A stretch of 64,000 nucleotides of DNA from Lachnospiraceae bacterium (GTDB lineage: Bacteria; Bacillota; Clostridia; Lachnospirales; Lachnospiraceae), in NCBI GenBank assembly GCA_021199655.1, contig JAJQHQ010000103.1, forward strand, positions 1 through 64,000. The letters run 5' to 3'. Position 1 is the first letter of the stretch. Each line of letters opens with the position of its first letter. This document shows, piece after piece, positions 1 to 64,000 of this stretch. The notes below the pieces were generated by a model. It was not told where the DNA came from. It did no database searches and was given only the letters and a program-made list of their open reading frames with translations. A program made the translations under genes and the position numbers.

Positions 1-2012
1 ACGACGAGTCCGAGGCAGTGACAAGCGGAAGCACAATTACGAACAGTCTTGAGACAAAGACAAGTGTATCGATCACGAAGCTGTGGTCAGATGACAGCAG
101 CGCGAAGCGCCCGTCAACGGATTCTGACAAGATTGCATTTACACTTTACAAGGTAGAAAACGGAAACCTGGTAGAGGTGACGGGTGCGACAGCTACTATC
201 ACAGATAACAGTGACGATACCTGGACGGTGAGCTGGACAAACCTTGAGAAGTATGACAACGCAGGGGATGTCATCACCTATAAGGTGGTGGAGACGACCG
301 TGCCGGATGACTATGAGTCAACGGCAGACGACGAGTCCGAGGCAGTGACAAGCGGAAGCACGATCACGAATACATTACTTATAAGCGTTACTGGAATGAA
401 GATTTGGGATGATAACAACAATCAGGACGGCAAACGTCCGAGCAGCATCACGATTCACCTGTACGCTGATGGAGCGGAGATTGACAGCAAGACTGTGACA
501 GCGGATGATAACTGGAGTTGGACATTCTCGAATCTTGACAAGTATGCAAATGGCACGTTGATCAATTACACGATCACCGAGGATGCGGTAGCAGAGTACA
601 CGACCACGTATGATGGCTACAACGTAACGAACAGCTACACACCGAGCAAGACAAGTGTGACAGTGACCAAGGTTTGGGATGACGAAAACAACAAGGATGA
701 GATCCGTCCGGAAAGCGTGACGATTGCGCTCCTTGCAAACGGAACAGACACAGGTAAGACCGTGACGCTCTCTGCGGCCAACAACTGGACGGCAAGCTTC
801 GACGGACTTGATAAGTACAGCAATGGTACGGAGATCAGCTACACAGTAGAAGAAACGGATGTGCCGAGCGGGTACACCGCAGTTGTGACAGGAAGCGCAG
901 CAGCGGGCTACACAGTCACGAATACGCATGTTCCGGAGACGGAAACTGAGACAGAAACGGAAACGGAAACTGAGACAGAGACGGAAACAGAGACAGAGAC
1001 AGAAACCGAAACAGAAACTGAGACCGAGACGGAAACAGAGACCGAGACGGATACAGAAACAGAGACAGAAACTGAAACAGAAGCCAAAACAGCAGAGGTT
1101 TCAGTGACAAAGAACCTGCAGCTCTCCAACGGCGACACGCTGTTCGCAGAGGATCAGACATTCTATGTAGGTCTGTATACGGATGCGGAATGCACGAACC
1201 TGTATGCAATAAAGACGATCGAGTTCAGGAACGCTTCGGCTTCGACGGTGACCTTCACGGATCTGGCGGTTGGAAACACGTATTACGTTGCAGAGTGCGA
1301 CGAGAACGGAACGGCTCTTGTCTCCGGAATGGAAACATTTACGGATGGCACGACCTATACGCCGGTCTTTGGCGACGACAATGCGACGACGACGACAGTG
1401 ACGACAGCAGATGGCAGTGTGACGACCGTAGCATTTGCGAACGAGTTCTACACGGTACCGAATGGCTTCTACAAGAAAGGAACCCTGACCATCACGAAGA
1501 AGCTGCTCGGAGCGGACGGCACGGCACTTGCTTCCGGCGAGACGTTCTACGCGGGAATCTTCAGCGATGCGGCTTACACGACGCTGGCGACGAACGTGGA
1601 ACAGAATATCGTGGCGCTGAATCTGAACGGTAACTCTGAGGCGAGTGCTTCCATGGAGGTATCCATTGGCACCGGCGAGACGGTTACCCTCTACGTGACC
1701 GAGGTAGATGCGGACGGCAATCCGGTAGACGGAGCGGAAGGATTCGCGTACACGGTGAGCGTGGACGGCACGGAAGTGGTTCTGGATGAGACGAACCTCA
1801 CCGCGAGCGTGACGATCACGAACCAGGAGATCGAAGAGACGACGGAGGAAGAATCCGAAGAGGAAGAGTACGAATCCGAGGAAGAATCTGAAGCGGTACA
1901 GACAGGCGATGAGACGCCTCTGGCATTCTACTTCAGCCTGATGCTGATGGCTGTGGCAGTGATCCTTGTGGGAGCGACCCGGAGACGCCGCAGAAGTCAA
2001 GATAACGAGTAA
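1..2012 (+). CDS. Cna-B repeat cell-wall adhesin, 5' partial
   Basis: The open frame enters the window at base 3, so the N-terminus and signal peptide lie outside. About 670 residues are visible. They begin with three to four Cna-B type beta-sandwich repeats, recognisable by recurring SVTKxWxDDNN, GKRP, W-x-F/W-x-x-L and YTxxE-x-x-V motifs. A run of about 50 alternating Glu/Thr residues follows (nt 936-1085), then two further beta-rich pilin-like domains. The C-terminus has an acidic Glu/Ser/Tyr stretch, a VQTGD sorting motif, a hydrophobic segment and an RRRRR tail, the layout of a sortase substrate. The first bases of the window are nearly identical to those 327 bp downstream, so the repeat array continues upstream. 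It probably acts as a wall-anchored adhesin or pilin; the ligand is unknown. Confidence 0.9.
   Translation, partial: DESEAVTSGSTITNSLETKTSVSITKLWSDDSSAKRPSTDSDKIAFTLYKVENGNLVEVTGATATITDNSDDTWTVSWTNLEKYDNAGDVITYKVVETTVPDDYESTADDESEAVTSGSTITNTLLISVTGMKIWDDNNNQDGKRPSSITIHLYADGAEIDSKTVTADDNWSWTFSNLDKYANGTLINYTITEDAVAEYTTTYDGYNVTNSYTPSKTSVTVTKVWDDENNKDEIRPESVTIALLANGTDTGKTVTLSAANNWTASFDGLDKYSNGTEISYTVEETDVPSGYTAVVTGSAAAGYTVTNTHVPETETETETETETETETETETETETETETETETETETETDTETETETETEAKTAEVSVTKNLQLSNGDTLFAEDQTFYVGLYTDAECTNLYAIKTIEFRNASASTVTFTDLAVGNTYYVAECDENGTALVSGMETFTDGTTYTPVFGDDNATTTTVTTADGSVTTVAFANEFYTVPNGFYKKGTLTITKKLLGADGTALASGETFYAGIFSDAAYTTLATNVEQNIVALNLNGNSEASASMEVSIGTGETVTLYVTEVDADGNPVDGAEGFAYTVSVDGTEVVLDETNLTASVTITNQEIEETTEEESEEEEYESEEESEAVQTGDETPLAFYFSLMLMAVAVILVGATRRRRRSQDNE
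936..1085 (+). repeat. Glu-Thr codon repeat tract
   Basis: A hexanucleotide-type microsatellite of GAN-ACN codons encodes alternating Glu and Thr. It probably forms an extended stalk between the Cna-B repeats and the membrane-proximal domains. The beta-lactamase-like gene at 42040 has a shorter tract of the same kind. Confidence 0.9.
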
Positions 2013-2054
2013 AAACTCACAGGGCAGTAACAGATAAAAAATCTCATAAGAATT

Positions 2055-2083
2055 CAGGATGGCGCAAATAAGGCGCTATCCTG
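2055..2083 (+). terminator. Hairpin after adhesin gene
   Basis: CAGGATGGCGC and GGCGCTATCCTG can pair around a short loop 43 nt after the adhesin stop. There is no strong T-run, so this is a probable but weak terminator. Confidence 0.5.
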
Positions 2084-2150
2084 TGTTAAGAAGACACATA
2101 TAAAATATTGATTATTATCAGGCTAATGATGAGATGAATGCGGTCGCAGA

Positions 2151-2302
2151 CATCCGCAGGCAGACGGTAGGAAGATTTTTGCAGGTTTTTCGAGCATAGC
2201 TTCCCTTGCTTCGCCATTGTTTGAGCGAAGCGAGTTTCAGCGAAGCAAGGGATAATAAGCGGCGCAAGAAAAACGCAAAAATCGACGTGTCTGCCGGGGA
2301 TG
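2151..2302. repeat. Long imperfect palindrome upstream of Myb-like gene
   Basis: Two arms of about 60 nt are imperfect reverse complements. The best-paired blocks are CATCC...GGCAGAC near 2151 with GTCTGCCGGGGATG at 2289-2302, ATTTTTGC with GCAAAAAT, and CCCTTGCTTCGC at 2203-2214 with GCGAAGCAAGGG at 2240-2251. It may be a MITE-like remnant or a structured RNA. It marks the left edge of the accessory island. Confidence 0.6.
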
Positions 2303-2833
2303 CCGCGGCCGCATAATTATAATAACCATGATGAGGAATACACTGTGGCTGTAAAAAAATTATGGACGGAAGAGGAAGTACGGATCCTGCAAAAATGGTA
2401 TCCGCAAGAAGGAATCCATGTAGAAAAACGGCTCCCGGACAGGAACCGGAGTATGATCACCCAGAAGGCCCGTTCCCTGAACCTTTCTGCTCCGGTGGAC
2501 AACTGGAGCATTACGGAACTTGATATTTTGAAAAAATGGTATCCGGCAGAAGGCAGCAAAGTAACGGCGCGTCTGCCGGGAAAAACGAAAAACGCGGTTC
2601 ATGCTCAGGCGCAAAGGCTCAGACTGACAAATAAGAACAGATGGAGCGAAGCGGAAGAGGAAATGATCCGCGCTCTTTATCCGACGGAAGGTTCTTCTAT
2701 AGCAGACCGCCTGGATGGCCGCACGAGAGAATCTGTGCGCATTCATGCGCAGAAGATGGGGGTTCGCAGGATAAAAAGTAAGAAAGTTCTGCCTTGTGCA
2801 TCTGGACTGACTGCATATAAAGGGAAAGAGTAA
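2300..2833 (+). CDS. Myb/SANT-like three-repeat DNA-binding protein
   Basis: 177 residues with three helical repeats of about 47 residues, each following W-T/S-x2-E-x3-L-x2-W/L-Y-P-x-E-G...RL-x-x-R/K-T/N...A-x-x-L/M-x-L/V. This resembles Myb/SANT-like DNA-binding modules found in phage and mobile-element proteins. The first ATG (2300) lies at the end of the long palindrome. GTG at 2345, with a GAGGA motif upstream, is an equally good start and would remove 15 residues. The second half is duplicated at 4041-4265. The target is unknown; DNA binding is inferred from the fold signature only. Confidence 0.65.
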   Translation: MPRPHNYNNHDEEYTVAVKKLWTEEEVRILQKWYPQEGIHVEKRLPDRNRSMITQKARSLNLSAPVDNWSITELDILKKWYPAEGSKVTARLPGKTKNAVHAQAQRLRLTNKNRWSEAEEEMIRALYPTEGSSIADRLDGRTRESVRIHAQKMGVRRIKSKKVLPCASGLTAYKGKE

Positions 2834-2996
2834 TACGGAAACTGTGGAGAAAAGCCTGAAAGAAATCGGATTTCAGTTTGGAATTGAATAAAAAATAAGG
2901 AACCAATGCAGGCATCAGTTCCTCGGAAAAACGAATAGCATCGTTTTTTGATCCACGTGTCCATTATAATTGCTGGGAACTTGTCTTGTCAACCCC

Positions 2997-3938
2997 CTAT
3001 TTACGGTATTTGTTGCAAAATGTTGTAACTACTTTTTGCGTAAAGAAATAGCATTCTTTGATGCTTGTGTTTTTTTCAAAATACTCTTTATGCTCAAGCA
3101 TTCTTTCGCCAAATAGATGTTTTAACTGATCTATTCCATTTTGTTTGATTCCGCTGCTTTTAACTACATTTAAGAAAACATATACAAGTATTATAAAGTC
3201 GTGAACAACTGGGTTCTGCATCCATGTATTTCTGCTTTTTTCTGAAATGGCCTTTATTTTCGAAACTTCAAAAAGAATGTCTTTGTTTTTATGTAAGGTA
3301 ACGCGATAAGGAGCCTTTAGACTATTTATAATACAGTTATTATGTGCGGCTGCATTTCGTAAAAATTTTAATGACCAGAGATAACTGCAAAAATCGTTCT
3401 TTTTCGGATATTTCGAATAGTATAGTTGATATAAGCCTATGAAATCACCAAGAGAAAGAATCTCAACTATTTCCCATAGTGCATAGCAGTCACCATTATC
3501 CATCCGTTTTTTAATCAGTTCACTTGTGGCCGATTTATCGACTTTTTCGTGTATGGACTTTAAACGGATAAAATTAGCTTCAAGATATTCATTTACAATA
3601 GAATAACCATCTTCTTTTTCATTTAAACTCAAATCATATAATAAATTTACCTTCAATGCATGCTCAATATCCAGAGCCATAGATAATATCATTTTCCTGA
3701 TATACATATCTAAGGTTGACAATTCCTTTAGATATGCAAAATCCAGATTAATATACTGTCCTTTTTTTTCAGTACTGCTATACTTGTCATAATTTCGTTC
3801 ATATGATTTCAACTTGAAATAGTAGTTATTGTTCTTTAAAAAATTTCTTGCTTCTTCAACATTCGCATATTGAAATGTAATTCCTTTTTGCTGCATATCA
3901 GCAATCTGTTCATCAATGGATAACTTTGGTCGATTCAA
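2997..3938 (-). CDS. Abi_2 (AbiD/AbiF-like) abortive infection protein
   Basis: 313 residues of the Abi_2 family. The N-terminus starts with KLSIDEQI and a helix-rich region, and the conserved RNAAAHN motif near residues 194-200 matches the HEPN-like R-x4-6-H signature of these toxins. Such proteins arrest growth or cleave RNA during phage infection in lactococcal AbiD/F systems. The gene is visibly AT-rich compared with its neighbours and is oriented against them. It lies between two copies of a Myb-gene segment, so it was probably acquired by transfer. No antitoxin gene is visible beside it. Confidence 0.8.
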   Translation of the reverse strand: MNRPKLSIDEQIADMQQKGITFQYANVEEARNFLKNNNYYFKLKSYERNYDKYSSTEKKGQYINLDFAYLKELSTLDMYIRKMILSMALDIEHALKVNLLYDLSLNEKEDGYSIVNEYLEANFIRLKSIHEKVDKSATSELIKKRMDNGDCYALWEIVEILSLGDFIGLYQLYYSKYPKKNDFCSYLWSLKFLRNAAAHNNCIINSLKAPYRVTLHKNKDILFEVSKIKAISEKSRNTWMQNPVVHDFIILVYVFLNVVKSSGIKQNGIDQLKHLFGERMLEHKEYFEKNTSIKECYFFTQKVVTTFCNKYRK

Positions 3939-4040
3939 AATTTTCCCCTTTGCTTATTATATGCTAATCTTATACCGATGAAAACAATACTATACTTGGA
4001 TTATACGAAACTGTTACTGAAAAAGCAATAGTTATGTTAT

Positions 4041-4265
4041 AAAGTAACGGCGCGTCTGCCGGGAAAAACGAAAAACGCGGTCCATGCTCAGGCGCAAAGG
4101 CTCAGACTGACAAATAAGAACAGATGGAGCGAAGCGGAAGAGGAAATGATCCACGTTCTTTATCCGACGGAAGGTTCTTCTGTAGCAGACCGCCTGGATG
4201 GCCGCACGAGAGAATCCGTGCGCATTCATGCACAGAAGCTCGGGGTTCGCAGGAAAAGTAAATAA
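4041..4265 (+). pseudogene. Truncated duplicate of Myb/SANT-like gene
   Basis: Bases 4041-4253 align without gaps to 2558-2770 with only a few mismatches. The frame stays open and ends in its own TAA, encoding the second half of repeat 2 and all of repeat 3. There is no start codon or ribosome site, so it is a 5'-truncated copy. The duplication brackets the Abi_2 gene, and this copy may preserve the original C-terminus (it ends RRKSK). Confidence 0.8.
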
Positions 4266-4289
4266 AGGGTAACTATTCAGGCATTTTTG

Positions 4290-4321
4290 AAGTCCGGACA
4301 TTTTGTCCGGACTTCTTTTTT
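4290..4321 (+). terminator. Rho-independent terminator
   Basis: AAGTCCGGACA and TGTCCGGACTT form a perfect 11-bp stem with a TTT loop, followed by CTTTTTTT. It closes the Myb remnant transcription unit. Confidence 0.9.
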
Positions 4322-4421
4322 GGAATGCGCAGGGGTGCGTAAGGGATATGACAGCTGTGCTGTCCATCTCCGCTGCCGCTCCGGTCGTTGAATACGCCTT
4401 CTACTCGATTTTGTTGCATAA

Positions 4422-4460
4422 TAGACTGTTTTTTTCTAAAAATGCATGGTAGAATGGCTA
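4422..4460 (+). promoter_or_regulatory. Extended -10 promoter, copy 1
   Basis: TGGTAGAAT (-10 hexamer at 4450-4455) is an extended -10 element. About 40 bases around it are nearly identical to 7946-7986 upstream of the third paralogue, so the two ATPase genes share a duplicated promoter. The -35 match is poor. Confidence 0.6.
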
Positions 4461-4495
4461 TATTATAATACTTTCATGGGAGAAGGTGTGAACGG

Positions 4496-6076
4496 ATGGC
4501 AAAGGTTTTTAATGTAAACGGCACCTGTATGCCGGACAGACATTACATGGTTGATCTGACATCAAGACTTGTTCAGATCAGGAAAATGGTGGAGGCGGAA
4601 GATTACTTTACAATCAATCGTGCGAGACAGTATGGAAAAACGACTACTCTGGCTGCACTTGCCGCTTACTTAAGACCGGATTTTGATGTGATCAGCCTGG
4701 ATTTTCAGGGGATCAGCACGGCTGACTTTGAGACAGAGAGCCGTTTTGTCGCAGCTTTTTCCAGACAGTTGCTGTTCGCTGCAAAAACATTGCCATCAGA
4801 GATTCGGAACGAACTGACTGTTTATGCGACAGGACGGGAGCAGGATGTGACGCTTTCTGTGCTGTTCATGACGCTTCTGAAAGCATGCGATGATAATGAA
4901 AAGAAAATCGTTTTGATTATTGATGAGGTGGATTCTGCTGCCAACAATCAGGTCTTTCTGGATTTCCTTGCGCAGTTGCGGTTTTATTATCTGAACAGGA
5001 ATGTCTATCCTGTTTTTCAGTCGGTTATCCTTGCGGGTGTGAATGATGTGAGAAGCCTGAAAAGAAAGCTCCGTCCGGAAGAAGGACACAAGGAGAACAG
5101 TCCCTGGAATATTGCGGCTGAATTTTGCGTGGATATGGGATTTTCGCCGGAGGACATTGCCGGAATGCTGAGTGAATATGAATCGGATTATCATACGGGT
5201 ATGGATATACGGAGTATTGCAGAACTGATTTATGAATATACTGCGGGATACCCTTATCTGGTTTCTGCTTTATGCAAAATAATGGATGAGAAGTTGTCTG
5301 CTGAACCTGAATTTCCGGATAAGACTGCCGTATGGACTTCGGCGGGAGTTTATGAGGCGGTTAAGAGGCTGGAAAAAGAAGATAATCTGCTTTATCAGTC
5401 TTTGATTGGCAAGCTGAAGCTTTTTCCGGAACTGAAGGTCGGCCTGCAGGAACTGCTTTTTAATGGTAAGGGGATTCCTTATGTGGCTACCAGCGATTTT
5501 ATAAAGGATGCCGCGATGTATGGTTTTATCCGTAACGATAAAGACAGGGCTGTGATATCGAACCGGATTTTTGAATCGGTACTTTATAATTACTTTATTT
5601 CAGAAGAGTTTTTAGGAAATAAGCTCTATAACGCCGGTGAACAGGAGAAAAATCAGTTTATTGTTGGCGGACATCTGGATGTGAAACGGGTTTTGGAAAA
5701 ATTCATCGAAACGTTTGATGAACTTTATGGAGAAGAAGACGAGGCTTTTGTTGAAAATGAAGGCAGGAAATATTTCCTTCTGTTTTTGAAGCCAATTATC
5801 AATGGGGTGGGGAATTATTGTATCGAGCCGCAAACACGGAACAGTGAACGGATGGACATCATGATATTTTATCGTGGTGAACAAAATATCCTTGAGCTTA
5901 AAATCTGGCGGGGCAATGCCTACAATCAACGAGGTGAACAGCAGCTTTCCGGTTATCTGGATTATTTCCATATGAAAAAAGGTTATATGCTCAGTTTCAA
6001 TCTTAATAAAAAGAGAACCCGTGGAATAAAAGAAATCGTCATTGGCGACAGAATGTTGATTGAGGCGGTTGTGTGA
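4496..6076 (+). CDS. AAA-ATPase/PD-(D/E)XK nuclease-like protein 1
   Basis: 526 residues of the AAA-ATPase-like (PF09820-type) family. The P-loop RARQYGKTT is at residues 42-50 and Walker B IVLIIDEVD at about 138-146. The C-terminal DUF1703/PD-(D/E)XK-like domain has DIMIF...LELKIW. These proteins are expanded in Lachnospiraceae and Bacteroidetes; a nuclease role is inferred from the fold and the biological role is unsettled. GGAGAAGGTG precedes the ATG. Its P-loop differs from the RPRRFGK form of its two neighbours, so it belongs to a divergent subgroup. It is first of a three-gene tandem beside an Abi gene, which suggests a defence or mobile-island setting. Confidence 0.8.
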   Translation: MAKVFNVNGTCMPDRHYMVDLTSRLVQIRKMVEAEDYFTINRARQYGKTTTLAALAAYLRPDFDVISLDFQGISTADFETESRFVAAFSRQLLFAAKTLPSEIRNELTVYATGREQDVTLSVLFMTLLKACDDNEKKIVLIIDEVDSAANNQVFLDFLAQLRFYYLNRNVYPVFQSVILAGVNDVRSLKRKLRPEEGHKENSPWNIAAEFCVDMGFSPEDIAGMLSEYESDYHTGMDIRSIAELIYEYTAGYPYLVSALCKIMDEKLSAEPEFPDKTAVWTSAGVYEAVKRLEKEDNLLYQSLIGKLKLFPELKVGLQELLFNGKGIPYVATSDFIKDAAMYGFIRNDKDRAVISNRIFESVLYNYFISEEFLGNKLYNAGEQEKNQFIVGGHLDVKRVLEKFIETFDELYGEEDEAFVENEGRKYFLLFLKPIINGVGNYCIEPQTRNSERMDIMIFYRGEQNILELKIWRGNAYNQRGEQQLSGYLDYFHMKKGYMLSFNLNKKRTRGIKEIVIGDRMLIEAVV

Positions 6077-6151
6077 TTGCATGAACTTTTGTTTGAGGGG
6101 ATGTCAGTGTCAGGCCTCTATGACTTGCTTTTCATAAGAGACGGATTGTGA

Positions 6152-6157
6152 TAGAAT
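6152..6157 (+). promoter_or_regulatory. Extended -10 promoter before second ATPase
   Basis: TGATAGAATG matches the TGnTAGAATG form seen before the first and third paralogues, 44 nt ahead of the chosen start. No convincing -35 is visible. Confidence 0.45.
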
Positions 6158-6200
6158 GCTGACAGGAGACAAAATGTTTAGATAGATGGGAGGGCTGGAT

Positions 6201-7949
6201 ATGCTGAAAAAAGCGGCGCTTGGCATCACAGAATTTGAAGATGTCATTGGAAGAAATGCATTCTATGTAGATAAGACGTATTTTATCAGTGACTGGTATA
6301 ACAGTCTGGATCAGGTGACACTGATCACCCGCCCGAGACGGTTTGGAAAGACTCTGACCCTGAACATGGTAGAGACGTTCTTTTCACCGCGATTTAAGGG
6401 CAGAGGTGATTTGTTTGACGGGCTTTTGATCTGGGAGGATGAGGAGTTCCGGAAACTCCAGGGGACAATCCCTGTTATCAATTTCAGCCTCGCGAATGTA
6501 AAGCAGGATACTTATAAGAGTATGTGCTATTCCATTCGCATGCTGCTTTCCCAGCTGTTTCGCAGGCATTCTTATTTACTGGATTCTGAAAAATTATCGG
6601 AATATGAAAAAGAAAAGTACGACAGTATCCTTTGCGAAAAGGCACCGGACGAATCCTGTATGACAGCTGTTCAGTTCCTGTCACAGTGTATGTATGAACA
6701 CTTTGGGAAAAAGGTGATGATTCTGATCGATGAGTATGATACGCCGATGCTGGAGGCTTATACTGCCGGTTACTGGGAAGAGGCGATAAAATATATCCGC
6801 CGTATGTTTCATGCCGCGTTCAAGGACAATCCGTGGCTGGACCGGGGATTGATGACTGGAGTGCTGCCCTACGCGGAGCGTATTGGAATGGGCAGCACGA
6901 ACTGCCGCCGAGTGGAACGAGGGGGCGCTACCGATTTTACGAGGATCACACAGGAATCCATTTTTTCCGATCTGAATAATCCGCGCGTTGTGACGACTAC
7001 AGTGGAGATGTATGAAACCTGTTTTGGCTTTACAGAAAAGGAAGTGTTTGACGCACTGGAAATGTATGGTCTTTCGGATCAGAAAGAGGAAGTAAAACGC
7101 TGGTATGATGGATTCCGCTTTGGAAAGCAGAGTGAGATTTACAATCCGTGGTCTATCCTTAATTTCCTGAGCGAAAAGAAACTGAAGCCTTACTGGATGA
7201 ATACCAGTGGGAATGCTCTGGTAGGCAAACTGGTGCAGGAAGGCTCTCTTAAAATAAAAGATGAATTTGAAATTTTGCTGAAAGGCGGTTCCATTGTCAC
7301 TGAAATTGATGAGGCAATTACCTATGCGGAACTGAGGGGGGATTCCAAAACAATCTGGAGCTGGTTTTTGACGACAGGGTATGTGAAGATTGTACAGGAA
7401 TGGGAAAATGGATATGAAATCGCCCTGACAAATTTTGAAGTTCGGGAAGCCTTTTGTAAACTGGTAAAAAAATGGTTTGCCGAATCTTATGATGAATACA
7501 CTGAATTTATCCGTATGCTGCTTGCCGGAAATCTGGAAGGCATGCAGCGGTATATGGAAAAGGTGACATTGCGCACATTCAGCTTTTTTGATGTGGGCGG
7601 CGCTTCCTCGGAGAGCGAAATGGCAGAGCAATTCTACCATGGTTTTACTCTGGGCCTGATTGCGGATCTGAATACCACGCATATTCTGACCTCGAACAGA
7701 GAGAGCGGCTTTGGGCGCTACGATGTGTCGATTGAGCCGCTGGATAAAAAACAGGATGGAATCATTATTGAGTTTAAAGTGTTTGACCCGAAAAAAGAAG
7801 AGACACTGAATGATACCGCAAAACGGGCGCTTGACCAGATTCGCGACAGGAAATACGAGACAGATCTGAAGGCAAGAGGAATCCATAAAGTTCGAAAATA
7901 CGGGTTTGCTTTTCGGGGCAAAGAAGTGCTGATTGAAGAGGCAGTATAG
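6201..7949 (+). CDS. AAA-ATPase/PD-(D/E)XK nuclease-like protein 2
   Basis: 582 residues from the ATG at 6201, chosen because GGGAGGG sits just before it; an upstream in-frame ATG at 6186 lacks a ribosome site. It has the N-terminal signature VDKTYFI, the P-loop RPRRFGKT, Walker B VMILIDEYDTP and a DUF1703-type C-terminus with IIIEFKVF, whose E-x-K is expected of a PD-(D/E)XK nuclease. It is the canonical member of the trio. Function is inferred from the family only; ATP-driven DNA or RNA processing is plausible. Confidence 0.82.
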   Translation: MLKKAALGITEFEDVIGRNAFYVDKTYFISDWYNSLDQVTLITRPRRFGKTLTLNMVETFFSPRFKGRGDLFDGLLIWEDEEFRKLQGTIPVINFSLANVKQDTYKSMCYSIRMLLSQLFRRHSYLLDSEKLSEYEKEKYDSILCEKAPDESCMTAVQFLSQCMYEHFGKKVMILIDEYDTPMLEAYTAGYWEEAIKYIRRMFHAAFKDNPWLDRGLMTGVLPYAERIGMGSTNCRRVERGGATDFTRITQESIFSDLNNPRVVTTTVEMYETCFGFTEKEVFDALEMYGLSDQKEEVKRWYDGFRFGKQSEIYNPWSILNFLSEKKLKPYWMNTSGNALVGKLVQEGSLKIKDEFEILLKGGSIVTEIDEAITYAELRGDSKTIWSWFLTTGYVKIVQEWENGYEIALTNFEVREAFCKLVKKWFAESYDEYTEFIRMLLAGNLEGMQRYMEKVTLRTFSFFDVGGASSESEMAEQFYHGFTLGLIADLNTTHILTSNRESGFGRYDVSIEPLDKKQDGIIIEFKVFDPKKEETLNDTAKRALDQIRDRKYETDLKARGIHKVRKYGFAFRGKEVLIEEAV

Positions 7950-7986
7950 ACTGTTTTTTCTGAAAATGCATGGTAGAATGGCTATA
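7946..7986 (+). promoter_or_regulatory. Extended -10 promoter, copy 2
   Basis: TGGTAGAAT (-10 at 7974-7979) lies in a block nearly identical to 4422-4460. The block begins inside the stop codon of the preceding gene, so the promoter was duplicated together with the paralogue. Confidence 0.6.
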
Positions 7987-8045
7987 AGTTCAATCGCAAT
8001 ATTTAAAATCTCGTTCGGACTGATTTCGCTGAAAAGGAGGCTTTT

Positions 8046-9632
8046 ATGGCACGATATTTAAATCCGGGCAATGCCGGTTTTGAATCGGCGGTTCATTCGG
8101 AAATATATGTAGATAAGACGCTGCTTTTGGAGTTTACCAATCGTGTAATTGGCACGGAGCAAAGGTGGCTCTGCGTCAGTCGGCCCAGGCGGTTTGGGAA
8201 ATCAATCACTGCGGGGATGCTTGCAGCTTACTATGGAAAGGGCTGTGATTCCCGCGAGTTGTTTCGGGGGAAAAAAATCAGTGAAAAAAAGGATTTCGAG
8301 AAACATCTCAACCGGTATCCGGTAATTCATCTTGATATCCAGTCTTTTAAACGAAACGGTGAGACAGCAGGACAGCTGCTTGACCGGTTGAATTCGGATG
8401 TGATCTCGGATCTTCGTGAAGCGTATCCAGACACGATTGCTTTGGACGAAGATTATCTGCCGACGGCTCTGGCGATCATTCATGATCGAACGGGTGATTC
8501 TTTTTTCATTATTCTGGATGAATGGGACTTTATTTTCAGAGAATTCAAAAGAGATGAAAAAGCACAGGAAGCCTATATTGATCTGCTGCGAGGGCTTTTT
8601 AAAGATGAAGAATCAAAACGCTTTGTAAAACTGGCGTATCTGACCGGAATTCTTCCGATTAAACGATATGAGAGCCAGTCTGCGTTGAATAATTTCAGAG
8701 AATATACAATGACATCACCGAAAGTTCTGGCAGAGTATATTGGATTTACGGAAGACGAAGTGAAGACACTTTGCCGGGAATATGGGATGGATTTCGCAGA
8801 AACACAGAGATGGTATGATGGATATGCGTTCCCACGTGCCGGGCATATTTATTGTCCCAATTCGGTTGCAAATGCCATGTTTGATGGAGAGTTTGGCAGC
8901 TATTGGTCAAACACAGCGGCTTTTTCCGACCTACGTTCTTACATTTGCCTTGACTATGACGGGTTAGAGGAAGCGACAGTCCGGCTTTTGTCGGGGGAAA
9001 AATGTAAGGTAGATATTGGGAGCTTCCAAAATGATATGACCAGCATGAAAAGGCGTGATGATGTGCTGACTATGCTGATCCATTTGGGATATCTGGCTTA
9101 TGATAATGAACAGAAAGAGGTTTATATCCCTAATGAAGAAGTGAGAAGAGCATTTGAGATTGCTGTAAATGACACGGACTGGAATCCGGTAATTGAGACA
9201 CTGGCTGACTCGGAGGCGCTGCTAAAGGCGACGCTGGCCTGTGATGCCGTGAAAGTGGCAGAAGGAATTGAAAAGGCGCATATGCGCAATGCTTCTATAT
9301 TGAAATATAATGATGAGAATACTCTCCGATGCGTTGTCAGACTGGCATATTATTCTGCTATTAATGAATATGTGATATTTGATGAAATGCCTGGAGGTAT
9401 CGGATATGCTGACCTGGTGTTCCTGCCACGGCAGCATTGCAAGAAACCAGTACTGATTATTGAATTGAAATGGGAAGAAAGCGCCGTTGGTGCAATCGGG
9501 CAGATTAAAAAACGGAAGTATATGGATCGGCTTAAGGAATATTCCGGGAAAATATTGCTGGTTGGAATAAATTACGAGAAGGATGACAGAGACAAAAAAC
9601 ATACCTGCGTAATAGAAGAGTGGGAAAAGTGA
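8046..9632 (+). CDS. AAA-ATPase/PD-(D/E)XK nuclease-like protein 3
   Basis: 528 residues. It has the N-terminal VDKTLLLEF motif, the P-loop RPRRFGKS at 46-53, Walker B FFIILDEWDF near 153-162, an RWYDGY segment typical of the family, and a C-terminal LIIELKW with the E-x-K of PD-(D/E)XK enzymes. AAAAGGAGG precedes the ATG. It shares layout but limited identity with its two upstream neighbours, so the trio looks like old divergent paralogues rather than a recent duplication. Cellular role unknown. Confidence 0.82.
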   Translation: MARYLNPGNAGFESAVHSEIYVDKTLLLEFTNRVIGTEQRWLCVSRPRRFGKSITAGMLAAYYGKGCDSRELFRGKKISEKKDFEKHLNRYPVIHLDIQSFKRNGETAGQLLDRLNSDVISDLREAYPDTIALDEDYLPTALAIIHDRTGDSFFIILDEWDFIFREFKRDEKAQEAYIDLLRGLFKDEESKRFVKLAYLTGILPIKRYESQSALNNFREYTMTSPKVLAEYIGFTEDEVKTLCREYGMDFAETQRWYDGYAFPRAGHIYCPNSVANAMFDGEFGSYWSNTAAFSDLRSYICLDYDGLEEATVRLLSGEKCKVDIGSFQNDMTSMKRRDDVLTMLIHLGYLAYDNEQKEVYIPNEEVRRAFEIAVNDTDWNPVIETLADSEALLKATLACDAVKVAEGIEKAHMRNASILKYNDENTLRCVVRLAYYSAINEYVIFDEMPGGIGYADLVFLPRQHCKKPVLIIELKWEESAVGAIGQIKKRKYMDRLKEYSGKILLVGINYEKDDRDKKHTCVIEEWEK

Positions 9633-9673
9633 CTGAGATTGCCGGAAAAACAGCTGTGATCAATGGGAAAGGG

Positions 9674-9702
9674 TTGACTTTTTATATACCGAACGGTATA
9701 AT
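9674..9702 (+). promoter_or_regulatory. tetR promoter with overlapping palindromic operator
   Basis: TTGACT (9674-9679), a 17-nt spacer and TATAAT (9697-9702) form a near-consensus sigma-A promoter. The palindrome TATACCGAACGGTATA (9685-9700, 7-bp perfect arms) covers the spacer and the -10, as expected for an autorepressing TetR operator. Confidence 0.8.
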
Positions 9703-9735
9703 CATATCGAATTGGTGATACGGAGCGGGGTTTTT

Positions 9736-10359
9736 ATGGACAACACAGAAAACACGGACAGCATGGAAACGATGGACAACCGGACCCGCCTTTTGCAGTG
9801 CGCGAACGAGCTGTTTTATGAAAAGGGATATGACGCGGTCGGCGTGCAGGAGATCGTAGCCCGCGCGGGGCTGACGAAGCCGACGCTGTATTATTATTTT
9901 GGCAGTAAAAAAGGACTGCTGGAGGCGTTGGTGGCGGAGCGGTTTGAACGGCTGCGCGGGATGTACCGGGAGCTGGATACACGAAGTCAGCGGAACGATC
10001 TGCGGATCGAGGAAGCGCTGCACTGGCTGGCGGATATTTTCTGCGGCTTTTTTGAGCAGGACCGGCATTTTTATATGATGATGGCGCTGTTCTACTCCGC
10101 AAGAGGGAATGAGGCTTATCAGACGATCCAGCCCTATATCGTGGAATTTTATGATATGGTGGTACGGATTTTTGACCGGGCGGCGAACCAGCTTGGCAAC
10201 ATGAACGGCCGGCAGCGGCAGTTCGCGATCGGCTTTGTCGGCACGATCAGTTCGTATTTTCTGCTGCATTATGAGCATGACCCGGCGGAGCGGGAGAATG
10301 TGGACCGGCAGCAGATTTCCGCGCTGGTGAATCAGTTTATGTACGGGATTTTCTCGTAA
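9736..10359 (+). CDS. TetR/AcrR family transcriptional regulator
   Basis: 207 residues from ATG 9736, 34 nt after the promoter -10. The N-terminal helix-turn-helix spans roughly residues 12-58, with RTRLLQCANELF, VGVQEIVARAGLT and PTLYYYFGSKKGLL, the standard TetR DNA-binding pattern. The C-terminal ligand domain is not assignable. The palindrome over its own promoter suggests negative autoregulation. It precedes the GH13 and glgB genes on the same strand, but no copy of the operator is visible upstream of them, so their control by this protein is not shown. Confidence 0.88.
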   Translation: MDNTENTDSMETMDNRTRLLQCANELFYEKGYDAVGVQEIVARAGLTKPTLYYYFGSKKGLLEALVAERFERLRGMYRELDTRSQRNDLRIEEALHWLADIFCGFFEQDRHFYMMMALFYSARGNEAYQTIQPYIVEFYDMVVRIFDRAANQLGNMNGRQRQFAIGFVGTISSYFLLHYEHDPAERENVDRQQISALVNQFMYGIFS

Positions 10360-10479
10360 CCCGGATTTTGGGGAACTGCACCCGCGCAGTCAGATAAGTG
10401 ATTTGTGGCCGGATGCGGAATATAAAAGAAAAATGGACTGTACAGAAGCGACAGAATATAGAGACGGAGGAATGAGATT

Positions 10480-11835
10480 ATGTCAGTCTGGTATGACAAC
10501 ACGGTTTTTTATCACATGTACCCGCTGGGGATGAGCGGGGCACCGTATGAAAATAGAGAGGAGCAGGTAGTTCATCGTTTTGAGGAGCTGGAGAAATGGC
10601 TTCTGCATATCCGTGATCTGGAATGCGGCGCGATTTACATCGGCCCGCTGTTTGAGTCGACGTCGCACGGATATGACACAAAGGATTATAAGAAGGTGGA
10701 CCGCAGGCTGGGCGACAATGAGGACTTTAAACGATTTGTGAAAAAGGCGCACGAGCTGGGGCTGAAGGTCGTGGTGGACGGCGTGTTCAACCACACGGGG
10801 CGCGAGTTTTTCGCGTTTCAGGATATTCAGCAAAACCGCGAGGGCTCGCGGTACTGCGGCTGGTATAAAGGAATCAATTTCTGGGGAAACAATCCCTATA
10901 ACGACGGTTTCGGATACGAGGCGTGGCGGAATTGCTTCGAGCTGGTGAATCTGAACCTGCAGAACCGCGAAGTGAAGGATTATCTGTTTGACGTGATCCG
11001 CTTCTGGATCCATGAGTTTGACATCGACGGCATCCGGCTGGACTGCGCGGACTGTCTGGACTTTGATTTTATGAAGGAAATGCGCTGGATGACCGGCAAT
11101 GAAAAGCAGGATTTCTGGCTGATGGGCGAGGTGATCCACGGTGATTATTCGCGCTGGGCGAATCCGGAGATGCTGCATTCGGTGACGGATTATGAGCTGC
11201 ACAAGGGGCTTTATTCCGGACACAATGACCACAATTATTTTGAGATCGCGCATACGATCCGGCGGCTGTTTGACGGGAATGGCGGACTCTGCCGCGGCAG
11301 GGTGCTGTATTCGTTTGTGGACAACCATGATGTGGATCATATCGTATCGAAGCTGAATGATAAGAGACATCTGCGCTCGGTGTACTCGCTGCTGTATACG
11401 CTGCCCGGCGTTCCCTCGATCTACTACGGCTCGGAATGGGGTGTGGAGGGCAGGAAATCAAACGGCGGCGATCCGGCGCTGCGGCCTTATCTGAATCTGG
11501 AGGAGATGAAGCAGAATCCTCCGGTTCCGGGACTGGAAGAATTTATCACCTTCCTTGGCAGATGCCGCCGGGAGCATCCAGTGATCGGCGAAGGAACTTA
11601 CCGTGAGCTGACGCTGACGACCAGACAGTATGCGTTTGCGCGGATCGGCGGCGAAGAAACGGCGCTGATCATGGTGAACAATGATGAAAATCCGGCAATG
11701 ATTTCGGCTCCGCTGCCGTGTCAGACCGGGAAGATCACCGATCTGGCGACCGGGGAGATGATCGCGGCGGATAACGGCAGACTGACGGCGGAGGTGGCGC
11801 CGGGAGACGGAAGGATCTTCCTGATTGAGCCGTGA
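10480..11835 (+). CDS. Intracellular GH13 alpha-glucan hydrolase
   Basis: 451 residues, no signal peptide. The four GH13 regions are present: DGVFNH (100-105), GIRLDCAD with nucleophile Asp188, GEVIHG with acid/base Glu217, and FVDNHD with Asp284. The protein is shorter than secreted amylases and resembles cytoplasmic maltodextrin-acting alpha-amylases. It probably trims glycogen or imported maltodextrins. GGAGGA precedes the ATG. glgB follows 50 nt after its stop, so the two likely form one glycogen/alpha-glucan operon. Confidence 0.85.
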   Translation: MSVWYDNTVFYHMYPLGMSGAPYENREEQVVHRFEELEKWLLHIRDLECGAIYIGPLFESTSHGYDTKDYKKVDRRLGDNEDFKRFVKKAHELGLKVVVDGVFNHTGREFFAFQDIQQNREGSRYCGWYKGINFWGNNPYNDGFGYEAWRNCFELVNLNLQNREVKDYLFDVIRFWIHEFDIDGIRLDCADCLDFDFMKEMRWMTGNEKQDFWLMGEVIHGDYSRWANPEMLHSVTDYELHKGLYSGHNDHNYFEIAHTIRRLFDGNGGLCRGRVLYSFVDNHDVDHIVSKLNDKRHLRSVYSLLYTLPGVPSIYYGSEWGVEGRKSNGGDPALRPYLNLEEMKQNPPVPGLEEFITFLGRCRREHPVIGEGTYRELTLTTRQYAFARIGGEETALIMVNNDENPAMISAPLPCQTGKITDLATGEMIAADNGRLTAEVAPGDGRIFLIEP

Positions 11836-11885
11836 ATTATAAGGCAGTTCTGAACTGCTACATTATAAAGAAGGAGAAATGTGGT

Positions 11886-13850
11886 ATGGCGGGCAAAACT
11901 ACAAAAACAGGGGCGGCATCTGAGGCAGGCACACAGAAGAAACGAGGCAGGAAAAAGCAGGAGTTCATCACCGAACTGGATCAGTATCTGTTCGGGCAGG
12001 GAGCGCACTACGATATTTATAAGAAGCTGGGCGCGCACCCGATGACCTGGAAGGGAAAAGAAGGGACGTATTTTGCGGTGTGGGCGCCGCATGCGGAGCG
12101 GGTGCAGCTCATCGGTTCCTTTAATGACTGGGATGAGTACAGCTATCCGATGGAGCGGCTGGAGCCGCTGGGGATCTATACCCTGTTTGTGCCGGGCGTG
12201 GGCGTGGGTGAGCTTTACAAATATCTGATCCTCACGCCGGACGGCAGGAAGCTTTACAAGGCGGATCCGTTTGCAAACTATGCGGAATACCGGCCGGGTA
12301 CCGCGTCGCGGGTTGCGGATCTGACGACGATCAAATGGTCGGACACGGTATGGCAGGAGAGCAAAAAGGATTTTGATCAGGATAAGAGTCCGATCGCGAT
12401 CTACGAGGTGCATCCGGGCAGCTGGAAGCGCCATCCGCACGGCGAGGACGAGAGCGGGTATTACAACTACCGCGAGTTCGCGCACAGCCTGGCGGAGTAT
12501 GTGAAGGATATGGGATATACGCACGTGGAGCTGATGGGCATCGCGGAGCATCCGTTTGACGGCTCCTGGGGCTATCAGGTGACGGGGTATTTTGCGCCGA
12601 CGTCGCGCTACGGGACGCCGGAAGATTTTGCGTATTTTGTCAATTATATGCATAAGAATAAGATCGGCGTCATTCTGGATTGGGTGCCGGCGCATTTTCC
12701 GCGCGATGCGCAGGGGCTGGCCGAGTTTGACGGCACCTGCCTGTACGAGTACGCGGATACGCGCAAGGGCGAGCATCCGGACTGGGGCACCAAGGTGTTT
12801 GATTACAGCAAATACGAGGTGAAGAATTTCCTGATCGCGAGCGCGATCTACTGGATCAGCGAGTTCCATGTGGACGGGCTGCGCGTGGACGCGGTAGCTT
12901 CAATGCTGTATCTGGATTACGGCCGGCGGGATGGCCAGTGGGTAGCGAACAAATACGGCGGCAATCAGAATCTCGAAGCGATTGAGTTTTTCAAGCATCT
13001 GAACAGTGTGTTGGTCGGCCGCTATCCGGGCTTTATGATGATCGCGGAGGAGTCGACGGCATGGCCGAAGGTGACGACCCCGCCGGAGGACGACGGACTT
13101 GGCTTCACGATGAAATGGAATATGGGCTGGATGCACGATTTCCTGGAATATATGAAGCTCGATCCGTATTTCCGTCAGTACAACCACAACAAGATGACGT
13201 TCGCGATGACCTATGCGTACTCGGAAAAATACATCCTGCCGCTGTCGCATGACGAGGTGGTACACTTAAAGTGCTCGATGGTAAACAAGATGCCGGGGCT
13301 GTACGACGACAAATTTGAGAATTTAAAGTGCGGCTATTCGTTCTTTATCGGGCATCCGGGTAAAAAACTCCTCTTTATGGGACAGGATTTCGGACAGTTA
13401 AGAGAGTGGAGCGAGGAACGCGAGCTTGACTGGTTCCTGCTTTCGGAGCCGAGACACCAGCAGATGCAGGCCTTTACGCGCGCGCTGCTGAAGCTTTACC
13501 GGAAAAACGCCTGCCTGTACGAGATGGACTGCGAGCCGGGCGGTTTCGAATGGATCAACGCGGACGACAATTTCCGCAGCATTTTCAGCTTCGTGCGTCA
13601 TTCGGCGAACGGAAAGAACAACCTGCTCTTCGTGATCAATTTCACGCCGGTCGACCGGCCGGATTACCGGGTCGGCGTGCCGAGACGGAAGCAGTATAAG
13701 CTGATTCTCGACAGCAATGCCGCCCAGTACGGCGGCACCGGAAAAGAGCAGCCGGAAGTCTACAAGGCCGTGAAGCAGGAGTGCGACGGGAGACCGTTCT
13801 CGTTCGCGTACGATCTGCCGCGGTACGGAGTAGCGGTTTTCAAGTTCTGA
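11886..13850 (+). CDS. glgB: 1,4-alpha-glucan branching enzyme GlgB
   Basis: 654 residues from ATG 11886, chosen for AAGGAG 9 nt upstream; an in-frame GTG at 11832 overlaps the previous stop and lacks a ribosome site. A basic N-terminal tail is followed by a CBM48 domain (YFAVWAPHAERV, GSFNDWD). The GH13 branching domain has DWVPAHFP, GLRVDAV (nucleophile Asp near 335), IAEEST (Glu near 388) and LSHDEVVH. The enzyme forms alpha-1,6 branches in glycogen. No glgA or glgC is in the window. Confidence 0.95.
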   Translation: MAGKTTKTGAASEAGTQKKRGRKKQEFITELDQYLFGQGAHYDIYKKLGAHPMTWKGKEGTYFAVWAPHAERVQLIGSFNDWDEYSYPMERLEPLGIYTLFVPGVGVGELYKYLILTPDGRKLYKADPFANYAEYRPGTASRVADLTTIKWSDTVWQESKKDFDQDKSPIAIYEVHPGSWKRHPHGEDESGYYNYREFAHSLAEYVKDMGYTHVELMGIAEHPFDGSWGYQVTGYFAPTSRYGTPEDFAYFVNYMHKNKIGVILDWVPAHFPRDAQGLAEFDGTCLYEYADTRKGEHPDWGTKVFDYSKYEVKNFLIASAIYWISEFHVDGLRVDAVASMLYLDYGRRDGQWVANKYGGNQNLEAIEFFKHLNSVLVGRYPGFMMIAEESTAWPKVTTPPEDDGLGFTMKWNMGWMHDFLEYMKLDPYFRQYNHNKMTFAMTYAYSEKYILPLSHDEVVHLKCSMVNKMPGLYDDKFENLKCGYSFFIGHPGKKLLFMGQDFGQLREWSEERELDWFLLSEPRHQQMQAFTRALLKLYRKNACLYEMDCEPGGFEWINADDNFRSIFSFVRHSANGKNNLLFVINFTPVDRPDYRVGVPRRKQYKLILDSNAAQYGGTGKEQPEVYKAVKQECDGRPFSFAYDLPRYGVAVFKF

Positions 13851-13858
13851 CAGTTTTC

Positions 13859-13899
13859 ACCGCCGATGGGATGAAGAATCTCATCGGCGGTATTTTTTT
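13859..13899 (+). terminator. Rho-independent terminator after glgB
   Basis: ACCGCCGATG and CATCGGCGGT pair around an 11-13 nt loop, followed by ATTTTTTTC, nine bases after the glgB stop. Confidence 0.92.
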
Positions 13900-13948
13900 C
13901 TTGTCAAAAATTTCAAAATCGTTTATGATGATACCAAGGATTTCGAGA

Positions 13949-14006
13949 GGCGCTGGATGTCCAGTGGACATCCGTTTAGCGCGGACCGGAGCGGTAGCGG
14001 AGACCG
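13949..14006. repeat. Palindromic repeat fragment (middle module)
   Basis: GGATGTCC-A-GTGGACATCC is followed by GCGGACCGGAGCGGTAGCGGAGAC. The same arrangement, a GTCCA-TGGAC palindrome next to a GCCGACCGAAGCGGCAGCGGAGAC-like stretch, occurs on the other strand inside the composite repeat at 62526-62705. This is a fragment of that family. Confidence 0.6.
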
Positions 14007-14062
14007 AAAAGTCAGGAATGGAACAGACAGAGATATTACAATAATAAAAAGGATGATGGGAT

Positions 14063-15148
14063 ATGATTTCAAGTCAGATTATACAGAACACGATAGAGGA
14101 GCTGCATACGATCACACATGTGGATTTTACGATCACGGATACGGACGGCAATGAAGTGGCGGCCACAGCCGGGGCAAAAGATATCTCCAAAAACGCGATT
14201 GAACAGTTTGTGGATTCACCGGCGGACAGCCAGGTGGTGCAAGGCGACCATTTTTTCAAAGTGTTTGATGATAAAAAGCTTGAATATATTCTGATCACAG
14301 GAGGAAAGGCCGAGGACGCCTATACGATGGGGCGCGTGGCAGTCAGCCACATTCAGAACCTGATCGTTGCTTATCGTGAGCGCTATGATAGAAATAATTA
14401 TATTCAGAATCTTCTGCTGGATAATATGCTGATGGTGGATGTGTACAACCGCGCAAAGAAGCTGCATATTGACACGGAAGCGCGCCGGATCGTTTATCTG
14501 ATCGAAACGAAGACGGAGAAGGACAGTACGGCGAAAGAGATTGTGAAAGGCCTGTTCGGCAATCAGTCAAAAGACTTTGTGACAGAGGTGGATGAAAAAA
14601 GCATCATTCTCGTACAGGAGCTTTCCGAAAAGGATACTTACGAGGACGTGGAGCGCACGGCAAAGCTGCTGCGCGATATGTTGAATACCGAGGCCATGTC
14701 CAATGTGAAGATTGCGTACGGGACGATCGTCAAAGAGATCCGCCAGGTGTCCCGTTCTTATAAGGAAGCAAAGATGGCGCTGGACGTCGGGAAGATTTTT
14801 TACGAGGAAAAGCAGGTTGTAGCTTACAATACGCTTGGTATCGGCCGGCTGATCTACCAGCTTCCGATCCCGCTCTGCCAGATGTTCATGAAAGAAGTGT
14901 TCGGCGAGGAAACGCCGGATACATTTGACGACGAGATCATTACGACGATCAACAAGTTTTTTGAGAACAGCCTGAACGTGTCCGAGACGGCGCGCCAGCT
15001 CTACATTCACCGCAATACGCTGGTATACCGGCTGGAGAAGCTGGAAAAGAGTACGGGGCTTGATATCCGCAATTTTGACGACGCTTTAACATTCAAGATT
15101 GCGATGATGGTCGTGAACTATATGAGATACATGGATCGGGATGCGTGA
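14063..15148 (+). CDS. CdaR/PucR-type transcriptional regulator
   Basis: 361 residues. The N-terminal half (to about 125) matches the sugar-diacid recognition domain (TITDTDGNEVAATAG...VSHIQNLI). The C-terminus has the PucR-type helix-turn-helix NVSETARQLYIHRNTLVYRLEKLEK near 310-335. Family members sense sugar diacids or related carboxylates and activate catabolic genes. Here no glycerate or diacid pathway genes flank it, so the regulon is unclear. It is monocistronic, with a terminator downstream. Confidence 0.88.
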   Translation: MISSQIIQNTIEELHTITHVDFTITDTDGNEVAATAGAKDISKNAIEQFVDSPADSQVVQGDHFFKVFDDKKLEYILITGGKAEDAYTMGRVAVSHIQNLIVAYRERYDRNNYIQNLLLDNMLMVDVYNRAKKLHIDTEARRIVYLIETKTEKDSTAKEIVKGLFGNQSKDFVTEVDEKSIILVQELSEKDTYEDVERTAKLLRDMLNTEAMSNVKIAYGTIVKEIRQVSRSYKEAKMALDVGKIFYEEKQVVAYNTLGIGRLIYQLPIPLCQMFMKEVFGEETPDTFDDEIITTINKFFENSLNVSETARQLYIHRNTLVYRLEKLEKSTGLDIRNFDDALTFKIAMMVVNYMRYMDRDA

Positions 15149-15165
15149 ATGTAATCAGAACGGAG

Positions 15166-15230
15166 CAGAACAACAGCCTTTAGCAGATATATCTGCAAAG
15201 TCGGTATTTCCTTTTTGTTGTTGTTCTGGA
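15166..15230 (+). repeat. Hairpin element with GCAGATATATCTGC core
   Basis: Outer arms AGAACAACA and TGTTGTTCT enclose an inner palindrome GCAGATATATCTGC and a conserved CAGCCTTT lead-in. The 43441-43501 element and (reversed) 45620-45683 have the same layout, so this is a member of a small repeat family at gene ends. It could also act as part of a terminator. Confidence 0.6.
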
Positions 15231-15254
15231 TTATTTAACAAAATAGTATACAAA

Positions 15255-15284
15255 AACCGGGGGCGTTCGCACCCCGGTTTTTTG
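15255..15284 (+). terminator. Rho-independent terminator after cdaR-like gene
   Basis: AACCGGGG and CCCCGGTT pair around GCGTTCGCA, followed by a run of T. Confidence 0.93.
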
Positions 15285-15323
15285 TGCTCTTCTCACAAAA
15301 TAAATAAATTTCCACTTATCATA

Positions 15324-15351
15324 TTTACAAATCAAAATTATGTGGTATAAT
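15324..15351 (+). promoter_or_regulatory. Probable tad locus promoter
   Basis: TTTACA (15324-15329), a 16-nt spacer and TATAAT (15346-15351) lie about 330 nt ahead of tadV. The long leader in between (15352-15685) contains no credible gene and holds two repeat cores. Confidence 0.65.
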
Positions 15352-15442
15352 CGGTTTTACATCAAATCACAAAGCATATAGATGTATCATACTATTCTAA
15401 AGAACAGGCATTTGCCTGAAGCGAGAAAGAGAAACGATAATG

Positions 15443-15469
15443 GTAACTGTTCAGTATCTTCACAGTTAC
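15443..15469 (-). repeat. Repeat core, reverse orientation
   Basis: GTAACTGT and ACAGTTAC arms with TCAGTATCTTC between them. It forms an outward-facing pair with the forward core at 15604, so 15443-15630 has GTAACTGTTCAG and GAACAGTTAC ends like the full elements. Confidence 0.85.
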
Positions 15470-15603
15470 GAAGAGGATTCTTCTTTGCTGTAAATACCAT
15501 GTCTGCATGTTTCTATGACATTACCAGAGAAAAAGCGGCGCTGATGCGCCGGAAGACAACAGGGCAACTGAATTCGGAGCAGGGGATTTCGATGGATTTT
15601 CCT

Positions 15604-15630
15604 GTAACTGTGAAGGTATGGAACAGTTAC
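15604..15630 (+). repeat. Repeat core upstream of tadV
   Basis: GTAACTGT-GAAGGTATGGA-ACAGTTAC, 55 nt before the tadV ATG in forward orientation. It is preceded by ATGGATTTTCC, which also precedes other forward cores. Confidence 0.9.
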
Positions 15631-15685
15631 GGAATTTGCAGAATTCCCGGAGAGGAGGCGCAAGGTTATTTACAGAGAAATTCAG

Positions 15686-16171
15686 ATGATTTCGCTTACC
15701 GGTATTGCGGTGACGGCCGCGCTCTGCGATCTTTGGGCAGAGCGCATCCCGAATGCGGTGATCGCGGTCGGACTGGCGATGGGGCTGGTGTATCAGCTGT
15801 TTGCGGAAGGACCGCTGGGACTGATCCTGTTTTTGGGCGGAGTCCTTTTGCCGCTGCTGCTGCTGGGCGGCCTGTATTATTTTCGTATGCTGGGCGCAGG
15901 AGACATCAAGCTGCTGTGTGTGGTCGGGGGCTTTTGGGGTCCGCTGGGCGTGCTTGCCTGTTTTGTCCGCTCAGTATTTGTTGCAGCTGCGGTATCCATT
16001 GTGATCCTGTACCGGCGTCATGAATTTGGAGAGAGGCTGCGCTATTTTTTGGAGTATGTCAATACGTATCTGGAAAGCGGCCAGTGGAAACCGTATCTGG
16101 ACGGCGTGAAGGAAAATGCAAGATTTTGCTTTTCCGTGCCGATACTGGTCGGGATCCTGCTTGGGCTGTGA
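15686..16171 (+). CDS. tadV: Prepilin peptidase (A24 family), TadV-like
   Basis: 161 residues, several hydrophobic helices, with an N-terminal conserved Asp (ALCDLWAERIPN) and GAGDIKLL (residues 71-78), the two aspartates of the A24 aspartic peptidases. It should cleave the Flp pre-pilin encoded at 21298. ATG 15686 has no good ribosome site. GGAGGCGCAAGG lies earlier and would suit a non-ATG start (ATT at 15668), adding residues in frame, so the start is uncertain. First gene of the Tad locus. Confidence 0.88.
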   Translation: MISLTGIAVTAALCDLWAERIPNAVIAVGLAMGLVYQLFAEGPLGLILFLGGVLLPLLLLGGLYYFRMLGAGDIKLLCVVGGFWGPLGVLACFVRSVFVAAAVSIVILYRRHEFGERLRYFLEYVNTYLESGQWKPYLDGVKENARFCFSVPILVGILLGL

Positions 16172-16192
16172 GGAGAATACCGGGAGGTTTTT

Positions 16193-17212
16193 ATGAAGAA
16201 AAGTATATTTGCGGTCTGCGACCTGGAAGCTTCGTACGCGTGTAATCTTACGGAGTATCTGAACGAAAGGAAAACGACACCGTTTGAGGTGCAGGCATTT
16301 ACCAATGTAGAGAGTCTGGAAAAATTTGCGAAGGAAAATGAGATTGAGATCCTGCTGATCTCGACGAGAGCGATGTGCAACGAGATACGGGATCTGCCCA
16401 TCAGCCGCACGATCATTCTCTCAGAGGGAGAACAGATCTCGGATCTGGGCTATCCGCTGATCTATAAGTATCAGTCGTCGGACGATATTCTGTCAGAAGT
16501 GATGGAGTATTATGTGCAGGATCATCCGCAGCCGCACATACTTTCGCTGGGAGCCAGAAAGACGAAGCTTTACGGCGTATATTCGCCGATCGGACGTACC
16601 AGGAAGACCTCATTTGCCCTTTGTCTGGGGGAAATTCTGGCGGAGTCAAAGAAGGTGCTCTATCTGAATTTTGAAGAATTTTCCGGATTTGAGGAGCTGT
16701 TTCAGGTCAATTACCGGATGGATATTTCTGACCTGATTTATTTTTCCCGGCAGAAAGAGGGCGGACTGGTATACAAGCTGAATTCGGTGATCCAGACATT
16801 TCATGATCTGGAATACATCCCTCCGGCACTTTCTCCGGCGGATATCCGTGATGTAACGGGGGAAGAGTGGATGGCGTTCCTGAAAGAGATCATGTCTTTT
16901 CGGGAGTACGACGTGATTATTCTGGATTTAAGCGAGCAGGTAGACGAGCTGTTTCGGCTTTTAAAAGAATGCGACCGGATCTATATGCCGGTGCAGGACG
17001 ACATGATCTCGCAGGCAAAGCTGAAACAGTATGAGCATCTTTTACACATGCTCGATCTGGAGAAGGTGCAGGAGAAGACCCTCCGTATTCATCCGCCGGT
17101 TCAGCCGCTGCTGCGCGACGGCGGCGGGATCACGCAGCAGCTGGTGTGGGGAGAGATGGGGAATTTTGTCCGGAAGCTTTTGTGGGAAGAGGAAGGCAGG
17201 ACGGATATGTGA
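16193..17212 (+). CDS. tadZ: TadZ/CpaE-like pilus assembly protein
   Basis: 339 residues. The first 110 look like a receiver-type domain lacking a clear phosphorylation motif. The remainder is a MinD/ParA-like fold with a degenerate P-loop (PIGRTRKTS near 128-137), in which the signature lysine and second glycine are replaced, and VIILDLSEQVDELFRLL near 240. TadZ proteins position the pilus machine at the cell pole or septum. The altered P-loop suggests weak or no ATP hydrolysis. It lies 21 nt after tadV and before tadA. Confidence 0.82.
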   Translation: MKKSIFAVCDLEASYACNLTEYLNERKTTPFEVQAFTNVESLEKFAKENEIEILLISTRAMCNEIRDLPISRTIILSEGEQISDLGYPLIYKYQSSDDILSEVMEYYVQDHPQPHILSLGARKTKLYGVYSPIGRTRKTSFALCLGEILAESKKVLYLNFEEFSGFEELFQVNYRMDISDLIYFSRQKEGGLVYKLNSVIQTFHDLEYIPPALSPADIRDVTGEEWMAFLKEIMSFREYDVIILDLSEQVDELFRLLKECDRIYMPVQDDMISQAKLKQYEHLLHMLDLEKVQEKTLRIHPPVQPLLRDGGGITQQLVWGEMGNFVRKLLWEEEGRTDM

Positions 17213-17220
17213 TGAACGCG

Positions 17221-17363
17221 GTTACTATTCACGGCGAGACTGACACTTGCTGTCAGGCTGCGCCAGAACACGTTTCGGATGTGTGATTTCGCCCCCATGC
17301 ATCGAAGATGCATTTAAAATGGGGCGAAATCGTTACATTCACAGCGTAGCTGTGAATAGTAAC
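17221..17363. repeat. Inverted-repeat-bounded element between tadZ and tadA
   Basis: Perfect 12-bp ends GTTACTATTCAC (17221-17232) and GTGAATAGTAAC (17352-17363) enclose internal hairpins (GACTGACACTTGCTGTCAGGC). Bases 17221-17286 recur almost exactly at 26703-26766. No coding capacity: MITE-like. Confidence 0.85.
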
Positions 17364-17394
17364 TGAGCGCGATTTTTAAATGGGTTTTTCCCTT

Positions 17395-17421
17395 GTAACT
17401 GTGAAGGAGCTGAACAGTTAC
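17395..17421 (+). repeat. Repeat core upstream of tadA
   Basis: GTAACTGT-GAAGGAGCTGA-ACAGTTAC, 30 nt before the tadA start, preceded by TTTTTAAATGGGTTTTTCCC as in other forward copies. Confidence 0.92.
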
Positions 17422-17451
17422 GAGAAGAAGCGGAGAGGAGAAAAATAAAAA

Positions 17452-18681
17452 ATGGATGAGAAACGATTCACTGCAATACGCAGGAAACTGATGGAGAATC
17501 TGGACGGCTGCGGAGAGCTTCAGGATGATGAGATTTATCAGAACATTGACGACCTGATCCTGGAATCGGGAATGGAGTATTATATCCGGCTTTCAGACAA
17601 AAACGTGCTCCGGCAGGAGCTGTTCAATTCCGTTCGCAGGCTGGATATTTTACAGGAGCTGATCGATGACAATTCCGTTACGGAGATCATGGTGAACGGG
17701 ATGGATGGAATCTATGTGGAGCGGGATGGAAGACTGAGCCGCTGGGATAAATGCTTTTACAAAAAAGAACGGCTGGAGGATATCGCGCAGCAGATCGTCG
17801 GCCGATGCAACCGCATCGTGAATGAATCCGTACCGATTGTCGATGCCAGGCTGGAGAATGGCGCCAGAGTGAATATTGTCATGCCTCCTGTGGCGCTCAA
17901 CGGTCCGGTGATCACGATCCGGCGCTTTCCGGATGAGCCGATCCGTATGGAACAGCTGATTCGCTGGGGAACCATCTCACAGGAAGCCGTGGACTTCCTC
18001 CGGCAGCTGGTGTGCGCCGGATATAATATTTTCATTTCGGGCGGTACCGGGTCCGGTAAGACGACATTTATGAATGCGCTGTCGAATTTTATCCCCAAGG
18101 ATGAGCGGATCATTACGATCGAAGACAATGCGGAGCTGCAGCTGCAGGGCGTACAGAATCTGGTAAGGATGGAAGCGCGCAGCGCGAATGCCGAAGGCGA
18201 AAAGGAGATCACGATCCGTGATCTGATCCGGTCAAGCCTGCGGATGAGGCCGGACCGGATACTGGTCGGCGAGGTAAGAGGCGGCGAGACGATCGATCTT
18301 CTGCAGGCGCTCAATACCGGGCATGACGGTTCGATCAGCACCGGTCATGCCAACAGCCCGCAGGATATGCTTTCCAGACTGGAGACGATGGTGCTGATGG
18401 GCATGGAACTTCCCTTAAGAGCCGTGCGCAGGCAGATCGCATCCGGAATCGATATTCTTGTGCATGTTGGCAGAATGCGGGACAAGACGAGAAAGGTGCT
18501 GCAGATTCTGGAAATTCTGGGCTACGACAGCGAAAAGGATGAGATCCTGACGCAGACGCTCTATGAGTTTGAGGAGGAGAAGGATAAGGAATGCGAAACC
18601 GTGATCGGAAAACTGCAGAAAAAGGGAGAACTGCAAAACCGGCAGAAGCTGGAGCGCGCGGGGGTACGCGCCGGGACATAA
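17452..18681 (+). CDS. tadA: Tad/Flp pilus assembly ATPase (CpaF family)
   Basis: 409 residues of a type II/IV secretion ATPase. It has an N-terminal helical domain, ITEIMVNGMDGIYVERDG-type segment, Walker A GGTGSGKT (197-204), an Asp box near IITIEDNAEL, MRPDRILVGEVRGGE and the His box STGHANSP. It powers assembly of the Flp pilus. GAGAGGAG precedes the ATG. The 239-nt gap to tadZ is filled by repeats, so transcription through it is assumed rather than shown. Confidence 0.95.
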   Translation: MDEKRFTAIRRKLMENLDGCGELQDDEIYQNIDDLILESGMEYYIRLSDKNVLRQELFNSVRRLDILQELIDDNSVTEIMVNGMDGIYVERDGRLSRWDKCFYKKERLEDIAQQIVGRCNRIVNESVPIVDARLENGARVNIVMPPVALNGPVITIRRFPDEPIRMEQLIRWGTISQEAVDFLRQLVCAGYNIFISGGTGSGKTTFMNALSNFIPKDERIITIEDNAELQLQGVQNLVRMEARSANAEGEKEITIRDLIRSSLRMRPDRILVGEVRGGETIDLLQALNTGHDGSISTGHANSPQDMLSRLETMVLMGMELPLRAVRRQIASGIDILVHVGRMRDKTRKVLQILEILGYDSEKDEILTQTLYEFEEEKDKECETVIGKLQKKGELQNRQKLERAGVRAGT

Positions 18682-18773
18682 GAAGGAAAGACTCCGGCGG
18701 GACCGGACGCCGGAATATGGCGCCGCGGGGGATGCCGGCCTATTGTGCCAGAGACCGCCCGGAGTCCGAGCGG

Positions 18774-19511
18774 ATGGACTACTCCGTCTACCGTTTTTCT
18801 ACAAAGGAATATCTGCAGTATCTGGGTTTATATGCTCTGCTGGACGGCTGCGTCAGCTATCTTTTTTTTCGCTCTCTGACCGCGTTCGTTCTGCTGCTGG
18901 CGGGTATGTTTCTGTTTTTCAGAGAGCAGAAGAAGAGACTTTTGGAAAAACGGAAAAAAGAAGTCACGCGGCAGTTTCTGGATGGAATCCAGCTGATGCT
19001 TGCCTCCCTGCAGGCGGGATATTCATCAGAAAATGCTCTGCGTGAAGCGAAAAAGGAGCTTTGCAAAATCTATTCTTCGAAAGCCCTGATCGTACGGGAA
19101 TTTGACTGGATGGATGCACAGATGGGAATGAGCCGGAATCTGGAAGAACTGATGCTGGATTTTGGAAGAAGATCCGGCATACCGGATATCGTGAGCTTTG
19201 CAGAAGTGTTTTTGACAGCGAAGCGTACAGGCGGGGACCTGATCGCGATCATTCAGAATACGGTGTCGTGCATCCGGCAAAAACAGGAGACCCTGCAGGA
19301 GATCGAGACCTGTCTGGCCGGCAAGGCAATGGAGCAGAATATTATGAGCGTGATCCCGATCCTGATCCTGGCCTACATCAGGCTCTCTTCTCCGGGATTT
19401 CTGGATGTGATGTATGAGACGGCGGTCGGAGCGGCGGTGATGGTCATCTGCTTTGTTGTATATTTGCTGGCATATCTCTGGGGACAGAGCATCGTGAGAA
19501 TTGAAGTGTAG
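18774..19511 (+). CDS. tadB: Tad inner-membrane platform protein TadB-like
   Basis: 245 residues from ATG 18774, chosen because GGAG lies 9 nt upstream and MDYSVYRFSTKEYL is a typical start in this family. In-frame ATGs at 18591 and 18717 would add Arg-rich sequence, the former overlapping tadA by 91 nt. There are two N-terminal membrane segments, a GspF/T2SSF domain (LQAGYSSENAL, AKRTGGDLIAIIQNT) and a C-terminal hydrophobic pair. It forms the membrane platform with TadC. Confidence 0.87.
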   Translation: MDYSVYRFSTKEYLQYLGLYALLDGCVSYLFFRSLTAFVLLLAGMFLFFREQKKRLLEKRKKEVTRQFLDGIQLMLASLQAGYSSENALREAKKELCKIYSSKALIVREFDWMDAQMGMSRNLEELMLDFGRRSGIPDIVSFAEVFLTAKRTGGDLIAIIQNTVSCIRQKQETLQEIETCLAGKAMEQNIMSVIPILILAYIRLSSPGFLDVMYETAVGAAVMVICFVVYLLAYLWGQSIVRIEV

Positions 19512-19536
19512 GGATATAGGGATAGCAGCGGCTGAC

Positions 19537-19672
19537 CGGCGGCAGAACGTGGAAGGAAAAGCAAAAAGCCGGCAAAGGCAGATTGTGGCGGGAAAAGCAA
19601 AGAACCGGCGGCAGAACGTGGAAGAAAAAGCAAATAGGCGGCAAAGGCAGAACGTGGCGGGAAAACGGCGGA
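19537..19672 (+). repeat. Degenerate 33-36 bp tandem repeat between tadB and tadC
   Basis: Four units alternate CGGCGGCAGAACGTGGAAG and CGGCAAAGGCAGAACGTGG forms, each followed by a GAAAAGCAAA-type tail. The array occupies almost the whole tadB-tadC gap and is open in the tadC frame, but the tadC start is best placed after it. Confidence 0.8.
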
Positions 19673-19713
19673 TCGGCTGGATTCGGGCGCGAAGACGGAA
19701 AAGGGAGAGACGG

Positions 19714-21150
19714 ATGAAAAAAGACAGAAAAGGCATGGAGCAGCTGGGTGAGTTTCTGGTAGAACAGCTTCGGCTGGATCAGCCGGGAAACGGGAAGCAG
19801 GAGCTGAAAGAAGAACTGACCGCGCTGGCGGTGGGATCCCGTTTTGCGGTGAAGGAATATTATGTCAGAAAGACGGTATTGCTCCTGATGGTTCTGGGTG
19901 CGGGGCTTGCACTGACGGTTGTCTGCTTTTTCACGTTTCGTGCAGGAGGAAGCACCGAACTGACTTCTGTGGCAAGACCAGGTTACGGGGAAGGAGACCG
20001 GACGGAATCCCTGACGGTTCAGGTGGAAAATGAAGACGAGGTACAGGAACTGAACGTCACGGTTCAGGAACGCAGATACACGGAGGAGGAGAAGCAGCAG
20101 ATCCTCAGCCTGGCACTGAAGGAGCTGGAGGAACTTCTTCCCGGCGAAAATGGGTCGCTGGATCATGTGCAGTCCCCTTTGGCGTTTACTGACAGTCTGC
20201 AGGACGGTGCGGTCAGTGTAAGCTGGACGACAGATCCCTACGGAGTGATCGGTGTGGACGGAAGCATTGAATCGGCGGAGTCGGAAGAAGGAACTCTGGT
20301 AGAAATTCAGGCGACGCTGAACTGTGATGGCCTGGAAGCGATATACAGTACTTTTGCAAATGTCTTCCCTCCTGACCGCACGGAAGAAGAACAGCTTCTG
20401 GATGCGATTTATGAGGAAGTGGCGCACGCGGACGATGAAAGCAGCTGCGAGAGTGAGCTTGTGCTGCCGACCTCGGCTGCAGGACAGAAGCTGACCTGGC
20501 TGAAGGAAGAGACCGCGAATCCATATCTTTCGGTACTGGCGATGACACTGATCCTTACGGTCTGCGTTTATCTGCAGATGGATAATCAGGTTCATACAAA
20601 AGCGGAGGAGCGGAAGAAACAGCTGCTGCTGGATTATCCGGATCTGATGTGGAAAATGACCATGCTGCTTGGCGCGGGAATGAGCATCCGGGGCGCTTTT
20701 GTAAGGATTTCGGAGGAGTATATAAGAAGCCGGGAGAGTGCAGTCCCGGCAGGACAGACAAAAGCGCCCGGCAGAGCCGGAACGGTAAAAGCGGCAGGGC
20801 AGCGCGGGAAAAAAGAGACGCAGCCAAGATATGTATATGAAGAGGTCGTGCGTACCTGCCTGGAGATGCAAAGCGGAGTCGGCGAGGCGCAGGCATATGA
20901 ACGATTTGGAAAGCGCTGTCAGCTGCCGGAATACATTCGGCTCGGATCTGTGCTTTCACAGAATCTGCGGAAGGGAGCGAAAGGACTTACCGCCCTGCTG
21001 GAGCAGGAAGCGGAATCGTCCCTGAATGAACGAAAGAATCACGCGAGAAAAATTGGAGAACAGGCAGGGACAAAGCTGCTTCTTCCGATGATCCTGATGC
21101 TGGGGATTGTCCTGACTGTCCTGATGGTGCCGGCATTTTTATCTTTTTGA
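19714..21150 (+). CDS. tadC: Tad platform protein TadC-like with large insertion
   Basis: 478 residues from ATG 19714, preceded by AAGGGAGAGA. One membrane segment is near residues 50-70 (LLLMVLGAGLALTVVCFF), followed by a roughly 225-residue hydrophilic, acidic, presumably extracytoplasmic region unusual for TadC. A second membrane segment (LSVLAMTLILTVCVYL), a cytoplasmic T2SSF-like part (DYPDLMWKMTMLLGAGMSIRGAF) and a C-terminal membrane helix follow. Position after tadB supports a platform role. Confidence 0.8.
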   Translation: MKKDRKGMEQLGEFLVEQLRLDQPGNGKQELKEELTALAVGSRFAVKEYYVRKTVLLLMVLGAGLALTVVCFFTFRAGGSTELTSVARPGYGEGDRTESLTVQVENEDEVQELNVTVQERRYTEEEKQQILSLALKELEELLPGENGSLDHVQSPLAFTDSLQDGAVSVSWTTDPYGVIGVDGSIESAESEEGTLVEIQATLNCDGLEAIYSTFANVFPPDRTEEEQLLDAIYEEVAHADDESSCESELVLPTSAAGQKLTWLKEETANPYLSVLAMTLILTVCVYLQMDNQVHTKAEERKKQLLLDYPDLMWKMTMLLGAGMSIRGAFVRISEEYIRSRESAVPAGQTKAPGRAGTVKAAGQRGKKETQPRYVYEEVVRTCLEMQSGVGEAQAYERFGKRCQLPEYIRLGSVLSQNLRKGAKGLTALLEQEAESSLNERKNHARKIGEQAGTKLLLPMILMLGIVLTVLMVPAFLSF

Positions 21151-21191
21151 TCCGCTGCTGTGAAGATGCAGAACTGTTATGAGTAACCATG

Positions 21192-21259
21192 GTAACTGTA
21201 AAGATATGGAACGGCTATGAACCTTTTCCTTCGTGACTGTGAAGGTAAGGAACAGTTAC
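21192..21259 (+). repeat. Tandem pair of repeat cores upstream of flp
   Basis: A degenerate core (21192-21218) is followed by a good one, GTGACTGT-GAAGGTAAGGA-ACAGTTAC (21233-21259), which ends 38 nt before the flp ATG. Both are in forward orientation. Confidence 0.85.
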
Positions 21260-21297
21260 GAACGATGTTGTTTATGGGATGTCGGAAGGAGGAAACT

Positions 21298-21465
21298 ATG
21301 GAACATATCAAAACTTTTCTACAGGAAGAAGATGGGGTTGGAGTCGTGGAGATCATCCTGATCCTTGTCGTGCTGATCAGTCTGGTACTGATCTTTAAGG
21401 AACAGCTTACAAGCATCGTCAATACGATTTTCAGTAAGATCACAAGCCAGAGCAACAGTATATAA
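21298..21465 (+). CDS. flp: Flp-type pilin subunit
   Basis: 55 residues. An acidic leader EEDG is followed by VGVVEIILILVVLISLVLIF. Cleavage after Gly would place Glu at position +5 of the mature pilin, as in type IVb/Flp pilins. AAGGAGGA precedes the ATG. It is the probable major pilin of the Tad locus and substrate of the A24 peptidases. The short Ser/Asn-rich C-terminus fits the small Flp class. Confidence 0.88.
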   Translation: MEHIKTFLQEEDGVGVVEIILILVVLISLVLIFKEQLTSIVNTIFSKITSQSNSI

Positions 21466-21491
21466 AAAACAGAGAAAGAAGGCAGGAAAGA

Positions 21492-23123
21492 ATGCGGGCG
21501 GGAAATGCTATGAAAAATCGGAAAACAAACCGGTTGAAAAAACAGACCTGGGAACGTCTAAAAAAACAAAGAAAATCTCCGGTACAAAGCCGGGGGCTCC
21601 GGTACAAAGAAGCCGGTGAATTAAAGGGATCAATCACCGTTTTCCTGAGTCTGGCCTGCATTTTGTTTCTGGCTCTGATCTGCGCGGTGACGGAATCCGC
21701 GAGAGTACAGGGGGCGAAGGCACAGTCGGCGAACATTACGGGCATGGGAACCTTTTCTCTGCTGAGTGAGTTTGAGACAAAGCTGCTGGAAAAATATGAG
21801 ATTTTTGCCCTGGACGGAGCGTCCGGGGGCAGCTTTCAGATTCAGACGGTCAACAGCAGGTTTGAGGAATTTATCTCACAGAATGTCAACCCCAAAGACG
21901 GTCTTCTTAAGTCGCTTGCCTTTGACCCCTGGAATCTGGAGGTGGAAAGTACGGAAATCACGGGCTATGCGCTGCTGACGGATAACAAAGGGGAGGCCTT
22001 TTATCAGCAGGCGGTGTCCTATATGAAATCGAACATTGGCGTGATCGCGCTGGAGGAACTTTTAAATCTTGCAAACAGTGTAGATGAGATTGAGGAGAAA
22101 CAGGATGCATATGAAGAGGATCAGAACAACAGTAATGAGCAGCTGTCCGACCTGGAGGACGAAAAACAGGAGCGGCTTATCGAATTGGAATCCGAGATGC
22201 CGGAATCCCTGGAGGAGTCAGCAGCTCTTGCAGAGACAACAGGAAATCCGCTTACCGAGATCGCAAAGCTTCAAAAGAAGAGCACGCTGGAAATTGTGAC
22301 CTGGGATAAGACGGTTTCCGCAAAAAGCGTTACAAGAAGCAGCCTGCCGTCAAAAAGCAGCCTGCGGAAAGGAAGCCTGACGATCGAGAGTGAACACAGC
22401 GGCCTGATTTCCAATGTGCTGTTCCGGGAGTATCTGGTGCGGTATTTTGAGAACTATTTAAGCGAAAGTTCTGAGGCAGACCTGAATTATCATCTGGAAT
22501 ACATACTCGGAGGAAAATTAAGCGATGAAAAAAATCTGCAGTATGTGGTAAACCGCCTGCTTTTGATCCGTGAGGGAATGAATTATGCTTTCTGTACGGG
22601 GAGTACATCGATGAATACGCAGGCGGGAACACTGGCGACTGCTCTGACCGGATTTCTCGGTATTCCGGCGCTGACCGCGGCGACAAAGCATGCGATCCTT
22701 CTGGCCTGGGCCTATGGGGAAAGCCTGGTTGACGTCCGGATCCTGCTGGACGGAGGCAAAGTACCTCTGAAGAAGAATGAGAGCAGCTGGTCTCTGACGC
22801 TGGAGAATCTGGGACGTGTGACAGAGGTGCTGCAGGAGGGAGCCAAAGGCAAAGAAGAGGGACTTTCCTATCAGGATTATCTCCGGATCCTGCTTAATAT
22901 GGGTTCTTTGCAGAACCAGAAGATGCGGGCGCTGGATCTGGTGCAGATGCTGATGAGCAGAGAGGACGGGATGAGCAATTTTCAGGTGCAGAACTGCATT
23001 GTGGCAGTGGCGACCCGTGTGACGTATCGGTGCGCTCCGGTGTTTTTAGGTCTGCCGGAGGCGGTGATGGGACTTACGGGGGCCGATGCGACGTTTACGC
23101 AGACGGCGAGCATGGCTTATTAG
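21492..23123 (+). CDS. DUF5702-type TadE/G-like membrane protein
   Basis: 543 residues. A basic N-terminus leads to the membrane segment GSITVFLSLACILFLALICAV followed by TESARVQGAKAQ, the signature of DUF5702 proteins that replace TadE/TadG minor pilins in Lachnospiraceae Tad loci. The rest is a long extracytoplasmic region with a coiled-coil-like acidic stretch (about 190-235). Probably a pilus-associated surface or assembly component. AGGAAAG precedes the ATG, 26 nt after flp. Confidence 0.85.
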   Translation: MRAGNAMKNRKTNRLKKQTWERLKKQRKSPVQSRGLRYKEAGELKGSITVFLSLACILFLALICAVTESARVQGAKAQSANITGMGTFSLLSEFETKLLEKYEIFALDGASGGSFQIQTVNSRFEEFISQNVNPKDGLLKSLAFDPWNLEVESTEITGYALLTDNKGEAFYQQAVSYMKSNIGVIALEELLNLANSVDEIEEKQDAYEEDQNNSNEQLSDLEDEKQERLIELESEMPESLEESAALAETTGNPLTEIAKLQKKSTLEIVTWDKTVSAKSVTRSSLPSKSSLRKGSLTIESEHSGLISNVLFREYLVRYFENYLSESSEADLNYHLEYILGGKLSDEKNLQYVVNRLLLIREGMNYAFCTGSTSMNTQAGTLATALTGFLGIPALTAATKHAILLAWAYGESLVDVRILLDGGKVPLKKNESSWSLTLENLGRVTEVLQEGAKGKEEGLSYQDYLRILLNMGSLQNQKMRALDLVQMLMSREDGMSNFQVQNCIVAVATRVTYRCAPVFLGLPEAVMGLTGADATFTQTASMAY

Positions 23124-23145
23124 ACAGAGAGCGGGGTGAAGAAGA

Positions 23146-24084
23146 GTGCTTTTGTATCAGGAATGCAGGTTTTTCTTTTTAATAAGAAAAATGTTTTCAG
23201 CAATACGGGATTTGCATAAACACAAAAATATTCACAAAAACGTGAAAATATTAAGAAAGGAAGGAAGCTTCTTCGGACCGATATGTTTACAGGATGCAAA
23301 AACACTCCTTTTTGCCCCGATGCGGGCCTCGCTTACCGTGGAAGCGGCACTGGTGCTCCCCCTGTTTTTGTTCTGCATGATCGCGGCCCTGCAGTATTGC
23401 AGGGCAATGGAGACGGCAGTTCAGTTTGGAACAGCCTTATCTGAGACCGGAAAGGAGCTTGCGGCGGCAGCCTACGTAACGACCTGGACCGGTGAGACCG
23501 GGACAGAGGCTTCTCTGGCGGCTTCCGCACTTTCACTGGTATATGCGCAAAGTGCTGTGACCGGAAAGGTCAACGACACTTCTGCAGTAAAAAATGTAAA
23601 CATGGCACTTTCTTCTCTGATGGGAGAGGATGAAATGATCGACCTGGTGCTGACGTATCAGATTCAGTCGCCGGTTTCCGCGGTAAGTCTGCCCGGCAGC
23701 TTTTTCATTCAGCGCGCAAGTGTGCGCGCATGGGTTGGGCGCCAGGAAGAGCCTGCGGATGGAGAAGGGGAGACCGAGGAGGAGGATCCGTATGTTTATG
23801 TAACAGAGACAGGAACGGTGTATCATCTGGATGCGGATTGCAGTTACCTGAAGCTTTCAGTTTTTACGATTGCGGCTGATACGCTTTCCTCGCTGCGAAA
23901 CGAGAGCGGCGGAAAATATTATGCCTGTGAATTGTGCGGGGCGGATGCGGGCGCGATCGTGTACGCGACGATGGACGGGACCCGTTATCACAGCACACTT
24001 TCCTGCAGCGCACTGAAACGGACGGTTACACAGGTAAAACTATCGGAAGTCGGCGACAGGCACGCATGTTCAAGGTGCGGCTGA
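23146..24084 (+). CDS. TadE-like pseudopilin with paired Cys motifs
   Basis: 312 residues from GTG 23146; ATG 23191 is an alternative and the start is uncertain. The TadE signature RASLTVEAALVLPLFLFCMI begins near residue 60. After an acidic linker the C-terminal 100 residues hold two copies of a motif in which Y-H-x-x-x-x-C is followed about 35 residues later by a CxxCG pair (YHLDADC/CELCG and YHSTLSC/CSRCG). This looks like a duplicated metal-binding or disulfide domain outside the cell. It is a minor pilin-like component by position. Confidence 0.8.
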   Translation: MLLYQECRFFFLIRKMFSAIRDLHKHKNIHKNVKILRKEGSFFGPICLQDAKTLLFAPMRASLTVEAALVLPLFLFCMIAALQYCRAMETAVQFGTALSETGKELAAAAYVTTWTGETGTEASLAASALSLVYAQSAVTGKVNDTSAVKNVNMALSSLMGEDEMIDLVLTYQIQSPVSAVSLPGSFFIQRASVRAWVGRQEEPADGEGETEEEDPYVYVTETGTVYHLDADCSYLKLSVFTIAADTLSSLRNESGGKYYACELCGADAGAIVYATMDGTRYHSTLSCSALKRTVTQVKLSEVGDRHACSRCG

Positions 24085-24205
24085 GAATGAAAAAAGTTTG
24101 CGGCAATCCGGACCGGATGCGTTCCGGGGTGCGGCTGAGAAAGGAAAAAGGATTGCGGCGATCCGGACCGGATGCGTTCCGGGATACCGCTGAGAAAGGG
24201 AAAAA
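24074..24205 (+). repeat. About 55-bp tandem repeat between tad genes
   Basis: Two and a half units of GGTGCGGCTGAGAAxG, an A-rich block, GCGGCxATCCGGACCGGATG and CGTTCCGGG. The array starts at the end of the TadE-like gene and runs to the start codon of the next. Confidence 0.85.
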
Positions 24206-24631
24206 ATGACTCAATATATTATGACATGTGTGGTGCTTGCGATCTGTACCTATACGGATATCCGCTGGAGAAAGATCTATAAAAGAGTGATCGCGGCGCA
24301 TCTGGTCCTGGCATTGGTCATCCATCTGGCTTTGCGGGACACTGCGCTCGGGTCGGTACTGATGGGGCTGGTTCCCGGTATCGGCTGCCTGCTGATGTCA
24401 GCCGGGACGCATGAGGCGATGGGATATGGAGATGCTTTTCTGATTCTGTCGTGCGGTTTTTCGCTGGGATCAGAACGGGTGTTGGCAGTCATGTTCACTG
24501 CGTTTTTCTGTGTGGGCGTCTGGGCATTCTGGCTGATCTGTTTTCGGAAAGGGAAGAAAAAAGCGGGAATTCCGTTTTCCCCTTTTTTGCTGGCGGGCGC
24601 GGTCGTGCAGGGACTGGGGGTGCTGCTGTGA
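24206..24631 (+). CDS. Second A24 prepilin peptidase-like protein
   Basis: 141 residues, mostly membrane helices. CTYTDIRWRKI (N-terminal Asp) and GYGDAFL (about residue 74) give the two A24 aspartates. It lacks a methylase domain, like TadV. Two prepilin peptidases in one Tad locus could divide the work between Flp and the TadE-like proteins. Its stop overlaps the next ATG (TGATG), implying translational coupling. Confidence 0.82.
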   Translation: MTQYIMTCVVLAICTYTDIRWRKIYKRVIAAHLVLALVIHLALRDTALGSVLMGLVPGIGCLLMSAGTHEAMGYGDAFLILSCGFSLGSERVLAVMFTAFFCVGVWAFWLICFRKGKKKAGIPFSPFLLAGAVVQGLGVLL

Positions 24632-25164
24632 TGGAGTGCTATGATACAGGAACGGATAAAACAGAAACGGATGAAACTGAAACAGCCGAAACAGGTATGG
24701 CCGAACCAGACAGGTCTGGCCCGTCTTTCTGGCGTGGAAGCTATACGGTAGAGGCGGCGGCAGTCGTATCCATTACGATCCTGGTGCTGGCAGCGCTGCT
24801 GATCGCGACCTTTTATGTACATGACCGGGCAGTATTTCAGAGCATTGCCTGTGAATGCGCCGCGCTTGGAAGCAATTATTGCACGGACAGCGAAAGGACT
24901 TCCGCAGCTGCATCGGCAAAGGATGAGATCAGTGCGTCAAGGTTTTTAGGGAGCAGGGATGTCTCCGGGAGTGCCACTGTGGGGGAGGAGAAGGCGGAAT
25001 CCGCATGGAGTGCCGTTTATCCTGTGCCCGGGTTCGCAATGAGCTATTTTACGAATAATGTGCTGACCATACAGACCTCGTGGGACAGTCAGATCGTGCA
25101 GCCTGCTGATACGATACGGCTGATCCGCGGAGCGGGAAAACTGCTTAGCGAAGGAGACGATTGA
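24631..25164 (+). CDS. TadE-like pseudopilin 2
   Basis: 177 residues starting at the ATG that overlaps the previous stop. A hydrophilic Thr/Glu-rich N-terminus of about 35 residues precedes GSYTVEAAAVVSITILVLAALLI, the TadE-type pilin helix with its conserved Glu. The remaining ectodomain has two Cys (CECAA, NYC). Probably a minor pilin. It is one base from the next gene's GTG start, so the locus is tightly packed here. Confidence 0.8.
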   Translation: MECYDTGTDKTETDETETAETGMAEPDRSGPSFWRGSYTVEAAAVVSITILVLAALLIATFYVHDRAVFQSIACECAALGSNYCTDSERTSAAASAKDEISASRFLGSRDVSGSATVGEEKAESAWSAVYPVPGFAMSYFTNNVLTIQTSWDSQIVQPADTIRLIRGAGKLLSEGDD

Positions 25165-25165
25165 G

Positions 25166-26692
25166 GTGAAAACGGAATATAAAAGAGATCTTCAGAATAA
25201 TTATCTGATTCTGGAAGCACCGGATGTGGAGGCGGAAGAGAACTATGGCCTGCGGATGGCAGAGCAGAATCAGGTGAAAGGCCTTCTTCCCATGCATGAG
25301 TCCCGAAAGGATGGGAAACTCTATCTGCATTATGAGATTACCTCAAAGCAGACGCTTGAGAATGTCTATGAAAAAAAGCTGATGGGCTATCAGGATATTC
25401 TGTCCGTTTTGTCAGATATTCGCGATACGCTTGAAACCATGAGAAAATATCTGCTCTCTCCGCAGATGCTTCTCTTTGCGCCTGAGATGATCTTTATGCA
25501 GCCGGAGCGGAAAAGTCTGCTGCTTTGCTATTATGCGAAAGAAAATGAGTGCCCGATCCGGATGCTTGCTGAATTTATTCTGAAACGGCTTGATCACCGT
25601 GACAGGCAGGCGGTAGCGCTGGGATACGGTTTTTTCGAGCGGGCATCCGGCGAAAATTTCAGCCTGACAGAATCTCTGAAAGAGATTTTAACAACCTTTG
25701 GAGACACAGAACGGTCACCGCGCCCGGATGCTCCGGATAACGCTTTTGAACAAAATCCGGGAAAAAAGGTTTCTGCGGGATACCGTGAAAAGGCGGATTC
25801 CGGGCGAGACTACGGAACCGATTTTTTGCAGAAAGAATGTGCGCCGCCTTATTATGGTACGAATGGACATTCGAGGGCATATGGGGAGACATCCGGGAAT
25901 ACAGTTCATGATGCGTTTCAGGGTACATTTCAGGATACGGTCAGCCAAAAGGGACGATATGATCCGCCGAAAGACGAGGCTTACCAGACAAATGCGCAGG
26001 AGGAGCCATATGTGATCCATCGGGAGCGGAGCAGGAAAAAAGGAAAGGGAGAACCGCTGACGGACCGCATTTTCTCAAGGATCCATCCTGCCGTCCTGCT
26101 GAGCTTTCTGGCACTGACGGTTGTGATGGAAGTCCTGATCCTGTGCAGGGCGATCAGCCTGACGGAAGGCGGAGGATGCTTTTTTCTGATATTGTCAGTC
26201 GAAATTCTGGTCAACCGCCGGATTTTTCATAAAAAGACGGAGAAACCGGTGGAATGGGAAACGGAAGAGGAAAATGAAGAATACCGGAGGCTGATGCAGG
26301 AAGTCTATCCGGCCGGGACGGAGGGGACGGAACCGGAGCCGATTGAGGAGACACGCTGCCTGATTCCGAAAGAGGAAGATCATTCTCTTCGACTGATTTG
26401 TTGTTTAGAGACTGGGGAAAAAGAGAAATATCCGGAGATTCGCCCGGGAATTCAGCCGCTTTATATTGGAAAAATAAGAGGGGAAGCGGATGTGCTCCTG
26501 AATGTCTCAACCGTGAGCCGCATGCATGCGCGCATTCAGATGCGGCAAAATCAGTGCTTCCTGAAAGACATGAACAGCAAAAACGGTACCTTTTTGAACG
26601 GAAGGCGGATGGAACCGCAGGAGGAATGCGAGATAAAAGAGGATGACGTGGTGGCTTTTGCACAGGTGACGTATCGGGTAGTGAACGTGTAA
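25166..26692 (+). CDS. DUF6382/FHA domain protein of Tad locus
   Basis: 508 residues from GTG 25166. The N-terminal 175 residues match the DUF6382-type domain seen at the end of Firmicutes Tad loci. A variable low-complexity middle (about 180-295), a pair of membrane helices (about 305-350) and a C-terminal FHA domain follow (YIGKIRGEADVLL, VSRMHARI, DMNSKNGTFLNG). FHA domains bind phosphothreonine, so the protein may link pilus assembly to Ser/Thr kinase signalling. Last gene of the locus. Confidence 0.82.
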   Translation: MKTEYKRDLQNNYLILEAPDVEAEENYGLRMAEQNQVKGLLPMHESRKDGKLYLHYEITSKQTLENVYEKKLMGYQDILSVLSDIRDTLETMRKYLLSPQMLLFAPEMIFMQPERKSLLLCYYAKENECPIRMLAEFILKRLDHRDRQAVALGYGFFERASGENFSLTESLKEILTTFGDTERSPRPDAPDNAFEQNPGKKVSAGYREKADSGRDYGTDFLQKECAPPYYGTNGHSRAYGETSGNTVHDAFQGTFQDTVSQKGRYDPPKDEAYQTNAQEEPYVIHRERSRKKGKGEPLTDRIFSRIHPAVLLSFLALTVVMEVLILCRAISLTEGGGCFFLILSVEILVNRRIFHKKTEKPVEWETEEENEEYRRLMQEVYPAGTEGTEPEPIEETRCLIPKEEDHSLRLICCLETGEKEKYPEIRPGIQPLYIGKIRGEADVLLNVSTVSRMHARIQMRQNQCFLKDMNSKNGTFLNGRRMEPQEECEIKEDDVVAFAQVTYRVVNV

Positions 26693-26702
26693 GACAGGAA
26701 CG

Positions 26703-26766
26703 TACTATTCACGGCGAGCCTGACATTTGCTGTCAGGCTGCGCCAGAACACGTTTCGGATGTGTGA
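26703..26766. repeat. Half element matching 17221-17286
   Basis: TACTATTCACGGCGAGCCTG and the following 44 bases are nearly identical to the tadZ-tadA element but lack its right arm. A truncated copy placed just after the last Tad gene. Confidence 0.85.
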
Positions 26767-26795
26767 ATTTCCCGCAGATAATAGAGCGCTGCCTA

Positions 26796-26824
26796 TTGAC
26801 TCCCACGGAAAAAGCATGTTATGC
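26796..26824 (+). promoter_or_regulatory. Probable rhomboid gene promoter
   Basis: TTGACT (26796-26801), a 17-nt spacer and TTATGC (26819-26824), 42 nt before the start codon. Confidence 0.55.
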
Positions 26825-26865
26825 TCTGTCACAAAGTCGTTGCATAAATCAGGTGGGAGGACAGA

Positions 26866-27501
26866 ATGCAGGAAGCAGTTGATTTTTTTAAATCAAGGCA
26901 GCCGGTTAATCTGGCGATCGTTCTTACAAATATTATTGTTTTCGTTATCTTAAGCATCATCGGCGATACCGAGGATGGGTACTTTATGGTTATGCACGGA
27001 GCGAATTTTGCGCCGTATGTTGTGGAGTATGGTCAGTACTACAGGCTCTTTACCTGTATGTTTCTGCAGTTTGGGGTTCAGCATTTATTTAATAATATGC
27101 TTGTTCTGATCTTTCTGGGGGATGACCTGGAAAGACTTGCCGGAAAGCTGCGCTTTCTGATCATTTATTTTGGGGGCGGGCTGATCGGAAATATTGTGTC
27201 CGTAGCCTATGATATGCGAACGGGTGAATACAGCGTGTCTGCCGGAGCCTCCGGCGCAATCTTTGCCGTGATCGGCGCACTTCTTGCCGTGGTCATCCTG
27301 AATAAAGGGAAAATTCCGGCATACACCAGACGGAGGATGTTCCTGATGGCATCATTGTCCGTGCTGCAGGGACTCACAGCTACCGGTATAGACAACTGCG
27401 CGCACATCGGAGGAATGGTCAGTGGATTTTTGCTGGCGATGCTGTTCCATCGGAAGCTGACCTTTGAGGAAAGAATTCCGGTGGAGGATTTTCGCGAGTG
27501 A
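26866..27501 (+). CDS. Rhomboid family intramembrane serine protease
   Basis: 211 residues with about six hydrophobic helices. HLFNN (73-77) is in the second helix, the catalytic Ser129 in GASGA and the catalytic His180 in CAHIGG, so both active residues are present. Rhomboids cleave membrane proteins within the bilayer; the substrate is unknown. GGGAGGAC precedes the ATG. Monocistronic, bracketed by repeat elements on both sides. Confidence 0.92.
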   Translation: MQEAVDFFKSRQPVNLAIVLTNIIVFVILSIIGDTEDGYFMVMHGANFAPYVVEYGQYYRLFTCMFLQFGVQHLFNNMLVLIFLGDDLERLAGKLRFLIIYFGGGLIGNIVSVAYDMRTGEYSVSAGASGAIFAVIGALLAVVILNKGKIPAYTRRRMFLMASLSVLQGLTATGIDNCAHIGGMVSGFLLAMLFHRKLTFEERIPVEDFRE

Positions 27502-27513
27502 GCGAAGAAAATC

Positions 27514-27562
27514 GTAACGAATCAGGACAGTACCTTGCACCTACTGCGAGGTTCGTATAAAT
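27514..27562 (+). repeat. Degenerate left-module repeat
   Basis: GTAACGAATCAGGACAGTAC followed by a decayed CTTGCACCTACTGCGAGG hairpin. It begins 12 nt after the rhomboid stop. Confidence 0.75.
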
Positions 27563-27590
27563 CATATGAAAATATATAGCGTACGAAAAT

Positions 27591-28487
27591 TCACTGTTCT
27601 GACATGCCTGACATGCTGACGGCGGGGATGCACAGACAGAAATCCGTAAAGGAAGCGCCCTCTTCCGTGCCTGTCTCCACAGAGATGGTGCCGCCGTGCA
27701 GCTCGGCGACAGTGCGGACAATGGACAGGCCAAGCCCGGTACCGTTGGATTTGTGTGTGACAAACGGGTCGAAGAGAGTATCCAGATATTCTTCCGGGAT
27801 GCCGGGACCGTTATCCCTTACATGGAGACACAGGAAAGGAGAGTCCCCGGTGTCGTATGGCATCGTATATAGAAGAATCCGGCGCTGATGGGAGTCCGGC
27901 ATGGAGGACAGCGCGTCTGCCGCGTTGATCAGCAGGTTCGTCAGTGCTTCTTTAAGACGTGTACGGTCTGCCCGGATGACGATTGTATTATCTTCATCGG
28001 GGACATTGCCTGCATGGACATTGTCTGTGGGAGTATGGATCGCTGAAGTATCACCGTCTGTGGGAGCATTAACGGCGGGAACACTGTCGGCGGAAGCATC
28101 GTCTGAGGAACCGATATCGAGCCGGATATGATGCTCTTTAAGCAGAGGCTGAGCGGAGACAAGAAGTTCCCGAAAGAGATCCTGCACCGGAAAAACGGTA
28201 AATTCAGGCTGATATTCCCGTGTCACTGCAAGGGAATCCTTCAACAGCCGGAGCAGATGCTGGATGTCACCTTTGGTCTGCGCCCAGAGTGGAGAAGCAT
28301 TGACGCAGGGATATTCCTTTTCCAGCAGCTGAAGGGAGCTGTAGATCAGGGTGAGGGGATTGCGGTTTTTGTGCTCCGGGCTGCGGCCTTTGCACTCCGG
28401 GCTGCCGAGAGTGTGACGGTGTCGGCGGCATGATTTACGGGTGTAAGAGAATGGGAGGAAGGTATATCGGATATTGTCATAACTCAC
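27591..28487 (-). CDS. Soluble orphan histidine kinase
   Basis: About 298 residues if GTG 28487 is used; ATG 28604 is further upstream, but that extension runs through a repeat core. The H-box EHKNRNPLTLI keeps the phospho-acceptor His near residue 38. N box NLLINAADAL, G1 VRDNGPGIP, F box DPFVTHK and G2 NGTGLGLSIV follow. A low-complexity Thr/Asp/Ala insert (about residues 110-145) separates dimerisation and ATPase parts. There is no sensor domain, membrane helix or adjacent response regulator. It may be an N-terminally truncated kinase. Confidence 0.8.
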   Translation of the reverse strand: MSYDNIRYTFLPFSYTRKSCRRHRHTLGSPECKGRSPEHKNRNPLTLIYSSLQLLEKEYPCVNASPLWAQTKGDIQHLLRLLKDSLAVTREYQPEFTVFPVQDLFRELLVSAQPLLKEHHIRLDIGSSDDASADSVPAVNAPTDGDTSAIHTPTDNVHAGNVPDEDNTIVIRADRTRLKEALTNLLINAADALSSMPDSHQRRILLYTMPYDTGDSPFLCLHVRDNGPGIPEEYLDTLFDPFVTHKSNGTGLGLSIVRTVAELHGGTISVETGTEEGASFTDFCLCIPAVSMSGMSEQ

Positions 28488-28510
28488 TTGCTTCTTTCGT
28501 TCGGGATCTT

Positions 28511-28537
28511 GTAGCTGTAAAGGCACTGTACAGTTAC
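28511..28537 (+). repeat. Repeat core between kinase and HIT gene
   Basis: GTAGCTGT-AAAGGCACTGT-ACAGTTAC, forward orientation, upstream of the HIT gene and of the kinase start. Confidence 0.85.
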
Positions 28538-28587
28538 GAATGTTTGAGAGTCTAGCATTATTTTTGCGAAATAGCAAGAAGATTCGA

Positions 28588-28616
28588 TTGACATTTTTCG
28601 ACATTCTTCATAATAT
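28588..28616 (+). promoter_or_regulatory. HIT gene promoter
   Basis: TTGACA (28588-28593), a 17-nt spacer and TAATAT (28611-28616): near-consensus sigma-A promoter. Confidence 0.8.
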
Positions 28617-28719
28617 ATAAAATATAGTATGTTAAGCAGTAAAGCACCACAAGTATCTGTATTTACGCATTACAGCACGGAAACTGTAATGCAGTAACCA
28701 AAGGAAGGCAGGTATAATT

Positions 28720-29124
28720 TTGCAGAACGATTGTATTTTTTGTAAAATCGCGAATGGAGAGATTCCATCGGCGACGTTGTACGAGGATGAGGAGTTTCGG
28801 GTAATCTTGGATCTGGGACCGGCTTCGAAGGGCCATGCATTGATTCTTCCGAAAAAACATGCCGCGAATCTTTTTGAACTTCCGGATGAGACCGCCGAAA
28901 AAGCACTCATCGTTGCGAAACGGATTGCCGGAGTACTGAAAGAAGGATTGCATGCAGAGGGGCTGAATCTGGTTCAGAACAACGGCGCGGCAGCTGGTCA
29001 GACGGTTGAACATTTTCACATTCATCTGATTCCAAGATATCAGAATGATACGGTAAATGTTACGTGGCAGCCGGGAGAACTGAGCGAGGAAGAAAAAGGG
29101 GAGATTCTGAAATTATTCCGATAA
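28720..29124 (+). CDS. HIT family nucleotide-binding hydrolase
   Basis: 134 residues from TTG 28720 with AAGGAAGGCAGG upstream. CIFCKI at the N-terminus and HFHIHLIP (98-105) hold the histidine triad. These Hint-like enzymes hydrolyse purine nucleotide phosphoramidates. The full family length is present. The sigma factor gene follows 24 nt later and may be co-transcribed. Confidence 0.93.
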   Translation: MQNDCIFCKIANGEIPSATLYEDEEFRVILDLGPASKGHALILPKKHAANLFELPDETAEKALIVAKRIAGVLKEGLHAEGLNLVQNNGAAAGQTVEHFHIHLIPRYQNDTVNVTWQPGELSEEEKGEILKLFR

Positions 29125-29148
29125 TCACAGGAAAGAGAAAGGTTGCGT

Positions 29149-29679
29149 ATGAAAAACGAACGTTTCGAAGGGTATTTTCAAAAATATCATGATGTGGTAA
29201 TGTACGTTGTCTGGGAAAAGACATCCGATCGCTTTTTGGCAGAAGAGATCGAACAGCAGGTCTTCTGCGATTTTTATGTGCACATGGAGGAAATCCGGCC
29301 GGGAGCGGAAAAAGCGTGGCTGATGCGCTGCACGAAGAATAAGGTGGTGGATCACCTTCGCGGAAAGCAGCATTGGGGAGAACTGCTGATGGACACCAGT
29401 CAGGCGGAGACGAATAATCTGCTGCTGGATGAATCCCTGATCCTTTCCGAGGAGCGTCTCATCATGCAGCAGTTTACCGGGCGTATCCTGCGTCAGGTGA
29501 AGACGGTCAACGTGCACTGGTATGAAGCACTGGAGCTTTGCTTTGTGGAAGAGCTTTCCTATTCGGAAGCTGCCGAACGGCTGGGGATCTCCGTACCATT
29601 GCTGCGCTCGTGGATATGCAGAGCCAGAGCTTATGTCAGGAAGAAGTTCTGGGAGGAGTATAAAAGAGGAGAGGTATAA
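29149..29679 (+). CDS. ECF-type RNA polymerase sigma factor
   Basis: 176 residues from ATG 29149 (AAAGAGAAAGG upstream). Region 2-like sequence lies in the first 75 residues (YFQKYHDVVMYVV, LMRCTKNKVVDHLR) and a region 4 helix-turn-helix near 125-165 (LSYSEAAERLGISVPLLRSWICRARAYVRK). It directs RNA polymerase to a specific promoter set, probably envelope or stress genes. The DUF4367 membrane protein at 30941 is the likely anti-sigma partner, although murG on the opposite strand lies between them. Confidence 0.87.
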   Translation: MKNERFEGYFQKYHDVVMYVVWEKTSDRFLAEEIEQQVFCDFYVHMEEIRPGAEKAWLMRCTKNKVVDHLRGKQHWGELLMDTSQAETNNLLLDESLILSEERLIMQQFTGRILRQVKTVNVHWYEALELCFVEELSYSEAAERLGISVPLLRSWICRARAYVRKKFWEEYKRGEV

Positions 29680-29691
29680 AGCTGACCAAAG

Positions 29692-29747
29692 TCCCCGCTT
29701 CACAGGACTGCAGGTAAACAGCAGTGCCATGAGGCGGGGATTTTTTT
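29692..29747. terminator. Terminator between sigma gene and murG
   Basis: TCCCCGC and GCGGGGA arms with additional inner pairing, followed by TTTTTTT. It serves the sigma gene and could work bidirectionally for convergent murG. Confidence 0.85.
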
Positions 29748-29751
29748 CTGA

Positions 29752-30825
29752 TTATTTATGCTTGCCTGCAGTTTCTTCAATGAGGCCGGTGATCGTTGCG
29801 ATCGCGTCTCCGGCGTCGCTGTGTTCCATTGCTGTGATATACGTCTGCCGATTCTGATAAAGATCTAAAATGGCGGAAAGCAGAAGCTCCGGTGTGATCG
29901 ATTCTTCCATCAGCACCTTGCTGAAGCCCTGTTTTTCGAAAGAGCGCGCGTTCAGGATCTGGTCGCCCCGGCTGGAGGATGAGGGAAGCGGGATCAGAAG
30001 GCTGGGCTTGCGAAGGTCCAGAAGCTCGCAGATCGCGTTCGCGCCGGCCCGGGAGACGACTACGTCAGCAAGGGCAAAGAGATCCGGCAGTTCTTTTTGA
30101 ATATATTCATACTGTACATAGCCCGGAGTGCCGTTCAGACTGTCGTCCAGATTGCCCTTTCCGCAGAGATGGACGACCTGAAAAGTCTTAAGAAGCTCCG
30201 GCAGAATGCCCCGGATGGCCTGATTGACTGCAACGGAGCCCTGACTGCCGCCGATGATCAGCAGTACCGGTTTTTCAGAGGAAAAACCGCAGAATTTCAA
30301 ACCGGCCAGACGGTTCCCGTCGTGAAGCTCGCAGCGGATTGGGGAGCCGGTGAGTACGGCCTTTCCTTCCGGCAGAGAGGAGAGCGTCTCCGGGAAATTG
30401 CAGCACACCTTTGTGGCCGCAGGAATCGCGAGACGGTTCGCCAGGCCGGGTGTCATGTCGGATTCATGGATGATGACCGGAATATGCAGTCCCTTCGCGG
30501 CCTGCACGACCGGAACAGCGACAAAACCGCCCTTGGAGAAGATGATATCCGGATGAAGTGTTTTCAGAATCTTTTTCGCTTCAAAGTACCCTTTCACAAC
30601 ACGGAAAGGATCGGAAAAATTCTTCAGGTCGAAGTAGCGGCGGAGCTTTCCGGAAGAAATCCCGTAGTAAGGGATATCGAGAGCCTCGATCAGCTGCTTT
30701 TCAATGCCGGTATAGGAGCCGATATAATGAATATCATAGCCCAGCTCCCGCAGCGTCGGAACGAGAGCGATGTTGGGCGTGACGTGTCCGGCGGTACCGC
30801 CGCCGGTGAGTACAATTCGTTTCAT
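29752..30825 (-). CDS. murG: MurG, lipid II-forming GlcNAc transferase
   Basis: 357 residues. The N-terminal GGGTAGHVTPNIAL loop, IGSYTGIEKQLI, HESDMTPGLANR and the C-terminal GGSQGSVAVNQ and SRAGANAICELL motifs are those of MurG. The enzyme adds GlcNAc to lipid I at the inner face of the membrane. It stands alone rather than in a dcw cluster, splitting a sigma/anti-sigma-like pair on the other strand. Upstream of its start is a degenerate repeat core. Confidence 0.96.
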   Translation of the reverse strand: MKRIVLTGGGTAGHVTPNIALVPTLRELGYDIHYIGSYTGIEKQLIEALDIPYYGISSGKLRRYFDLKNFSDPFRVVKGYFEAKKILKTLHPDIIFSKGGFVAVPVVQAAKGLHIPVIIHESDMTPGLANRLAIPAATKVCCNFPETLSSLPEGKAVLTGSPIRCELHDGNRLAGLKFCGFSSEKPVLLIIGGSQGSVAVNQAIRGILPELLKTFQVVHLCGKGNLDDSLNGTPGYVQYEYIQKELPDLFALADVVVSRAGANAICELLDLRKPSLLIPLPSSSSRGDQILNARSFEKQGFSKVLMEESITPELLLSAILDLYQNRQTYITAMEHSDAGDAIATITGLIEETAGKHK

Positions 30826-30858
30826 AAGAACCTCCGGGTCTGAAAGATAGGATGATTC

Positions 30859-30894
30859 GTAACTGTCCGGGAACCTCCCGGGTACGATGATTAC
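30859..30894 (-). repeat. Degenerate repeat core upstream of murG
   Basis: GTAACTGTCC...GATTAC with a CCGGGAACCTCCCGG inner palindrome, 33 nt from the murG start and in the usual orientation relative to it. Confidence 0.6.
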
Positions 30895-30940
30895 AGTTTA
30901 ATCCCTATCACAAAAAAGTCAAGAAGGGACTTTACAGCAC

Positions 30941-32107
30941 ATGAGTACAGAGCAGAACAGGACGGAAAACGCTTCAGGCGGCGCTTCCTCAAAAAAATCA
31001 AATAAAATAACGCCCATCCGTTTTCCGTACGATGCTTCGGACGATCCGGTGATTGATGATTTTCTGCTGGACAATATGCAGGAGGAGGCAGATGAGATTG
31101 AGCGGAGAATGAACTCTGATCCGGGATTCGTGAAGGCAACCGGGGAAGAGGCGGATGAGCAGTATGCGAAGATCGTTGCCCGTCTGAAAAAGATGGGTGT
31201 GTGGGAGGAAGAGAACGGGGAAGAGAAGGAAAGCGAAGAAAAGCGCGAGAATAGAGAAGAGCAAAAGAACGTAGAAAAACTGGAGATCAGTGAAGATCCG
31301 GAGAGCAGAAAACGGCAGGAGACCAAGGGTAATCCGGAGAGAAAAGAAAGGCAGGAGAACAGAGAGAACCTGAAGGGCATAGAAGAACAGGAGACTCTGG
31401 CAGAAGAAGCCGATTTAGATGAAGTGTATTACATGCTCTCAAAGGACGACCGTCAGGCTCTGGAGCTGGGGCGCCGGGAACTGCGCAGGCAGCAAAGGAA
31501 AAAGGCACGCAGCGCACGTCTGCTGCGTGTCGCAAGGCGCGGCGGAGTCGTGGCGGCAGCGTTTGTCCTGCTGTTCGCGGTGAGCATGAATGTCGACGCC
31601 AGCAGGCGGGTGATCCTGCGGATGTGGGATTCCATGACGGATGTGCTTGCAACACGGACTGCGACAAATAATCTGGAAGATTCCGTTCAAAGTACGATGG
31701 CAGAGAGTCTGGCAGCGATGGCGCAGATCGAGGAGGCGACCGGGATACCGGGGCTGAATTTTGCCTACTGGCCGGATGGGATGGAATATCTGCAGTATGA
31801 GCTTCAGGATGAAAATACAGAAGCGTATGTGTTTTTCACTTATGATGAGAAAATTCTTCAAGTGTATATGAGAAATATATATGAGGATTCCTCGAATTAT
31901 CTTATGACGGATCAGGATGCGGTTTTGGTGGAGAAGCTGGAGAGCTGGAGCGGAGCGGAGGTACGGATCTGGTCGGTGAATCCGGACTCTGATGTGGAGC
32001 AGTATCAGGCGGAGTTTGAGTATGAGGCGTTCCGTTATGTGCTCTATGGGTACATTTCTCTGGAGGAACTGGAAAGACTGGTAAAAGGAATGGATTTTTT
32101 GGCTTGA
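30941..32107 (+). CDS. DUF4367 membrane protein, possible anti-sigma factor
   Basis: 388 residues. A cytoplasmic, highly charged N-terminal half has a Glu/Arg/Lys-rich low-complexity stretch (about 85-150). A single membrane segment follows near 208-228 (GVVAAAFVLLFAVSMNV). The extracytoplasmic C-terminus carries the DUF4367 ending GYISLEELERLVKGM. This topology is typical of Firmicutes anti-sigma or sigma-associated membrane proteins. Partnership with the ECF sigma at 29149 is inferred from proximity. Confidence 0.75.
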   Translation: MSTEQNRTENASGGASSKKSNKITPIRFPYDASDDPVIDDFLLDNMQEEADEIERRMNSDPGFVKATGEEADEQYAKIVARLKKMGVWEEENGEEKESEEKRENREEQKNVEKLEISEDPESRKRQETKGNPERKERQENRENLKGIEEQETLAEEADLDEVYYMLSKDDRQALELGRRELRRQQRKKARSARLLRVARRGGVVAAAFVLLFAVSMNVDASRRVILRMWDSMTDVLATRTATNNLEDSVQSTMAESLAAMAQIEEATGIPGLNFAYWPDGMEYLQYELQDENTEAYVFFTYDEKILQVYMRNIYEDSSNYLMTDQDAVLVEKLESWSGAEVRIWSVNPDSDVEQYQAEFEYEAFRYVLYGYISLEELERLVKGMDFLA

Positions 32108-32172
32108 AGAGGAAATAAAAGGATCTTTTAATGATATGGATTATGGTAGGCGGACACAAAAGGGGGAATCGA

Positions 32173-32673
32173 ATGAGAGAGAAAAGAAAAAGAAAGATAC
32201 GAAAAAGAGGAATGGCAGCCGTGTTGCTGTTGTGTATGGCACTGGGGTCGCTGCAGGCTTCCGCAGCCGACGACCAGCTGGGTACGGTCGTGGATGGCTC
32301 ATTGCTGACGGAGGAGACAGAAGTGGAGAGTGTTGTCTATCCGCTGGCGCGTTACAGTTATCTGGCCACCGGGACAGGAACGCTGACACTTACGGGGACA
32401 CGTACTGTCCGCATGACTGGCTCTACCACCGCGACTTCCAGTGTGGACCGGATTAAGGTGCAGATGTATCTGCAGCGGCTTAAAAACGGAACCTGGGTTA
32501 ACTATCAGACAGGAACGCTGGGCATCAAGTATAATACCTACTATGTGTCGACAACTGACACGATCACGGTAGAGGGCGGCTATTACTACCGCGCCTGCGG
32601 CGCTCACGCAGCCACGGAAGGCAGTACGACGGATTCCACATCCAGCTATACCGATGGCATGTGGATTAATTAG
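32173..32673 (+). CDS. Secreted DUF6147-like protein
   Basis: 166 residues from ATG 32173 (GGGGGAA upstream); ATG 32131 is a weaker alternative. A basic start and hydrophobic core ending ASA-AD form a signal peptide of about 30 residues. The mature part is Thr/Ser/Tyr-rich beta sequence with VDRIKVQMYLQRLKNGTWVNYQTG, resembling small secreted DUF6147-type proteins of gut Clostridia. Function unknown. Its position after the anti-sigma-like gene suggests it could be a target of that regulator. Confidence 0.7.
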   Translation: MREKRKRKIRKRGMAAVLLLCMALGSLQASAADDQLGTVVDGSLLTEETEVESVVYPLARYSYLATGTGTLTLTGTRTVRMTGSTTATSSVDRIKVQMYLQRLKNGTWVNYQTGTLGIKYNTYYVSTTDTITVEGGYYYRACGAHAATEGSTTDSTSSYTDGMWIN

Positions 32674-32940
32674 CCGCCGCGGGACAGCCATCTGATGAGA
32701 ACAAACGGTAAGCCGAAAGCATACAACAGGCTGAGAACGGGCAGCAAGCCGTGGAGGACTGCGGCAGACTGCTGACAAACCGTAGTATCAGCACTGTGCG
32801 CAGCATCCTTATAAGTATTATTACAGGTATTATTACAGACAGTATCAAAGACATTTTTTCAGGCAGGACCGCTTTTAATGGTATTCCTGCAGACACGTTA
32901 CCAAACAACATTGATCCGCTTACATAAGATAAAACCTCAC

Positions 32941-32967
32941 GTAACTGTTCGGTGCTTTCATCGTTAT
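32941..32967 (-). repeat. Degenerate repeat core
   Basis: GTAACTGTTCGGTGCTTTCA followed by a decayed right arm. Confidence 0.6.
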
Positions 32968-33079
32968 ATTTTTGCAGCTGTGTGAGGAAAATGCCTGCCG
33001 CGGGAGAGAGTTTCTGCCGCAAAGCAGGTGAACAGAACAGACACTGACGGCTGATACAGGTACCTGAACACTGTTTTAA

Positions 33080-33175
33080 CATACTATATGCGGAGAGCCA
33101 CCGCATACAGAATCGCCTGAAGGCGATGCGGCGGCCTGCGTCACAGATTCGCAGCGCGAATCTGTGACAAAAAGC
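33080..33175 (+). repeat. Second repeat family, copy 1
   Basis: CATACTATAT, CGGAGAGCC, CCGCAT-CAGAAT, GCGATGCGGC and CCTGCGTCA blocks followed by the hairpin CACAGATTCGC-GCGAATCTGTG. The same blocks in the same order occur at 58441-58587. Confidence 0.75.
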
Positions 33176-33385
33176 GGTTCCTTTTTTCCGTAAGGAGCCG
33201 CAAAACAAAAAACAGAGGCGCGGCAAAGGCTGAACGGCAACTGCCGCCGGATGAAGAATTACTGTAACAGGGATATGAATCAGAGTCTGTGACAGGAACA
33301 AGGGAAAAAGCCTGTGTGGGGAGGAGAAAAAAGAACTTCGTGCACAGGCTTTTGCCCTCTGAACAGTTTCCGGTGTACCATATTA

Positions 33386-33495
33386 TATATGCTATTTGCA
33401 TGAATGTATGCTGTATGCAAGAATGTATGCCATATGCACGAATGGATGTTATATGCAGGAACGCATGGACGTATCATATATGCAGAAATGCATGA
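33386..33495 (+). repeat. Degenerate 19-24 bp tandem repeat
   Basis: About five units of the type ATATGCAxGAATGxATG, immediately upstream of the transglutaminase-like gene. Confidence 0.65.
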
Positions 33496-33505
33496 CAGGA
33501 GAAAA

Positions 33506-34798
33506 ATGAGCAGAGAAACTTATGAAGAAACATGCAGAGAAAAGCCGTCCCAAAAGCGTTTTGGCCCGGCAAAGTGCTTTACGCTGCTGGGACTTTGTGC
33601 GGTGCTGGCGCTCTATGGCTATGTGCTGTCGGGATTTCATATTGTGACACGGGTAAAATATGAGCTGACCGGCAGCGAGGAGACATGGGAGAACGCGGCG
33701 GTCATGGAGGGGTATGCCTCAACAGTGGAGGAATATTATTATGACCATCTGCCGGAGGAACTGCATGAGGCGTATCGGGAGATTTATGTGCATCTGATGC
33801 GGTATGAGGATTCGGGAGATTTCTTTTCTGCTGTCTCATCGGAGGAGTTCTGGCAGGTGTATTACGCGGTGCTGGCGGATCATCCGGAGATCTTCTGGAC
33901 GGATACGAGTGCGCGGGTGGAGGAATCTGCCCTGACAGGAACCGTGATGACCTATCAGCTTGATGTGACTGTGGAGCCTGAGGACCGGGATGCCATGCGT
34001 GAGGAACTGGAAGCGGCGGCGGACGCGTGCATTTCTCAGATTTCTTCGGATGCGACGGATTATGAGAAGATCAAAGCGGTCTACGAATATGTCATTGATA
34101 CGACGGAGTATGATGTGAACAGTGAGGACTCGCAGAACATCCAGAGTGCGCTGCTGTATCATTCTTCGGTGTGCGCCGGATATTCCAGGGCATTTCAGTA
34201 TATTCTGCACCGGATGGGACTGTTCTGCACCTACATCACCGGGACGATCGTCGACGGAGGTGACCATGGCTGGAATATGGTACGCATTGCGGAGACGGAG
34301 ATGTCGGGCGAGACCCTGGCGGGAGTACCGGAGACGGATGCTTCGGAGAATTATTATTATGTGGATGTTACGTGGGGGGATCCGGTCTTTGCGGGAAATA
34401 TGGACGACTACGATACAGAGAGTACGATCAGTTACAATTATCTCTGCTGTACGGAGATGGATCTTTTTAAAACGCATGTGCCGGATGACTCGATCGAACT
34501 TCCGGAGTGTACCTCAGATGCGTATGATTATTATAAGCTGAACGGGTTTTATTATGAAAGCTTTGACCGGGAGACCATTTATCAGGCCCTGATGGAGTCG
34601 GTACAGGCCCAGGATACGCGCATTATGATGAAGTTCGGAAGCGAGGAGGCGTATCTGGAGGCGCAGAGCGCGCTTTTTGAGGGAGATCTGCTGGATGAAC
34701 CGGGGCAGTATCTGATGCGGCTAAACGGGGTGACCAGCTGGAATTACCGATACCATACGGATGATAATTTTTATCTGATCACGATTTACTGGAACTGA
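33506..34798 (+). CDS. Membrane-anchored transglutaminase-like protein
   Basis: 430 residues from ATG 33506 (ACAGGAG upstream). One N-terminal membrane helix (FTLLGLCAVLALYGYVL, about 22-40) leaves the rest outside. The transglutaminase-like core has a Cys in SSVCAGYSRAF, His in GDHGWNMV and Asp in YYVDVTWGDP, the complete catalytic triad. Secreted members act as cysteine peptidases or cross-linkers of surface proteins. The Cna-B adhesin is a conceivable substrate class, though not shown. Confidence 0.85.
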   Translation: MSRETYEETCREKPSQKRFGPAKCFTLLGLCAVLALYGYVLSGFHIVTRVKYELTGSEETWENAAVMEGYASTVEEYYYDHLPEELHEAYREIYVHLMRYEDSGDFFSAVSSEEFWQVYYAVLADHPEIFWTDTSARVEESALTGTVMTYQLDVTVEPEDRDAMREELEAAADACISQISSDATDYEKIKAVYEYVIDTTEYDVNSEDSQNIQSALLYHSSVCAGYSRAFQYILHRMGLFCTYITGTIVDGGDHGWNMVRIAETEMSGETLAGVPETDASENYYYVDVTWGDPVFAGNMDDYDTESTISYNYLCCTEMDLFKTHVPDDSIELPECTSDAYDYYKLNGFYYESFDRETIYQALMESVQAQDTRIMMKFGSEEAYLEAQSALFEGDLLDEPGQYLMRLNGVTSWNYRYHTDDNFYLITIYWN

Positions 34799-34799
34799 G

Positions 34800-34842
34800 C
34801 GGGGCATATCCCGTATAAAGTGCGGAACATGCCCCGTAATTG
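34800..34842. terminator. Hairpin between convergent genes
   Basis: CGGGGCAT and ATGCCCCG pair around about 24 nt. No T-run follows, so termination is likely but not certain. Confidence 0.5.
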
Positions 34843-34896
34843 CAAATGTGTAAATAAATTGAATCGTTGCAAAAGTTCAGACTGTTTTGCGGCTGA

Positions 34897-35139
34897 TCAC
34901 TGCTGCAGAGCCAGCTTCAGTGCTTTTGCGAGCTGATCCGGGCAGGATGTCTGCTTAAAACCGCAGCGGATGCCTTCGAGCTTGGCGATGGCATCACTGG
35001 CTTTCATCCCTTCCACGAGACGGGCCACGCCCTGTGTGTTTCCGGAACATCCGCCGAGAAATTCAACATGTTTGATGGTATCGCCGTCCATATCAATGTG
35101 GATGTTCTGGGAACAGACACCCTGTGGTTTGTAATCCAT
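34897..35139 (-). CDS. TSCPD domain protein (TIGR03905 type)
   Basis: 80 residues from the ATG at 35139, preceded by AGGAGGT; longer in-frame upstream sequence has no ribosome site. GVCSQNIHIDMDGDTI, GGCSGNTQGVARLVEGM and QTSCPDQLAKAL contain the conserved Cys residues and the TSCPD motif. The domain is also found at the C-terminus of class II ribonucleotide reductases; the stand-alone form has no settled function. Confidence 0.9.
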   Translation of the reverse strand: MDYKPQGVCSQNIHIDMDGDTIKHVEFLGGCSGNTQGVARLVEGMKASDAIAKLEGIRCGFKQTSCPDQLAKALKLALQQ

Positions 35140-35347
35140 ATGAAATACCTCCTTTGTGTATTTGATTCCGTGAGCTGACACCTGTCGTGTCATCCGGTTC
35201 AGTATAGCGTTTTTGTACTTAATGTTCAAGTGAAATGTGAAAATGGCCTGCATTTCTTGCGGTTCACGCCAGCGCCGCGCATTCCGCAGCAAGTCACACA
35301 TGTGGATACAGAACTGACGTAAAGTTGGTCAGAGTGTGACTTGTAAC

Positions 35348-35376
35348 TTGCATTTTGCTGAAAGTGAGGGTATAGT
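35348..35376 (+). promoter_or_regulatory. mtnN promoter
   Basis: TTGCAT (35348-35353), a 17-nt spacer and TATAGT (35371-35376), 69 nt before the start. Confidence 0.65.
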
Positions 35377-35445
35377 AAACAGGTGTTTATCAAGTGTTTT
35401 TGGAACAGCAGATGATCAGCATGACAGAAAAGAGGATTCTTCAAT

Positions 35446-36144
35446 ATGAATAAAATCGGTATCATCGGAGCAATGGAAATTGAGGTAGAACGGCTGAAAG
35501 CGGATATGAAGCTCTCCCGGGAGGTCACGAAGGCACATATGGTCTTTTGCGAGGGAGAATTGTCCGGTATGCCGGCGGTCGTAGTGCGCAGCGGCATCGG
35601 AAAGGTGAACGCGGCTGTGTGTACGCAGATCCTGGTGGATGAGTTTGGTGTGGACTGCGTGATCAATACCGGTGTGGCTGGGTCTCTGGACGCGAGTATT
35701 GACATCGGGGACATTGTGATCTCGAAGGATGTTGTGCACCACGATATGGACGCGGTGAACTTTGGATATCCTCTGGGACAGATTCCGCAGATGGATGTGT
35801 TTTCCTTTGAGGCGGATCCGGCGCTGGCAGAGCTGGCGGAGCGGGTGTGCCGCAAAGTGAATCCGGAAATATCCGTGTTCCATGGACGTATCACCAGCGG
35901 CGACCAGTTTATTGCGGATAAGGAGACGAAGAACCATATCGTCTCGAATTTTGGAGGCAGCTGTACAGAGATGGAAGGCGCGGCCATCGCGCAGACTGCC
36001 TGGCTGAACGGCATACCGTTCCTGATCCTGCGCGCGATCTCGGATAAAGCAGATGACAGTGCTACAATGGACTACCCGACATTCGAGCGTGAGGCAGCGC
36101 AGCACTGTGTGCGGCTGGTCGAGGGTCTGTTGGAGGAATTGTAA
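35446..36144 (+). CDS. mtnN: 5'-methylthioadenosine/S-adenosylhomocysteine nucleosidase
   Basis: 232 residues, full family length. The IGIIGAMEIEVE start carries the catalytic Glu, followed by SGIGKVNAA, NTGVAGSLD, TSGDQFI, CTEMEGAAIAQ and RAISDKADD with the catalytic Asp. The enzyme removes adenine from MTA and SAH, recycling methionine-cycle products and, in luxS-type bacteria, feeding AI-2 synthesis. Its TAA stop lies within the first bases of a repeat element (GTAACTATTC). Confidence 0.96.
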   Translation: MNKIGIIGAMEIEVERLKADMKLSREVTKAHMVFCEGELSGMPAVVVRSGIGKVNAAVCTQILVDEFGVDCVINTGVAGSLDASIDIGDIVISKDVVHHDMDAVNFGYPLGQIPQMDVFSFEADPALAELAERVCRKVNPEISVFHGRITSGDQFIADKETKNHIVSNFGGSCTEMEGAAIAQTAWLNGIPFLILRAISDKADDSATMDYPTFEREAAQHCVRLVEGLLEEL

Positions 36145-36190
36145 CTATTCATGACAGTACGTACCTCGCACTTGTTGCGAGGTACATATT
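36141..36190 (+). repeat. Left repeat module at mtnN stop
   Basis: GTAACTATTCATGACAG followed by the perfect hairpin GTACCTCGCA (36161-36170)/TGCGAGGTAC (36176-36185). The mtnN stop codon is bases 36142-36144. Confidence 0.9.
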
Positions 36191-36293
36191 AAAGTAAGTC
36201 AGCAGCCTGATATTACGCAGAGGCGCGATAGAAAGCATATTGTTAAAGCAACCACGTCTCGTGCGGCGAGCAGGGGAAATCACCCTGGTCGAT

Positions 36294-36449
36294 TTAGTTT
36301 TGCAGATCTTCCTTCAGATCTTTTAACAGGCATTCCAGTTTCTGATCAGTTTCCTCTTTTGATGATGCGTCTTTTGCACCTTCAAGACCTCTGATAAGCT
36401 GCTTCAGCCAGCTTTTAAACTGTAAATCAGTCATTCCCATTTCTTCCAT
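36294..36449 (-). CDS. Micro-gene A, 51-residue helical protein
   Basis: 51 residues starting MEEMGMTDLQFKSWLKQ and ending KEDLQN. AAAGGAG lies 5 nt before the ATG. The composition (Leu, Lys, Glu, Asp at heptad-like spacing) predicts one or two amphipathic helices; no signal peptide or membrane segment. The leader GAAAGGAGTCCTTATGGA is identical to that of micro-gene B, 26 nt upstream in the same direction, so they look like duplicated or co-regulated partners. Not recognised as a known family. Confidence 0.65.
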   Translation of the reverse strand: MEEMGMTDLQFKSWLKQLIRGLEGAKDASSKEETDQKLECLLKDLKEDLQN

Positions 36450-36475
36450 AAGGACTCCTTTCTCATAAGTAGTGT

Positions 36476-36622
36476 TCAGTCAGAAGCCTCCTGACTTGTG
36501 CTGCCGGGAAAAACCAGTCCGAGAATATTCATAAGGTTCCTGTAGGCTTCTGTTTCCGTACTGCCTCTTTGTGCTTCCTGGTTCAGATATCTTTGCATTT
36601 CTTCCTTTGTCATCTCCTCCAT
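36476..36622 (-). CDS. Micro-gene B, 48-residue protein
   Basis: 48 residues, MEEMTKEEMQRYLNQEAQRG to TSQEASD, with the same AAAGGAGTCCTT leader as micro-gene A. It has an acidic amphipathic N-terminal helix, then a short hydrophobic stretch MNILGLVFPG. Transcribed with micro-gene A as a probable two-gene unit. Not recognised. Confidence comes from the matched leaders and codon structure, not homology. Confidence 0.62.
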   Translation of the reverse strand: MEEMTKEEMQRYLNQEAQRGSTETEAYRNLMNILGLVFPGSTSQEASD

Positions 36623-37032
36623 AAGGACTCCTTTCCCATATTGTCAGTACTTCTTACTGATGATATGATTATTTGATACGGCATTCTGATTTTAGATGCT
36701 TTGCTTTTCTGCTCAAACTATATCATGTTATTTGCCTATACGCAATCTCTTTTTGCAAAATCAGCGCACCGTCAGGACTGACCGCAAACCTCATATTCAA
36801 TTTCCGAAGGAAAACTTTGAACTTCAAAAGCCGTATTTTGAACTTCCGGAAGAATCTCCGCAGGATTAAAACGGACTTCAGAATAGATTCCATGGAGAAA
36901 AAGTCGAACGATTTTTCTTTGCAAACGCGATTTTTACGGCTATAATGGCGGCACTTGGGTGAGCACAGTCAAGGGGGCCGGCCGGGGCTGTGTCGCCAAA
37001 GAAATATTTCCTTTCGGGGAGGAGGATGTGTT
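36623..37032. other. Gene-free stretch
   Basis: Holds the start region of the two micro-genes on the left and a promoter at 36919 on the right. A direct near-repeat AAAACTTTGAACTTCAAAA / TTTTGAACTTCCGGA lies around 36810-36860. A 90-codon plus-strand frame here does not look coding. Confidence 0.5.
36919..36946 (+). promoter_or_regulatory. Promoter for 37033 gene
   Basis: TTGCAA (36919-36924), a 16-nt spacer and TATAAT (36941-36946). Confidence 0.7.
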
Positions 37033-37959
37033 ATGCTACAGTTCATTATGGAAAAAAATATCCTGATTTATGCACTCGCGGCGGCCTGTGTGGTCGGCGT
37101 GGTCAGCCGGATGGTCCTGCGCCGGATTTACGACGGACTGCTTAAGGATACGGCGAACAGCGGGGAGCCGGAGGGACGGTTTCTGCAGCAGTTACGGCAA
37201 CGGTTTCAATATTGCACGCATCTGAATGAGCAGGTAGGGGATGTGCGTGCGCTGATTCAAAGGAGTCTGATGGAGTATCGCGTGTGGGGCATCAGCCTGC
37301 ACGGATGGCAAAGGTTCGGAAATGGGTGTCTGACGGTCAGCCTTCTGTGCGCGGCGGTGGGAACCGCGGTGCGTGTGCAGAATCAGGCGGCTGTGATCGC
37401 GGGAAATTCTTATTTTTGGATGGGCGCGGGTGCGCTTGTGCTGTCCGCGTTTGCCTGGGCTCTGGCGGATATCAGCTATCGGAGCCGGTCGCTGGAGATC
37501 TGCCTTTGCGATTATCTGGAAAACAGCGGAGCCGTGCGTGTGTACAGTGAGGAAGAGCTGCCGGATCTGGAATATGAATCCGTGAATGCGCAGACACCAA
37601 TTCGTACGCCGATCGTGTCTGTAGAAGAAGGGCGTCGGGCGAAACAACGGGCGAAGGCGGAGACGGCTGCCGGTTCGGCACGCGGACAAGCCGGAAAATC
37701 CGGGAAAATGGCGCTTTCCCGCGGACGAAAGGAGGCGGATGCCGGCGGCTCGGCGCGGGCGCAAAGGGATAAAAACGAGCTGAAGGAAAGCCTTGCCCGC
37801 ATGAAGGCGGGGATGCAGGAGAGTGCTGCCGCGGATGCGGACCGGCCGGGCGGTGACCGTTCCGGAGACGACCGGGGCGCAAGGCTGCTGCGGGAAATGG
37901 ATCCGAAGGAGCAGGAGCGGCTTGTGCGGGAAGTGCTGAATGAGTTCCTTTCGCAATAA
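37033..37959 (+). CDS. Two-helix membrane protein of unknown function
   Basis: 308 residues from ATG 37033 (GGGGAGGAGG upstream). A first membrane helix at about residues 8-25, a helical cytoplasmic-type segment, then two hydrophobic stretches (about 98-118 and 128-148). The C-terminal half is a low-complexity Ala/Arg/Gly/Glu-rich region ending in DPKEQERLVREVLNEFLSQ. No family recognised. It has its own promoter and stands alone. The repeat element at 38004 lies downstream. Confidence 0.75.
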   Translation: MLQFIMEKNILIYALAAACVVGVVSRMVLRRIYDGLLKDTANSGEPEGRFLQQLRQRFQYCTHLNEQVGDVRALIQRSLMEYRVWGISLHGWQRFGNGCLTVSLLCAAVGTAVRVQNQAAVIAGNSYFWMGAGALVLSAFAWALADISYRSRSLEICLCDYLENSGAVRVYSEEELPDLEYESVNAQTPIRTPIVSVEEGRRAKQRAKAETAAGSARGQAGKSGKMALSRGRKEADAGGSARAQRDKNELKESLARMKAGMQESAAADADRPGGDRSGDDRGARLLREMDPKEQERLVREVLNEFLSQ

Positions 37960-38003
37960 GGTGACAGGGGAGCGGTTTGTGGCCCGGTCAGAGAGAAATT
38001 TTT

Positions 38004-38155
38004 TAACTATTCAGGACAGTGCCTCGCACTTGCTGCGAGGTACGTATGAAAACGTACAATTTACAGGAAAAAGTCCCATCGCGGCGCTAAGCGGCAGCGG
38101 AGACGCGATTTTAAATGGACTTTTTCCCGTAACTGTGAAGGAACTGAACAGTTAC
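38004..38155 (+). repeat. Full-length composite repeat upstream of pgi
   Basis: Left end TAACTATTCAGGACAG, hairpin 1 GTGCCTCGCA/TGCGAGGTAC, hairpin 2 GGAAAAAGTCC (38066-38076)/GGACTTTTTCC (38117-38127), then the core GTAACTGT-GAAGGAACTGA-ACAGTTAC (38129-38155). It has the same order as 47220-47351, with compensated differences in hairpin 2. Confidence 0.93.
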
Positions 38156-38187
38156 GAATTTCTTTGACAAATCTTTTGTATTAATAC

Positions 38188-38216
38188 TTGCGAAACGGGA
38201 AATGCTCTGCTAGAAT
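38188..38216 (+). promoter_or_regulatory. pgi promoter
   Basis: TTGCGA (38188-38193), a 17-nt spacer and TAGAAT (38211-38216) with a TGC extended -10, directly after the repeat. Confidence 0.65.
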
Positions 38217-38263
38217 GGACAGGAAAATGGTTACAATTACACAGATAAAAAGGAGATGTGGAT

Positions 38264-39613
38264 ATGAGCAATAAAGTGACTTTTGATTATTCGAAAGCAT
38301 CAGGCTTTGTCGCTGAGAACGAAGTGGCATCCATGAAAAAGCTTGTTGCTGCTGCGAAGGACGAGCTGGTATCCCGCACGGGAGCGGGCAATGATTTCCT
38401 CGGGTGGATCGATCTTCCGGTCGACTATGACAAAGAGGAGTTCGGACGCATTAAGAAGGCAGCGGAAAAGATCCAGAGCGACAGCGAGGTACTGCTGGTG
38501 ATCGGCATCGGCGGCTCTTATCTGGGTGCGCGTGCGGCGATTGAGTTTTTGCGCCACAGCTTCTACAACAACGTTTCCAAAGAGATCCGGAAGACACCGG
38601 AGATCTATTTCGTGGGCAACAGCATCAGCAGCACCTATGTGCAGCACCTGATCGATGTGATCGGGGATCGTGATTTTTCCGTCAATATTATTTCCAAATC
38701 CGGTACGACGACCGAGCCGGCCATCGCGTTCCGCATTTTCAAGAAGATGCTGGAGGACAAGTACGGCAAGGCAGAGGCGGCGAAGCGTATTTACGCGACG
38801 ACGGACAAGGCGAGAGGTGCGCTGAAGAATCTTGCGACAGAAGAGGGCTACGAGAGCTTCGTGGTACCGGACGATGTCGGAGGACGTTTTTCCGTACTGA
38901 CGGCGGTAGGGCTTCTGCCGATCGCGGTCAGCGGTGCAGATATCGACAAGCTGATGGAGGGCGCCGCTTCCGGAAGAAAGCGCGCGCTGGAGGCGGAGTT
39001 TGAAGAGAATGACGCCCTTCAATACGCGGCGATCCGCAATATCCTGCACAGAAAGGGCAAGTCGGTCGAGGTGCTGGCGAATTACGAGCCGAGCCTGCAC
39101 TATGTATCCGAATGGTGGAAACAGCTTTACGGCGAGAGTGAAGGAAAAGACCAGAAGGGAATCTTCCCGGCATCGGTGGATCTGACGACAGATCTCCATT
39201 CCATGGGTCAGTTTATCCAGGACGGCAGCCGTATCATGTTTGAGACAGTGGTCAATATAGAGGAATCCAGATGCACGCTCACGATCGGTGAGGAGCCGGT
39301 GGATCTGGACGGACTGAACTATCTGGCAGGAAAGACCGTGGATTTTGTTAATAAGAGCGCCATGAACGGAACGATCCTGGCACATACGGACGGCAACGTG
39401 CCGAACCTTATGGTGAGCGTGCCGAAGCAGGATGAGTTTTATCTTGGCGAGCTGTTTTACTTCTTTGAGTTTGCCTGCGGTGTGAGCGGGTATGTACTGG
39501 GCGTGAACCCGTTCAACCAGCCGGGTGTCGAGAGCTACAAGAAGAATATGTTTGCTCTCCTTGGCAAGCCGGGCTATGAGAAGCAGAGAGAAGCGCTGCT
39601 TGAGAGACTGTAA
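38264..39613 (+). CDS. pgi: Glucose-6-phosphate isomerase
   Basis: 449 residues from ATG 38264 (AAAAGGAG upstream); a GTG two codons earlier is less likely. [40 protein letters not shown] and [13 protein letters not shown] are the sugar-phosphate-binding and catalytic segments of bacterial PGI. It interconverts glucose-6-P and fructose-6-P in glycolysis and connects to glycogen turnover by the GH13/glgB pair. Monocistronic with its own promoter and terminator. Confidence 0.97.
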
Positions 39614-39634
39614 AGAGGAATTGTCGGATGATCG

Positions 39635-39690
39635 GCAGGGGGGATGCTGTGAAAGCGCGGAAGCGTTTTGGGGTATCCCCTTGCTTTTTT
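39635..39690 (+). terminator. Terminator after pgi
   Basis: GCAGGGGGGAT and GTATCCCCTTGC pair imperfectly, followed by TTTTTT. Confidence 0.75.
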
Positions 39691-39732
39691 GAACCATAAG
39701 TGTGGGAAAAAGTCTGGGGGAATCAAAGTAAC

Positions 39733-41956
39733 ATGGCTTTATTTTTAGAGAAAATTCACCTGCCGCAGGACAGAAAGAAATTGTTTCGGGCGATTCCAAT
39801 CCTGATCACGGTGTTTTTTCTGATTTACTATTGTATGCATCCGTCGATGTATTCGGAGGATGGGGATAAAACTTTACTGATGAGCGTTCGAACCTGGGAG
39901 ATCAGCCTTTTATCGGTGGCGCTGATCTTTCTGTGGCTGGTGGATAATGAATTAAGTGACCGGGTGAACCGCATTCTTTCCTGGGGCTGGTTCGCGATCG
40001 CGCCGTTTGCGGTCTATTTTTCGCTTTTGTATCTGAATGCGGATAAGTTTAATATTGATTTTTTTGCGTTGGATAAGATTGCGCTGCTGCTCACGTTTGC
40101 TTTTCTTTATCTGGTACAGGGAATCCTGTTCGGACTGACCGGGAGCATCCGCTTTTCTGTGATCATCTATGCGGTGGCGGTGGCGGCACTGGGAATTATC
40201 AACTGTTTTGTGATCTCGTTCCGGGGGATGGCCATCTCGGCGGCTGATCTGTTTTCAATCGGCACGGCGGCAGCAGTCGCTTCGGAATATACATACACGC
40301 TGGACTGGTATATGGTCATGGAGATTCTGTTTACGCTCCTGATCTGTACGGTCAGCTTAAAGCTTCGCGGCGGGCGGATGATGCCGCTGGCGGCGCGCGG
40401 GTGCTTTCTGGCGCTGGTGGCGGTACTCGCGGGCGGTTATTACTATCTCTGCGGGAAAACGACCTTTCTGGAGGACCACGATATCCGGTCGGAGGGATTT
40501 ACCCATCAGCTTCGTTATAAAAAATATGATATGCTCTTTACTACGCTGACGACCTGTTTTTATCTGGTCGTGGACAAGCCGGAAGGGTATTCCCTGACAG
40601 CGGTGGAAGAGATCGCGGCGGATTATGTGACGGAGGATGAGGCAGCTGACGGAACCGGAGATGACACTGAGGACAACGTTGCCACGGATAATGACGCTAC
40701 CGACAGCGACACTGCGGACAGCGCTGCCACGGACAACAACACTGCGGACAGCAGTACAACAGATAGCGATACCGCAGACAGTGACACTGCGGACAGCAGT
40801 ACCGCAAATAGCGAGGATATCTCCACCCCCAACCTCATCGTGATCATGAACGAGTCCTGGGCCGACTATACGGATATCGGCAACGGCCTGGAGCTGTCGG
40901 AGGACTATATGCCGTTCATCCGCAGTTTGACCGAGAATACGATCAAAGGCACGGCTTATTCGTCTGTGTTTGGCGGCAATACGCCAAATTCCGAGTATGA
41001 ATTCCTGACCGGCAATACGATGGCGTTCCTGCCGACATCTTCGGTCGGGTTTAACCTGTTTGTGCGGGGGGGGGGATCTGCCTTCGCTGGCTTCGCAGCT
41101 TGGTTCGTTGGGCTATTATACGCTGGCCATGCATCCGTACCGCGGGACGAATTACCGCAGAAATATTGTTTATCCGCAGATTGGATTTGACACATATTAT
41201 ACACGGGATGATTTTTCCAATCCGTATAAACTGCGGAATTATATCTCCGACCGGACGCTGTTTGAGCGGATCATCACGGAATACGAGGAGAATCTGGATT
41301 CCGGGCAGACGCTGTTCTCTTACAATGTTACGATCCAGAATCACGGAGGCTATTATTCGTCCAATACGAAAAACATGTCCCTGTCGATCGATGTCCTGAA
41401 TACGGAATTTTCCACGACGCGGGCGGAGATCTACGTGAATCTGGTCAAGGCGACGGATGATGCTTTCCAGCTTCTGGTCAATTATTTTGAGGAAGTCGAG
41501 GAGCCGACGGTGATCGTGATGTTCGGCGACCATCAGCCGGATATCGGCGATGGCGCGTACGAATATCTTCTCGGCGGTGATGAGGATACTCTGACGAGTG
41601 AGGAGCTTATGGAAAAGTATAAGATTCCCTTTATTGTCTGGGCAAATTATGACATCGAGGAAGAGACCATCGAGGCGACGAGCCTGAACTACCTCTACAG
41701 TATCATAGCGGACCGTCTGGGACTGTCCATGACCGGGTATCAGGAATACCTGCTTGATTTAAGCGAGGAAATCCCGGTGATCAATTCGGTCGGATATTGG
41801 GGCGCAGACGGTGAATTCTATGAGCTGGATGACAAGGATTCTCCTTATTATGAGCTTGTAAATGAGTATAATATTCTGGAATACAATGATATTTTCGGCG
41901 GTGACAACCGGTATTATGACTTTTTCACGCTTGATGCCGCCGAAGAGGCCGGGTAA
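39733..41956 (+). CDS. LTA synthase-like membrane sulfatase, frameshifted at poly-G
   Basis: Two frames together make one protein of about 740 residues. The first (39733-41190) has an N-terminal block of about eight membrane helices, an Asp/Thr/Ser-rich repeat linker (about 305-370) and the start of the sulfatase domain with NLIVIMNESW (metal-binding Glu) and GGNTPNSEYEFLTG (catalytic Thr). The second frame (from about 41076) continues with DLPSLASQLGSLGYYT, NHGGYY and MFGDHQPD. The break is the 10-G run at 41066; nine Gs would join the frames through VRGGDLPS. An intact product would transfer glycerolphosphate or a similar group in wall polymer synthesis. As read, it is OFF or a sequencing error. 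Confidence 0.85.
41066..41075 (+). other. Ten-G homopolymer tract inside sulfatase gene
   Basis: Exactly ten Gs after TTTGTGC. The upstream frame runs into unrelated sequence and stops at 41190. Removing one G restores the continuous sulfatase frame. This is a typical site for slipped-strand length variation, and equally for sequencing error. Confidence 0.9.
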
Positions 41957-41987
41957 ACGGATTTTGTCGGCGCGGTAAAACAAAAAA

Positions 41988-42022
41988 GCCCGGAAAGCCT
42001 GTTTTATGCAGGATAACAGGGC
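41988..42022 (+). terminator. Hairpin after sulfatase gene
   Basis: GCCC...CCTG and CAGG...GGGC can pair. No T-run follows. It lies 18 nt before the next start codon. Confidence 0.4.
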
Positions 42023-42039
42023 AATGGAGCGGAGTTTTT

Positions 42040-43350
42040 ATGAAAAAAACGCTGGACAAAGGAAAAAAGAAAAGGGTACATTTGATGAAAACTCTGGCGT
42101 GCGCGGGTCTGATACTTGCGGGTGCAGGGTGTGTGAATGCGTGTGCATCGGCTTCATCGGATGAGAGTGAGACTGTGGGCACATCCGCTTCATCGGATGA
42201 GAGTGAGACTGTGGGCACATCCGCTTTATCGGATGAGAGCGAGACTGCGAGCACATCGGCTTCATCGGATGAGAACGAGACTGTGAGCACGTATGCTTTA
42301 TCGGATGAGAGCGAGACCGCACTGACGCTGCCGGAGGAGCTTGCGGCGCAGATCGCACGGCTTGATGGGTTTGAGGCGGAGACGGAGACAGAAACTGAGA
42401 CAGAAACGGAAACAGAAACGGAGACTGAGACAGAGACTGAAGCAGTCGATGAGAATGAGCAGGCACTGCAGGAATTTTTACGGACAATTCGTCTGGGGGA
42501 GGATTTTCAGATCCCGATGGCGATGCCGGAAGTGTGGGGAACACTTCCGGGTCCGGTCACGTACTCCTGCGGGAGCTTAAGCATCGGCCGCGCCGAACGT
42601 GTACACCCCTGGGAGAAGGAAAAGACGATAGAGGAGCTGGAGGCTCTTGTGCAGGCAGAACTCGACAGTTACGACGGCACCTGGTCTGTTTATGTGAAGA
42701 ATCTCAACACGGATGAAAGCTTTGTCATCAATGACCAGCCGATGAAGTCCGCGAGTGTGATGAAACTTTTTATCATGGGGACGGTATATACCGCGTTTGA
42801 AGAGGGAGAGCTGGAGCACACGGATGAGATCATGTCACTGGTGAACGCGATGATCAGCTACAGCGATAACACCTCGTCGAATCAGCTGCTGTACATTCTC
42901 GGTGATTCCAGTTACGCGGACGGCATCGCGAAGGTTAATGCGTTTATACAGAGCCACGGCTACAGCGAGATGACGGTGGAATACAACGGATTCAGCAACT
43001 CCGCCACCAATACGGGCAACGGCATCAATCAGGTAGCGGCGAAAGACGTTGGCCAGCTTCTGGAAGACATTTACCGGAGAACGTGGATGAGCCGTGCAGT
43101 CAGCAACGAGATGGAGGAAATGCTGCTTGATCAGCATACCCGTTATAAGATCCCGGCGGGACTGCCGGACGATGTGCTTTGCGCGAACAAGACAGGAGAG
43201 ATGAGCGATACGCAGAACGACGCGGCAATCATTTATTCGGATGCCTGTGACTATATTCTGGTCGTGCTCTCGAACGGGTGGAGCAGCACGGATACGGCGA
43301 TCACGCGGATCGGGAATCTGTCGGCGCTGGTATATGAGTATCTTAATTGA
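42040..43350 (+). CDS. Beta-lactamase-like serine hydrolase with repeat stalk
   Basis: 436 residues. A basic start and hydrophobic core reach Cys31 (LILAGAGC), giving a secretion signal and a possible, slightly atypical lipobox. Five 12-residue repeats of the type SDESETVGTSAS (about 37-94) and a Glu/Thr tract (113-134) form a stalk. The hydrolase domain has S239-VMK (SxxK), SDNTSSN and NKTG, all three class A/DD-peptidase motifs. It could hydrolyse beta-lactams or act as a peptidoglycan peptidase; the sequence does not decide. It shares its stalk type with the adhesin at window start. Confidence 0.88.
   Translation: MKKTLDKGKKKRVHLMKTLACAGLILAGAGCVNACASASSDESETVGTSASSDESETVGTSALSDESETASTSASSDENETVSTYALSDESETALTLPEELAAQIARLDGFEAETETETETETETETETETETEAVDENEQALQEFLRTIRLGEDFQIPMAMPEVWGTLPGPVTYSCGSLSIGRAERVHPWEKEKTIEELEALVQAELDSYDGTWSVYVKNLNTDESFVINDQPMKSASVMKLFIMGTVYTAFEEGELEHTDEIMSLVNAMISYSDNTSSNQLLYILGDSSYADGIAKVNAFIQSHGYSEMTVEYNGFSNSATNTGNGINQVAAKDVGQLLEDIYRRTWMSRAVSNEMEEMLLDQHTRYKIPAGLPDDVLCANKTGEMSDTQNDAAIIYSDACDYILVVLSNGWSSTDTAITRIGNLSALVYEYLN
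42148..42320 (+). repeat. 36-bp tandem repeats encoding SDESET stalk
   Basis: Five in-frame units starting GCTTCATCGGATGAGAG, the first two identical and later ones diverged. A Glu-Thr hexanucleotide tract follows at 42376-42441. Copy number is likely variable between strains. Confidence 0.92.
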
Positions 43351-43351
43351 A

Positions 43352-43501
43352 TGCCATACAGGCCACAGACTGCCTGCTTTGCAGGCTATATGCCGCTTGC
43401 GCGTCACATGTCTGAGGCTGAATGGGCGTCCCGCCCATTCTATAAAACAGAAATACAGCCCTTTGCAGATAAATCTGCACGGCCTGTTTTTCTGTTTTAC
43501 T
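43352..43501 (+). repeat. Long hairpin element, forward copy
   Basis: CAGGCCACAGACTGCCT, a GCCTGCTTTGCAGGC hairpin, AATGGGCG/CGCCCATT, then CAGCCCTTTGCAGATAAATC, TGCACGGCCTG and a TTTTTCTGTTTT tail. The reversed copy at 45576-45683 keeps the two ends. The pair brackets the 88-residue gene and cls in inverted orientation. Confidence 0.75.
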
Positions 43502-43523
43502 GCATGGCGGAACTGGAGGAATC

Positions 43524-43790
43524 ATGTTTCGTTTATGGGGAAAGATCTGGAAAGACAACCATATGCTGCAGGATATGGTTTATAAAGAGGAAAGCGACGA
43601 CACGCGCACACATAAGATTTTTCGCGGGCTGGATGAGATCTGCCATGACTTTGATCTGGAGCGGCCGATCTGGCTGGATAAAACGGTGACGGAATTTCAG
43701 CGTCACAGCAGGGCGCGGTTCTATCAGGACAGTTTTATCGAGACCGTTCCGTTTGATTACCTGGAAATACAGGTGCTTGAGGAAGGGTGA
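43524..43790 (+). CDS. Conserved small hypothetical protein
   Basis: 88 residues, MFRLWGKIWKDNHMLQD to DYLEIQVLEEG, with GGAGGA before the ATG. It is a soluble alpha/beta-looking protein with no signal peptide, containing FDLERPIWLDK and FYQDSFIE. Similar short proteins occur in related Clostridia, but I know no function. It precedes cls by 69 nt and may be co-transcribed. Confidence 0.78.
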   Translation: MFRLWGKIWKDNHMLQDMVYKEESDDTRTHKIFRGLDEICHDFDLERPIWLDKTVTEFQRHSRARFYQDSFIETVPFDYLEIQVLEEG

Positions 43791-43859
43791 GATCATCACA
43801 ATGCGTTGCTGCGCAGTGCCGTGAGTGCAGGCGCTGCGGCAGGGGAGAGAAAGAGAGAT

Positions 43860-45572
43860 ATGGAAGAACAGCTCAGCAGAGTAAAAGACATCAGAGATCG
43901 TTCGGTCGATAAGGGCAGGCGCGGCATGCACCATGCCATTTTCGGACGTACGGGTGTGCTGATGTTTTTTCTTTTGGCGGAAATTTTCCTGCTATTTCTG
44001 GTGCTGCATTTTGTAGCACAGTATATCTATCTGTTTTTTGGCGGACACATGATCTTTGCGTTTCTGGTGCTGCTTTTGATCATCAACCACGAAGAGCATC
44101 CCGCATTTCAGCTGGCGTGGGCGTCTCTGGTACTGCTGTTTCCGATCTTTGGCGGGCTGCTGTATCTTTATCTCAAGCTGCAGCCGGGAATGAGGGTGCT
44201 GTCCGGGCGGATGCAGGAAGTGGACTGTGAGTGCCGGGATCTGCTGCCGCATGATTTTAATGTCATCAGGGAACTGGATTTTCAAAATCCGCGGGCGGCC
44301 CAGCTGGCCTATTATATCGGGCGAAGACAGGGGTATCCGGTCTGCGCAGACACGGAAGTCACATATTTCCCCGGCGGCGAGGAAATGTTTGAGGAACTGA
44401 AAAAGCAGCTGCAGGACGCAAAACATTTTATTTTTCTGGAATATTTTATTATCTCAGAAGGCTATATGTGGGACAGCATACAGGAGATTCTGGAGCGGAA
44501 GGTGGAAGAGGGCGTGGAAGTGCGCCTGATGTATGACGGAATGAATGAACTGAATAACCTGCCGCATGATTTTTCCAGAAAAATCAAGAATCTGGGGATT
44601 CGCTGCAAGGTCTTTTCTCCGGTCTACCCGGTCATTTCCACCAGCTACAACAACCGCGACCACCGCAAGATTGCTGTGATTGACGGACACACGGCTTTTA
44701 CGGGGGGAGTGAATCTTGCGGATGAGTATATCAACCGCAAAGAACGCTTCGGCCACTGGAAAGACGCTGCCATCATGATGCGCGGCGATGCGGCGAGGAG
44801 CTTTACGGTGATGTTTCTGAAAATGTGGGATGTCACGGAAAAATCCGAAAATATTGCGGTGTACCTGAAAGCACAGGCAGAAGAGCCGGCAAAAGCACCG
44901 GTAAAAGCACAGGCAGAAGCACCGGTAAAAGCACAGGCAGAAGAGCCGGCAAAAGCACCGGTAAAAGCACAGGCAGAAGAGTCGGTGAAAGAGCCGTCGG
45001 CCGGGGATGGAAAACGGACTGACGGAGGCTTTGTTCTCCCCTACGCGACGAACCCGCTCGCCGAAACACAGACGGCCGAGCATGTGTATCTGGAGATCAT
45101 CAACAGCGCAGTGCGGTATGTCCATATCATGACGCCTTATCTTGTGCCGGATCATGAGCTTTTACAGGCTCTGATCTATGCGGCGCAGCGGGGGATAGAC
45201 GTCAAGCTTATTCTGCCTCACATCCCGGATAAAAAGTATGCATTTGCGCTGGCACACTCTTACTATAAGACACTTGTGAGCGCCGGCGTGCGTATTTTTG
45301 AATATACGCCCGGCTTCATTCATTCTAAAGTTGTAGTCAGTGATGATGTCTGTGCCGTGGTTGGCGCGATCAATCTTGACTACCGCAGCCTGTATCTGAA
45401 TTTTGAATGTGCCGCCTGGCTCTATCATGTTCCGGAGATATGCAGGATCGAGGAGGATTTTAAAAAGACGCTGATCGATTGTCAGCTGGTGACCGCGTTT
45501 GATATCCGCCATGACAAAATCTCGCGGAAGCTGGCGGGGCATGTGCTGAAGGTGATAGCGCCGCTGATGTGA
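43860..45572 (+). CDS. cls: Cardiolipin synthase (phospholipase D family)
   Basis: 570 residues from ATG 43860. Two to three N-terminal membrane helices (about 32-110), then two PLD catalytic motifs, DHRKIAVID and HSKVVVSDD, both with the H-x-K-x4-D pattern. YLAQ-type EYFIISEGYMWD and a GGVNLADEY follow the standard Cls layout. A Lys/Ala/Glu/Pro repeat insert (KAQAEEPAKAPV units) separates the two halves and is unusual. The enzyme condenses two phosphatidylglycerols at the membrane. Confidence 0.93.
   Translation: MEEQLSRVKDIRDRSVDKGRRGMHHAIFGRTGVLMFFLLAEIFLLFLVLHFVAQYIYLFFGGHMIFAFLVLLLIINHEEHPAFQLAWASLVLLFPIFGGLLYLYLKLQPGMRVLSGRMQEVDCECRDLLPHDFNVIRELDFQNPRAAQLAYYIGRRQGYPVCADTEVTYFPGGEEMFEELKKQLQDAKHFIFLEYFIISEGYMWDSIQEILERKVEEGVEVRLMYDGMNELNNLPHDFSRKIKNLGIRCKVFSPVYPVISTSYNNRDHRKIAVIDGHTAFTGGVNLADEYINRKERFGHWKDAAIMMRGDAARSFTVMFLKMWDVTEKSENIAVYLKAQAEEPAKAPVKAQAEAPVKAQAEEPAKAPVKAQAEESVKEPSAGDGKRTDGGFVLPYATNPLAETQTAEHVYLEIINSAVRYVHIMTPYLVPDHELLQALIYAAQRGIDVKLILPHIPDKKYAFALAHSYYKTLVSAGVRIFEYTPGFIHSKVVVSDDVCAVVGAINLDYRSLYLNFECAAWLYHVPEICRIEEDFKKTLIDCQLVTAFDIRHDKISRKLAGHVLKVIAPLM
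44868..44995 (+). repeat. Tandem repeat insert in cls
   Basis: In-frame 18-30 bp units built from AAAGCACAGGCAGAA and GAGCCGGCAAAAGCACCG, encoding KAQAEEPAKAPV-like repeats between the two PLD domains. Confidence 0.88.
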
Positions 45573-45575
45573 TTC

Positions 45576-45683
45576 ACCAGTTCAGTGCAGCAGCAAAAAA
45601 GAAAGGCGGTCTGTGGCCTGCTGCGCTGAATTGTAAAAACAAACAGAAAGGAAGGCTGTGCGGATTCATCCGCGGCAGACAAA
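45576..45683 (-). repeat. Long hairpin element, reversed copy
   Basis: Read on the minus strand: CAGCAGGCCACAGACCGCCT, then GCGGATGAATCCGC, ACAGCCTTCC and TTTCTGTTTGTTTTT. It matches the two ends of 43352-43501. Confidence 0.7.
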
Positions 45684-45684
45684 A

Positions 45685-45718
45685 CCCCACAGGACAATTC
45701 CTGTGGGGTGAATTTTCG
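45685..45718. terminator. Bidirectional terminator between cls and mecA
   Basis: ACCCCACAGGA and TCCTGTGGGGT form a perfect 11-bp stem with a CAAT loop, with GAATTTT on one side and TTTTG on the other. Confidence 0.9.
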
Positions 45719-45724
45719 CCTTTG

Positions 45725-46501
45725 TCATCCGATCTCGCGCAGGCTCTGCAGCGCATGATTCGCGACGATGGTCTCAAAATGCTCATTGAAGTAGGCATCC
45801 ATGCCGATCGTGAACTTGCAGGGCACCGCGTATTCGGAAAGTATATTGCAGACACGGTTGAACTGTTCCGGCGAGCTCTGTGCCTTTTTCACCATCAGGT
45901 AAAAGACACCGTCTTCCGGACTTTTGTACAGGGAATTTGGTCCGTCATATACCGATGGATCCACGACCAGCGCGGCGCATATGGCATCATCCAGAGTCTG
46001 GAAAGAGTATGCCCGCATCAGGTTCGGCAGATCTTCGGTATCCGCGGAAGTCACGCCCGCGCCGGAAGGACTGTCTGTACCTTCGGCAGTATTTTTCTGT
46101 GAAGCCTGCTTCCTTCCTTCGGAAATACGCCGGATCAGATCCAGAATATCATCCGCGCCCTCAATGCGCTCCTTCAGGTCCGCCAGAGAAAGCCCGGTGT
46201 CAGAATCGGCGGTCTCCGGTGAGAACCGTGAAAATCGCGTATCCAGCTCTTCGGGATCTTCCACTTTTGTAATGATCAGAATGATCGTATCCATGGAAAT
46301 CGGTATAGCCTCTATCACAAGTGGAATATTATCCGCCTCAAATCCAAGATCCTGCTGGGCGACCATCATCATGTCCTGAAAAAGCTCTCTCGCCTTGTCA
46401 GAACCGTAAGCCATGTCTCTTACATTGATATTGCGGCTTGCCAGATCCTCGCTTGTCAGAGTGCAGCGGATCTGCCGGTCATTGATCTTCTCAATTCTCA
46501 T
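45725..46501 (-). CDS. mecA: MecA-family adaptor protein
   Basis: 258 residues. MRIEKINDRQIRCTLTSEDL is the classical MecA N-terminus that binds substrates. An acidic middle and a C-terminal domain follow (LMRAYSFQTLDDAICAALVV, YLMVKKAQSSPEQFNRVCNILSEY, YFNEHFETIV) that binds the ClpC ATPase. It targets proteins to ClpCP, for example competence or sporulation regulators. Single gene, preceded by a repeat core 28 nt from its start. Confidence 0.94.
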   Translation of the reverse strand: MRIEKINDRQIRCTLTSEDLASRNINVRDMAYGSDKARELFQDMMMVAQQDLGFEADNIPLVIEAIPISMDTIILIITKVEDPEELDTRFSRFSPETADSDTGLSLADLKERIEGADDILDLIRRISEGRKQASQKNTAEGTDSPSGAGVTSADTEDLPNLMRAYSFQTLDDAICAALVVDPSVYDGPNSLYKSPEDGVFYLMVKKAQSSPEQFNRVCNILSEYAVPCKFTIGMDAYFNEHFETIVANHALQSLREIG

Positions 46502-46529
46502 TCAATCACATCCTTTATGCTGTATCACC

Positions 46530-46556
46530 ATAACTGTTCAGTACCTTTACAGTTAC
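46530..46556 (-). repeat. Repeat core upstream of mecA
   Basis: ATAACTGT-TCAGTACCTTT-ACAGTTAC, in the usual orientation relative to the minus-strand mecA start. Confidence 0.9.
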
Positions 46557-46704
46557 GTATCACCATATTATACGCATCTGACGGCAAATGTAAAGTAAAA
46601 AAACTGCAGCTTGTTCCTATGGCCTTTGCGGCAAGTGAGAAGACCTGACCTGAATGGTTAGCAGGAAAGCCATAGTAAATTTACGGAAAAAAGTAAAAAA
46701 GTAC

Positions 46705-46733
46705 TTGCACAATTCACTCTTATTATTTATAAT
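46705..46733 (+). promoter_or_regulatory. Strong promoter before short genes
   Basis: TTGCAC (46705-46710), a 17-nt spacer and TATAAT (46728-46733). A strong AAAGGAGGG follows at 46760-46768, with no ATG, GTG or TTG in reach; only ATT (46775) follows at normal spacing. Confidence 0.75.
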
Positions 46734-46769
46734 ACACAACAGAAAGGATATACAAAACGAAAGGAGGGA

Positions 46770-46952
46770 TTAAAATTCAAAAACAATACGGTTCCGATTC
46801 GCTGCAAGGATCGGAACAGACGCTGTACTTCCCGTCAGCAATGCATCGAGTATACCCTTTCCATACCGATTATCTACAGTATAATAAACATTGATTGGAA
46901 TTGCAACCATAAAAAACAGTAAAACAGGCATAAAATAATGGAAATATATCAC
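46770..46952 (-). CDS. Small single-helix membrane protein, tentative
   Basis: About 60 residues from GTG 46952, which follows GCAGGAGGT. MIYFHYFMPVLLFFMVAIPI is a membrane helix; the tail ends NRNRIVFEF. Another GTG lies 6 nt upstream. It runs antisense to a 39-codon frame behind the strong plus-strand promoter, and only one of the two is likely to be real. Not recognised. Confidence 0.4.
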   Translation of the reverse strand: MIYFHYFMPVLLFFMVAIPINVYYTVDNRYGKGILDALLTGSTASVPILAANRNRIVFEF

Positions 46953-46992
46953 ACGCACCTCCTGCGTTTTCTGCCTGTGAAAAAGGAGAAAA

Positions 46993-47223
46993 TTGAATAC
47001 AAAGACAAACTCGAAGCCCTGCGGTAATCAGGCTCGGCTGCTGGAAAAAGAGCTGAGCGGCTATGAAAGAGCGGGGACCCATCTTTATCTGGACGGGCGG
47101 CGCTGCCATGCAGACGAGATTGTCAGTGCCTGCCTGCTTGCCGATGGGGCCGGCTATATGAGAGATATTATCGGCAATGATCAGGAAATGATCACCGACA
47201 TCAATTTTGTAAAAATCCGGTAA
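46993..47223 (+). CDS. Small conserved-looking protein
   Basis: 76 residues from TTG 46993, preceded by AAAAAGGAG. LYLDGRRCHADEIVSACLLADGAGYMRDII reads as a small soluble domain; no motif known to me. It is in line with the promoter at 46705. Its TAA stop lies in the first bases of the repeat element that follows, so the natural C-terminus may have been altered by insertion. Confidence 0.55.
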   Translation: MNTKTNSKPCGNQARLLEKELSGYERAGTHLYLDGRRCHADEIVSACLLADGAGYMRDIIGNDQEMITDINFVKIR

Positions 47224-47351
47224 CTATTCAGGACAGTACCTCGCACTCGCTGCGAGGTACGTATGAAAAGTAAATGTTGCAAGGGAAAATCCCATCGCGA
47301 AGCGATTTTAAATGGATTTTCCCTCGTAACTGTGAAGGCACTGAACAGTTA
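47220..47351 (+). repeat. Full-length composite repeat
   Basis: GTAACTATTCAGGACAG, hairpin 1 GTACCTCGCA (47236-47245)/TGCGAGGTAC (47251-47260), hairpin 2 GGGAAAATCC (47282-47291)/GGATTTTCCC (47313-47322), core GTAACTGT-GAAGGCACTGA-ACAGTTAC (47325-47351). The best complete copy in the window. Confidence 0.95.
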
Positions 47352-47541
47352 CAAAATCCGTTTATAAAAGGGAAGGAGGTGTGCAGCCGAACTGCCGTTT
47401 CCCCGGACCGGCTGCTTCAGTTCTTAATTTTTATCAAAAATTGGGTAAAGATACTGACGATTTTTGCAGAAGCTGATATACTGACGAAAACAGGAAGAAC
47501 TTTTCCTTTGCAATACAGAAGAAAAGGGGGAAGTACAGCAG

Positions 47542-49269
47542 ATGTATTATAAGAATAAGACATTCAGGCGAATCGCGGCGCTGCTCATCGTGGCCGGCCT
47601 GCTGTCCATAGCTGTTGTAAGCATTCAGAAATATATGCCGAGCTCAAAGTGGATGAGTTCGGATTCTTATTTTGGCTTTGCAGAAGGTACGGCCGAGCCG
47701 TCGCTTGGAGTGGAAGGTGAGACCGTAGCCGCGGTGGTCATAGACGATCATATTGCGCAGGAACGTGCGCTGATCGTGAATGGGAACGTTTATATTGATT
47801 ATACACTTGTTCAGGGTGAACTGAACTCCCGGTTCTACTGGGATTCCTCAGAGGCGCTGATGCTGTTTACTACAGCGGAGCAGGTCTTTGAAATCGGGGT
47901 GAATACCTCCGCATATACGATCGACGGAGAGAGCTTTGACGCGGGATATGAGATTGTCAAGACAACTTCTTCCGGTATGTTCGTGGCGATGAATTTTTTG
48001 CAGCAGTATTCAAATCTGCATTTTGAGACCTATGAGTCTCCGGCGCGCGTTGTGATTACGAGCGGAAGTGTGGCTGTGACGACGGCTGAGATCAAAAAGG
48101 ACGCCGTGGTGCGCTATCGCGGCGGGATTAAGAGTGAGATCCTGACGAAAGTATCCGTCGGAGAGCAGGTAACCGTGATCGAACAGATGGAGCGCTGGTC
48201 GCAGGTCGTGACGAGTGACGGATATATCGGCTATATCAAAAATAAGTACCTTACTAATATAGAAGAAACACAGCGCGAGACTTATTATCAGGCGGAGTAC
48301 ACCAGCATCAGCCTGGAAGGACGGGTGAATCTGGCTTTTCACCAGATCAACTATACCGCTATGAACAGCAATCTTTCAGAGGATATTTCCGCCATGACCG
48401 GCGTGAATGTAATCTCGCCGACCTGGTATTATCTAAGTGACAACAGCGGAGCGATCACGTCCTACGCGAGTGCTGATTACGTGACCGAGGCGCACGACGC
48501 AGGTCTGCAGGTGTGGGCGCTGGTCAGCAATTTCAGTGATGATGTCAGCACATCAACGCTGCTTGCGACCCGTTCCTCACGGCAGACAGTGCAGAATTAT
48601 CTGATCGCGCAGGCACTGGAGCTTGGCTTCGACGGCATCAACATTGATTTTGAGAGCATTGCACAGGAATCCGGTTACGATTACGTACAGTTTCTGCGTG
48701 AGCTGTCTATTCTCTGCCGCAAAAACGGCATCATTCTCTCCGTCGACGTGCCGGTACCGATGGAGTATTCTACTTATTATGATCGGGAAGAACTTGGCAT
48801 TGTCTGTGATTATGTCATCATGATGGGGTACGACGAGCATTATTCCGGCAGCGATGCCGGCAGCGTCGCCTCCATGGACTTTGAGGAGACCGGTATACAG
48901 AATATGCTGCTTGAAGTCGCAGCGGAGAAGATCATCAGCGCGATTCCGTTCTACTCCAGAGTCTGGTATACGGAAACGCTCTCCGATGGCACTGCGAATG
49001 TCACGAGCGAGGTCGTCACCATGTCAGAAGCGCAGGAGCTGCTCACCAGTCTGGGAGTGACATCCTCCTATGATGAAAGCACCGGGCAGCAGTACGCCGA
49101 GTGGACGGACGAAGACGGACTTCTCTGCCAGATCTGGCTTGAGGATGCGGATTCCGTGGCTTCCCGCGCGGCTCTCGTCAGCCAGTACAGTCTCGGCGGC
49201 ATTGCCTGCTGGCGTCTCGGCTATGAGACAGATGATGTGTGGGCGGCGATAACGGGGAGTATTGCGTGA
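47542..49269 (+). CDS. SH3/GH18 cell-wall hydrolase-like protein
   Basis: 575 residues. An N-terminal membrane anchor (RRIAALLIVAGLLSIAVVSI), a copper-amine-oxidase-like/stalk region, an SH3-type domain near 190-240 (VVRYRGGIKSEILTKVSVGEQV, WSQVVTSDGYIGYIK), then a glycoside hydrolase 18 domain with FDGINIDFES (catalytic Glu retained) and YDEHYSG. It resembles YaaH/YdhD-type proteins acting on N-acetylglucosamine polymers of the wall or spore cortex. GGGGGAAG precedes the ATG. Confidence 0.9.
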   Translation: MYYKNKTFRRIAALLIVAGLLSIAVVSIQKYMPSSKWMSSDSYFGFAEGTAEPSLGVEGETVAAVVIDDHIAQERALIVNGNVYIDYTLVQGELNSRFYWDSSEALMLFTTAEQVFEIGVNTSAYTIDGESFDAGYEIVKTTSSGMFVAMNFLQQYSNLHFETYESPARVVITSGSVAVTTAEIKKDAVVRYRGGIKSEILTKVSVGEQVTVIEQMERWSQVVTSDGYIGYIKNKYLTNIEETQRETYYQAEYTSISLEGRVNLAFHQINYTAMNSNLSEDISAMTGVNVISPTWYYLSDNSGAITSYASADYVTEAHDAGLQVWALVSNFSDDVSTSTLLATRSSRQTVQNYLIAQALELGFDGINIDFESIAQESGYDYVQFLRELSILCRKNGIILSVDVPVPMEYSTYYDREELGIVCDYVIMMGYDEHYSGSDAGSVASMDFEETGIQNMLLEVAAEKIISAIPFYSRVWYTETLSDGTANVTSEVVTMSEAQELLTSLGVTSSYDESTGQQYAEWTDEDGLLCQIWLEDADSVASRAALVSQYSLGGIACWRLGYETDDVWAAITGSIA

Positions 49270-49350
49270 GACTGATGAAAAAACAGTGATATTCATATGC
49301 AGAGGGCTGCTGCGCGGCTCCCTGTATTGCTTGGAGGGAGTTTGATAATA

Positions 49351-50826
49351 ATGAGTGGCATGAAGAATATGACTTTGGCGCACATGGCGGAAGCCTGCGG
49401 CGGGACTTTATATGGAAAAGAAGAGGACCGGAATCGGGAGGTCTGCGCGATCACGACGGACAGCCGGAAAGCAGAGCCAGGCTGTCTGTTTGCGGCGATT
49501 CCGGGCGAACGCGTGGATGGGCATGATTTTATCGAGCAGGTATTTGAGATGGGAGCGCTGTGTGTGATCACGGAGCGGGAGCCGGAGAGTATTTCCGGCA
49601 CCCGAAATTACATAAAGGTGGACTCTACGATCCGGGCTCTCGGGGCGCTGGCGGCATACTATCTGGAACAGCTGGCGATCCCGGTGGTCGGCATTACCGG
49701 CAGTGTCGGCAAGACCAGCACGAAAGAGATGATCGCGGCGGTGCTCTCGCAGAAATATCGTACATTGAAGACCGCGGGCAATTTCAACAATGAGCTCGGA
49801 CTTCCGCTGACGATCTTCCGGCTGCGCGACGAGGATGAGATCGCTGTGCTGGAGATGGGGATCAATCATTTTGGCGAGATGCACCGGCTGGCTGCGATCG
49901 CGAAGCCGGACACCTGCGTCATTACGAATATCGGGCAGTGCCATCTGGAATTTCTGGGAGACCGGGACGGCGTCCTGCGGGCGAAAACGGAGATTTTCGA
50001 TTATCTGCGTCCGGACGCACACATCGTATTAAATGGGGATGACGATAAGCTGGAGACGGTGAGAGAAGTAAAAGGTATCCGCCCAATCTTTTTCGGACTT
50101 GGAACGGACAACGATATCTACGCAGACCAGATTGAGAAAAAAGGGCTGGATGGAATTGCGTGCCGAATCTGCATAAAGAAGAGTAAGAATCTGTCAGATG
50201 GTATGGAATTGGATGAAGATGCAGGAAAAGAAATTGTCCCTGGGACGGATGCAGATGCTGCCGGAGGATACGACAGTTTCACAGTACAAATTCCCATACC
50301 CGGTGAACACATGGTGAGAAATGCTCTTGCAGCTACGGCGGTCGGTCTGCACTATGGCCTGACGACAGAAGAGATTCGTGCCGGGATTGAGAGTCTGGAG
50401 TCAGTCAGCGGTCGTTTCCATATCGTCCATACGGATAATTTTACCATCATCGACGACTGTTATAATGCAAATCCGATGTCGATGAAAGCGTCTTTGGAGG
50501 TACTGCAGGATGGGCTTGGGCGCAGGGTCGCGATTCTCGGAGACATGGGAGAGCTTGGTGAGGATGAAGTACAGATGCACCGCAGTGTCGGTGAGTATGC
50601 AGGTGGTCTGAATCTTGATCTGTGTATCTGTGCGGGTCCTTTGAGTACGCATATTGCGGAAGGAATTCATGCTAACGTGGAGACGGTCATTTTGCCGGAC
50701 CTTTCAACCCTGCTCACACAGCTCCCTGCTCTGGTACGCAAGGGTGATACGATACTGGTGAAAGCATCGCATTTCATGCATTTTGAAAAAATAGTTACAC
50801 AGTTGGAAAACATGAAAGCTGTTTAA
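49351..50826 (+). CDS. murF: UDP-MurNAc-tripeptide-D-Ala-D-Ala ligase MurF
   Basis: 491 residues from ATG 49351 (GGAGGGAG upstream). The N-terminal UDP-binding domain has ITTDSRKAEPGCLFAAI, the ATP site GITGSVGKTSTKEM, then AGNFNNELGLPLTI, EMGINHFGEM and DDCYNANPMSM. The enzyme adds D-Ala-D-Ala to the UDP-muramyl tripeptide in the cytoplasm. A 30-residue acidic insert around 285-310 is somewhat unusual. The stop codon is at the edge of a repeat element. Confidence 0.95.
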   Translation: MSGMKNMTLAHMAEACGGTLYGKEEDRNREVCAITTDSRKAEPGCLFAAIPGERVDGHDFIEQVFEMGALCVITEREPESISGTRNYIKVDSTIRALGALAAYYLEQLAIPVVGITGSVGKTSTKEMIAAVLSQKYRTLKTAGNFNNELGLPLTIFRLRDEDEIAVLEMGINHFGEMHRLAAIAKPDTCVITNIGQCHLEFLGDRDGVLRAKTEIFDYLRPDAHIVLNGDDDKLETVREVKGIRPIFFGLGTDNDIYADQIEKKGLDGIACRICIKKSKNLSDGMELDEDAGKEIVPGTDADAAGGYDSFTVQIPIPGEHMVRNALAATAVGLHYGLTTEEIRAGIESLESVSGRFHIVHTDNFTIIDDCYNANPMSMKASLEVLQDGLGRRVAILGDMGELGEDEVQMHRSVGEYAGGLNLDLCICAGPLSTHIAEGIHANVETVILPDLSTLLTQLPALVRKGDTILVKASHFMHFEKIVTQLENMKAV

Positions 50827-50876
50827 TTATTCAGGACAGTACTTCGCACTTGCTGCGAAGTACGTATGAAAACGTG
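50823..50876 (+). repeat. Left repeat module between murF and LysR gene
   Basis: TTAATTATTCAGGACAG and hairpin 1 GTACTTCGCA (50839-50848)/TGCGAAGTAC (50854-50863). Compared with 47220 and 36141, both arms differ at one pair in a compensatory way (C-G to T-A). Confidence 0.92.
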
Positions 50877-50878
50877 CA

Positions 50879-51754
50879 TTATTCTTCCGCTTGCGAAACG
50901 ATATAATCATAAAACAGCTTTCCTGCCGAGGAGAGAGGTTTGTTATTCATAAAGAGCATATAGGTTTCGAAAGAAATCACAGGTAATATATCAACCATGT
51001 GGATGTTGCTGCTTTCTTCACAGCAGGCACGCGGAAATATCGCGGACGCATAGCCGCTTTCCACCAGACGCATGGCTGTCGGTGCATCCTGCGCACAGAG
51101 TTTGATGCGGGGCGTAAATCCTTCTTTGGCGCATTCATTGAAGAAAAGATCCTGCAGGTAAGCGCGGTTGGGAAGGATCAGAGGTTCTTCCGCAAGCATG
51201 CGCAGTGTGACCGCGGATTCCCGGCAAAGCGGGCTGTCTTTGGATACAATGAGAATCAGATCGTCCTGCCGGAATGGCTGATAACAGATTTCTTTTGACG
51301 ACCAGTTGATGCTGTTCGCAAAGACAAACTCTGCCTGCTTGTCAGCGAAAGCGGACTTCTGCGGCGGATCAGAAAGCTCTGTGAGGCGCAGATTGATCTG
51401 AGGATTTGCGTCTTTGAAAGCCATGATCGCATCCAGGACCCCGTACCAGTACATGGGGCTGGTGAAAGCGATGGACAGAGTGTTCGTGGATTTTGTGGCT
51501 TCCAGATTCATCAGCATGATCGCTTCATCATACAGCGGAAGGATCTTTTCACACTTTTCTTTCAGTATTTTGCCCATATCGGTCAGGGTAACTTTTCGTG
51601 TAGAACGTTCAAAGAGGGGGACGCCCAGTTCACCTTCCATCTTCTGGATATGCTTTGAAAGAGTGGAATTGGTAATGTACAATCTTTCACTCGCATCCTG
51701 ATAACTGCAGGTTTCGCTTAATTCCATAAATTCACGGAGAAATTCAATATCCAT
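50879..51754 (-). CDS. LysR family transcriptional regulator
   Basis: 291 residues from ATG 51754 (GGAAAGGAC upstream); longer upstream sequence would run through a repeat core. The N-terminal winged helix (FLREFMELSETCSYQDASERLYITNSTLSKHIQKMEGELG) is typical of LysR. The substrate domain has SPMYWYGVLDAI and DLILIVSKDSPL. The effector is unknown. It converges on murF and diverges from a long leader region before the ATP-grasp cluster. Confidence 0.92.
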   Translation of the reverse strand: MDIEFLREFMELSETCSYQDASERLYITNSTLSKHIQKMEGELGVPLFERSTRKVTLTDMGKILKEKCEKILPLYDEAIMLMNLEATKSTNTLSIAFTSPMYWYGVLDAIMAFKDANPQINLRLTELSDPPQKSAFADKQAEFVFANSINWSSKEICYQPFRQDDLILIVSKDSPLCRESAVTLRMLAEEPLILPNRAYLQDLFFNECAKEGFTPRIKLCAQDAPTAMRLVESGYASAIFPRACCEESSNIHMVDILPVISFETYMLFMNNKPLSSAGKLFYDYIVSQAEE

Positions 51755-51780
51755 GACAGAAGTCCTTTCCTGGCCGCCCG

Positions 51781-51807
51781 GTAACTGTTTGGTACCTTCA
51801 CAGTTAC
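51781..51807 (-). repeat. Repeat core upstream of LysR gene
   Basis: GTAACTGT-TTGGTACCTTC-ACAGTTAC, 26 nt from the regulator's start, in the usual relative orientation. Confidence 0.92.
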
Positions 51808-52030
51808 GACGGAACATAAATGCTTCCATCCTGTGCACGGAAAAAGGATGATCGGGCAGCTCTTTGGGGCGCTTTTTATGCATTTTTTTTATTACACGGT
51901 CTTTATCATTAAATTAATATGATTGTAACACATTGAAATATTTCTGTCATTGAAAATTAAACAAAATATTGTTTCTATTTTGGAATTAATACACAAAATA
52001 TACAAAATGTGGTGAAATTGTAACAAACAG

Positions 52031-52190
52031 GAACGGTCAAAAAAATGGTTGACGGTTCCCCGTATTTTGTTGTATTATAGATGCACACAGACGCGCAGGG
52101 AATAGCTGCTTGCGCAGCCTCGCGTCTGGCGCAAAGTAAAACGACCAAAGTCGTTTACTATAATAATTTCCAAAACAAAGGCGTTTTGCA
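52031..52190 (+). promoter_or_regulatory. Promoter, operator and hairpin leader of ATP-grasp cluster
   Basis: TTGACG (52049-52054), an 18-nt spacer and TATTAT (52073-52078) form a promoter. GAACGGTCAA and TTGACGGTTC (52031-52058) form an inverted repeat over the -35. The transcript would start with the hairpin CAGACGCG...CGCGTCTG (52087-52128), then GTAAAACGAC/GTCGTTTAC, then AAAGGCG...CGCCTTTTCTT, a possible attenuator. No gene is visible in 51808-52344. Confidence 0.65.
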
Positions 52191-52265
52191 TTCTTGCACT
52201 GCGCCTTTTCTTGTGTGATCCTTTCTGGAAATCTGAGGATCCTGTGTAGTGAAAGAACGCAGGAA

Positions 52266-52317
52266 GTAACTATTCATAACAGATTTTGTGCATGCAAAGA
52301 AGGGACTGAACAGTTAC
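52266..52317 (+). repeat. Hybrid repeat core upstream of ATP-grasp gene
   Basis: It starts with the left-module end GTAACTATTCATAACAG and ends with the right-module end AAGGGACTGAACAGTTAC, 27 nt before the start codon. It looks like an internal deletion of a full element. Confidence 0.88.
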
Positions 52318-52344
52318 CGCAGGATAAGAGAGGAGAGGGAGTAC

Positions 52345-53663
52345 ATGCAGGAAATGGATCTTTACCGCCACACAGATACGGTCAATGAACTGCTGGCGCG
52401 GTACGGCGTCAAATTCGGGATTTACAAGAACAACGAATTCAAAGAGCAGCTGTTCCCGTTTGACGCGATTCCGCGGGTGATCGAGGCAGATGAATTTGAG
52501 TATCTGGAAAAGGGTCTGAAGCAGCGCGTGATGGCGCTGAACCTGTTTATCAGGGATGTTTACAGTGAGAAAAAGATCATCCGGGACAAGATCGTGCCGG
52601 AGGAATTTATCTACGCATCGAGCGGATATCTGGCGCAGTGCGAGGGCGTAATGCCGCCGAAGGGCGTATACGCGCACATCGCCGGGATCGATTTGGTGCA
52701 GGGCAAGGATAAGGAATGGTACATACTGGAGGACAATCTGCGTGTGCCGTCCGGTGCGTCTTATCCGATGATCGCGCGCGAGCTCTGCCGCAGGAGCAGT
52801 CCGACGACGTTCCAGAAGACACATATTGAGGACAACCGCAATTACGCGGAACTGCTGCGCAAGACGATGGATTATGTCAATACCGGAGGCCATACGGTGA
52901 TCCTGACACCGGGGCGTTATAATTCCGCGTATTTTGAGCATTCCTATCTGGCAGAAAAGACGGGGCGCATCTGGTCACCGGCAGCGAGCTTCTGGTGGAA
53001 AATGACCATCTGTATTTTATTGATTATTCCGGGCGCAAGGAACCGGTCGGCGCGGTATACCGCCGTATTTCAGATGAATATCTGGACCCGATGAATTTCT
53101 ACGAAGGTTCCCTGATCGGCATCCCGCATCTGTACGATATCTTCCGTAAGGGCAATGTCGCACTCCTGAACGCGCCGGGCAATGGTGTAGCGGACGACAA
53201 GGGCATTTATTACTTCGTGCCGAAGATGATCAAGTATTATCTCGGCGAGGAGCCGATCCTGCACAATGCGCCGACGTATCTGCCTTTATATAAGGAAGAT
53301 ATGGATTACGTGCTGGAGCATTTTGACGATCTGGTGCTCAAAGATGTCGCGGAGGCCGGCGGCTACGGCGTGCAGTTCGGTAATAAGATGACGAAACAGG
53401 AAAAAGAAGACTTCATCGCGCTCTTAAAACGTGAGCCGCGCCGCTTCATCGCGCAGGAAGTCATTGATTTCCTGGATATTGATATTTTTGAAAACGGCGA
53501 GTGCGTGCCGCGCAAGGCGGATCTGCGTGCGTTCGTGCTGATGGGCGAGGAGCCGATGGTATGGAAGAGCGGACTGACCCGTTTTTCACGCAATCCGGAT
53601 TCCTTTATCGTCAATTCATCTCAGGGAGGAGGATTTAAAGACACATGGGTATTATCTCGGTAG
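52345..53663 (+). CDS. Circularly permuted ATP-grasp protein, frameshifted
   Basis: Two frames make a protein of about 440 residues of the DUF404/DUF407 (circularly permuted ATP-grasp type 2) family. Frame 1, from ATG 52345, has QRVMALNLFIRDVY, YILEDNLRVPSGASY and TGGHTVILTPGRYNSAYFEH. Frame 2 continues with FIDYSGRKEPVGAVYRR, LLNAPGNGVADDKGIYYFVPKMI and GGYGVQFG. The break is at the GGGG of 52962-52965, where one more G would give KTGAHLVTGSELLVEN. Such enzymes are predicted peptide or amide ligases. It overlaps the alpha-E gene by 19 nt. Confidence 0.85.
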
Positions 53664-54316
53664 AAAACACAGACCGGCTGTATTGGCTGGGAAGATACAG
53701 TGAGCGCGTATACACGACGATCAAGCTGTTTGCGGAGAGCTTTGACACCATGATCGACATGGATGAGATGGGAAGTCTGGATAATTTCTGCAAACGTCTG
53801 GAGATTCCGAATATTTATACATCGGGCGAGGATTTTGTCGGCCGGTACTGCTTTGACCCGGAGGATCCGAACTCCATTTATTCCAATCTGACCCGTGCGT
53901 ATGACAACTGCATCGTGCTGCGCGAGGAGATCGGCAGCGATACGATTTCCTACATTCAGCTGGCGATGTATGAGATGAACCGGGCGCGGATCTCCGAGTC
54001 GCCGCTGATCGAGCTGCAGCATGTGATTGACGACATTCTGGCGTTCTGGGGCATTGTGGATGACGAGATCGACAGCGAGAATGTCCGCAATATCATCAAG
54101 GTCGGCAAGCGTGTGGAACGGCTTGACCTCTATGCGCGGCTGCGTATGTCCCGCGAGGAACTGAAACGCGAGGTAGACCGTCTTTCCGGCCGCATCTGGC
54201 GCACCTGCCTCAAATACAGGCAGAGCTATCTGGACGACCTGAGCCGCCTTGTCGACGAACCGCGGATCGATTACATCACGATCGTACAGAAAACTGAGAT
54301 GCTTCTGGAGGAGTAG
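53645..54316 (+). CDS. Alpha-E domain protein (DUF403)
   Basis: 223 residues, almost all helical. ISVENTDRLYWLGRYSERVYTTIKLFAE is the signature of alpha-E proteins (COG2307), with RVERLDLYARLR later. They are partners of circularly permuted ATP-grasp and transglutaminase proteins in a conserved neighbourhood predicted to make or attach small peptides. No catalytic motif is obvious. Overlap with the ATP-grasp frame and 3 nt to the next gene indicate a coupled operon. Confidence 0.9.
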   Translation: MGIISVENTDRLYWLGRYSERVYTTIKLFAESFDTMIDMDEMGSLDNFCKRLEIPNIYTSGEDFVGRYCFDPEDPNSIYSNLTRAYDNCIVLREEIGSDTISYIQLAMYEMNRARISESPLIELQHVIDDILAFWGIVDDEIDSENVRNIIKVGKRVERLDLYARLRMSREELKREVDRLSGRIWRTCLKYRQSYLDDLSRLVDEPRIDYITIVQKTEMLLEE

Positions 54317-54319
54317 CGT

Positions 54320-55261
54320 ATGAAAGACCTGCTCTTTGAATACGACATGCAGCTGGATTTTGCACCGCCCGTCGAGGAGCACCGTTTTACTTTGAAATGC
54401 ATCCCGCAAACCGATGAACGACAACTGATCAATCGACTCGACGTGGAGGTATATCCGAAGGAGTTTTTGTCAACCGATAAAGACTCCTTTGGCAATCACA
54501 GCATTTATGGCTATACCAAAGGAAAACACGACCGCTTTTTTGCACGCGTGCGCGGGCAGGCGCGTACCGGACTCGCCCCGTGCCTTCCGGCAAAGGCAGA
54601 GCATCAGGTCGGCCTTTTTAAATACCAGACAGATTACACCCGTCCCGGCCCGGCAATCCTGAAATTCGCGGAGCAATTCGAGAAAGAGCGCACAGCGTAC
54701 GAAAATTCCTGCGAGACCATAAATATCGCTGCTGCTTCTGAAAACTTTCTTACTGCGGGTACGATTGCTTCGGAAGCAACTGAGCCTGTCCGAGGTTCGA
54801 AAGACGGAATGATAAATGCCGGAGACGCCAGTATTCCGGCGAATTCCGCTCTTGCGCTTGCCATCACGATGATGCACAGTCTGTACGAAAACTTTTCTTA
54901 CGTGCAGGGTGTCACAAACGTGCAGACGACGGCGGAGGAGGCGATGGCGCTCGGCAAGGGCGTCTGCCAGGACTATTCGCACATCCTGCTCTCTCTGTGC
55001 CGGATGGCACACATCCCCTGCCGATACGTGGTCGGCATGCTGATCGGAGAAGGCTTAAGCCACGCCTGGGTGGAGGTCTGCAGCGGCGGACACTGGTACG
55101 CGCTCGACCCGACAAACAACCTGATCGTGGACGACGCACACATCAAGATATCTGCGGGGCGCGATTATCATGACTGCATCGTCAGTCAGGGCGTCTTCGT
55201 GGGCCGCACGATCCAGACCCAGACCGTGGCGGTGCGCGTGCGGGAGGGCGGAGATGTTTAA
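54320..55261 (+). CDS. Cytoplasmic transglutaminase-like protein
   Basis: 313 residues, no signal peptide. An N-terminal beta-rich bacterial transglutaminase-type domain (about 1-90) precedes the papain-like core with Cys in GKGVCQDYSH, His in SHAWVEV and Asp in YALDPTNN: complete triad. In COG2308/COG2307/transglutaminase clusters this protein is thought to act as an amide-bond hydrolase or transferase on the ATP-grasp product. A Ser/Ala-rich insert lies around 140-175. Confidence 0.9.
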   Translation: MKDLLFEYDMQLDFAPPVEEHRFTLKCIPQTDERQLINRLDVEVYPKEFLSTDKDSFGNHSIYGYTKGKHDRFFARVRGQARTGLAPCLPAKAEHQVGLFKYQTDYTRPGPAILKFAEQFEKERTAYENSCETINIAAASENFLTAGTIASEATEPVRGSKDGMINAGDASIPANSALALAITMMHSLYENFSYVQGVTNVQTTAEEAMALGKGVCQDYSHILLSLCRMAHIPCRYVVGMLIGEGLSHAWVEVCSGGHWYALDPTNNLIVDDAHIKISAGRDYHDCIVSQGVFVGRTIQTQTVAVRVREGGDV

Positions 55262-55330
55262 TTGTATGAGGAAATAACAAGTTACCTGTTGTCCGTTAAA
55301 AAACAAATGGTTAATATATAATATGATTCG

Positions 55331-55477
55331 CGCAGACAAGGCATGGATGGCTGAGGACTATTCAAAATAACGCCGGTCCTTAGTGAAAACCGAGCCGTCA
55401 GGCGAAGGTTGAACTTAGTACCGCTGCGTTATTTTATAAGCGAGAGCGTGTCCGAGGCCGCCATGCCTTGTCAAGCG
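55331..55477 (+). ncRNA. Pseudoknotted leader RNA of unknown class
   Basis: The closing stem GACAAGGCATGG (55335-55346)/CCATGCCTTGTC (55461-55472) is perfect over 12 bp, extended by CGC/GCG. Inside, CTGAGGAC (55351-55358) pairs with GTCCTTAG (55376-55383), and the loop segment AAAATAACGC (55364-55373) is perfectly complementary to GCGTTATTTT (55426-55435), an H-type pseudoknot. TATAAT at 55317-55322 is a possible -10. The RNA ends 26 nt before the next gene, so it is probably a riboswitch-like leader. It does not match the common riboswitch consensus sequences I know. Confidence 0.7.
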
Positions 55478-55502
55478 TGATATATTTTGAAAGGACATAC
55501 CT

Positions 55503-56459
55503 ATGCTACACACAATTGCACAATCAAACATGCCGGTAGATGAGGTGCTGCGCATCCGCAAAAACCGGATTACACCCGCGCATGGCGCATCGGTTGATAC
55601 GGCTCTGAAACGCATCAGTATTGTCACCGGCATCCATGGAGACGAACTGGAAGGGCAGTACGTCTGCTACGAGGTCTCGCGCAGGATCAAAGAGCATCCG
55701 GAATATCTGAAAGGGATCGTCGATATCTATCCGGCGCTGAACCCGTTCGGAATTGATTCTGTGACGCGCGGCATCCCGGCGTTTGACCTTGATATGAACC
55801 GCATTTTTCCGGGAAGCTCGGACGGCGACATGAACGAATACCTTGCGTCGGAGATCATCCGCGATATCAAAGGCTCTGACCTTTGCCTGGATATCCACGC
55901 GAGCAATATTTATCTGACGGAGATTCCGCAGATCCGCATCAATGAACTGCACGAGGATACGCTGCTGCCGTGGGCGATGCTCTCTAATGTTGATTTTATC
56001 TGGGTGCATGGCACGAGCACGGTGCTGGAATCGACGCTCGCGTTCAGCCTGAACAGCCGGAACACGCCGACGCTGGTGGTGGAGATGGGCGTTGGCATGC
56101 GCATTACTGAAGAGTACGGTATCCAGCTGACAGACGGCATTTTCCGTCTGATGAAGGAGATGGGTATCTGGGACGGTCCGGTCAATGAAGTGCGTACGCC
56201 GGTCGTTTCCCGCAATCCGGACGACGTCGCCTTTTTAAACGCCCCGGTCTCCGGCATTTTTATCAAAACGCGTTCGCACGGCAGCATGCTGAAAAAGGGA
56301 GATGAGATCGGCCGGATCGTTGACCCGCTGCGGGGCGAGCTGATCAGCACGATCACAGCGCCTGTAGACGGATGGCTGTTTACCGTGAGAGAGTATCCGG
56401 TTGTAGATGAGGGATCACTGCTGGCAAGGATTCTCAGGGAGTCTCAGGCATCGGATTAA
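55503..56459 (+). CDS. AstE/AspA-like zinc deacylase (M14 type), active form
   Basis: 318 residues. GIHGDELEG supplies the H-x2-E zinc ligands and CLDIHASN the third His, followed by a glutamate-containing VVEMGVGMR segment. The C-terminus has the barrel-like domain typical of succinylglutamate desuccinylase/aspartoacylase proteins (GIFIKTRSHGSMLKKGDEIG). It would release acyl or aminoacyl groups from an amino acid or peptide. GAAAGGA precedes the ATG. Together with the preceding RNA and the ligase-type genes it suggests a pathway that builds and trims a peptide. Confidence 0.88.
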   Translation: MLHTIAQSNMPVDEVLRIRKNRITPAHGASVDTALKRISIVTGIHGDELEGQYVCYEVSRRIKEHPEYLKGIVDIYPALNPFGIDSVTRGIPAFDLDMNRIFPGSSDGDMNEYLASEIIRDIKGSDLCLDIHASNIYLTEIPQIRINELHEDTLLPWAMLSNVDFIWVHGTSTVLESTLAFSLNSRNTPTLVVEMGVGMRITEEYGIQLTDGIFRLMKEMGIWDGPVNEVRTPVVSRNPDDVAFLNAPVSGIFIKTRSHGSMLKKGDEIGRIVDPLRGELISTITAPVDGWLFTVREYPVVDEGSLLARILRESQASD

Positions 56460-56472
56460 TTCAGGCAGGATT

Positions 56473-56498
56473 GTAACCGTGAAAATCGGAACAGTTAC
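56473..56498 (+). repeat. Repeat core between M14-type genes
   Basis: GTAACCGT-GAAAATCGGA-ACAGTTAC, 33 nt before the second gene, forward orientation. Confidence 0.8.
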
Positions 56499-56531
56499 GT
56501 GTAATTCTGGTACAGTAACAGGAGAAAATTT

Positions 56532-57467
56532 ATGAAACAAACCGTTTTATTTGAGATAAAAGCACTTTATCGCGACGATTTCCGCGTCACGGGATTTACG
56601 TTTGGAAGCGGAGAGCCGTCCATCTGTATTGTCGGGAGCATGCGCGGCAATGAGAACCAGCAGCTTTTTGCATGCTCGCGTCTGATCCGCAAGCTGAGCG
56701 ATCTGGAAGAACAGGGGCGTATCATGCCGGGAAAACAGATTCTCGTGATCCCCTGTGTGAACCCCTATTCGATGAATATCAAAAAACGATTCTGGACTAT
56801 TGACAATACGGATATCAACCGTATGTTCCCCGGTTATGATCAGGGCGAGACCACACAGCGCATCGCGGCTGGCGTTTTTTCCGCAATTCAGGATTACCAG
56901 TACGGCGTACAGTTCGCGTCCTTTTATATGCCGGGGGCGTTTGTGCCGCATGTCCGCATGATGAAGACAGGGGTATATAATGATGTGGAGCTGGCGCAGC
57001 AGTTCGGACTTCCTTACATTGTCCTGCACGATCCGCGCCCGTTTGACACGACGACCCTGAACTACAACTGGCAGATCTGGGAGACGCATGCGTTTTCCAT
57101 TTACACGACTAATACGCAGCGAGTCGATAAGGTCAGCGCGAAGCAGGCAATCGAGGCGATCCTGAATTTTATGGAAAAGCAGGAGATCATCCGTTACCGC
57201 GGGTACAGCGGCTACCATTCGCGCGTGATCGAAAGCCGCGACTTTATCCCTGTCCGCGCGGAGGATTCCGGGTTTTTTGAGACACTGGTACAGCCCGGCG
57301 ATGAGGTCGACGAGGGACAGCTGCTCGCGCGGATTTACGATCCCTATCTCGGTACCGTTCGCTGCACACTGCACGCGCCGGCACACAGCACAGTTGCTTT
57401 TGTGCACGATGAGGCGATGACCTACCAGAGCACGGCGGTGCTGAAGCTGATTCCGGAGGATCAATAA
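56532..57467 (+). CDS. AstE/AspA-like paralogue lacking zinc ligands
   Basis: 311 residues with the same fold landmarks as its upstream neighbour: NRMFPG, VNPYSMN and a C-terminal GFFETLVQPGDEVDEGQLLARI. The first zinc His is replaced by Arg (SMRGNEN instead of xxHGxE) and the third ligand position is Phe (VQFASF in place of DIHASN). It is probably a non-catalytic partner or a protein with a changed reaction. GGAGAAAA precedes the ATG. Confidence 0.8.
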   Translation: MKQTVLFEIKALYRDDFRVTGFTFGSGEPSICIVGSMRGNENQQLFACSRLIRKLSDLEEQGRIMPGKQILVIPCVNPYSMNIKKRFWTIDNTDINRMFPGYDQGETTQRIAAGVFSAIQDYQYGVQFASFYMPGAFVPHVRMMKTGVYNDVELAQQFGLPYIVLHDPRPFDTTTLNYNWQIWETHAFSIYTTNTQRVDKVSAKQAIEAILNFMEKQEIIRYRGYSGYHSRVIESRDFIPVRAEDSGFFETLVQPGDEVDEGQLLARIYDPYLGTVRCTLHAPAHSTVAFVHDEAMTYQSTAVLKLIPEDQ

Positions 57468-57539
57468 AGAGCACGATCGTTTGACATTCTGCGAGTATCG
57501 TTTTGTTGGAAAGGCGATACCGAAAGGGTATTTTTAATC

Positions 57540-58418
57540 ATGATAGTATATGAAGATGACGATATTATCGTTTGCCATAAACCGGCCGGGGTACCAGTGC
57601 AGAGCGCGTCGGTAAGGACGAAGGACATGGTTAGTATCCTGCGGACGCACCTGCAGGAAAACTCCGGGCAAGACCATCCTCGTTCAGACAAAGACGTCGA
57701 AGTAAAAGCTGAAAAACCGCAAAGATCCGGCTCAAAAAACACCGGAGTGAAACGTGCCGGAGAAGAGCCTCGGGATGTGTATGTGGTTCACCGTCTGGAT
57801 CAGCCGGTAGAGGGCGTCATGGTCTTTGCAAAGACAAAACGCGCGGCGGCGGAATTGAGTCGGCAGGCAGCAGGAGATGGTATGAAAAAGCGCTACTACG
57901 CGGTGGTGGAGCTGACAGAGGCTGCGGAATTAAATCAATGGCATACTCTCGTGGATTATCTTGTGAAAGATGGGCGTAACAACCGTTCCTTTGTATCCGG
58001 AGCCGGGAAAAAGGACGCGAAGCGGGCCGAGCTTCGCTATCGGATTCTGAAACTGAGTGAAAATGGTCAAAGCAGTCAAAGTGCTCGGGCTCTGGATGGA
58101 CAGTCAGCCCTGATGCAGGCAGCAAAGGGACTCGCCCTTGCTGAGATCGAGCTTAAGACCGGACGGCACCATCAGATCCGGGTGCAGATGGCGCATGCGG
58201 GGATGCCGCTTTATGGCGACCGGAAGTACAATCCGGGGAAGGCGAAGCTTTCAGAGATTGCCGAAGCGAAGAACGCGGGCAGGGATCTGAATACGGAGTT
58301 CGGCTCTCAACCGCTTGCACTCTGCGCGGTATCTCTGACATTCCGGCATCCGCGTACGCAAAAAGAGATGACGTTTTCTGTAAAGCCAGAAGCGGCAATC
58401 TTTCGCGAAATGGCTTAG
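57540..58418 (+). CDS. RluA-family RNA pseudouridine synthase
   Basis: 292 residues. IVCHKPAGVPVQS, the catalytic HRLDQPVEGVMVFAK (Asp in HRLD), KRYYAVVE and TGRHHQIRVQMAHAG PLYGD are the RluA family motifs. A hydrophilic insert of about 30 residues precedes HRLD. It modifies uridines in rRNA or tRNA; no S4 domain is present at the N-terminus. The ribosome site is weak. Confidence 0.93.
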   Translation: MIVYEDDDIIVCHKPAGVPVQSASVRTKDMVSILRTHLQENSGQDHPRSDKDVEVKAEKPQRSGSKNTGVKRAGEEPRDVYVVHRLDQPVEGVMVFAKTKRAAAELSRQAAGDGMKKRYYAVVELTEAAELNQWHTLVDYLVKDGRNNRSFVSGAGKKDAKRAELRYRILKLSENGQSSQSARALDGQSALMQAAKGLALAEIELKTGRHHQIRVQMAHAGMPLYGDRKYNPGKAKLSEIAEAKNAGRDLNTEFGSQPLALCAVSLTFRHPRTQKEMTFSVKPEAAIFREMA

Positions 58419-58440
58419 CATAAACAGTTCCTTTTTTACG

Positions 58441-58587
58441 CATACTATATCCGTTGAAGCAATCGGAGAGCCGCCGCATGCAGAATTGCCCTGAGTGCGA
58501 TGCGGCCATACAGTCCTCGGTTTTCATGAGAAATCGGGACATTGCCTGCGTCATAGATTCACATCGGGAATCTGTGATAAAAATCGG
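58441..58587 (+). repeat. Second repeat family, copy 2
   Basis: It shares CATACTATAT, CGGAGAGCC, CCGCATGCAGAAT, GCGATGCGGC, CCTGCGTCA and the AGATTC...GAATCTGTGA hairpin with 33080-33175 but has about 50 extra bases in the middle. Confidence 0.75.
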
Positions 58588-58597
58588 AGAAGTTTGT

Positions 58598-59623
58598 ATG
58601 TCGGAATGGAAGAAGCTGCTGAGTATCGCGGGGATTACACTGGCGGTGTATCTGCTGATGAAATATCTGCTGCCGTATGTCGTCCCCTTTTTGATCGCAT
58701 ATATCATGGTACGAATGCTGAATCCGGTGTCGGAAAAAATCTGCCGCCGGATTCTGTGGAAAAAAGAAGTAATCGTCTCTGTTCTTCTGACAATCCTGCT
58801 GGCAGTCTGTTTTTTCGTAATCTATCTGTTCTATGGGCTGGTGATGGAGCAGCTGCAGCGCGTTGCGCTGAATTTTGATTCTTATTATTCCTGTGTCTGC
58901 GGGTTTATCGACCGCTGCTGCCTGTTGGCAGAGGAGCGCTTTGGAGTTGAGGTAGAGTCGGTAAAAGAATTCATTTATTCCGGCATTGAATCTGCTACCG
59001 ATCAGATTAAAGTCTATATTGTTCCCGGTGTCGTAAATTATTCTGTAAAATATCTGAAAAAGCTGGCGAGCGCCGGCCTTTTTGTGCTGATGCTGTTTGT
59101 GTCGATCGTGCTTCTGATCAAAGATTATGATGAGATAAGGGAAAAACTGGGAACCTGGCAGCTTTATCGGCATTTTCATAACATCACGGAGCGGATGTGG
59201 AAGCAGGGCGGGATGTACATGAAGGCTCAGGCCATCATCATTGGTGTAGTGATCGTGTTGTGCACGGTGGGGTTGTGGCTGCTGGGGAATCCCTACTTTC
59301 TGCTGCTTGGCATTGGGATTGGCCTGATGGATGCATTGCCTTTTATTGGTACTGGTACCGTGCTGGTGCCGATGGCTGCCGTGTATCTTTTGCAAAAAAG
59401 ATTTCACCTTGCTCTGGGGCACATCGGACTGTTTTTGCTGACCTATATTGTGCGGGAATTCCTGGAGCCGCGTCTGATTGGGAAAAAGCTGGGCGTCTAC
59501 CCGATCGTGATGGTGATCGTCGTCTACGCGGGGATGTATCTGTTCGGGGCAGCAGGCGTCGTGTACGGCCCGGTCGCACTGCTGCTGGTCAGGGAAATAT
59601 GGGAAGAGGTATCTCAGCTGTGA
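58598..59623 (+). CDS. AI-2E family transporter
   Basis: 341 residues from ATG 58598 (GGAG upstream); an earlier in-frame start would run through the repeat. Around eight hydrophobic segments: an N-terminal pair with PYVVPFLIAYIMVRML, a long soluble loop, and the family hallmark LLGIGIGLMDALPFIGTGTVLVP plus LEPRLIGKKLG. Members export AI-2 or small molecules, or act as sodium/proton antiporters; the substrate here is unknown. Confidence 0.9.
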   Translation: MSEWKKLLSIAGITLAVYLLMKYLLPYVVPFLIAYIMVRMLNPVSEKICRRILWKKEVIVSVLLTILLAVCFFVIYLFYGLVMEQLQRVALNFDSYYSCVCGFIDRCCLLAEERFGVEVESVKEFIYSGIESATDQIKVYIVPGVVNYSVKYLKKLASAGLFVLMLFVSIVLLIKDYDEIREKLGTWQLYRHFHNITERMWKQGGMYMKAQAIIIGVVIVLCTVGLWLLGNPYFLLLGIGIGLMDALPFIGTGTVLVPMAAVYLLQKRFHLALGHIGLFLLTYIVREFLEPRLIGKKLGVYPIVMVIVVYAGMYLFGAAGVVYGPVALLLVREIWEEVSQL

Positions 59624-59662
59624 TGATGTTCCAGCCGGTTCTATATCCTGTAGGGATACTAT

Positions 59663-59689
59663 GTAACTGTTCAGTACTTTCACAGTTAT
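59663..59689 (-). repeat. Repeat core overlapping pilT 3' end
   Basis: GTAACTGT-TCAGTACTTTC-ACAGTTAT. It covers the pilT stop codon (59686-59688). Confidence 0.88.
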
Positions 59690-60747
59690 AATACTTTCTT
59701 CCTCATCATTTCAATATTTGTGCAGTACTGCAGCGCGGTTTCCGCGGTAATTTTCCCTGTCTTGTACAATTGAAGCAGGCTGTTGTCCATGGAGATCATG
59801 TCTTCCTTTGCGGAGGTGTAGATCACGCCCTCAATCTGGTGAATCTTATTATCGCGGATCATGTTGCTGATCGCGGGGGTCATGATCATGATCTCAAACG
59901 CGGGGATCAGGCTGCCGTCTTTGGCCGGTACCAGCTGCTGGGAGACGACGGCATGCAGCACCATGGAAAGCTGTATCGAGATCTGCCGCTGCTGCGACGG
60001 CTCGAATACATCGATGATACGGCTGATCGTGTTGGCAGCGCCGATCGTATGCAGGCTGGAGAGGACAAGATGTCCGGTCTCCGCTGCGGTCATGGCGGTC
60101 TGGATCGTCTCATAGTCGCGCATTTCGCCAAGCAGAATGACATCCGGACTCTGGCGCAGGGAAGCGCGCAGCGCGGTCAGATAATTGTTTGTATCCGTGG
60201 AAATCTCACGCTGGCTGACGATGCTTTTCTTGTGCCGGTGAAGGAATTCGATCGGATCCTCGAGCGTGATAATGTGATCCGCGCGGGAGGAATTGATACG
60301 GTCGACCAGACAGGCCAGGGTCGTGGATTTTCCGTTGCCGGCCGGGCCGGTAACGAGGATGAGTCCCTTTGTCGTATTGGAGAGGGAAAGTACAACGGGC
60401 GGAATACCAAGCGTCCCTGGATCCGGAAGATCAAAGGCGATCACACGGATGACCGCGGCAAGCGAACCGCGCTGTTTGTAGGTGCTGACGCGGAAACGGG
60501 AAAGCCCCGGTACAGCGAAGGAAAAGTCATCGTCGCCCACGGACAGAAAGTGGTCGATCGGACGGTTTCCTGCCATTTTGTAGATTTCCTGAATCAACTC
60601 TTCCGTATCTGAGGGCATCAGGCGGTCCCCGATATGCTGAAGAGTACCATTTACCTTATAGGTAGCAGGAAGCCCCGCGACAAAAAACACGTCCGAGGCA
60701 TCTGCCTCTACTGCTGATTTCAAAAATGATGTAATGTCAATGCTCAT
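59686..60747 (-). CDS. pilT: PilT-like twitching/secretion ATPase
   Basis: 353 residues from ATG 60747 (GGGGGA upstream). N-terminal ADASDVFFVAGLPATYKVNG, Walker A GPAGNGKSTT, the Asp box IITLEDPIEF, SLRQSPDVILLGEMRD and the His box HLVLSSLHT are those of PilT-type retraction ATPases. It would drive retraction of type IV pili. The last codons coincide with a repeat core. Final gene of a minus-strand pilus operon. Confidence 0.93.
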   Translation of the reverse strand: MSIDITSFLKSAVEADASDVFFVAGLPATYKVNGTLQHIGDRLMPSDTEELIQEIYKMAGNRPIDHFLSVGDDDFSFAVPGLSRFRVSTYKQRGSLAAVIRVIAFDLPDPGTLGIPPVVLSLSNTTKGLILVTGPAGNGKSTTLACLVDRINSSRADHIITLEDPIEFLHRHKKSIVSQREISTDTNNYLTALRASLRQSPDVILLGEMRDYETIQTAMTAAETGHLVLSSLHTIGAANTISRIIDVFEPSQQRQISIQLSMVLHAVVSQQLVPAKDGSLIPAFEIMIMTPAISNMIRDNKIHQIEGVIYTSAKEDMISMDNSLLQLYKTGKITAETALQYCTNIEMMRKKVL

Positions 60748-60760
60748 GGAAAAATCCCCC

Positions 60761-61384
60761 TTAGTCGGCAGAACCGGTCCGATACAGATTCTGACTGGTA
60801 TCGGCGGACCATTCCGCGGTGGAGACGATCTGCCAGCCGGTAATCTGATAAAACGTGTCGGAATCGGATTCCGGCCAGAGGACGGAAAGCTCAACATGAA
60901 GAAGCTGATCCTCCGTCACGGAAACGTCGTATTGGAAAGTGCCAATAATGGAAACTGTCTGGCTTTCGGCGCCTGCATCATTTATAGCGATACTTTCAGA
61001 GGTATCTGAGTTGGCATTGCTGCCGGAAACATTGGCCGTCCAGATGAGAGGCGTATTTGCAATCGAGAGTGTGCCGCAGGCGTCCGCGTAGGCAGTCATG
61101 GCAGCGGCTGTGCTGTCATCCGCGCCGTCGGCGTCCTCGCTGTCAGGTTCCGCCTGTGCCTCCTGCAGAGCCTCACGCCAGGCAGCGGCGAGCTGCGTGT
61201 CGATCTCATTTAATATCTCATTGGCTTCCGTGACAGCCGCATAATATTCGGTGGTCCTTTCTGCTGAATTCTGCGCGAGCTTCGCGTCGGCGGTCGCGCC
61301 GGAAAGCGAGAGCAGCGAGAAAGTGATCAGGCAGAGGGAGAGGAAGATCAAAAGCATCAAAGAGATGCCGGCAGTCTTTTTCAT
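60761..61384 (-). CDS. Pilus-associated membrane protein, minor pilin-like
   Basis: 207 residues. The N-terminal helix GISLMLLIFLSLCLITFSLLSLSGA resembles PilX-type or pseudopilin anchors, with a helical stem and a Ser/Asp-rich domain containing two-part beta sequence at the C-terminus. Its start overlaps the stop of the upstream gene by 4 nt. Role inferred from the operon only. Confidence 0.72.
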   Translation of the reverse strand: MKKTAGISLMLLIFLSLCLITFSLLSLSGATADAKLAQNSAERTTEYYAAVTEANEILNEIDTQLAAAWREALQEAQAEPDSEDADGADDSTAAAMTAYADACGTLSIANTPLIWTANVSGSNANSDTSESIAINDAGAESQTVSIIGTFQYDVSVTEDQLLHVELSVLWPESDSDTFYQITGWQIVSTAEWSADTSQNLYRTGSAD

Positions 61385-61908
61385 GAAAGCGCCTCCTCTC
61401 TTGTCAGGGCCAGATGATAAGTCACCGTGAGCTCATAGAGCGTTTCTCCGGAAGCGTCCGTAAAGGTCATGGCGGCAGTCTGCATATGGTCCGCGGTGTC
61501 CAGAAGCAGCGTAAGAGTATAGCTTACGGAATCGCTGTCGGCGGAACAGGCGGAAAAATCGCTGTTCCAGGTCATCTGATATCGCTGTAACTGCCCATCG
61601 GAAGCACCCGCAGCTCCGTCTGCATCCGCTGTCACGGCGGTATTGTCTGACCCGTCCGCAGCGGTACCTGTATCTGCAAGCAGGATTATCTCCGGAAAAT
61701 AGTCTTCAATCTTTTCACCGGCCGAAAGCACTTCCGCGATGGAAGCAGCCTCAGCCTGTGCGTGCGCGAGCGCGTCCGCGTCGCGTGTGACCTTATGGGC
61801 GGCGACAAATACACGCAGACAGACCGTGCCGATGATCAGAAAGAAAAACAGCACGATCAGGAATTCTATAAAAAATGTGCGGGACTTTCCCGCGGCCTGT
61901 TTTCTCAA
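61381..61908 (-). CDS. Pseudopilin-like membrane protein
   Basis: 175 residues. A single N-terminal helix (FFIEFLIVLFFFLIIGTVCLRVF) and a helical stem rich in Ala are followed by a small beta domain (YQMTWNSDFSACSADSDSVSYTLTLLLDT). It fits a minor pilin by size and position. Coupled with the following gene by a 4-nt overlap. Confidence 0.72.
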   Translation of the reverse strand: MRKQAAGKSRTFFIEFLIVLFFFLIIGTVCLRVFVAAHKVTRDADALAHAQAEAASIAEVLSAGEKIEDYFPEIILLADTGTAADGSDNTAVTADADGAAGASDGQLQRYQMTWNSDFSACSADSDSVSYTLTLLLDTADHMQTAAMTFTDASGETLYELTVTYHLALTREEALS

Positions 61909-61959
61909 GCGCGTATCGCACCTCCTTTGCGGTCTGGTATCCCAACGAGTCTGTGTCTT

Positions 61960-62044
61960 TCACTGTGAAGGTACTGAACAGCTGTAACTATCCAGGACAG
62001 TACCTCCTGTCTGCTGCGGGATCTGTGTAAGCAGGAACAGCTAC
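61960..62044 (+). repeat. Degenerate composite repeat in pilus operon
   Basis: CACTGTGAAGGTACTGAACAG is followed by a left module GTAACTATCCAGGACAGTAC and a decayed hairpin. Its last bases overlap the end of the DUF4860-like gene. Confidence 0.8.
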
Positions 62045-62508
62045 AGGTTGATCAGCATGGACATTTCTTCGCCGTCCGGACTGACGGCGGTCACACGAAG
62101 CAGAGCGCCGTCCCATTCCATAGTGAAATCGGAGAGCTCGACCAGCGCGGTTCCCATTGCCGCCTCGGGAATGGTTTCAGACCGTACAAACAGTTCACAC
62201 AGAGAGCCGTCATAAAAATAAATATAGGTACAGGTGGCCGTTTCCGCGTCCTCGTCGGAGGAAAGCTTAAGCGCCGGGATCTCTTCCACTGAAGAGAGGG
62301 AGATCAGACCCTCCGAATTGGATTGCCGTACTTTTTCTGCGACGTAGGAGATGGCGGTACGGGAGGTATAATTCTCATTCAGGCTTTCGATACTGTTGCG
62401 GTAGACGAGAGCGCCGGTTCCGGCCAGCACCAGCGCAAACATGGCAAACGTGATCAGAAGCAGGAAAGAGAACAGAAAATCCGTATTGTGCTGTTTTCTG
62501 CGGTACAT
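62041..62508 (-). CDS. DUF4860-like pilus protein
   Basis: 155 residues from ATG 62508 (AAGGAGAAAG upstream); longer sequence would enter a repeat. The N-terminal helix FLFSFLLLITFAMFALVLAGTGA is followed by YRNSIESLNENYTSRTAISYVAEKVRQ, typical of DUF4860/pseudopilin-like proteins of Firmicutes type IV pilus loci. Probably a minor subunit of the apparatus. Confidence 0.78.
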   Translation of the reverse strand: MYRRKQHNTDFLFSFLLLITFAMFALVLAGTGALVYRNSIESLNENYTSRTAISYVAEKVRQSNSEGLISLSSVEEIPALKLSSDEDAETATCTYIYFYDGSLCELFVRSETIPEAAMGTALVELSDFTMEWDGALLRVTAVSPDGEEMSMLINL

Positions 62509-62525
62509 ATGGTCTTTCTCCTTTC

Positions 62526-62705
62526 GTAACTGTTCGATACTCTGCAGCAAGTGCGAAGTACCGTCCTGAATAGCTGCTCAGTATCTTCACAGTTACGGAA
62601 AAAGTTCATTTAAAATCACGTCTCCGCTGCCGCTTCGGTCGGCGTTAAGCGAACGTCCACTGGACGTTCAGCGCCGCGATAGAACTTTTTCCTGTAAAAT
62701 ATATG
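62526..62705 (-). repeat. Longest composite repeat, reversed
   Basis: Read on the minus strand: GGAAAAAGTTC (62597-62607 region) pairs with GAACTTTTTCC (62682-62692), with an inserted GTCCA-TGGAC palindrome and a GAAGCGGCAGCGGAGACG stretch between. A core with a nested left module follows at 62526-62596. It lies 17 nt from the DUF4860-like start. Confidence 0.9.
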
Positions 62706-62708
62706 GTT

Positions 62709-63038
62709 TCAGGACAGCGGTATCACCGTGATGGTGGGCATCAGATTCGCTCCCAGTATCTCATAATCCACGACATATTTGTTCGCGTCCCAGCTGATTC
62801 CATAATGTTCACATAAGTAGTCCAGACTTTCGGGCCAGGCGCCCTCGGTCGCATAACATTGCACCGCACTGCGCGTAAGGGCTGTCTGCAGGCTTTCTGC
62901 CTGTTCGGTACTTGCACTTTCACTGATCGTGCCCGCGCCGTAGAGCAGAAGGAAAGCCGCACAGCAGAAGATTGCGGCTGTACTTACGATCTGGCGCAGC
63001 AGGGAGTGCCTTTTTTTTTCCCGGGCAAATCGGTTCAT
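62709..63038 (-). CDS. Small pilus-locus membrane protein
   Basis: 109 residues from ATG 63038 (GGAGGGTGA upstream). An N-terminal basic segment and helix (IVSTAAIFCCAAFLLLYGAG), then a short ectodomain with one Cys pair (QCYATEGAWPESLDYLCEHYGISWD), a layout common in small pilin-like proteins of Firmicutes. Function inferred from the operon. Confidence 0.74.
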   Translation of the reverse strand: MNRFAREKKRHSLLRQIVSTAAIFCCAAFLLLYGAGTISESASTEQAESLQTALTRSAVQCYATEGAWPESLDYLCEHYGISWDANKYVVDYEILGANLMPTITVIPLS

Positions 63039-63059
63039 AAAGATCACCCTCCGTTTCTC

Positions 63060-63086
63060 GTAACTGTTCAGTATCTTCACAGTTAC
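63060..63086 (-). repeat. Repeat core in pilus operon
   Basis: GTAACTGT-TCAGTATCTTC-ACAGTTAC, 21 nt from the start of the next gene, in the usual relative orientation. Confidence 0.93.
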
Positions 63087-63089
63087 AGT

Positions 63090-64000
63090 TTATCCTATGC
63101 TTGTCATGACGCCGAGCAGCGGCAGCATGACAGATACCAGGATCAGTCCGGTCAGGATGGAAAGAACCGCCGTGATCGCCGGCTCCAGCGCGCCAACCGC
63201 AGACTGGATGCGAGCATCCGCTTCGTCCTGGCATCGCAGTGAGATTTCTTCCAGAGCAGACTCTGCGGAGCCGGTGCGGAAACCGATGGAAGCCATACGG
63301 GCGTTCAGCCCTGAGAATACACCGGATTCACGCAGTGCTTCACCAAAATCAGCGCCTTCATCCATGGCATGAGAGGCTTTTTCCAGTTTTTCGCGGGCAG
63401 CCGGATCTTCCGCGAGCCCGGCAGCCAGACTAAGTCCTTCCCCCATATCCAGCCCGCTGTGCAGGGCAAGGGAAAGCGTATGCGAAAAACGGGAGCAGGT
63501 CAGCAGATCGCTGACTTCCCGCATAAACGGCAGATGATTGAGGATGCCAAGAAGCGATACACGCAGCCGGGGTGTTTTCAGAGAGACGAGCACCAGTATC
63601 ATAAAGGCGACAAATATGATAAGGATGACGGCGGAAGCCTGCTGCATGAAGCTGCCCATGCGGAAGACGACCGAAGTCACACCGGAGACCTCCATGCCGA
63701 GCTGTTCAAACACTTCCTCAAAGACGGGCATCACCTGCGTCATCAGGACGGCCAGCACAGCAAACAGCATGGCCAGCAGGATGAGCGGCCATGTGAGCGC
63801 GTCGCGGATGCTGCCGACCAGAGTGTGCTGGCGTTCATAATAGGAAGAAAGGGAACGCATGACATCCTCCAGCTCCCCGGAGCGGTCGCCGATCTCCGCC
63901 ATTTTTACGAAATAGTCCGGAAAGCATCCGGTACTTTTCAGGGCTTCTGTGAGATCGCCGGTCTGTTCCAGCGAATCACAGACCTCACCGAGAATTTCCT
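63090..64000 (-). CDS. pilC: PilC/GspF-type inner membrane platform protein, 5' partial
   Basis: About 303 residues are visible; the N-terminus is outside the window. It has T2SSF domains with MAEIGDRSGELEDVMRSLSSYYE and MASIGFRTGSAESALEEIS (the repeated G-x-x-x-G-x-L/A pattern), and three hydrophobic helices (WPLILLAMLFAVLAVL, SAVILIIFVAFMILVLV and a C-terminal pair). It forms the membrane platform that works with assembly and PilT ATPases. It starts the visible part of the operon; pilB is probably further right. Confidence 0.92.
   Translation of the reverse strand, partial: EILGEVCDSLEQTGDLTEALKSTGCFPDYFVKMAEIGDRSGELEDVMRSLSSYYERQHTLVGSIRDALTWPLILLAMLFAVLAVLMTQVMPVFEEVFEQLGMEVSGVTSVVFRMGSFMQQASAVILIIFVAFMILVLVSLKTPRLRVSLLGILNHLPFMREVSDLLTCSRFSHTLSLALHSGLDMGEGLSLAAGLAEDPAAREKLEKASHAMDEGADFGEALRESGVFSGLNARMASIGFRTGSAESALEEISLRCQDEADARIQSAVGALEPAITAVLSILTGLILVSVMLPLLGVMTSIG

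Follow-up and report, generated by a model that had tools for sequence, protein, structure and literature searches.

The window, i.e. the whole 64,000-nucleotide stretch analysed here, contains about 17 complete or partial copies of a repeat family, F1, together with a single copy of a related family, F2, which has GTTACTATTCAC ends (Table 1). Two F1 end motifs are far more frequent in it than expected by chance: GTAACTGTGAAG (with at most two mismatches) occurs 31 times and CTGAACAGTTAC 40 times, against an expectation of 3.0 in both cases. A profile derived from 75 full copies, including the one at 47220, gave 19 matches at E<0.005 that fall in 16 places; the figure of about 17 also counts a weaker match at 52266–52317 (E=0.1). 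The repeat family announced by the original prediction is thus present. Consensus F1 is about 133 bp long, carries no gene and ends in GTAACT[A/G]TTCAG. Its interior comprises three modules: (i) a left hairpin; (ii) a long hairpin in the middle, which has a 3-nt loop and, on its 3' side, seven unpaired bases, mostly A/U; (iii) a 27-bp right inverted repeat. Of the three copies initially taken as full, the one at 47220 is canonical, the one at 38003–38155 does not begin with GTAAC and owes its extra length to the loop of the middle hairpin, and the one at 62526–62711 turns out to be two fused pieces rather than a simple full copy. The F1 fold recurs, wholly or partly, in three other genera, with different stems. 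More specifically, a three-hairpin fold with different stems and the seven unpaired bases is found in F2, G617 and G446, and G757 has an F1-like middle hairpin and outer stem only.

Table 1. F1 and F2 copies and fragments in the window (TSD, target-site duplication)
Position	Strand	Feature	Remarks
15443..15469	-	27-bp F1 unit	end-motif and profile search
15580..15630	+	F1 right part: end of middle hairpin and 27-bp unit	profile search
17221..17363	+	F2 copy, 143 bp	ends GTTACTATTCAC; flanks TGAACGCG/TGAGCGCG, 7/8
17369..17421	+	F1 right half, adjoining the F2 copy	profile search
21224..21259	+	diverged F1 27-bp unit	another degenerate unit at 21192
27514..27584	+	F1 left part	profile search
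28508..28537	+	diverged F1 27-bp unit	profile search
36141..36194	+	F1 left end and first hairpin	profile search
38003..38155	+	full F1 copy, 153 bp, longer middle-hairpin loop	flanks 6/8 identical; begins TTAACTATTCAG; aligned site in G013 without element
46530..46556	-	27-bp F1 form	perfect TSD GTATCACC; weak profile match reaches 46660
47220..47352	+	full F1 copy, 133 bp, canonical	TSD AAAATCCG at 47212–47219 and 47353–47360; empty in G062, G013, G012
50823..50902	+	F1 left part, stem variant GTACTTCGCA/TGCGAAGTAC, middle hairpin cut	profile search
51781..51814	-	27-bp F1 unit	profile search
52266..52317	+	probable F1 internal-deletion form, 52 bp, left and right ends	profile E=0.1 only
59663..59689	-	27-bp F1 unit	27 bp at same site in G062 too
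61959..62037	+	fused F1 fragments: right unit / left end	profile search
62526..62711	-	two-piece F1 compound: middle and right modules, then left module	profile search
63060..63086	-	27-bp F1 unit	aligned site in G062, G013, G012 without F1 unit

F1 displays the features of a MITE (<600 bp, no transposase gene): (i) its typical length is 133–136 bp; (ii) it is bounded by terminal inverted repeats, GTAACTATTCAG and GTAACTGTTCAG; (iii) its copy number is high, with 337 end motifs in the 3.98-Mb genome that contains the window (none with the reversed-pattern control) and 69 profile matches in a 734-kb sample (none in the reversed sequence); (iv) full copies are flanked by 8-bp target duplications, perfect in 14 and 7/8 identical in 6 of the 23 present in 734 kb, and, when all sources are considered, identical at 7/8 or better in 45 of 65 copies against 1.08 in shuffles, the other 20 lacking a duplication at this threshold; (v) orthologous sites may carry or lack it. 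With regard to the last point, the site of the 47220 copy is precisely empty in three related species, and empty orthologous sites also correspond to a 27-bp copy and to two full ones elsewhere in the same genome. The copies are mostly intergenic. Of the 57 intergenic copies of the own-genome sample, 16 lie between convergent genes, where a random intergenic position falls in 13% of cases; in relatives the excess is weaker, with 16 of 101 copies. Among the 334 genera of one bacterial family that were sampled, 44 gave F1 MITE matches. Carriage by phages or plasmids was considered and set aside: the exact left end was absent from the viral contigs and from the plasmids searched, and phage records gave only three matches, all to unannotated faecal entries and at 50% query coverage. 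No description of the F1 family was recognized in the open-access papers searched, which were judged mainly by their titles and the openings of their abstracts.

The ends of F1 and F2 match those of single-ORF IS66 elements resembling the ISBst12 group, and the 8-bp duplication is also that of this group. The genus contains a 2267-bp TnpC-type element with the GTTACTATTCAC ends of F2 and an 8-bp duplication, ACTATTTT; its transposase matches Pfam DDE_Tnp_IS66 (2e-10) and the NCBIfam IS66 model (9.4e-41, below that model's cut-off). Three further elements (L277, L282 and L288) combine GTTACTATTCAC-type ends with a perfect 8-bp duplication. F1-type GTAACTATTCAG ends are carried by IS66 elements of other genera: an IS66 gene is flanked by exact copies on both sides, with no duplication, in L138, by variants on both sides in L286, and by a single end in each of L285, L290 and L292. 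The related IS66-type elements with duplications measure 1984–2394 bp, the one in L077 having a second small ORF. Altogether, F1 is very probably a hairpin-rich, gene-less MITE of the IS66 type, mobilized by a putative transposase in trans. The target duplications compared with shuffled controls, the empty sites in sister species and the transposase elements with matching ends all bear out the proposal that the repeats are non-autonomous mobile elements.

No intact partner with F1 ends was found in the same genome or a near one. The sole PF03050 match of the own genome is a 141-aa open frame, an IS66 remnant with an F2-type GTTACTATTCAC end; within the genus, G014, G063 and this remnant carry only F2-type ends, and none of the 47 genus genomes (40 PF03050 matches, 30 loci scanned) yielded an IS66 element with F1 ends. 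The F1 partner has probably been lost from the own genome. Across 397 genomes of the family, F1 MITE matches (49) and TnpC matches (29) coincide in 4, close to the 3.6 or so expected by chance, hence no association. Other candidates were discarded: the genus IS66 elements of about 2.7–2.8 kb, with perfect 8-bp duplications in three of nine scanned stretches (L080, L084 and L087), have GTAA ends but otherwise different end sequences; GTAAGGATTCAG and GTAAGGGTTCAG, near L054/L070, sit within the long transposase frame rather than at an end; and a scan for an autonomous F1-ended element, which covered 22607 pairs of ends separated by more than 240 bp in the own contigs and the retrieved loci, gave one pair with a perfect duplication, 3389 bp apart with poor ends, about the chance expectation. 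The most plausible scenario would be that an IS66-type transposase recognizes the GTAACT[A/G]TTCAG ends and inserts F1, with an 8-bp duplication, into targets that resemble GAAWWWTT; insertions survive mainly at intergenic sites, and the stems would stay paired in source elements through either selection on the fold or templated hairpin correction.

Short, palindromic, intergenic and abundant, F1 recalls REP elements, and one could imagine a REP-like or other palindromic repeat that spread without a target-duplicating transposase. REP elements, associated with RAYTs, have GTAG/CGTC-type tags and are not known to make target duplications; the 8-bp duplications and precise empty sites of F1 leave this idea with next to no credence. 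The nature of the 27-bp forms is a finer question. They look like ageing internal deletions of F1, given their retained 8-bp duplications, their apparently greater age and the GTAACT direct repeat present at either deletion point. One such repeat lies at the left end and the other opens the right module, and a deletion between the two would leave exactly 27 bp. Alternatively, the 27-bp unit could itself be mobile, the larger F1 being a composite that captured it. This would agree with the duplications of at least 7/8 found at 22 of 162 short units (0.3 in shuffles), with the empty orthologous site of one 27-bp copy and with the occurrence of the unit, identical in two other genera (L254 and L255) and one base off in a third (L256). 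However, short units with perfect duplications differ by a mean of 3.2 changes (n=10) versus 0.45 for the right modules of full copies (n=29; p=5e-5), suggesting that they are older, and intermediate forms of 44, 49, 52, 70 and 78 bp with duplications exist. We therefore consider independent mobility of the unit improbable, and internal deletion, as first proposed, is the better fit, short of proof.

The covariation of the F1 stems is real: 9 of 23 pairs changed on both sides, in 115 cells versus 34.4 after shuffling, and parsimony requires 15–28 pair switches. The matched variants GTACCTCGCA/TGCGAGGTAC and GTACTTCGCA/TGCGAAGTAC and the three middle-hairpin variants are present as claimed, and both covariation and presence/absence variation, whose joint absence was looked for as evidence against the original prediction, were found. 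Deducing structural selection from the paired changes nevertheless went too far, because most matched variants are common to many copies, and thus copied from source elements, and because templated hairpin correction can create matched changes without selection. Could F1 also be a structured RNA or single-stranded DNA, for instance an mRNA mark affecting stability or translation, whose fold of three hairpins comes under selection once inserted and which transposition merely spreads? Besides the covariation and the conservation of the fold with different stems in F2, G617 and G446 (partly in G757), the orientation of F1 (73% bias, partly due to target preference) points in this direction: of 101 intergenic copies between co-directional genes, any orthologous copies being left in, 74 have the element on the strand of the genes, versus 58% expected from target preference (p=0.0017). 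On the gene strand, G-U cells outnumber A-C cells at dominant pairs (48 versus 21; 106 versus 98 at unpaired control sites), but pair sites with G-U (15) and with A-C (16) are about equally numerous and a single site supplies 12 of the 48 G-U cells. Moreover, the count of additional pair types stands out less, with 38 of 500 shuffles reaching it; the C-G/T-A switch at columns 21–37 has intermediates in only 1 of 127 cases, as templated correction would give; the only Rfam match in the window at gathering score is GA-cis at 6857–6936, with none at F1; no promoter or terminator pattern was detected around 47220 (47100–47450); and many copies are cut-down remnants. Selection on the inserted fold is hence possible, though we rather doubt it. 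The combined scenario, in which an IS66-type transposase spread a MITE with a conserved three-hairpin fold across much of one bacterial family (probably Lachnospiraceae) and the fold is selected as RNA when co-transcribed with genes, strikes us as unlikely in its entirety; if true, a structured RNA module would owe its hundreds of copies per genome to a mobile element.

As an IS66-type MITE, F1 endows the little-studied single-ORF IS66 group with a family whose end motifs number in the hundreds in a single genome. Its alignments across species, with their compensatory changes, empty sites and strand bias, offer a testbed for how bacterial MITE hairpins are maintained, be it for transposition, for RNA function or by DNA template switching. 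Like F1, MITECca01 and MITEPsy1 are gene-less copies bearing the ends of a parent insertion sequence, IS982 (PMC9769881) and probably ISPsy2 (PMC3189936), respectively. They belong to other IS families, MITEPsy1 duplicates 4 nt, and the excerpts of both papers mention no fold conserved across genera, unlike F1. The pneumococcal BOX repeats, according to PMC3049150, are high-copy, modular and MITE-like, with terminal inverted repeats, target duplications, predicted RNA hairpins and an enrichment between convergent genes, all of which have counterparts in F1; at this level of description, BOX differs by its host and its proposed transposase, ISSpn2. Finally, ISDge4, a member of the ISBst12 group of IS66, is described in PMC12898284 as a single transposase ORF with GTGACTACTCAGCA/GTAACTGCTCAGCA ends and an 8-bp direct repeat: its ends are near those of F1, with the same length of duplication, F1 differing in being gene-less.

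The F1 palindromic repeats form a family of gene-less MITEs of about 133 bp, whose consensus (see table) was derived from 75 copies, 36 from the 3.98-Mb, 110-contig genome under study and 39 from relatives. Mean column identity is 87% across this set, which was restricted to copies of 125–140 bp with at most five changes per end module and thus excludes longer and more decayed ones. The F1 end motif GTAACTRTTCAGKAC occurs 337 times in the genome (at most one mismatch), its reversed-pattern control 0 times; the 133-bp query has at least 41 genome matches (40 of 351 candidates scored). A profile search of 734 kb of joined stretches returned 69 F1 copies or fragments, and none when the sequence was reversed; a possible degenerate 26-bp unit in the window was left out of the copy count. 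Note that the first base of contigs C13, C37 and C47 (L123–L125) falls within an F1 copy, some 55 bases away from the end of the element, probably as a result of assembly breaks at near-identical copies. Elsewhere in the window, which covers positions 1–64000 of contig 34, a GA-cis RNA lies within a 587-aa ORF, an unusual location for a cis-regulatory RNA.

Location and sequence of F1, F2 and other features
Feature	Location	Strand	Sequence or description
F1 left end			GTAACTATTCAGGAC (75-copy consensus)
F1 hairpin H1 (left)			GTAC[C/T]TCGCA-CTTGC-TGCGA[G/A]GTAC (75-copy consensus)
F1 middle part			spacer, then long hairpin M with short inner hairpin and unpaired TTTAAAT stretch
F1 right module R27			GTAACTGTGAAGGTACTGAACAGTTAC (75-copy consensus)
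Possible degenerate F1 unit	window 56473-56498	+	GTAACCGTGAAA...CGGAACAGTTAC
Orthologous F1 pair	G000:C36:19746-19879; L204:1541-1674		134 bp, identical
Tandem F1 array	L199:2572-2852		TSD-F1-TSD-F1-TSD, one 8-bp GAGTCGGT throughout
F2, window copy	window 17221-17363		ends GTTACTATTCAC
F2, best copy	C34:70050-70191		TSD CAATAAAC
F2-like element, another genus	L255:197-335		139 bp, GTTACTGTTCAC-type ends, 7/8 duplication
109-aa ORF, TnpC element	L077:2954-3283	-	upstream of transposase
GA-cis RNA (RF02987)	window 6857-6936	+	58.6 bits
587-aa ORF	window 6186-7949	+

F1 transposes. Among the 23 full copies in the 734 kb, the target-site duplication (TSD) is a perfect 8-bp repeat in 14, 7/8 in six and 6/8 in two, and one further copy has a perfect 9-bp duplication. 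Over all sequence examined, a TSD of at least 7/8 flanks 45 of 65 full copies, versus 1.08 with shuffled flanks (maximum 4), and 22 of 162 27-bp units, versus 0.3 (maximum 3). The duplicated targets are GAAWWWTT-like, with G at position 1 in 29/45 and A at position 2 in 33/45. The site of window copy 47220 is uninterrupted in the sister species G062, G013 and G012. An empty-site test of 150 elements with a TSD of at least 7/8 returned seven rows, i.e. six distinct sites, three of which have a single target copy at the junction: C36:25398 (a 15-base indel close by), C18:69250 (aligned at 77% identity) and C18:13459 (a 27-bp form); the junction aligned poorly at the other three (two in L209, one in L211). 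The flanks of the orthologous F1 pair differ by about 5%. In the L199 tandem array, the element and its target repeat have been duplicated together.

Perfect-TSD sizes in the 734 kb include 27, 44, 49, 52, 70, 78, 133–136, 142–143, 187 and 237 bp, the 142-bp size being F2; perfect-TSD pairs of 21 and 3389 bp had poor ends and were put down to chance. The original prediction took the short cores for internal-deletion derivatives. Since perfect-TSD short units carry more changes than the right modules of full copies (3.2 vs 0.45, p=5e-5) and TSD-flanked intermediate sizes exist, the short forms fit a model of deletion between GTAACT repeats and subsequent ageing. None of the loci compared had a full and a short form at one site.

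The modular fold of F1 is unusually conserved. In 70 distinct copies, pairing holds in 99.5% of cells, and 9 of 23 stem pairs show both-sided changes, with 115 double-changed cells versus 34.4 in shuffles and 0–16 with the partner slid; the signal from further pair types is less clear-cut, the observed number being reached by 38 of 500 shuffles. Parsimony requires 15 stem switches (tree from all columns) or 28 (tree from unpaired columns), and therefore most double-changed cells are inherited. F2 and elements in G617 and G446 fold as F1 does, into an outer stem, a left hairpin, and a middle hairpin that leaves seven bases unpaired on its 3′ side, but their stem sequences differ from those of F1; in G757 the left hairpin differs. 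Template switching inside a hairpin is an established mechanism that can likewise produce matched changes, which the original prediction read as selection on structure; the H1 C-G/T-A switch, where intermediates are nearly absent (1/127), is compatible with it. An effect at the RNA level is hinted at by strand bias and a G-U excess. Most copies (57/69) lie between mechanically called ORFs of at least 80 aa, inside which 89% of random positions fall. Between co-directional genes, 74 of 101 copies (own 26/35, relatives 48/66; identical contexts removed, any other orthologous copies kept) match the gene strand, beyond the 58% predicted by the target motif alone (p=0.0017). On that strand, G-U cells outnumber A-C cells (48 vs 21), but pair sites do not (15 vs 16).

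F1 was found in 14 of 60 genomes including our own (13 of 35 same-genus relatives) and in none of 24 genomes from other families of the order; the 27-bp pattern occurs in 18 of 47 genus genomes. Across the family, the window copy has matches in 49 of 397 genomes and in 44 of 334 genera, many of the matches listed spanning the middle and right modules only. All four cross-genus loci fetched hold F1-like elements with perfect 8-bp TSDs. The exact 27-base left end occurs at at least 80 loci in named genomes, those listed all being titled as Lachnospiraceae or Clostridiales MAGs.

As for the partner transposase, F2 has the layout of F1, and its ends also bound a 2267-bp element in G014 (TSD ACTATTTT) encoding a 530-aa IS66-family transposase (Pfam DDE_Tnp_IS66, E=2e-10; NCBIfam IS66, E=9.4e-41, below the curated cut-off). 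Columns D286, D339 and E468, invariant in an alignment of six transposase proteins, form the putative DDE triad. The protein has matches in 3 of 47 genus genomes (G014 intact, G063 partial, our own a remnant); the single PF03050 match of our genome is this remnant, in a 141-aa frame adjoining a GTTACTATTCAC end. Upstream of the transposase, the G014 element has a 109-aa ORF, of which 102 aa gave no match in a Pfam search; its start resembles the N-terminus of IS1634-type transposases. An F2-like element is also present in another genus (L255). A profile of six such transposases matched 29 of 397 family genomes. Under a loose criterion (at most one mismatch), 26 of the 30 loci returned carry an end-like motif, of which an estimated 0.45 or so per locus would arise by chance. 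Both ends, together with a perfect 8-bp TSD, are present in three elements. The F1 end GTAACTATTCAG stands at both ends of the L138 element, whose flanks showed no TSD, and near the transposase gene in L285, L290 and L292; L286 has GTATCTGTTCAG and GTAACTGTTCAG. MITE and enzyme matches show no association across family genomes (four in common, about 3.6 expected), and searches of the genus did not turn up the actual partner of F1.

The type of this partner, a single-ORF IS66 element, is clear, because IS66 elements carry F1- or F2-type ends, some of them with TSDs, and because ISDge4, an ISBst12-group element observed to transpose, ends in GTGACTACTCAGCA/GTAACTGCTCAGCA and makes an 8-bp repeat (PMC12898284). 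Within the single-ORF IS66 group, F1 is a high-copy, orphan family of MITEs, new in its details and of a kind already known.
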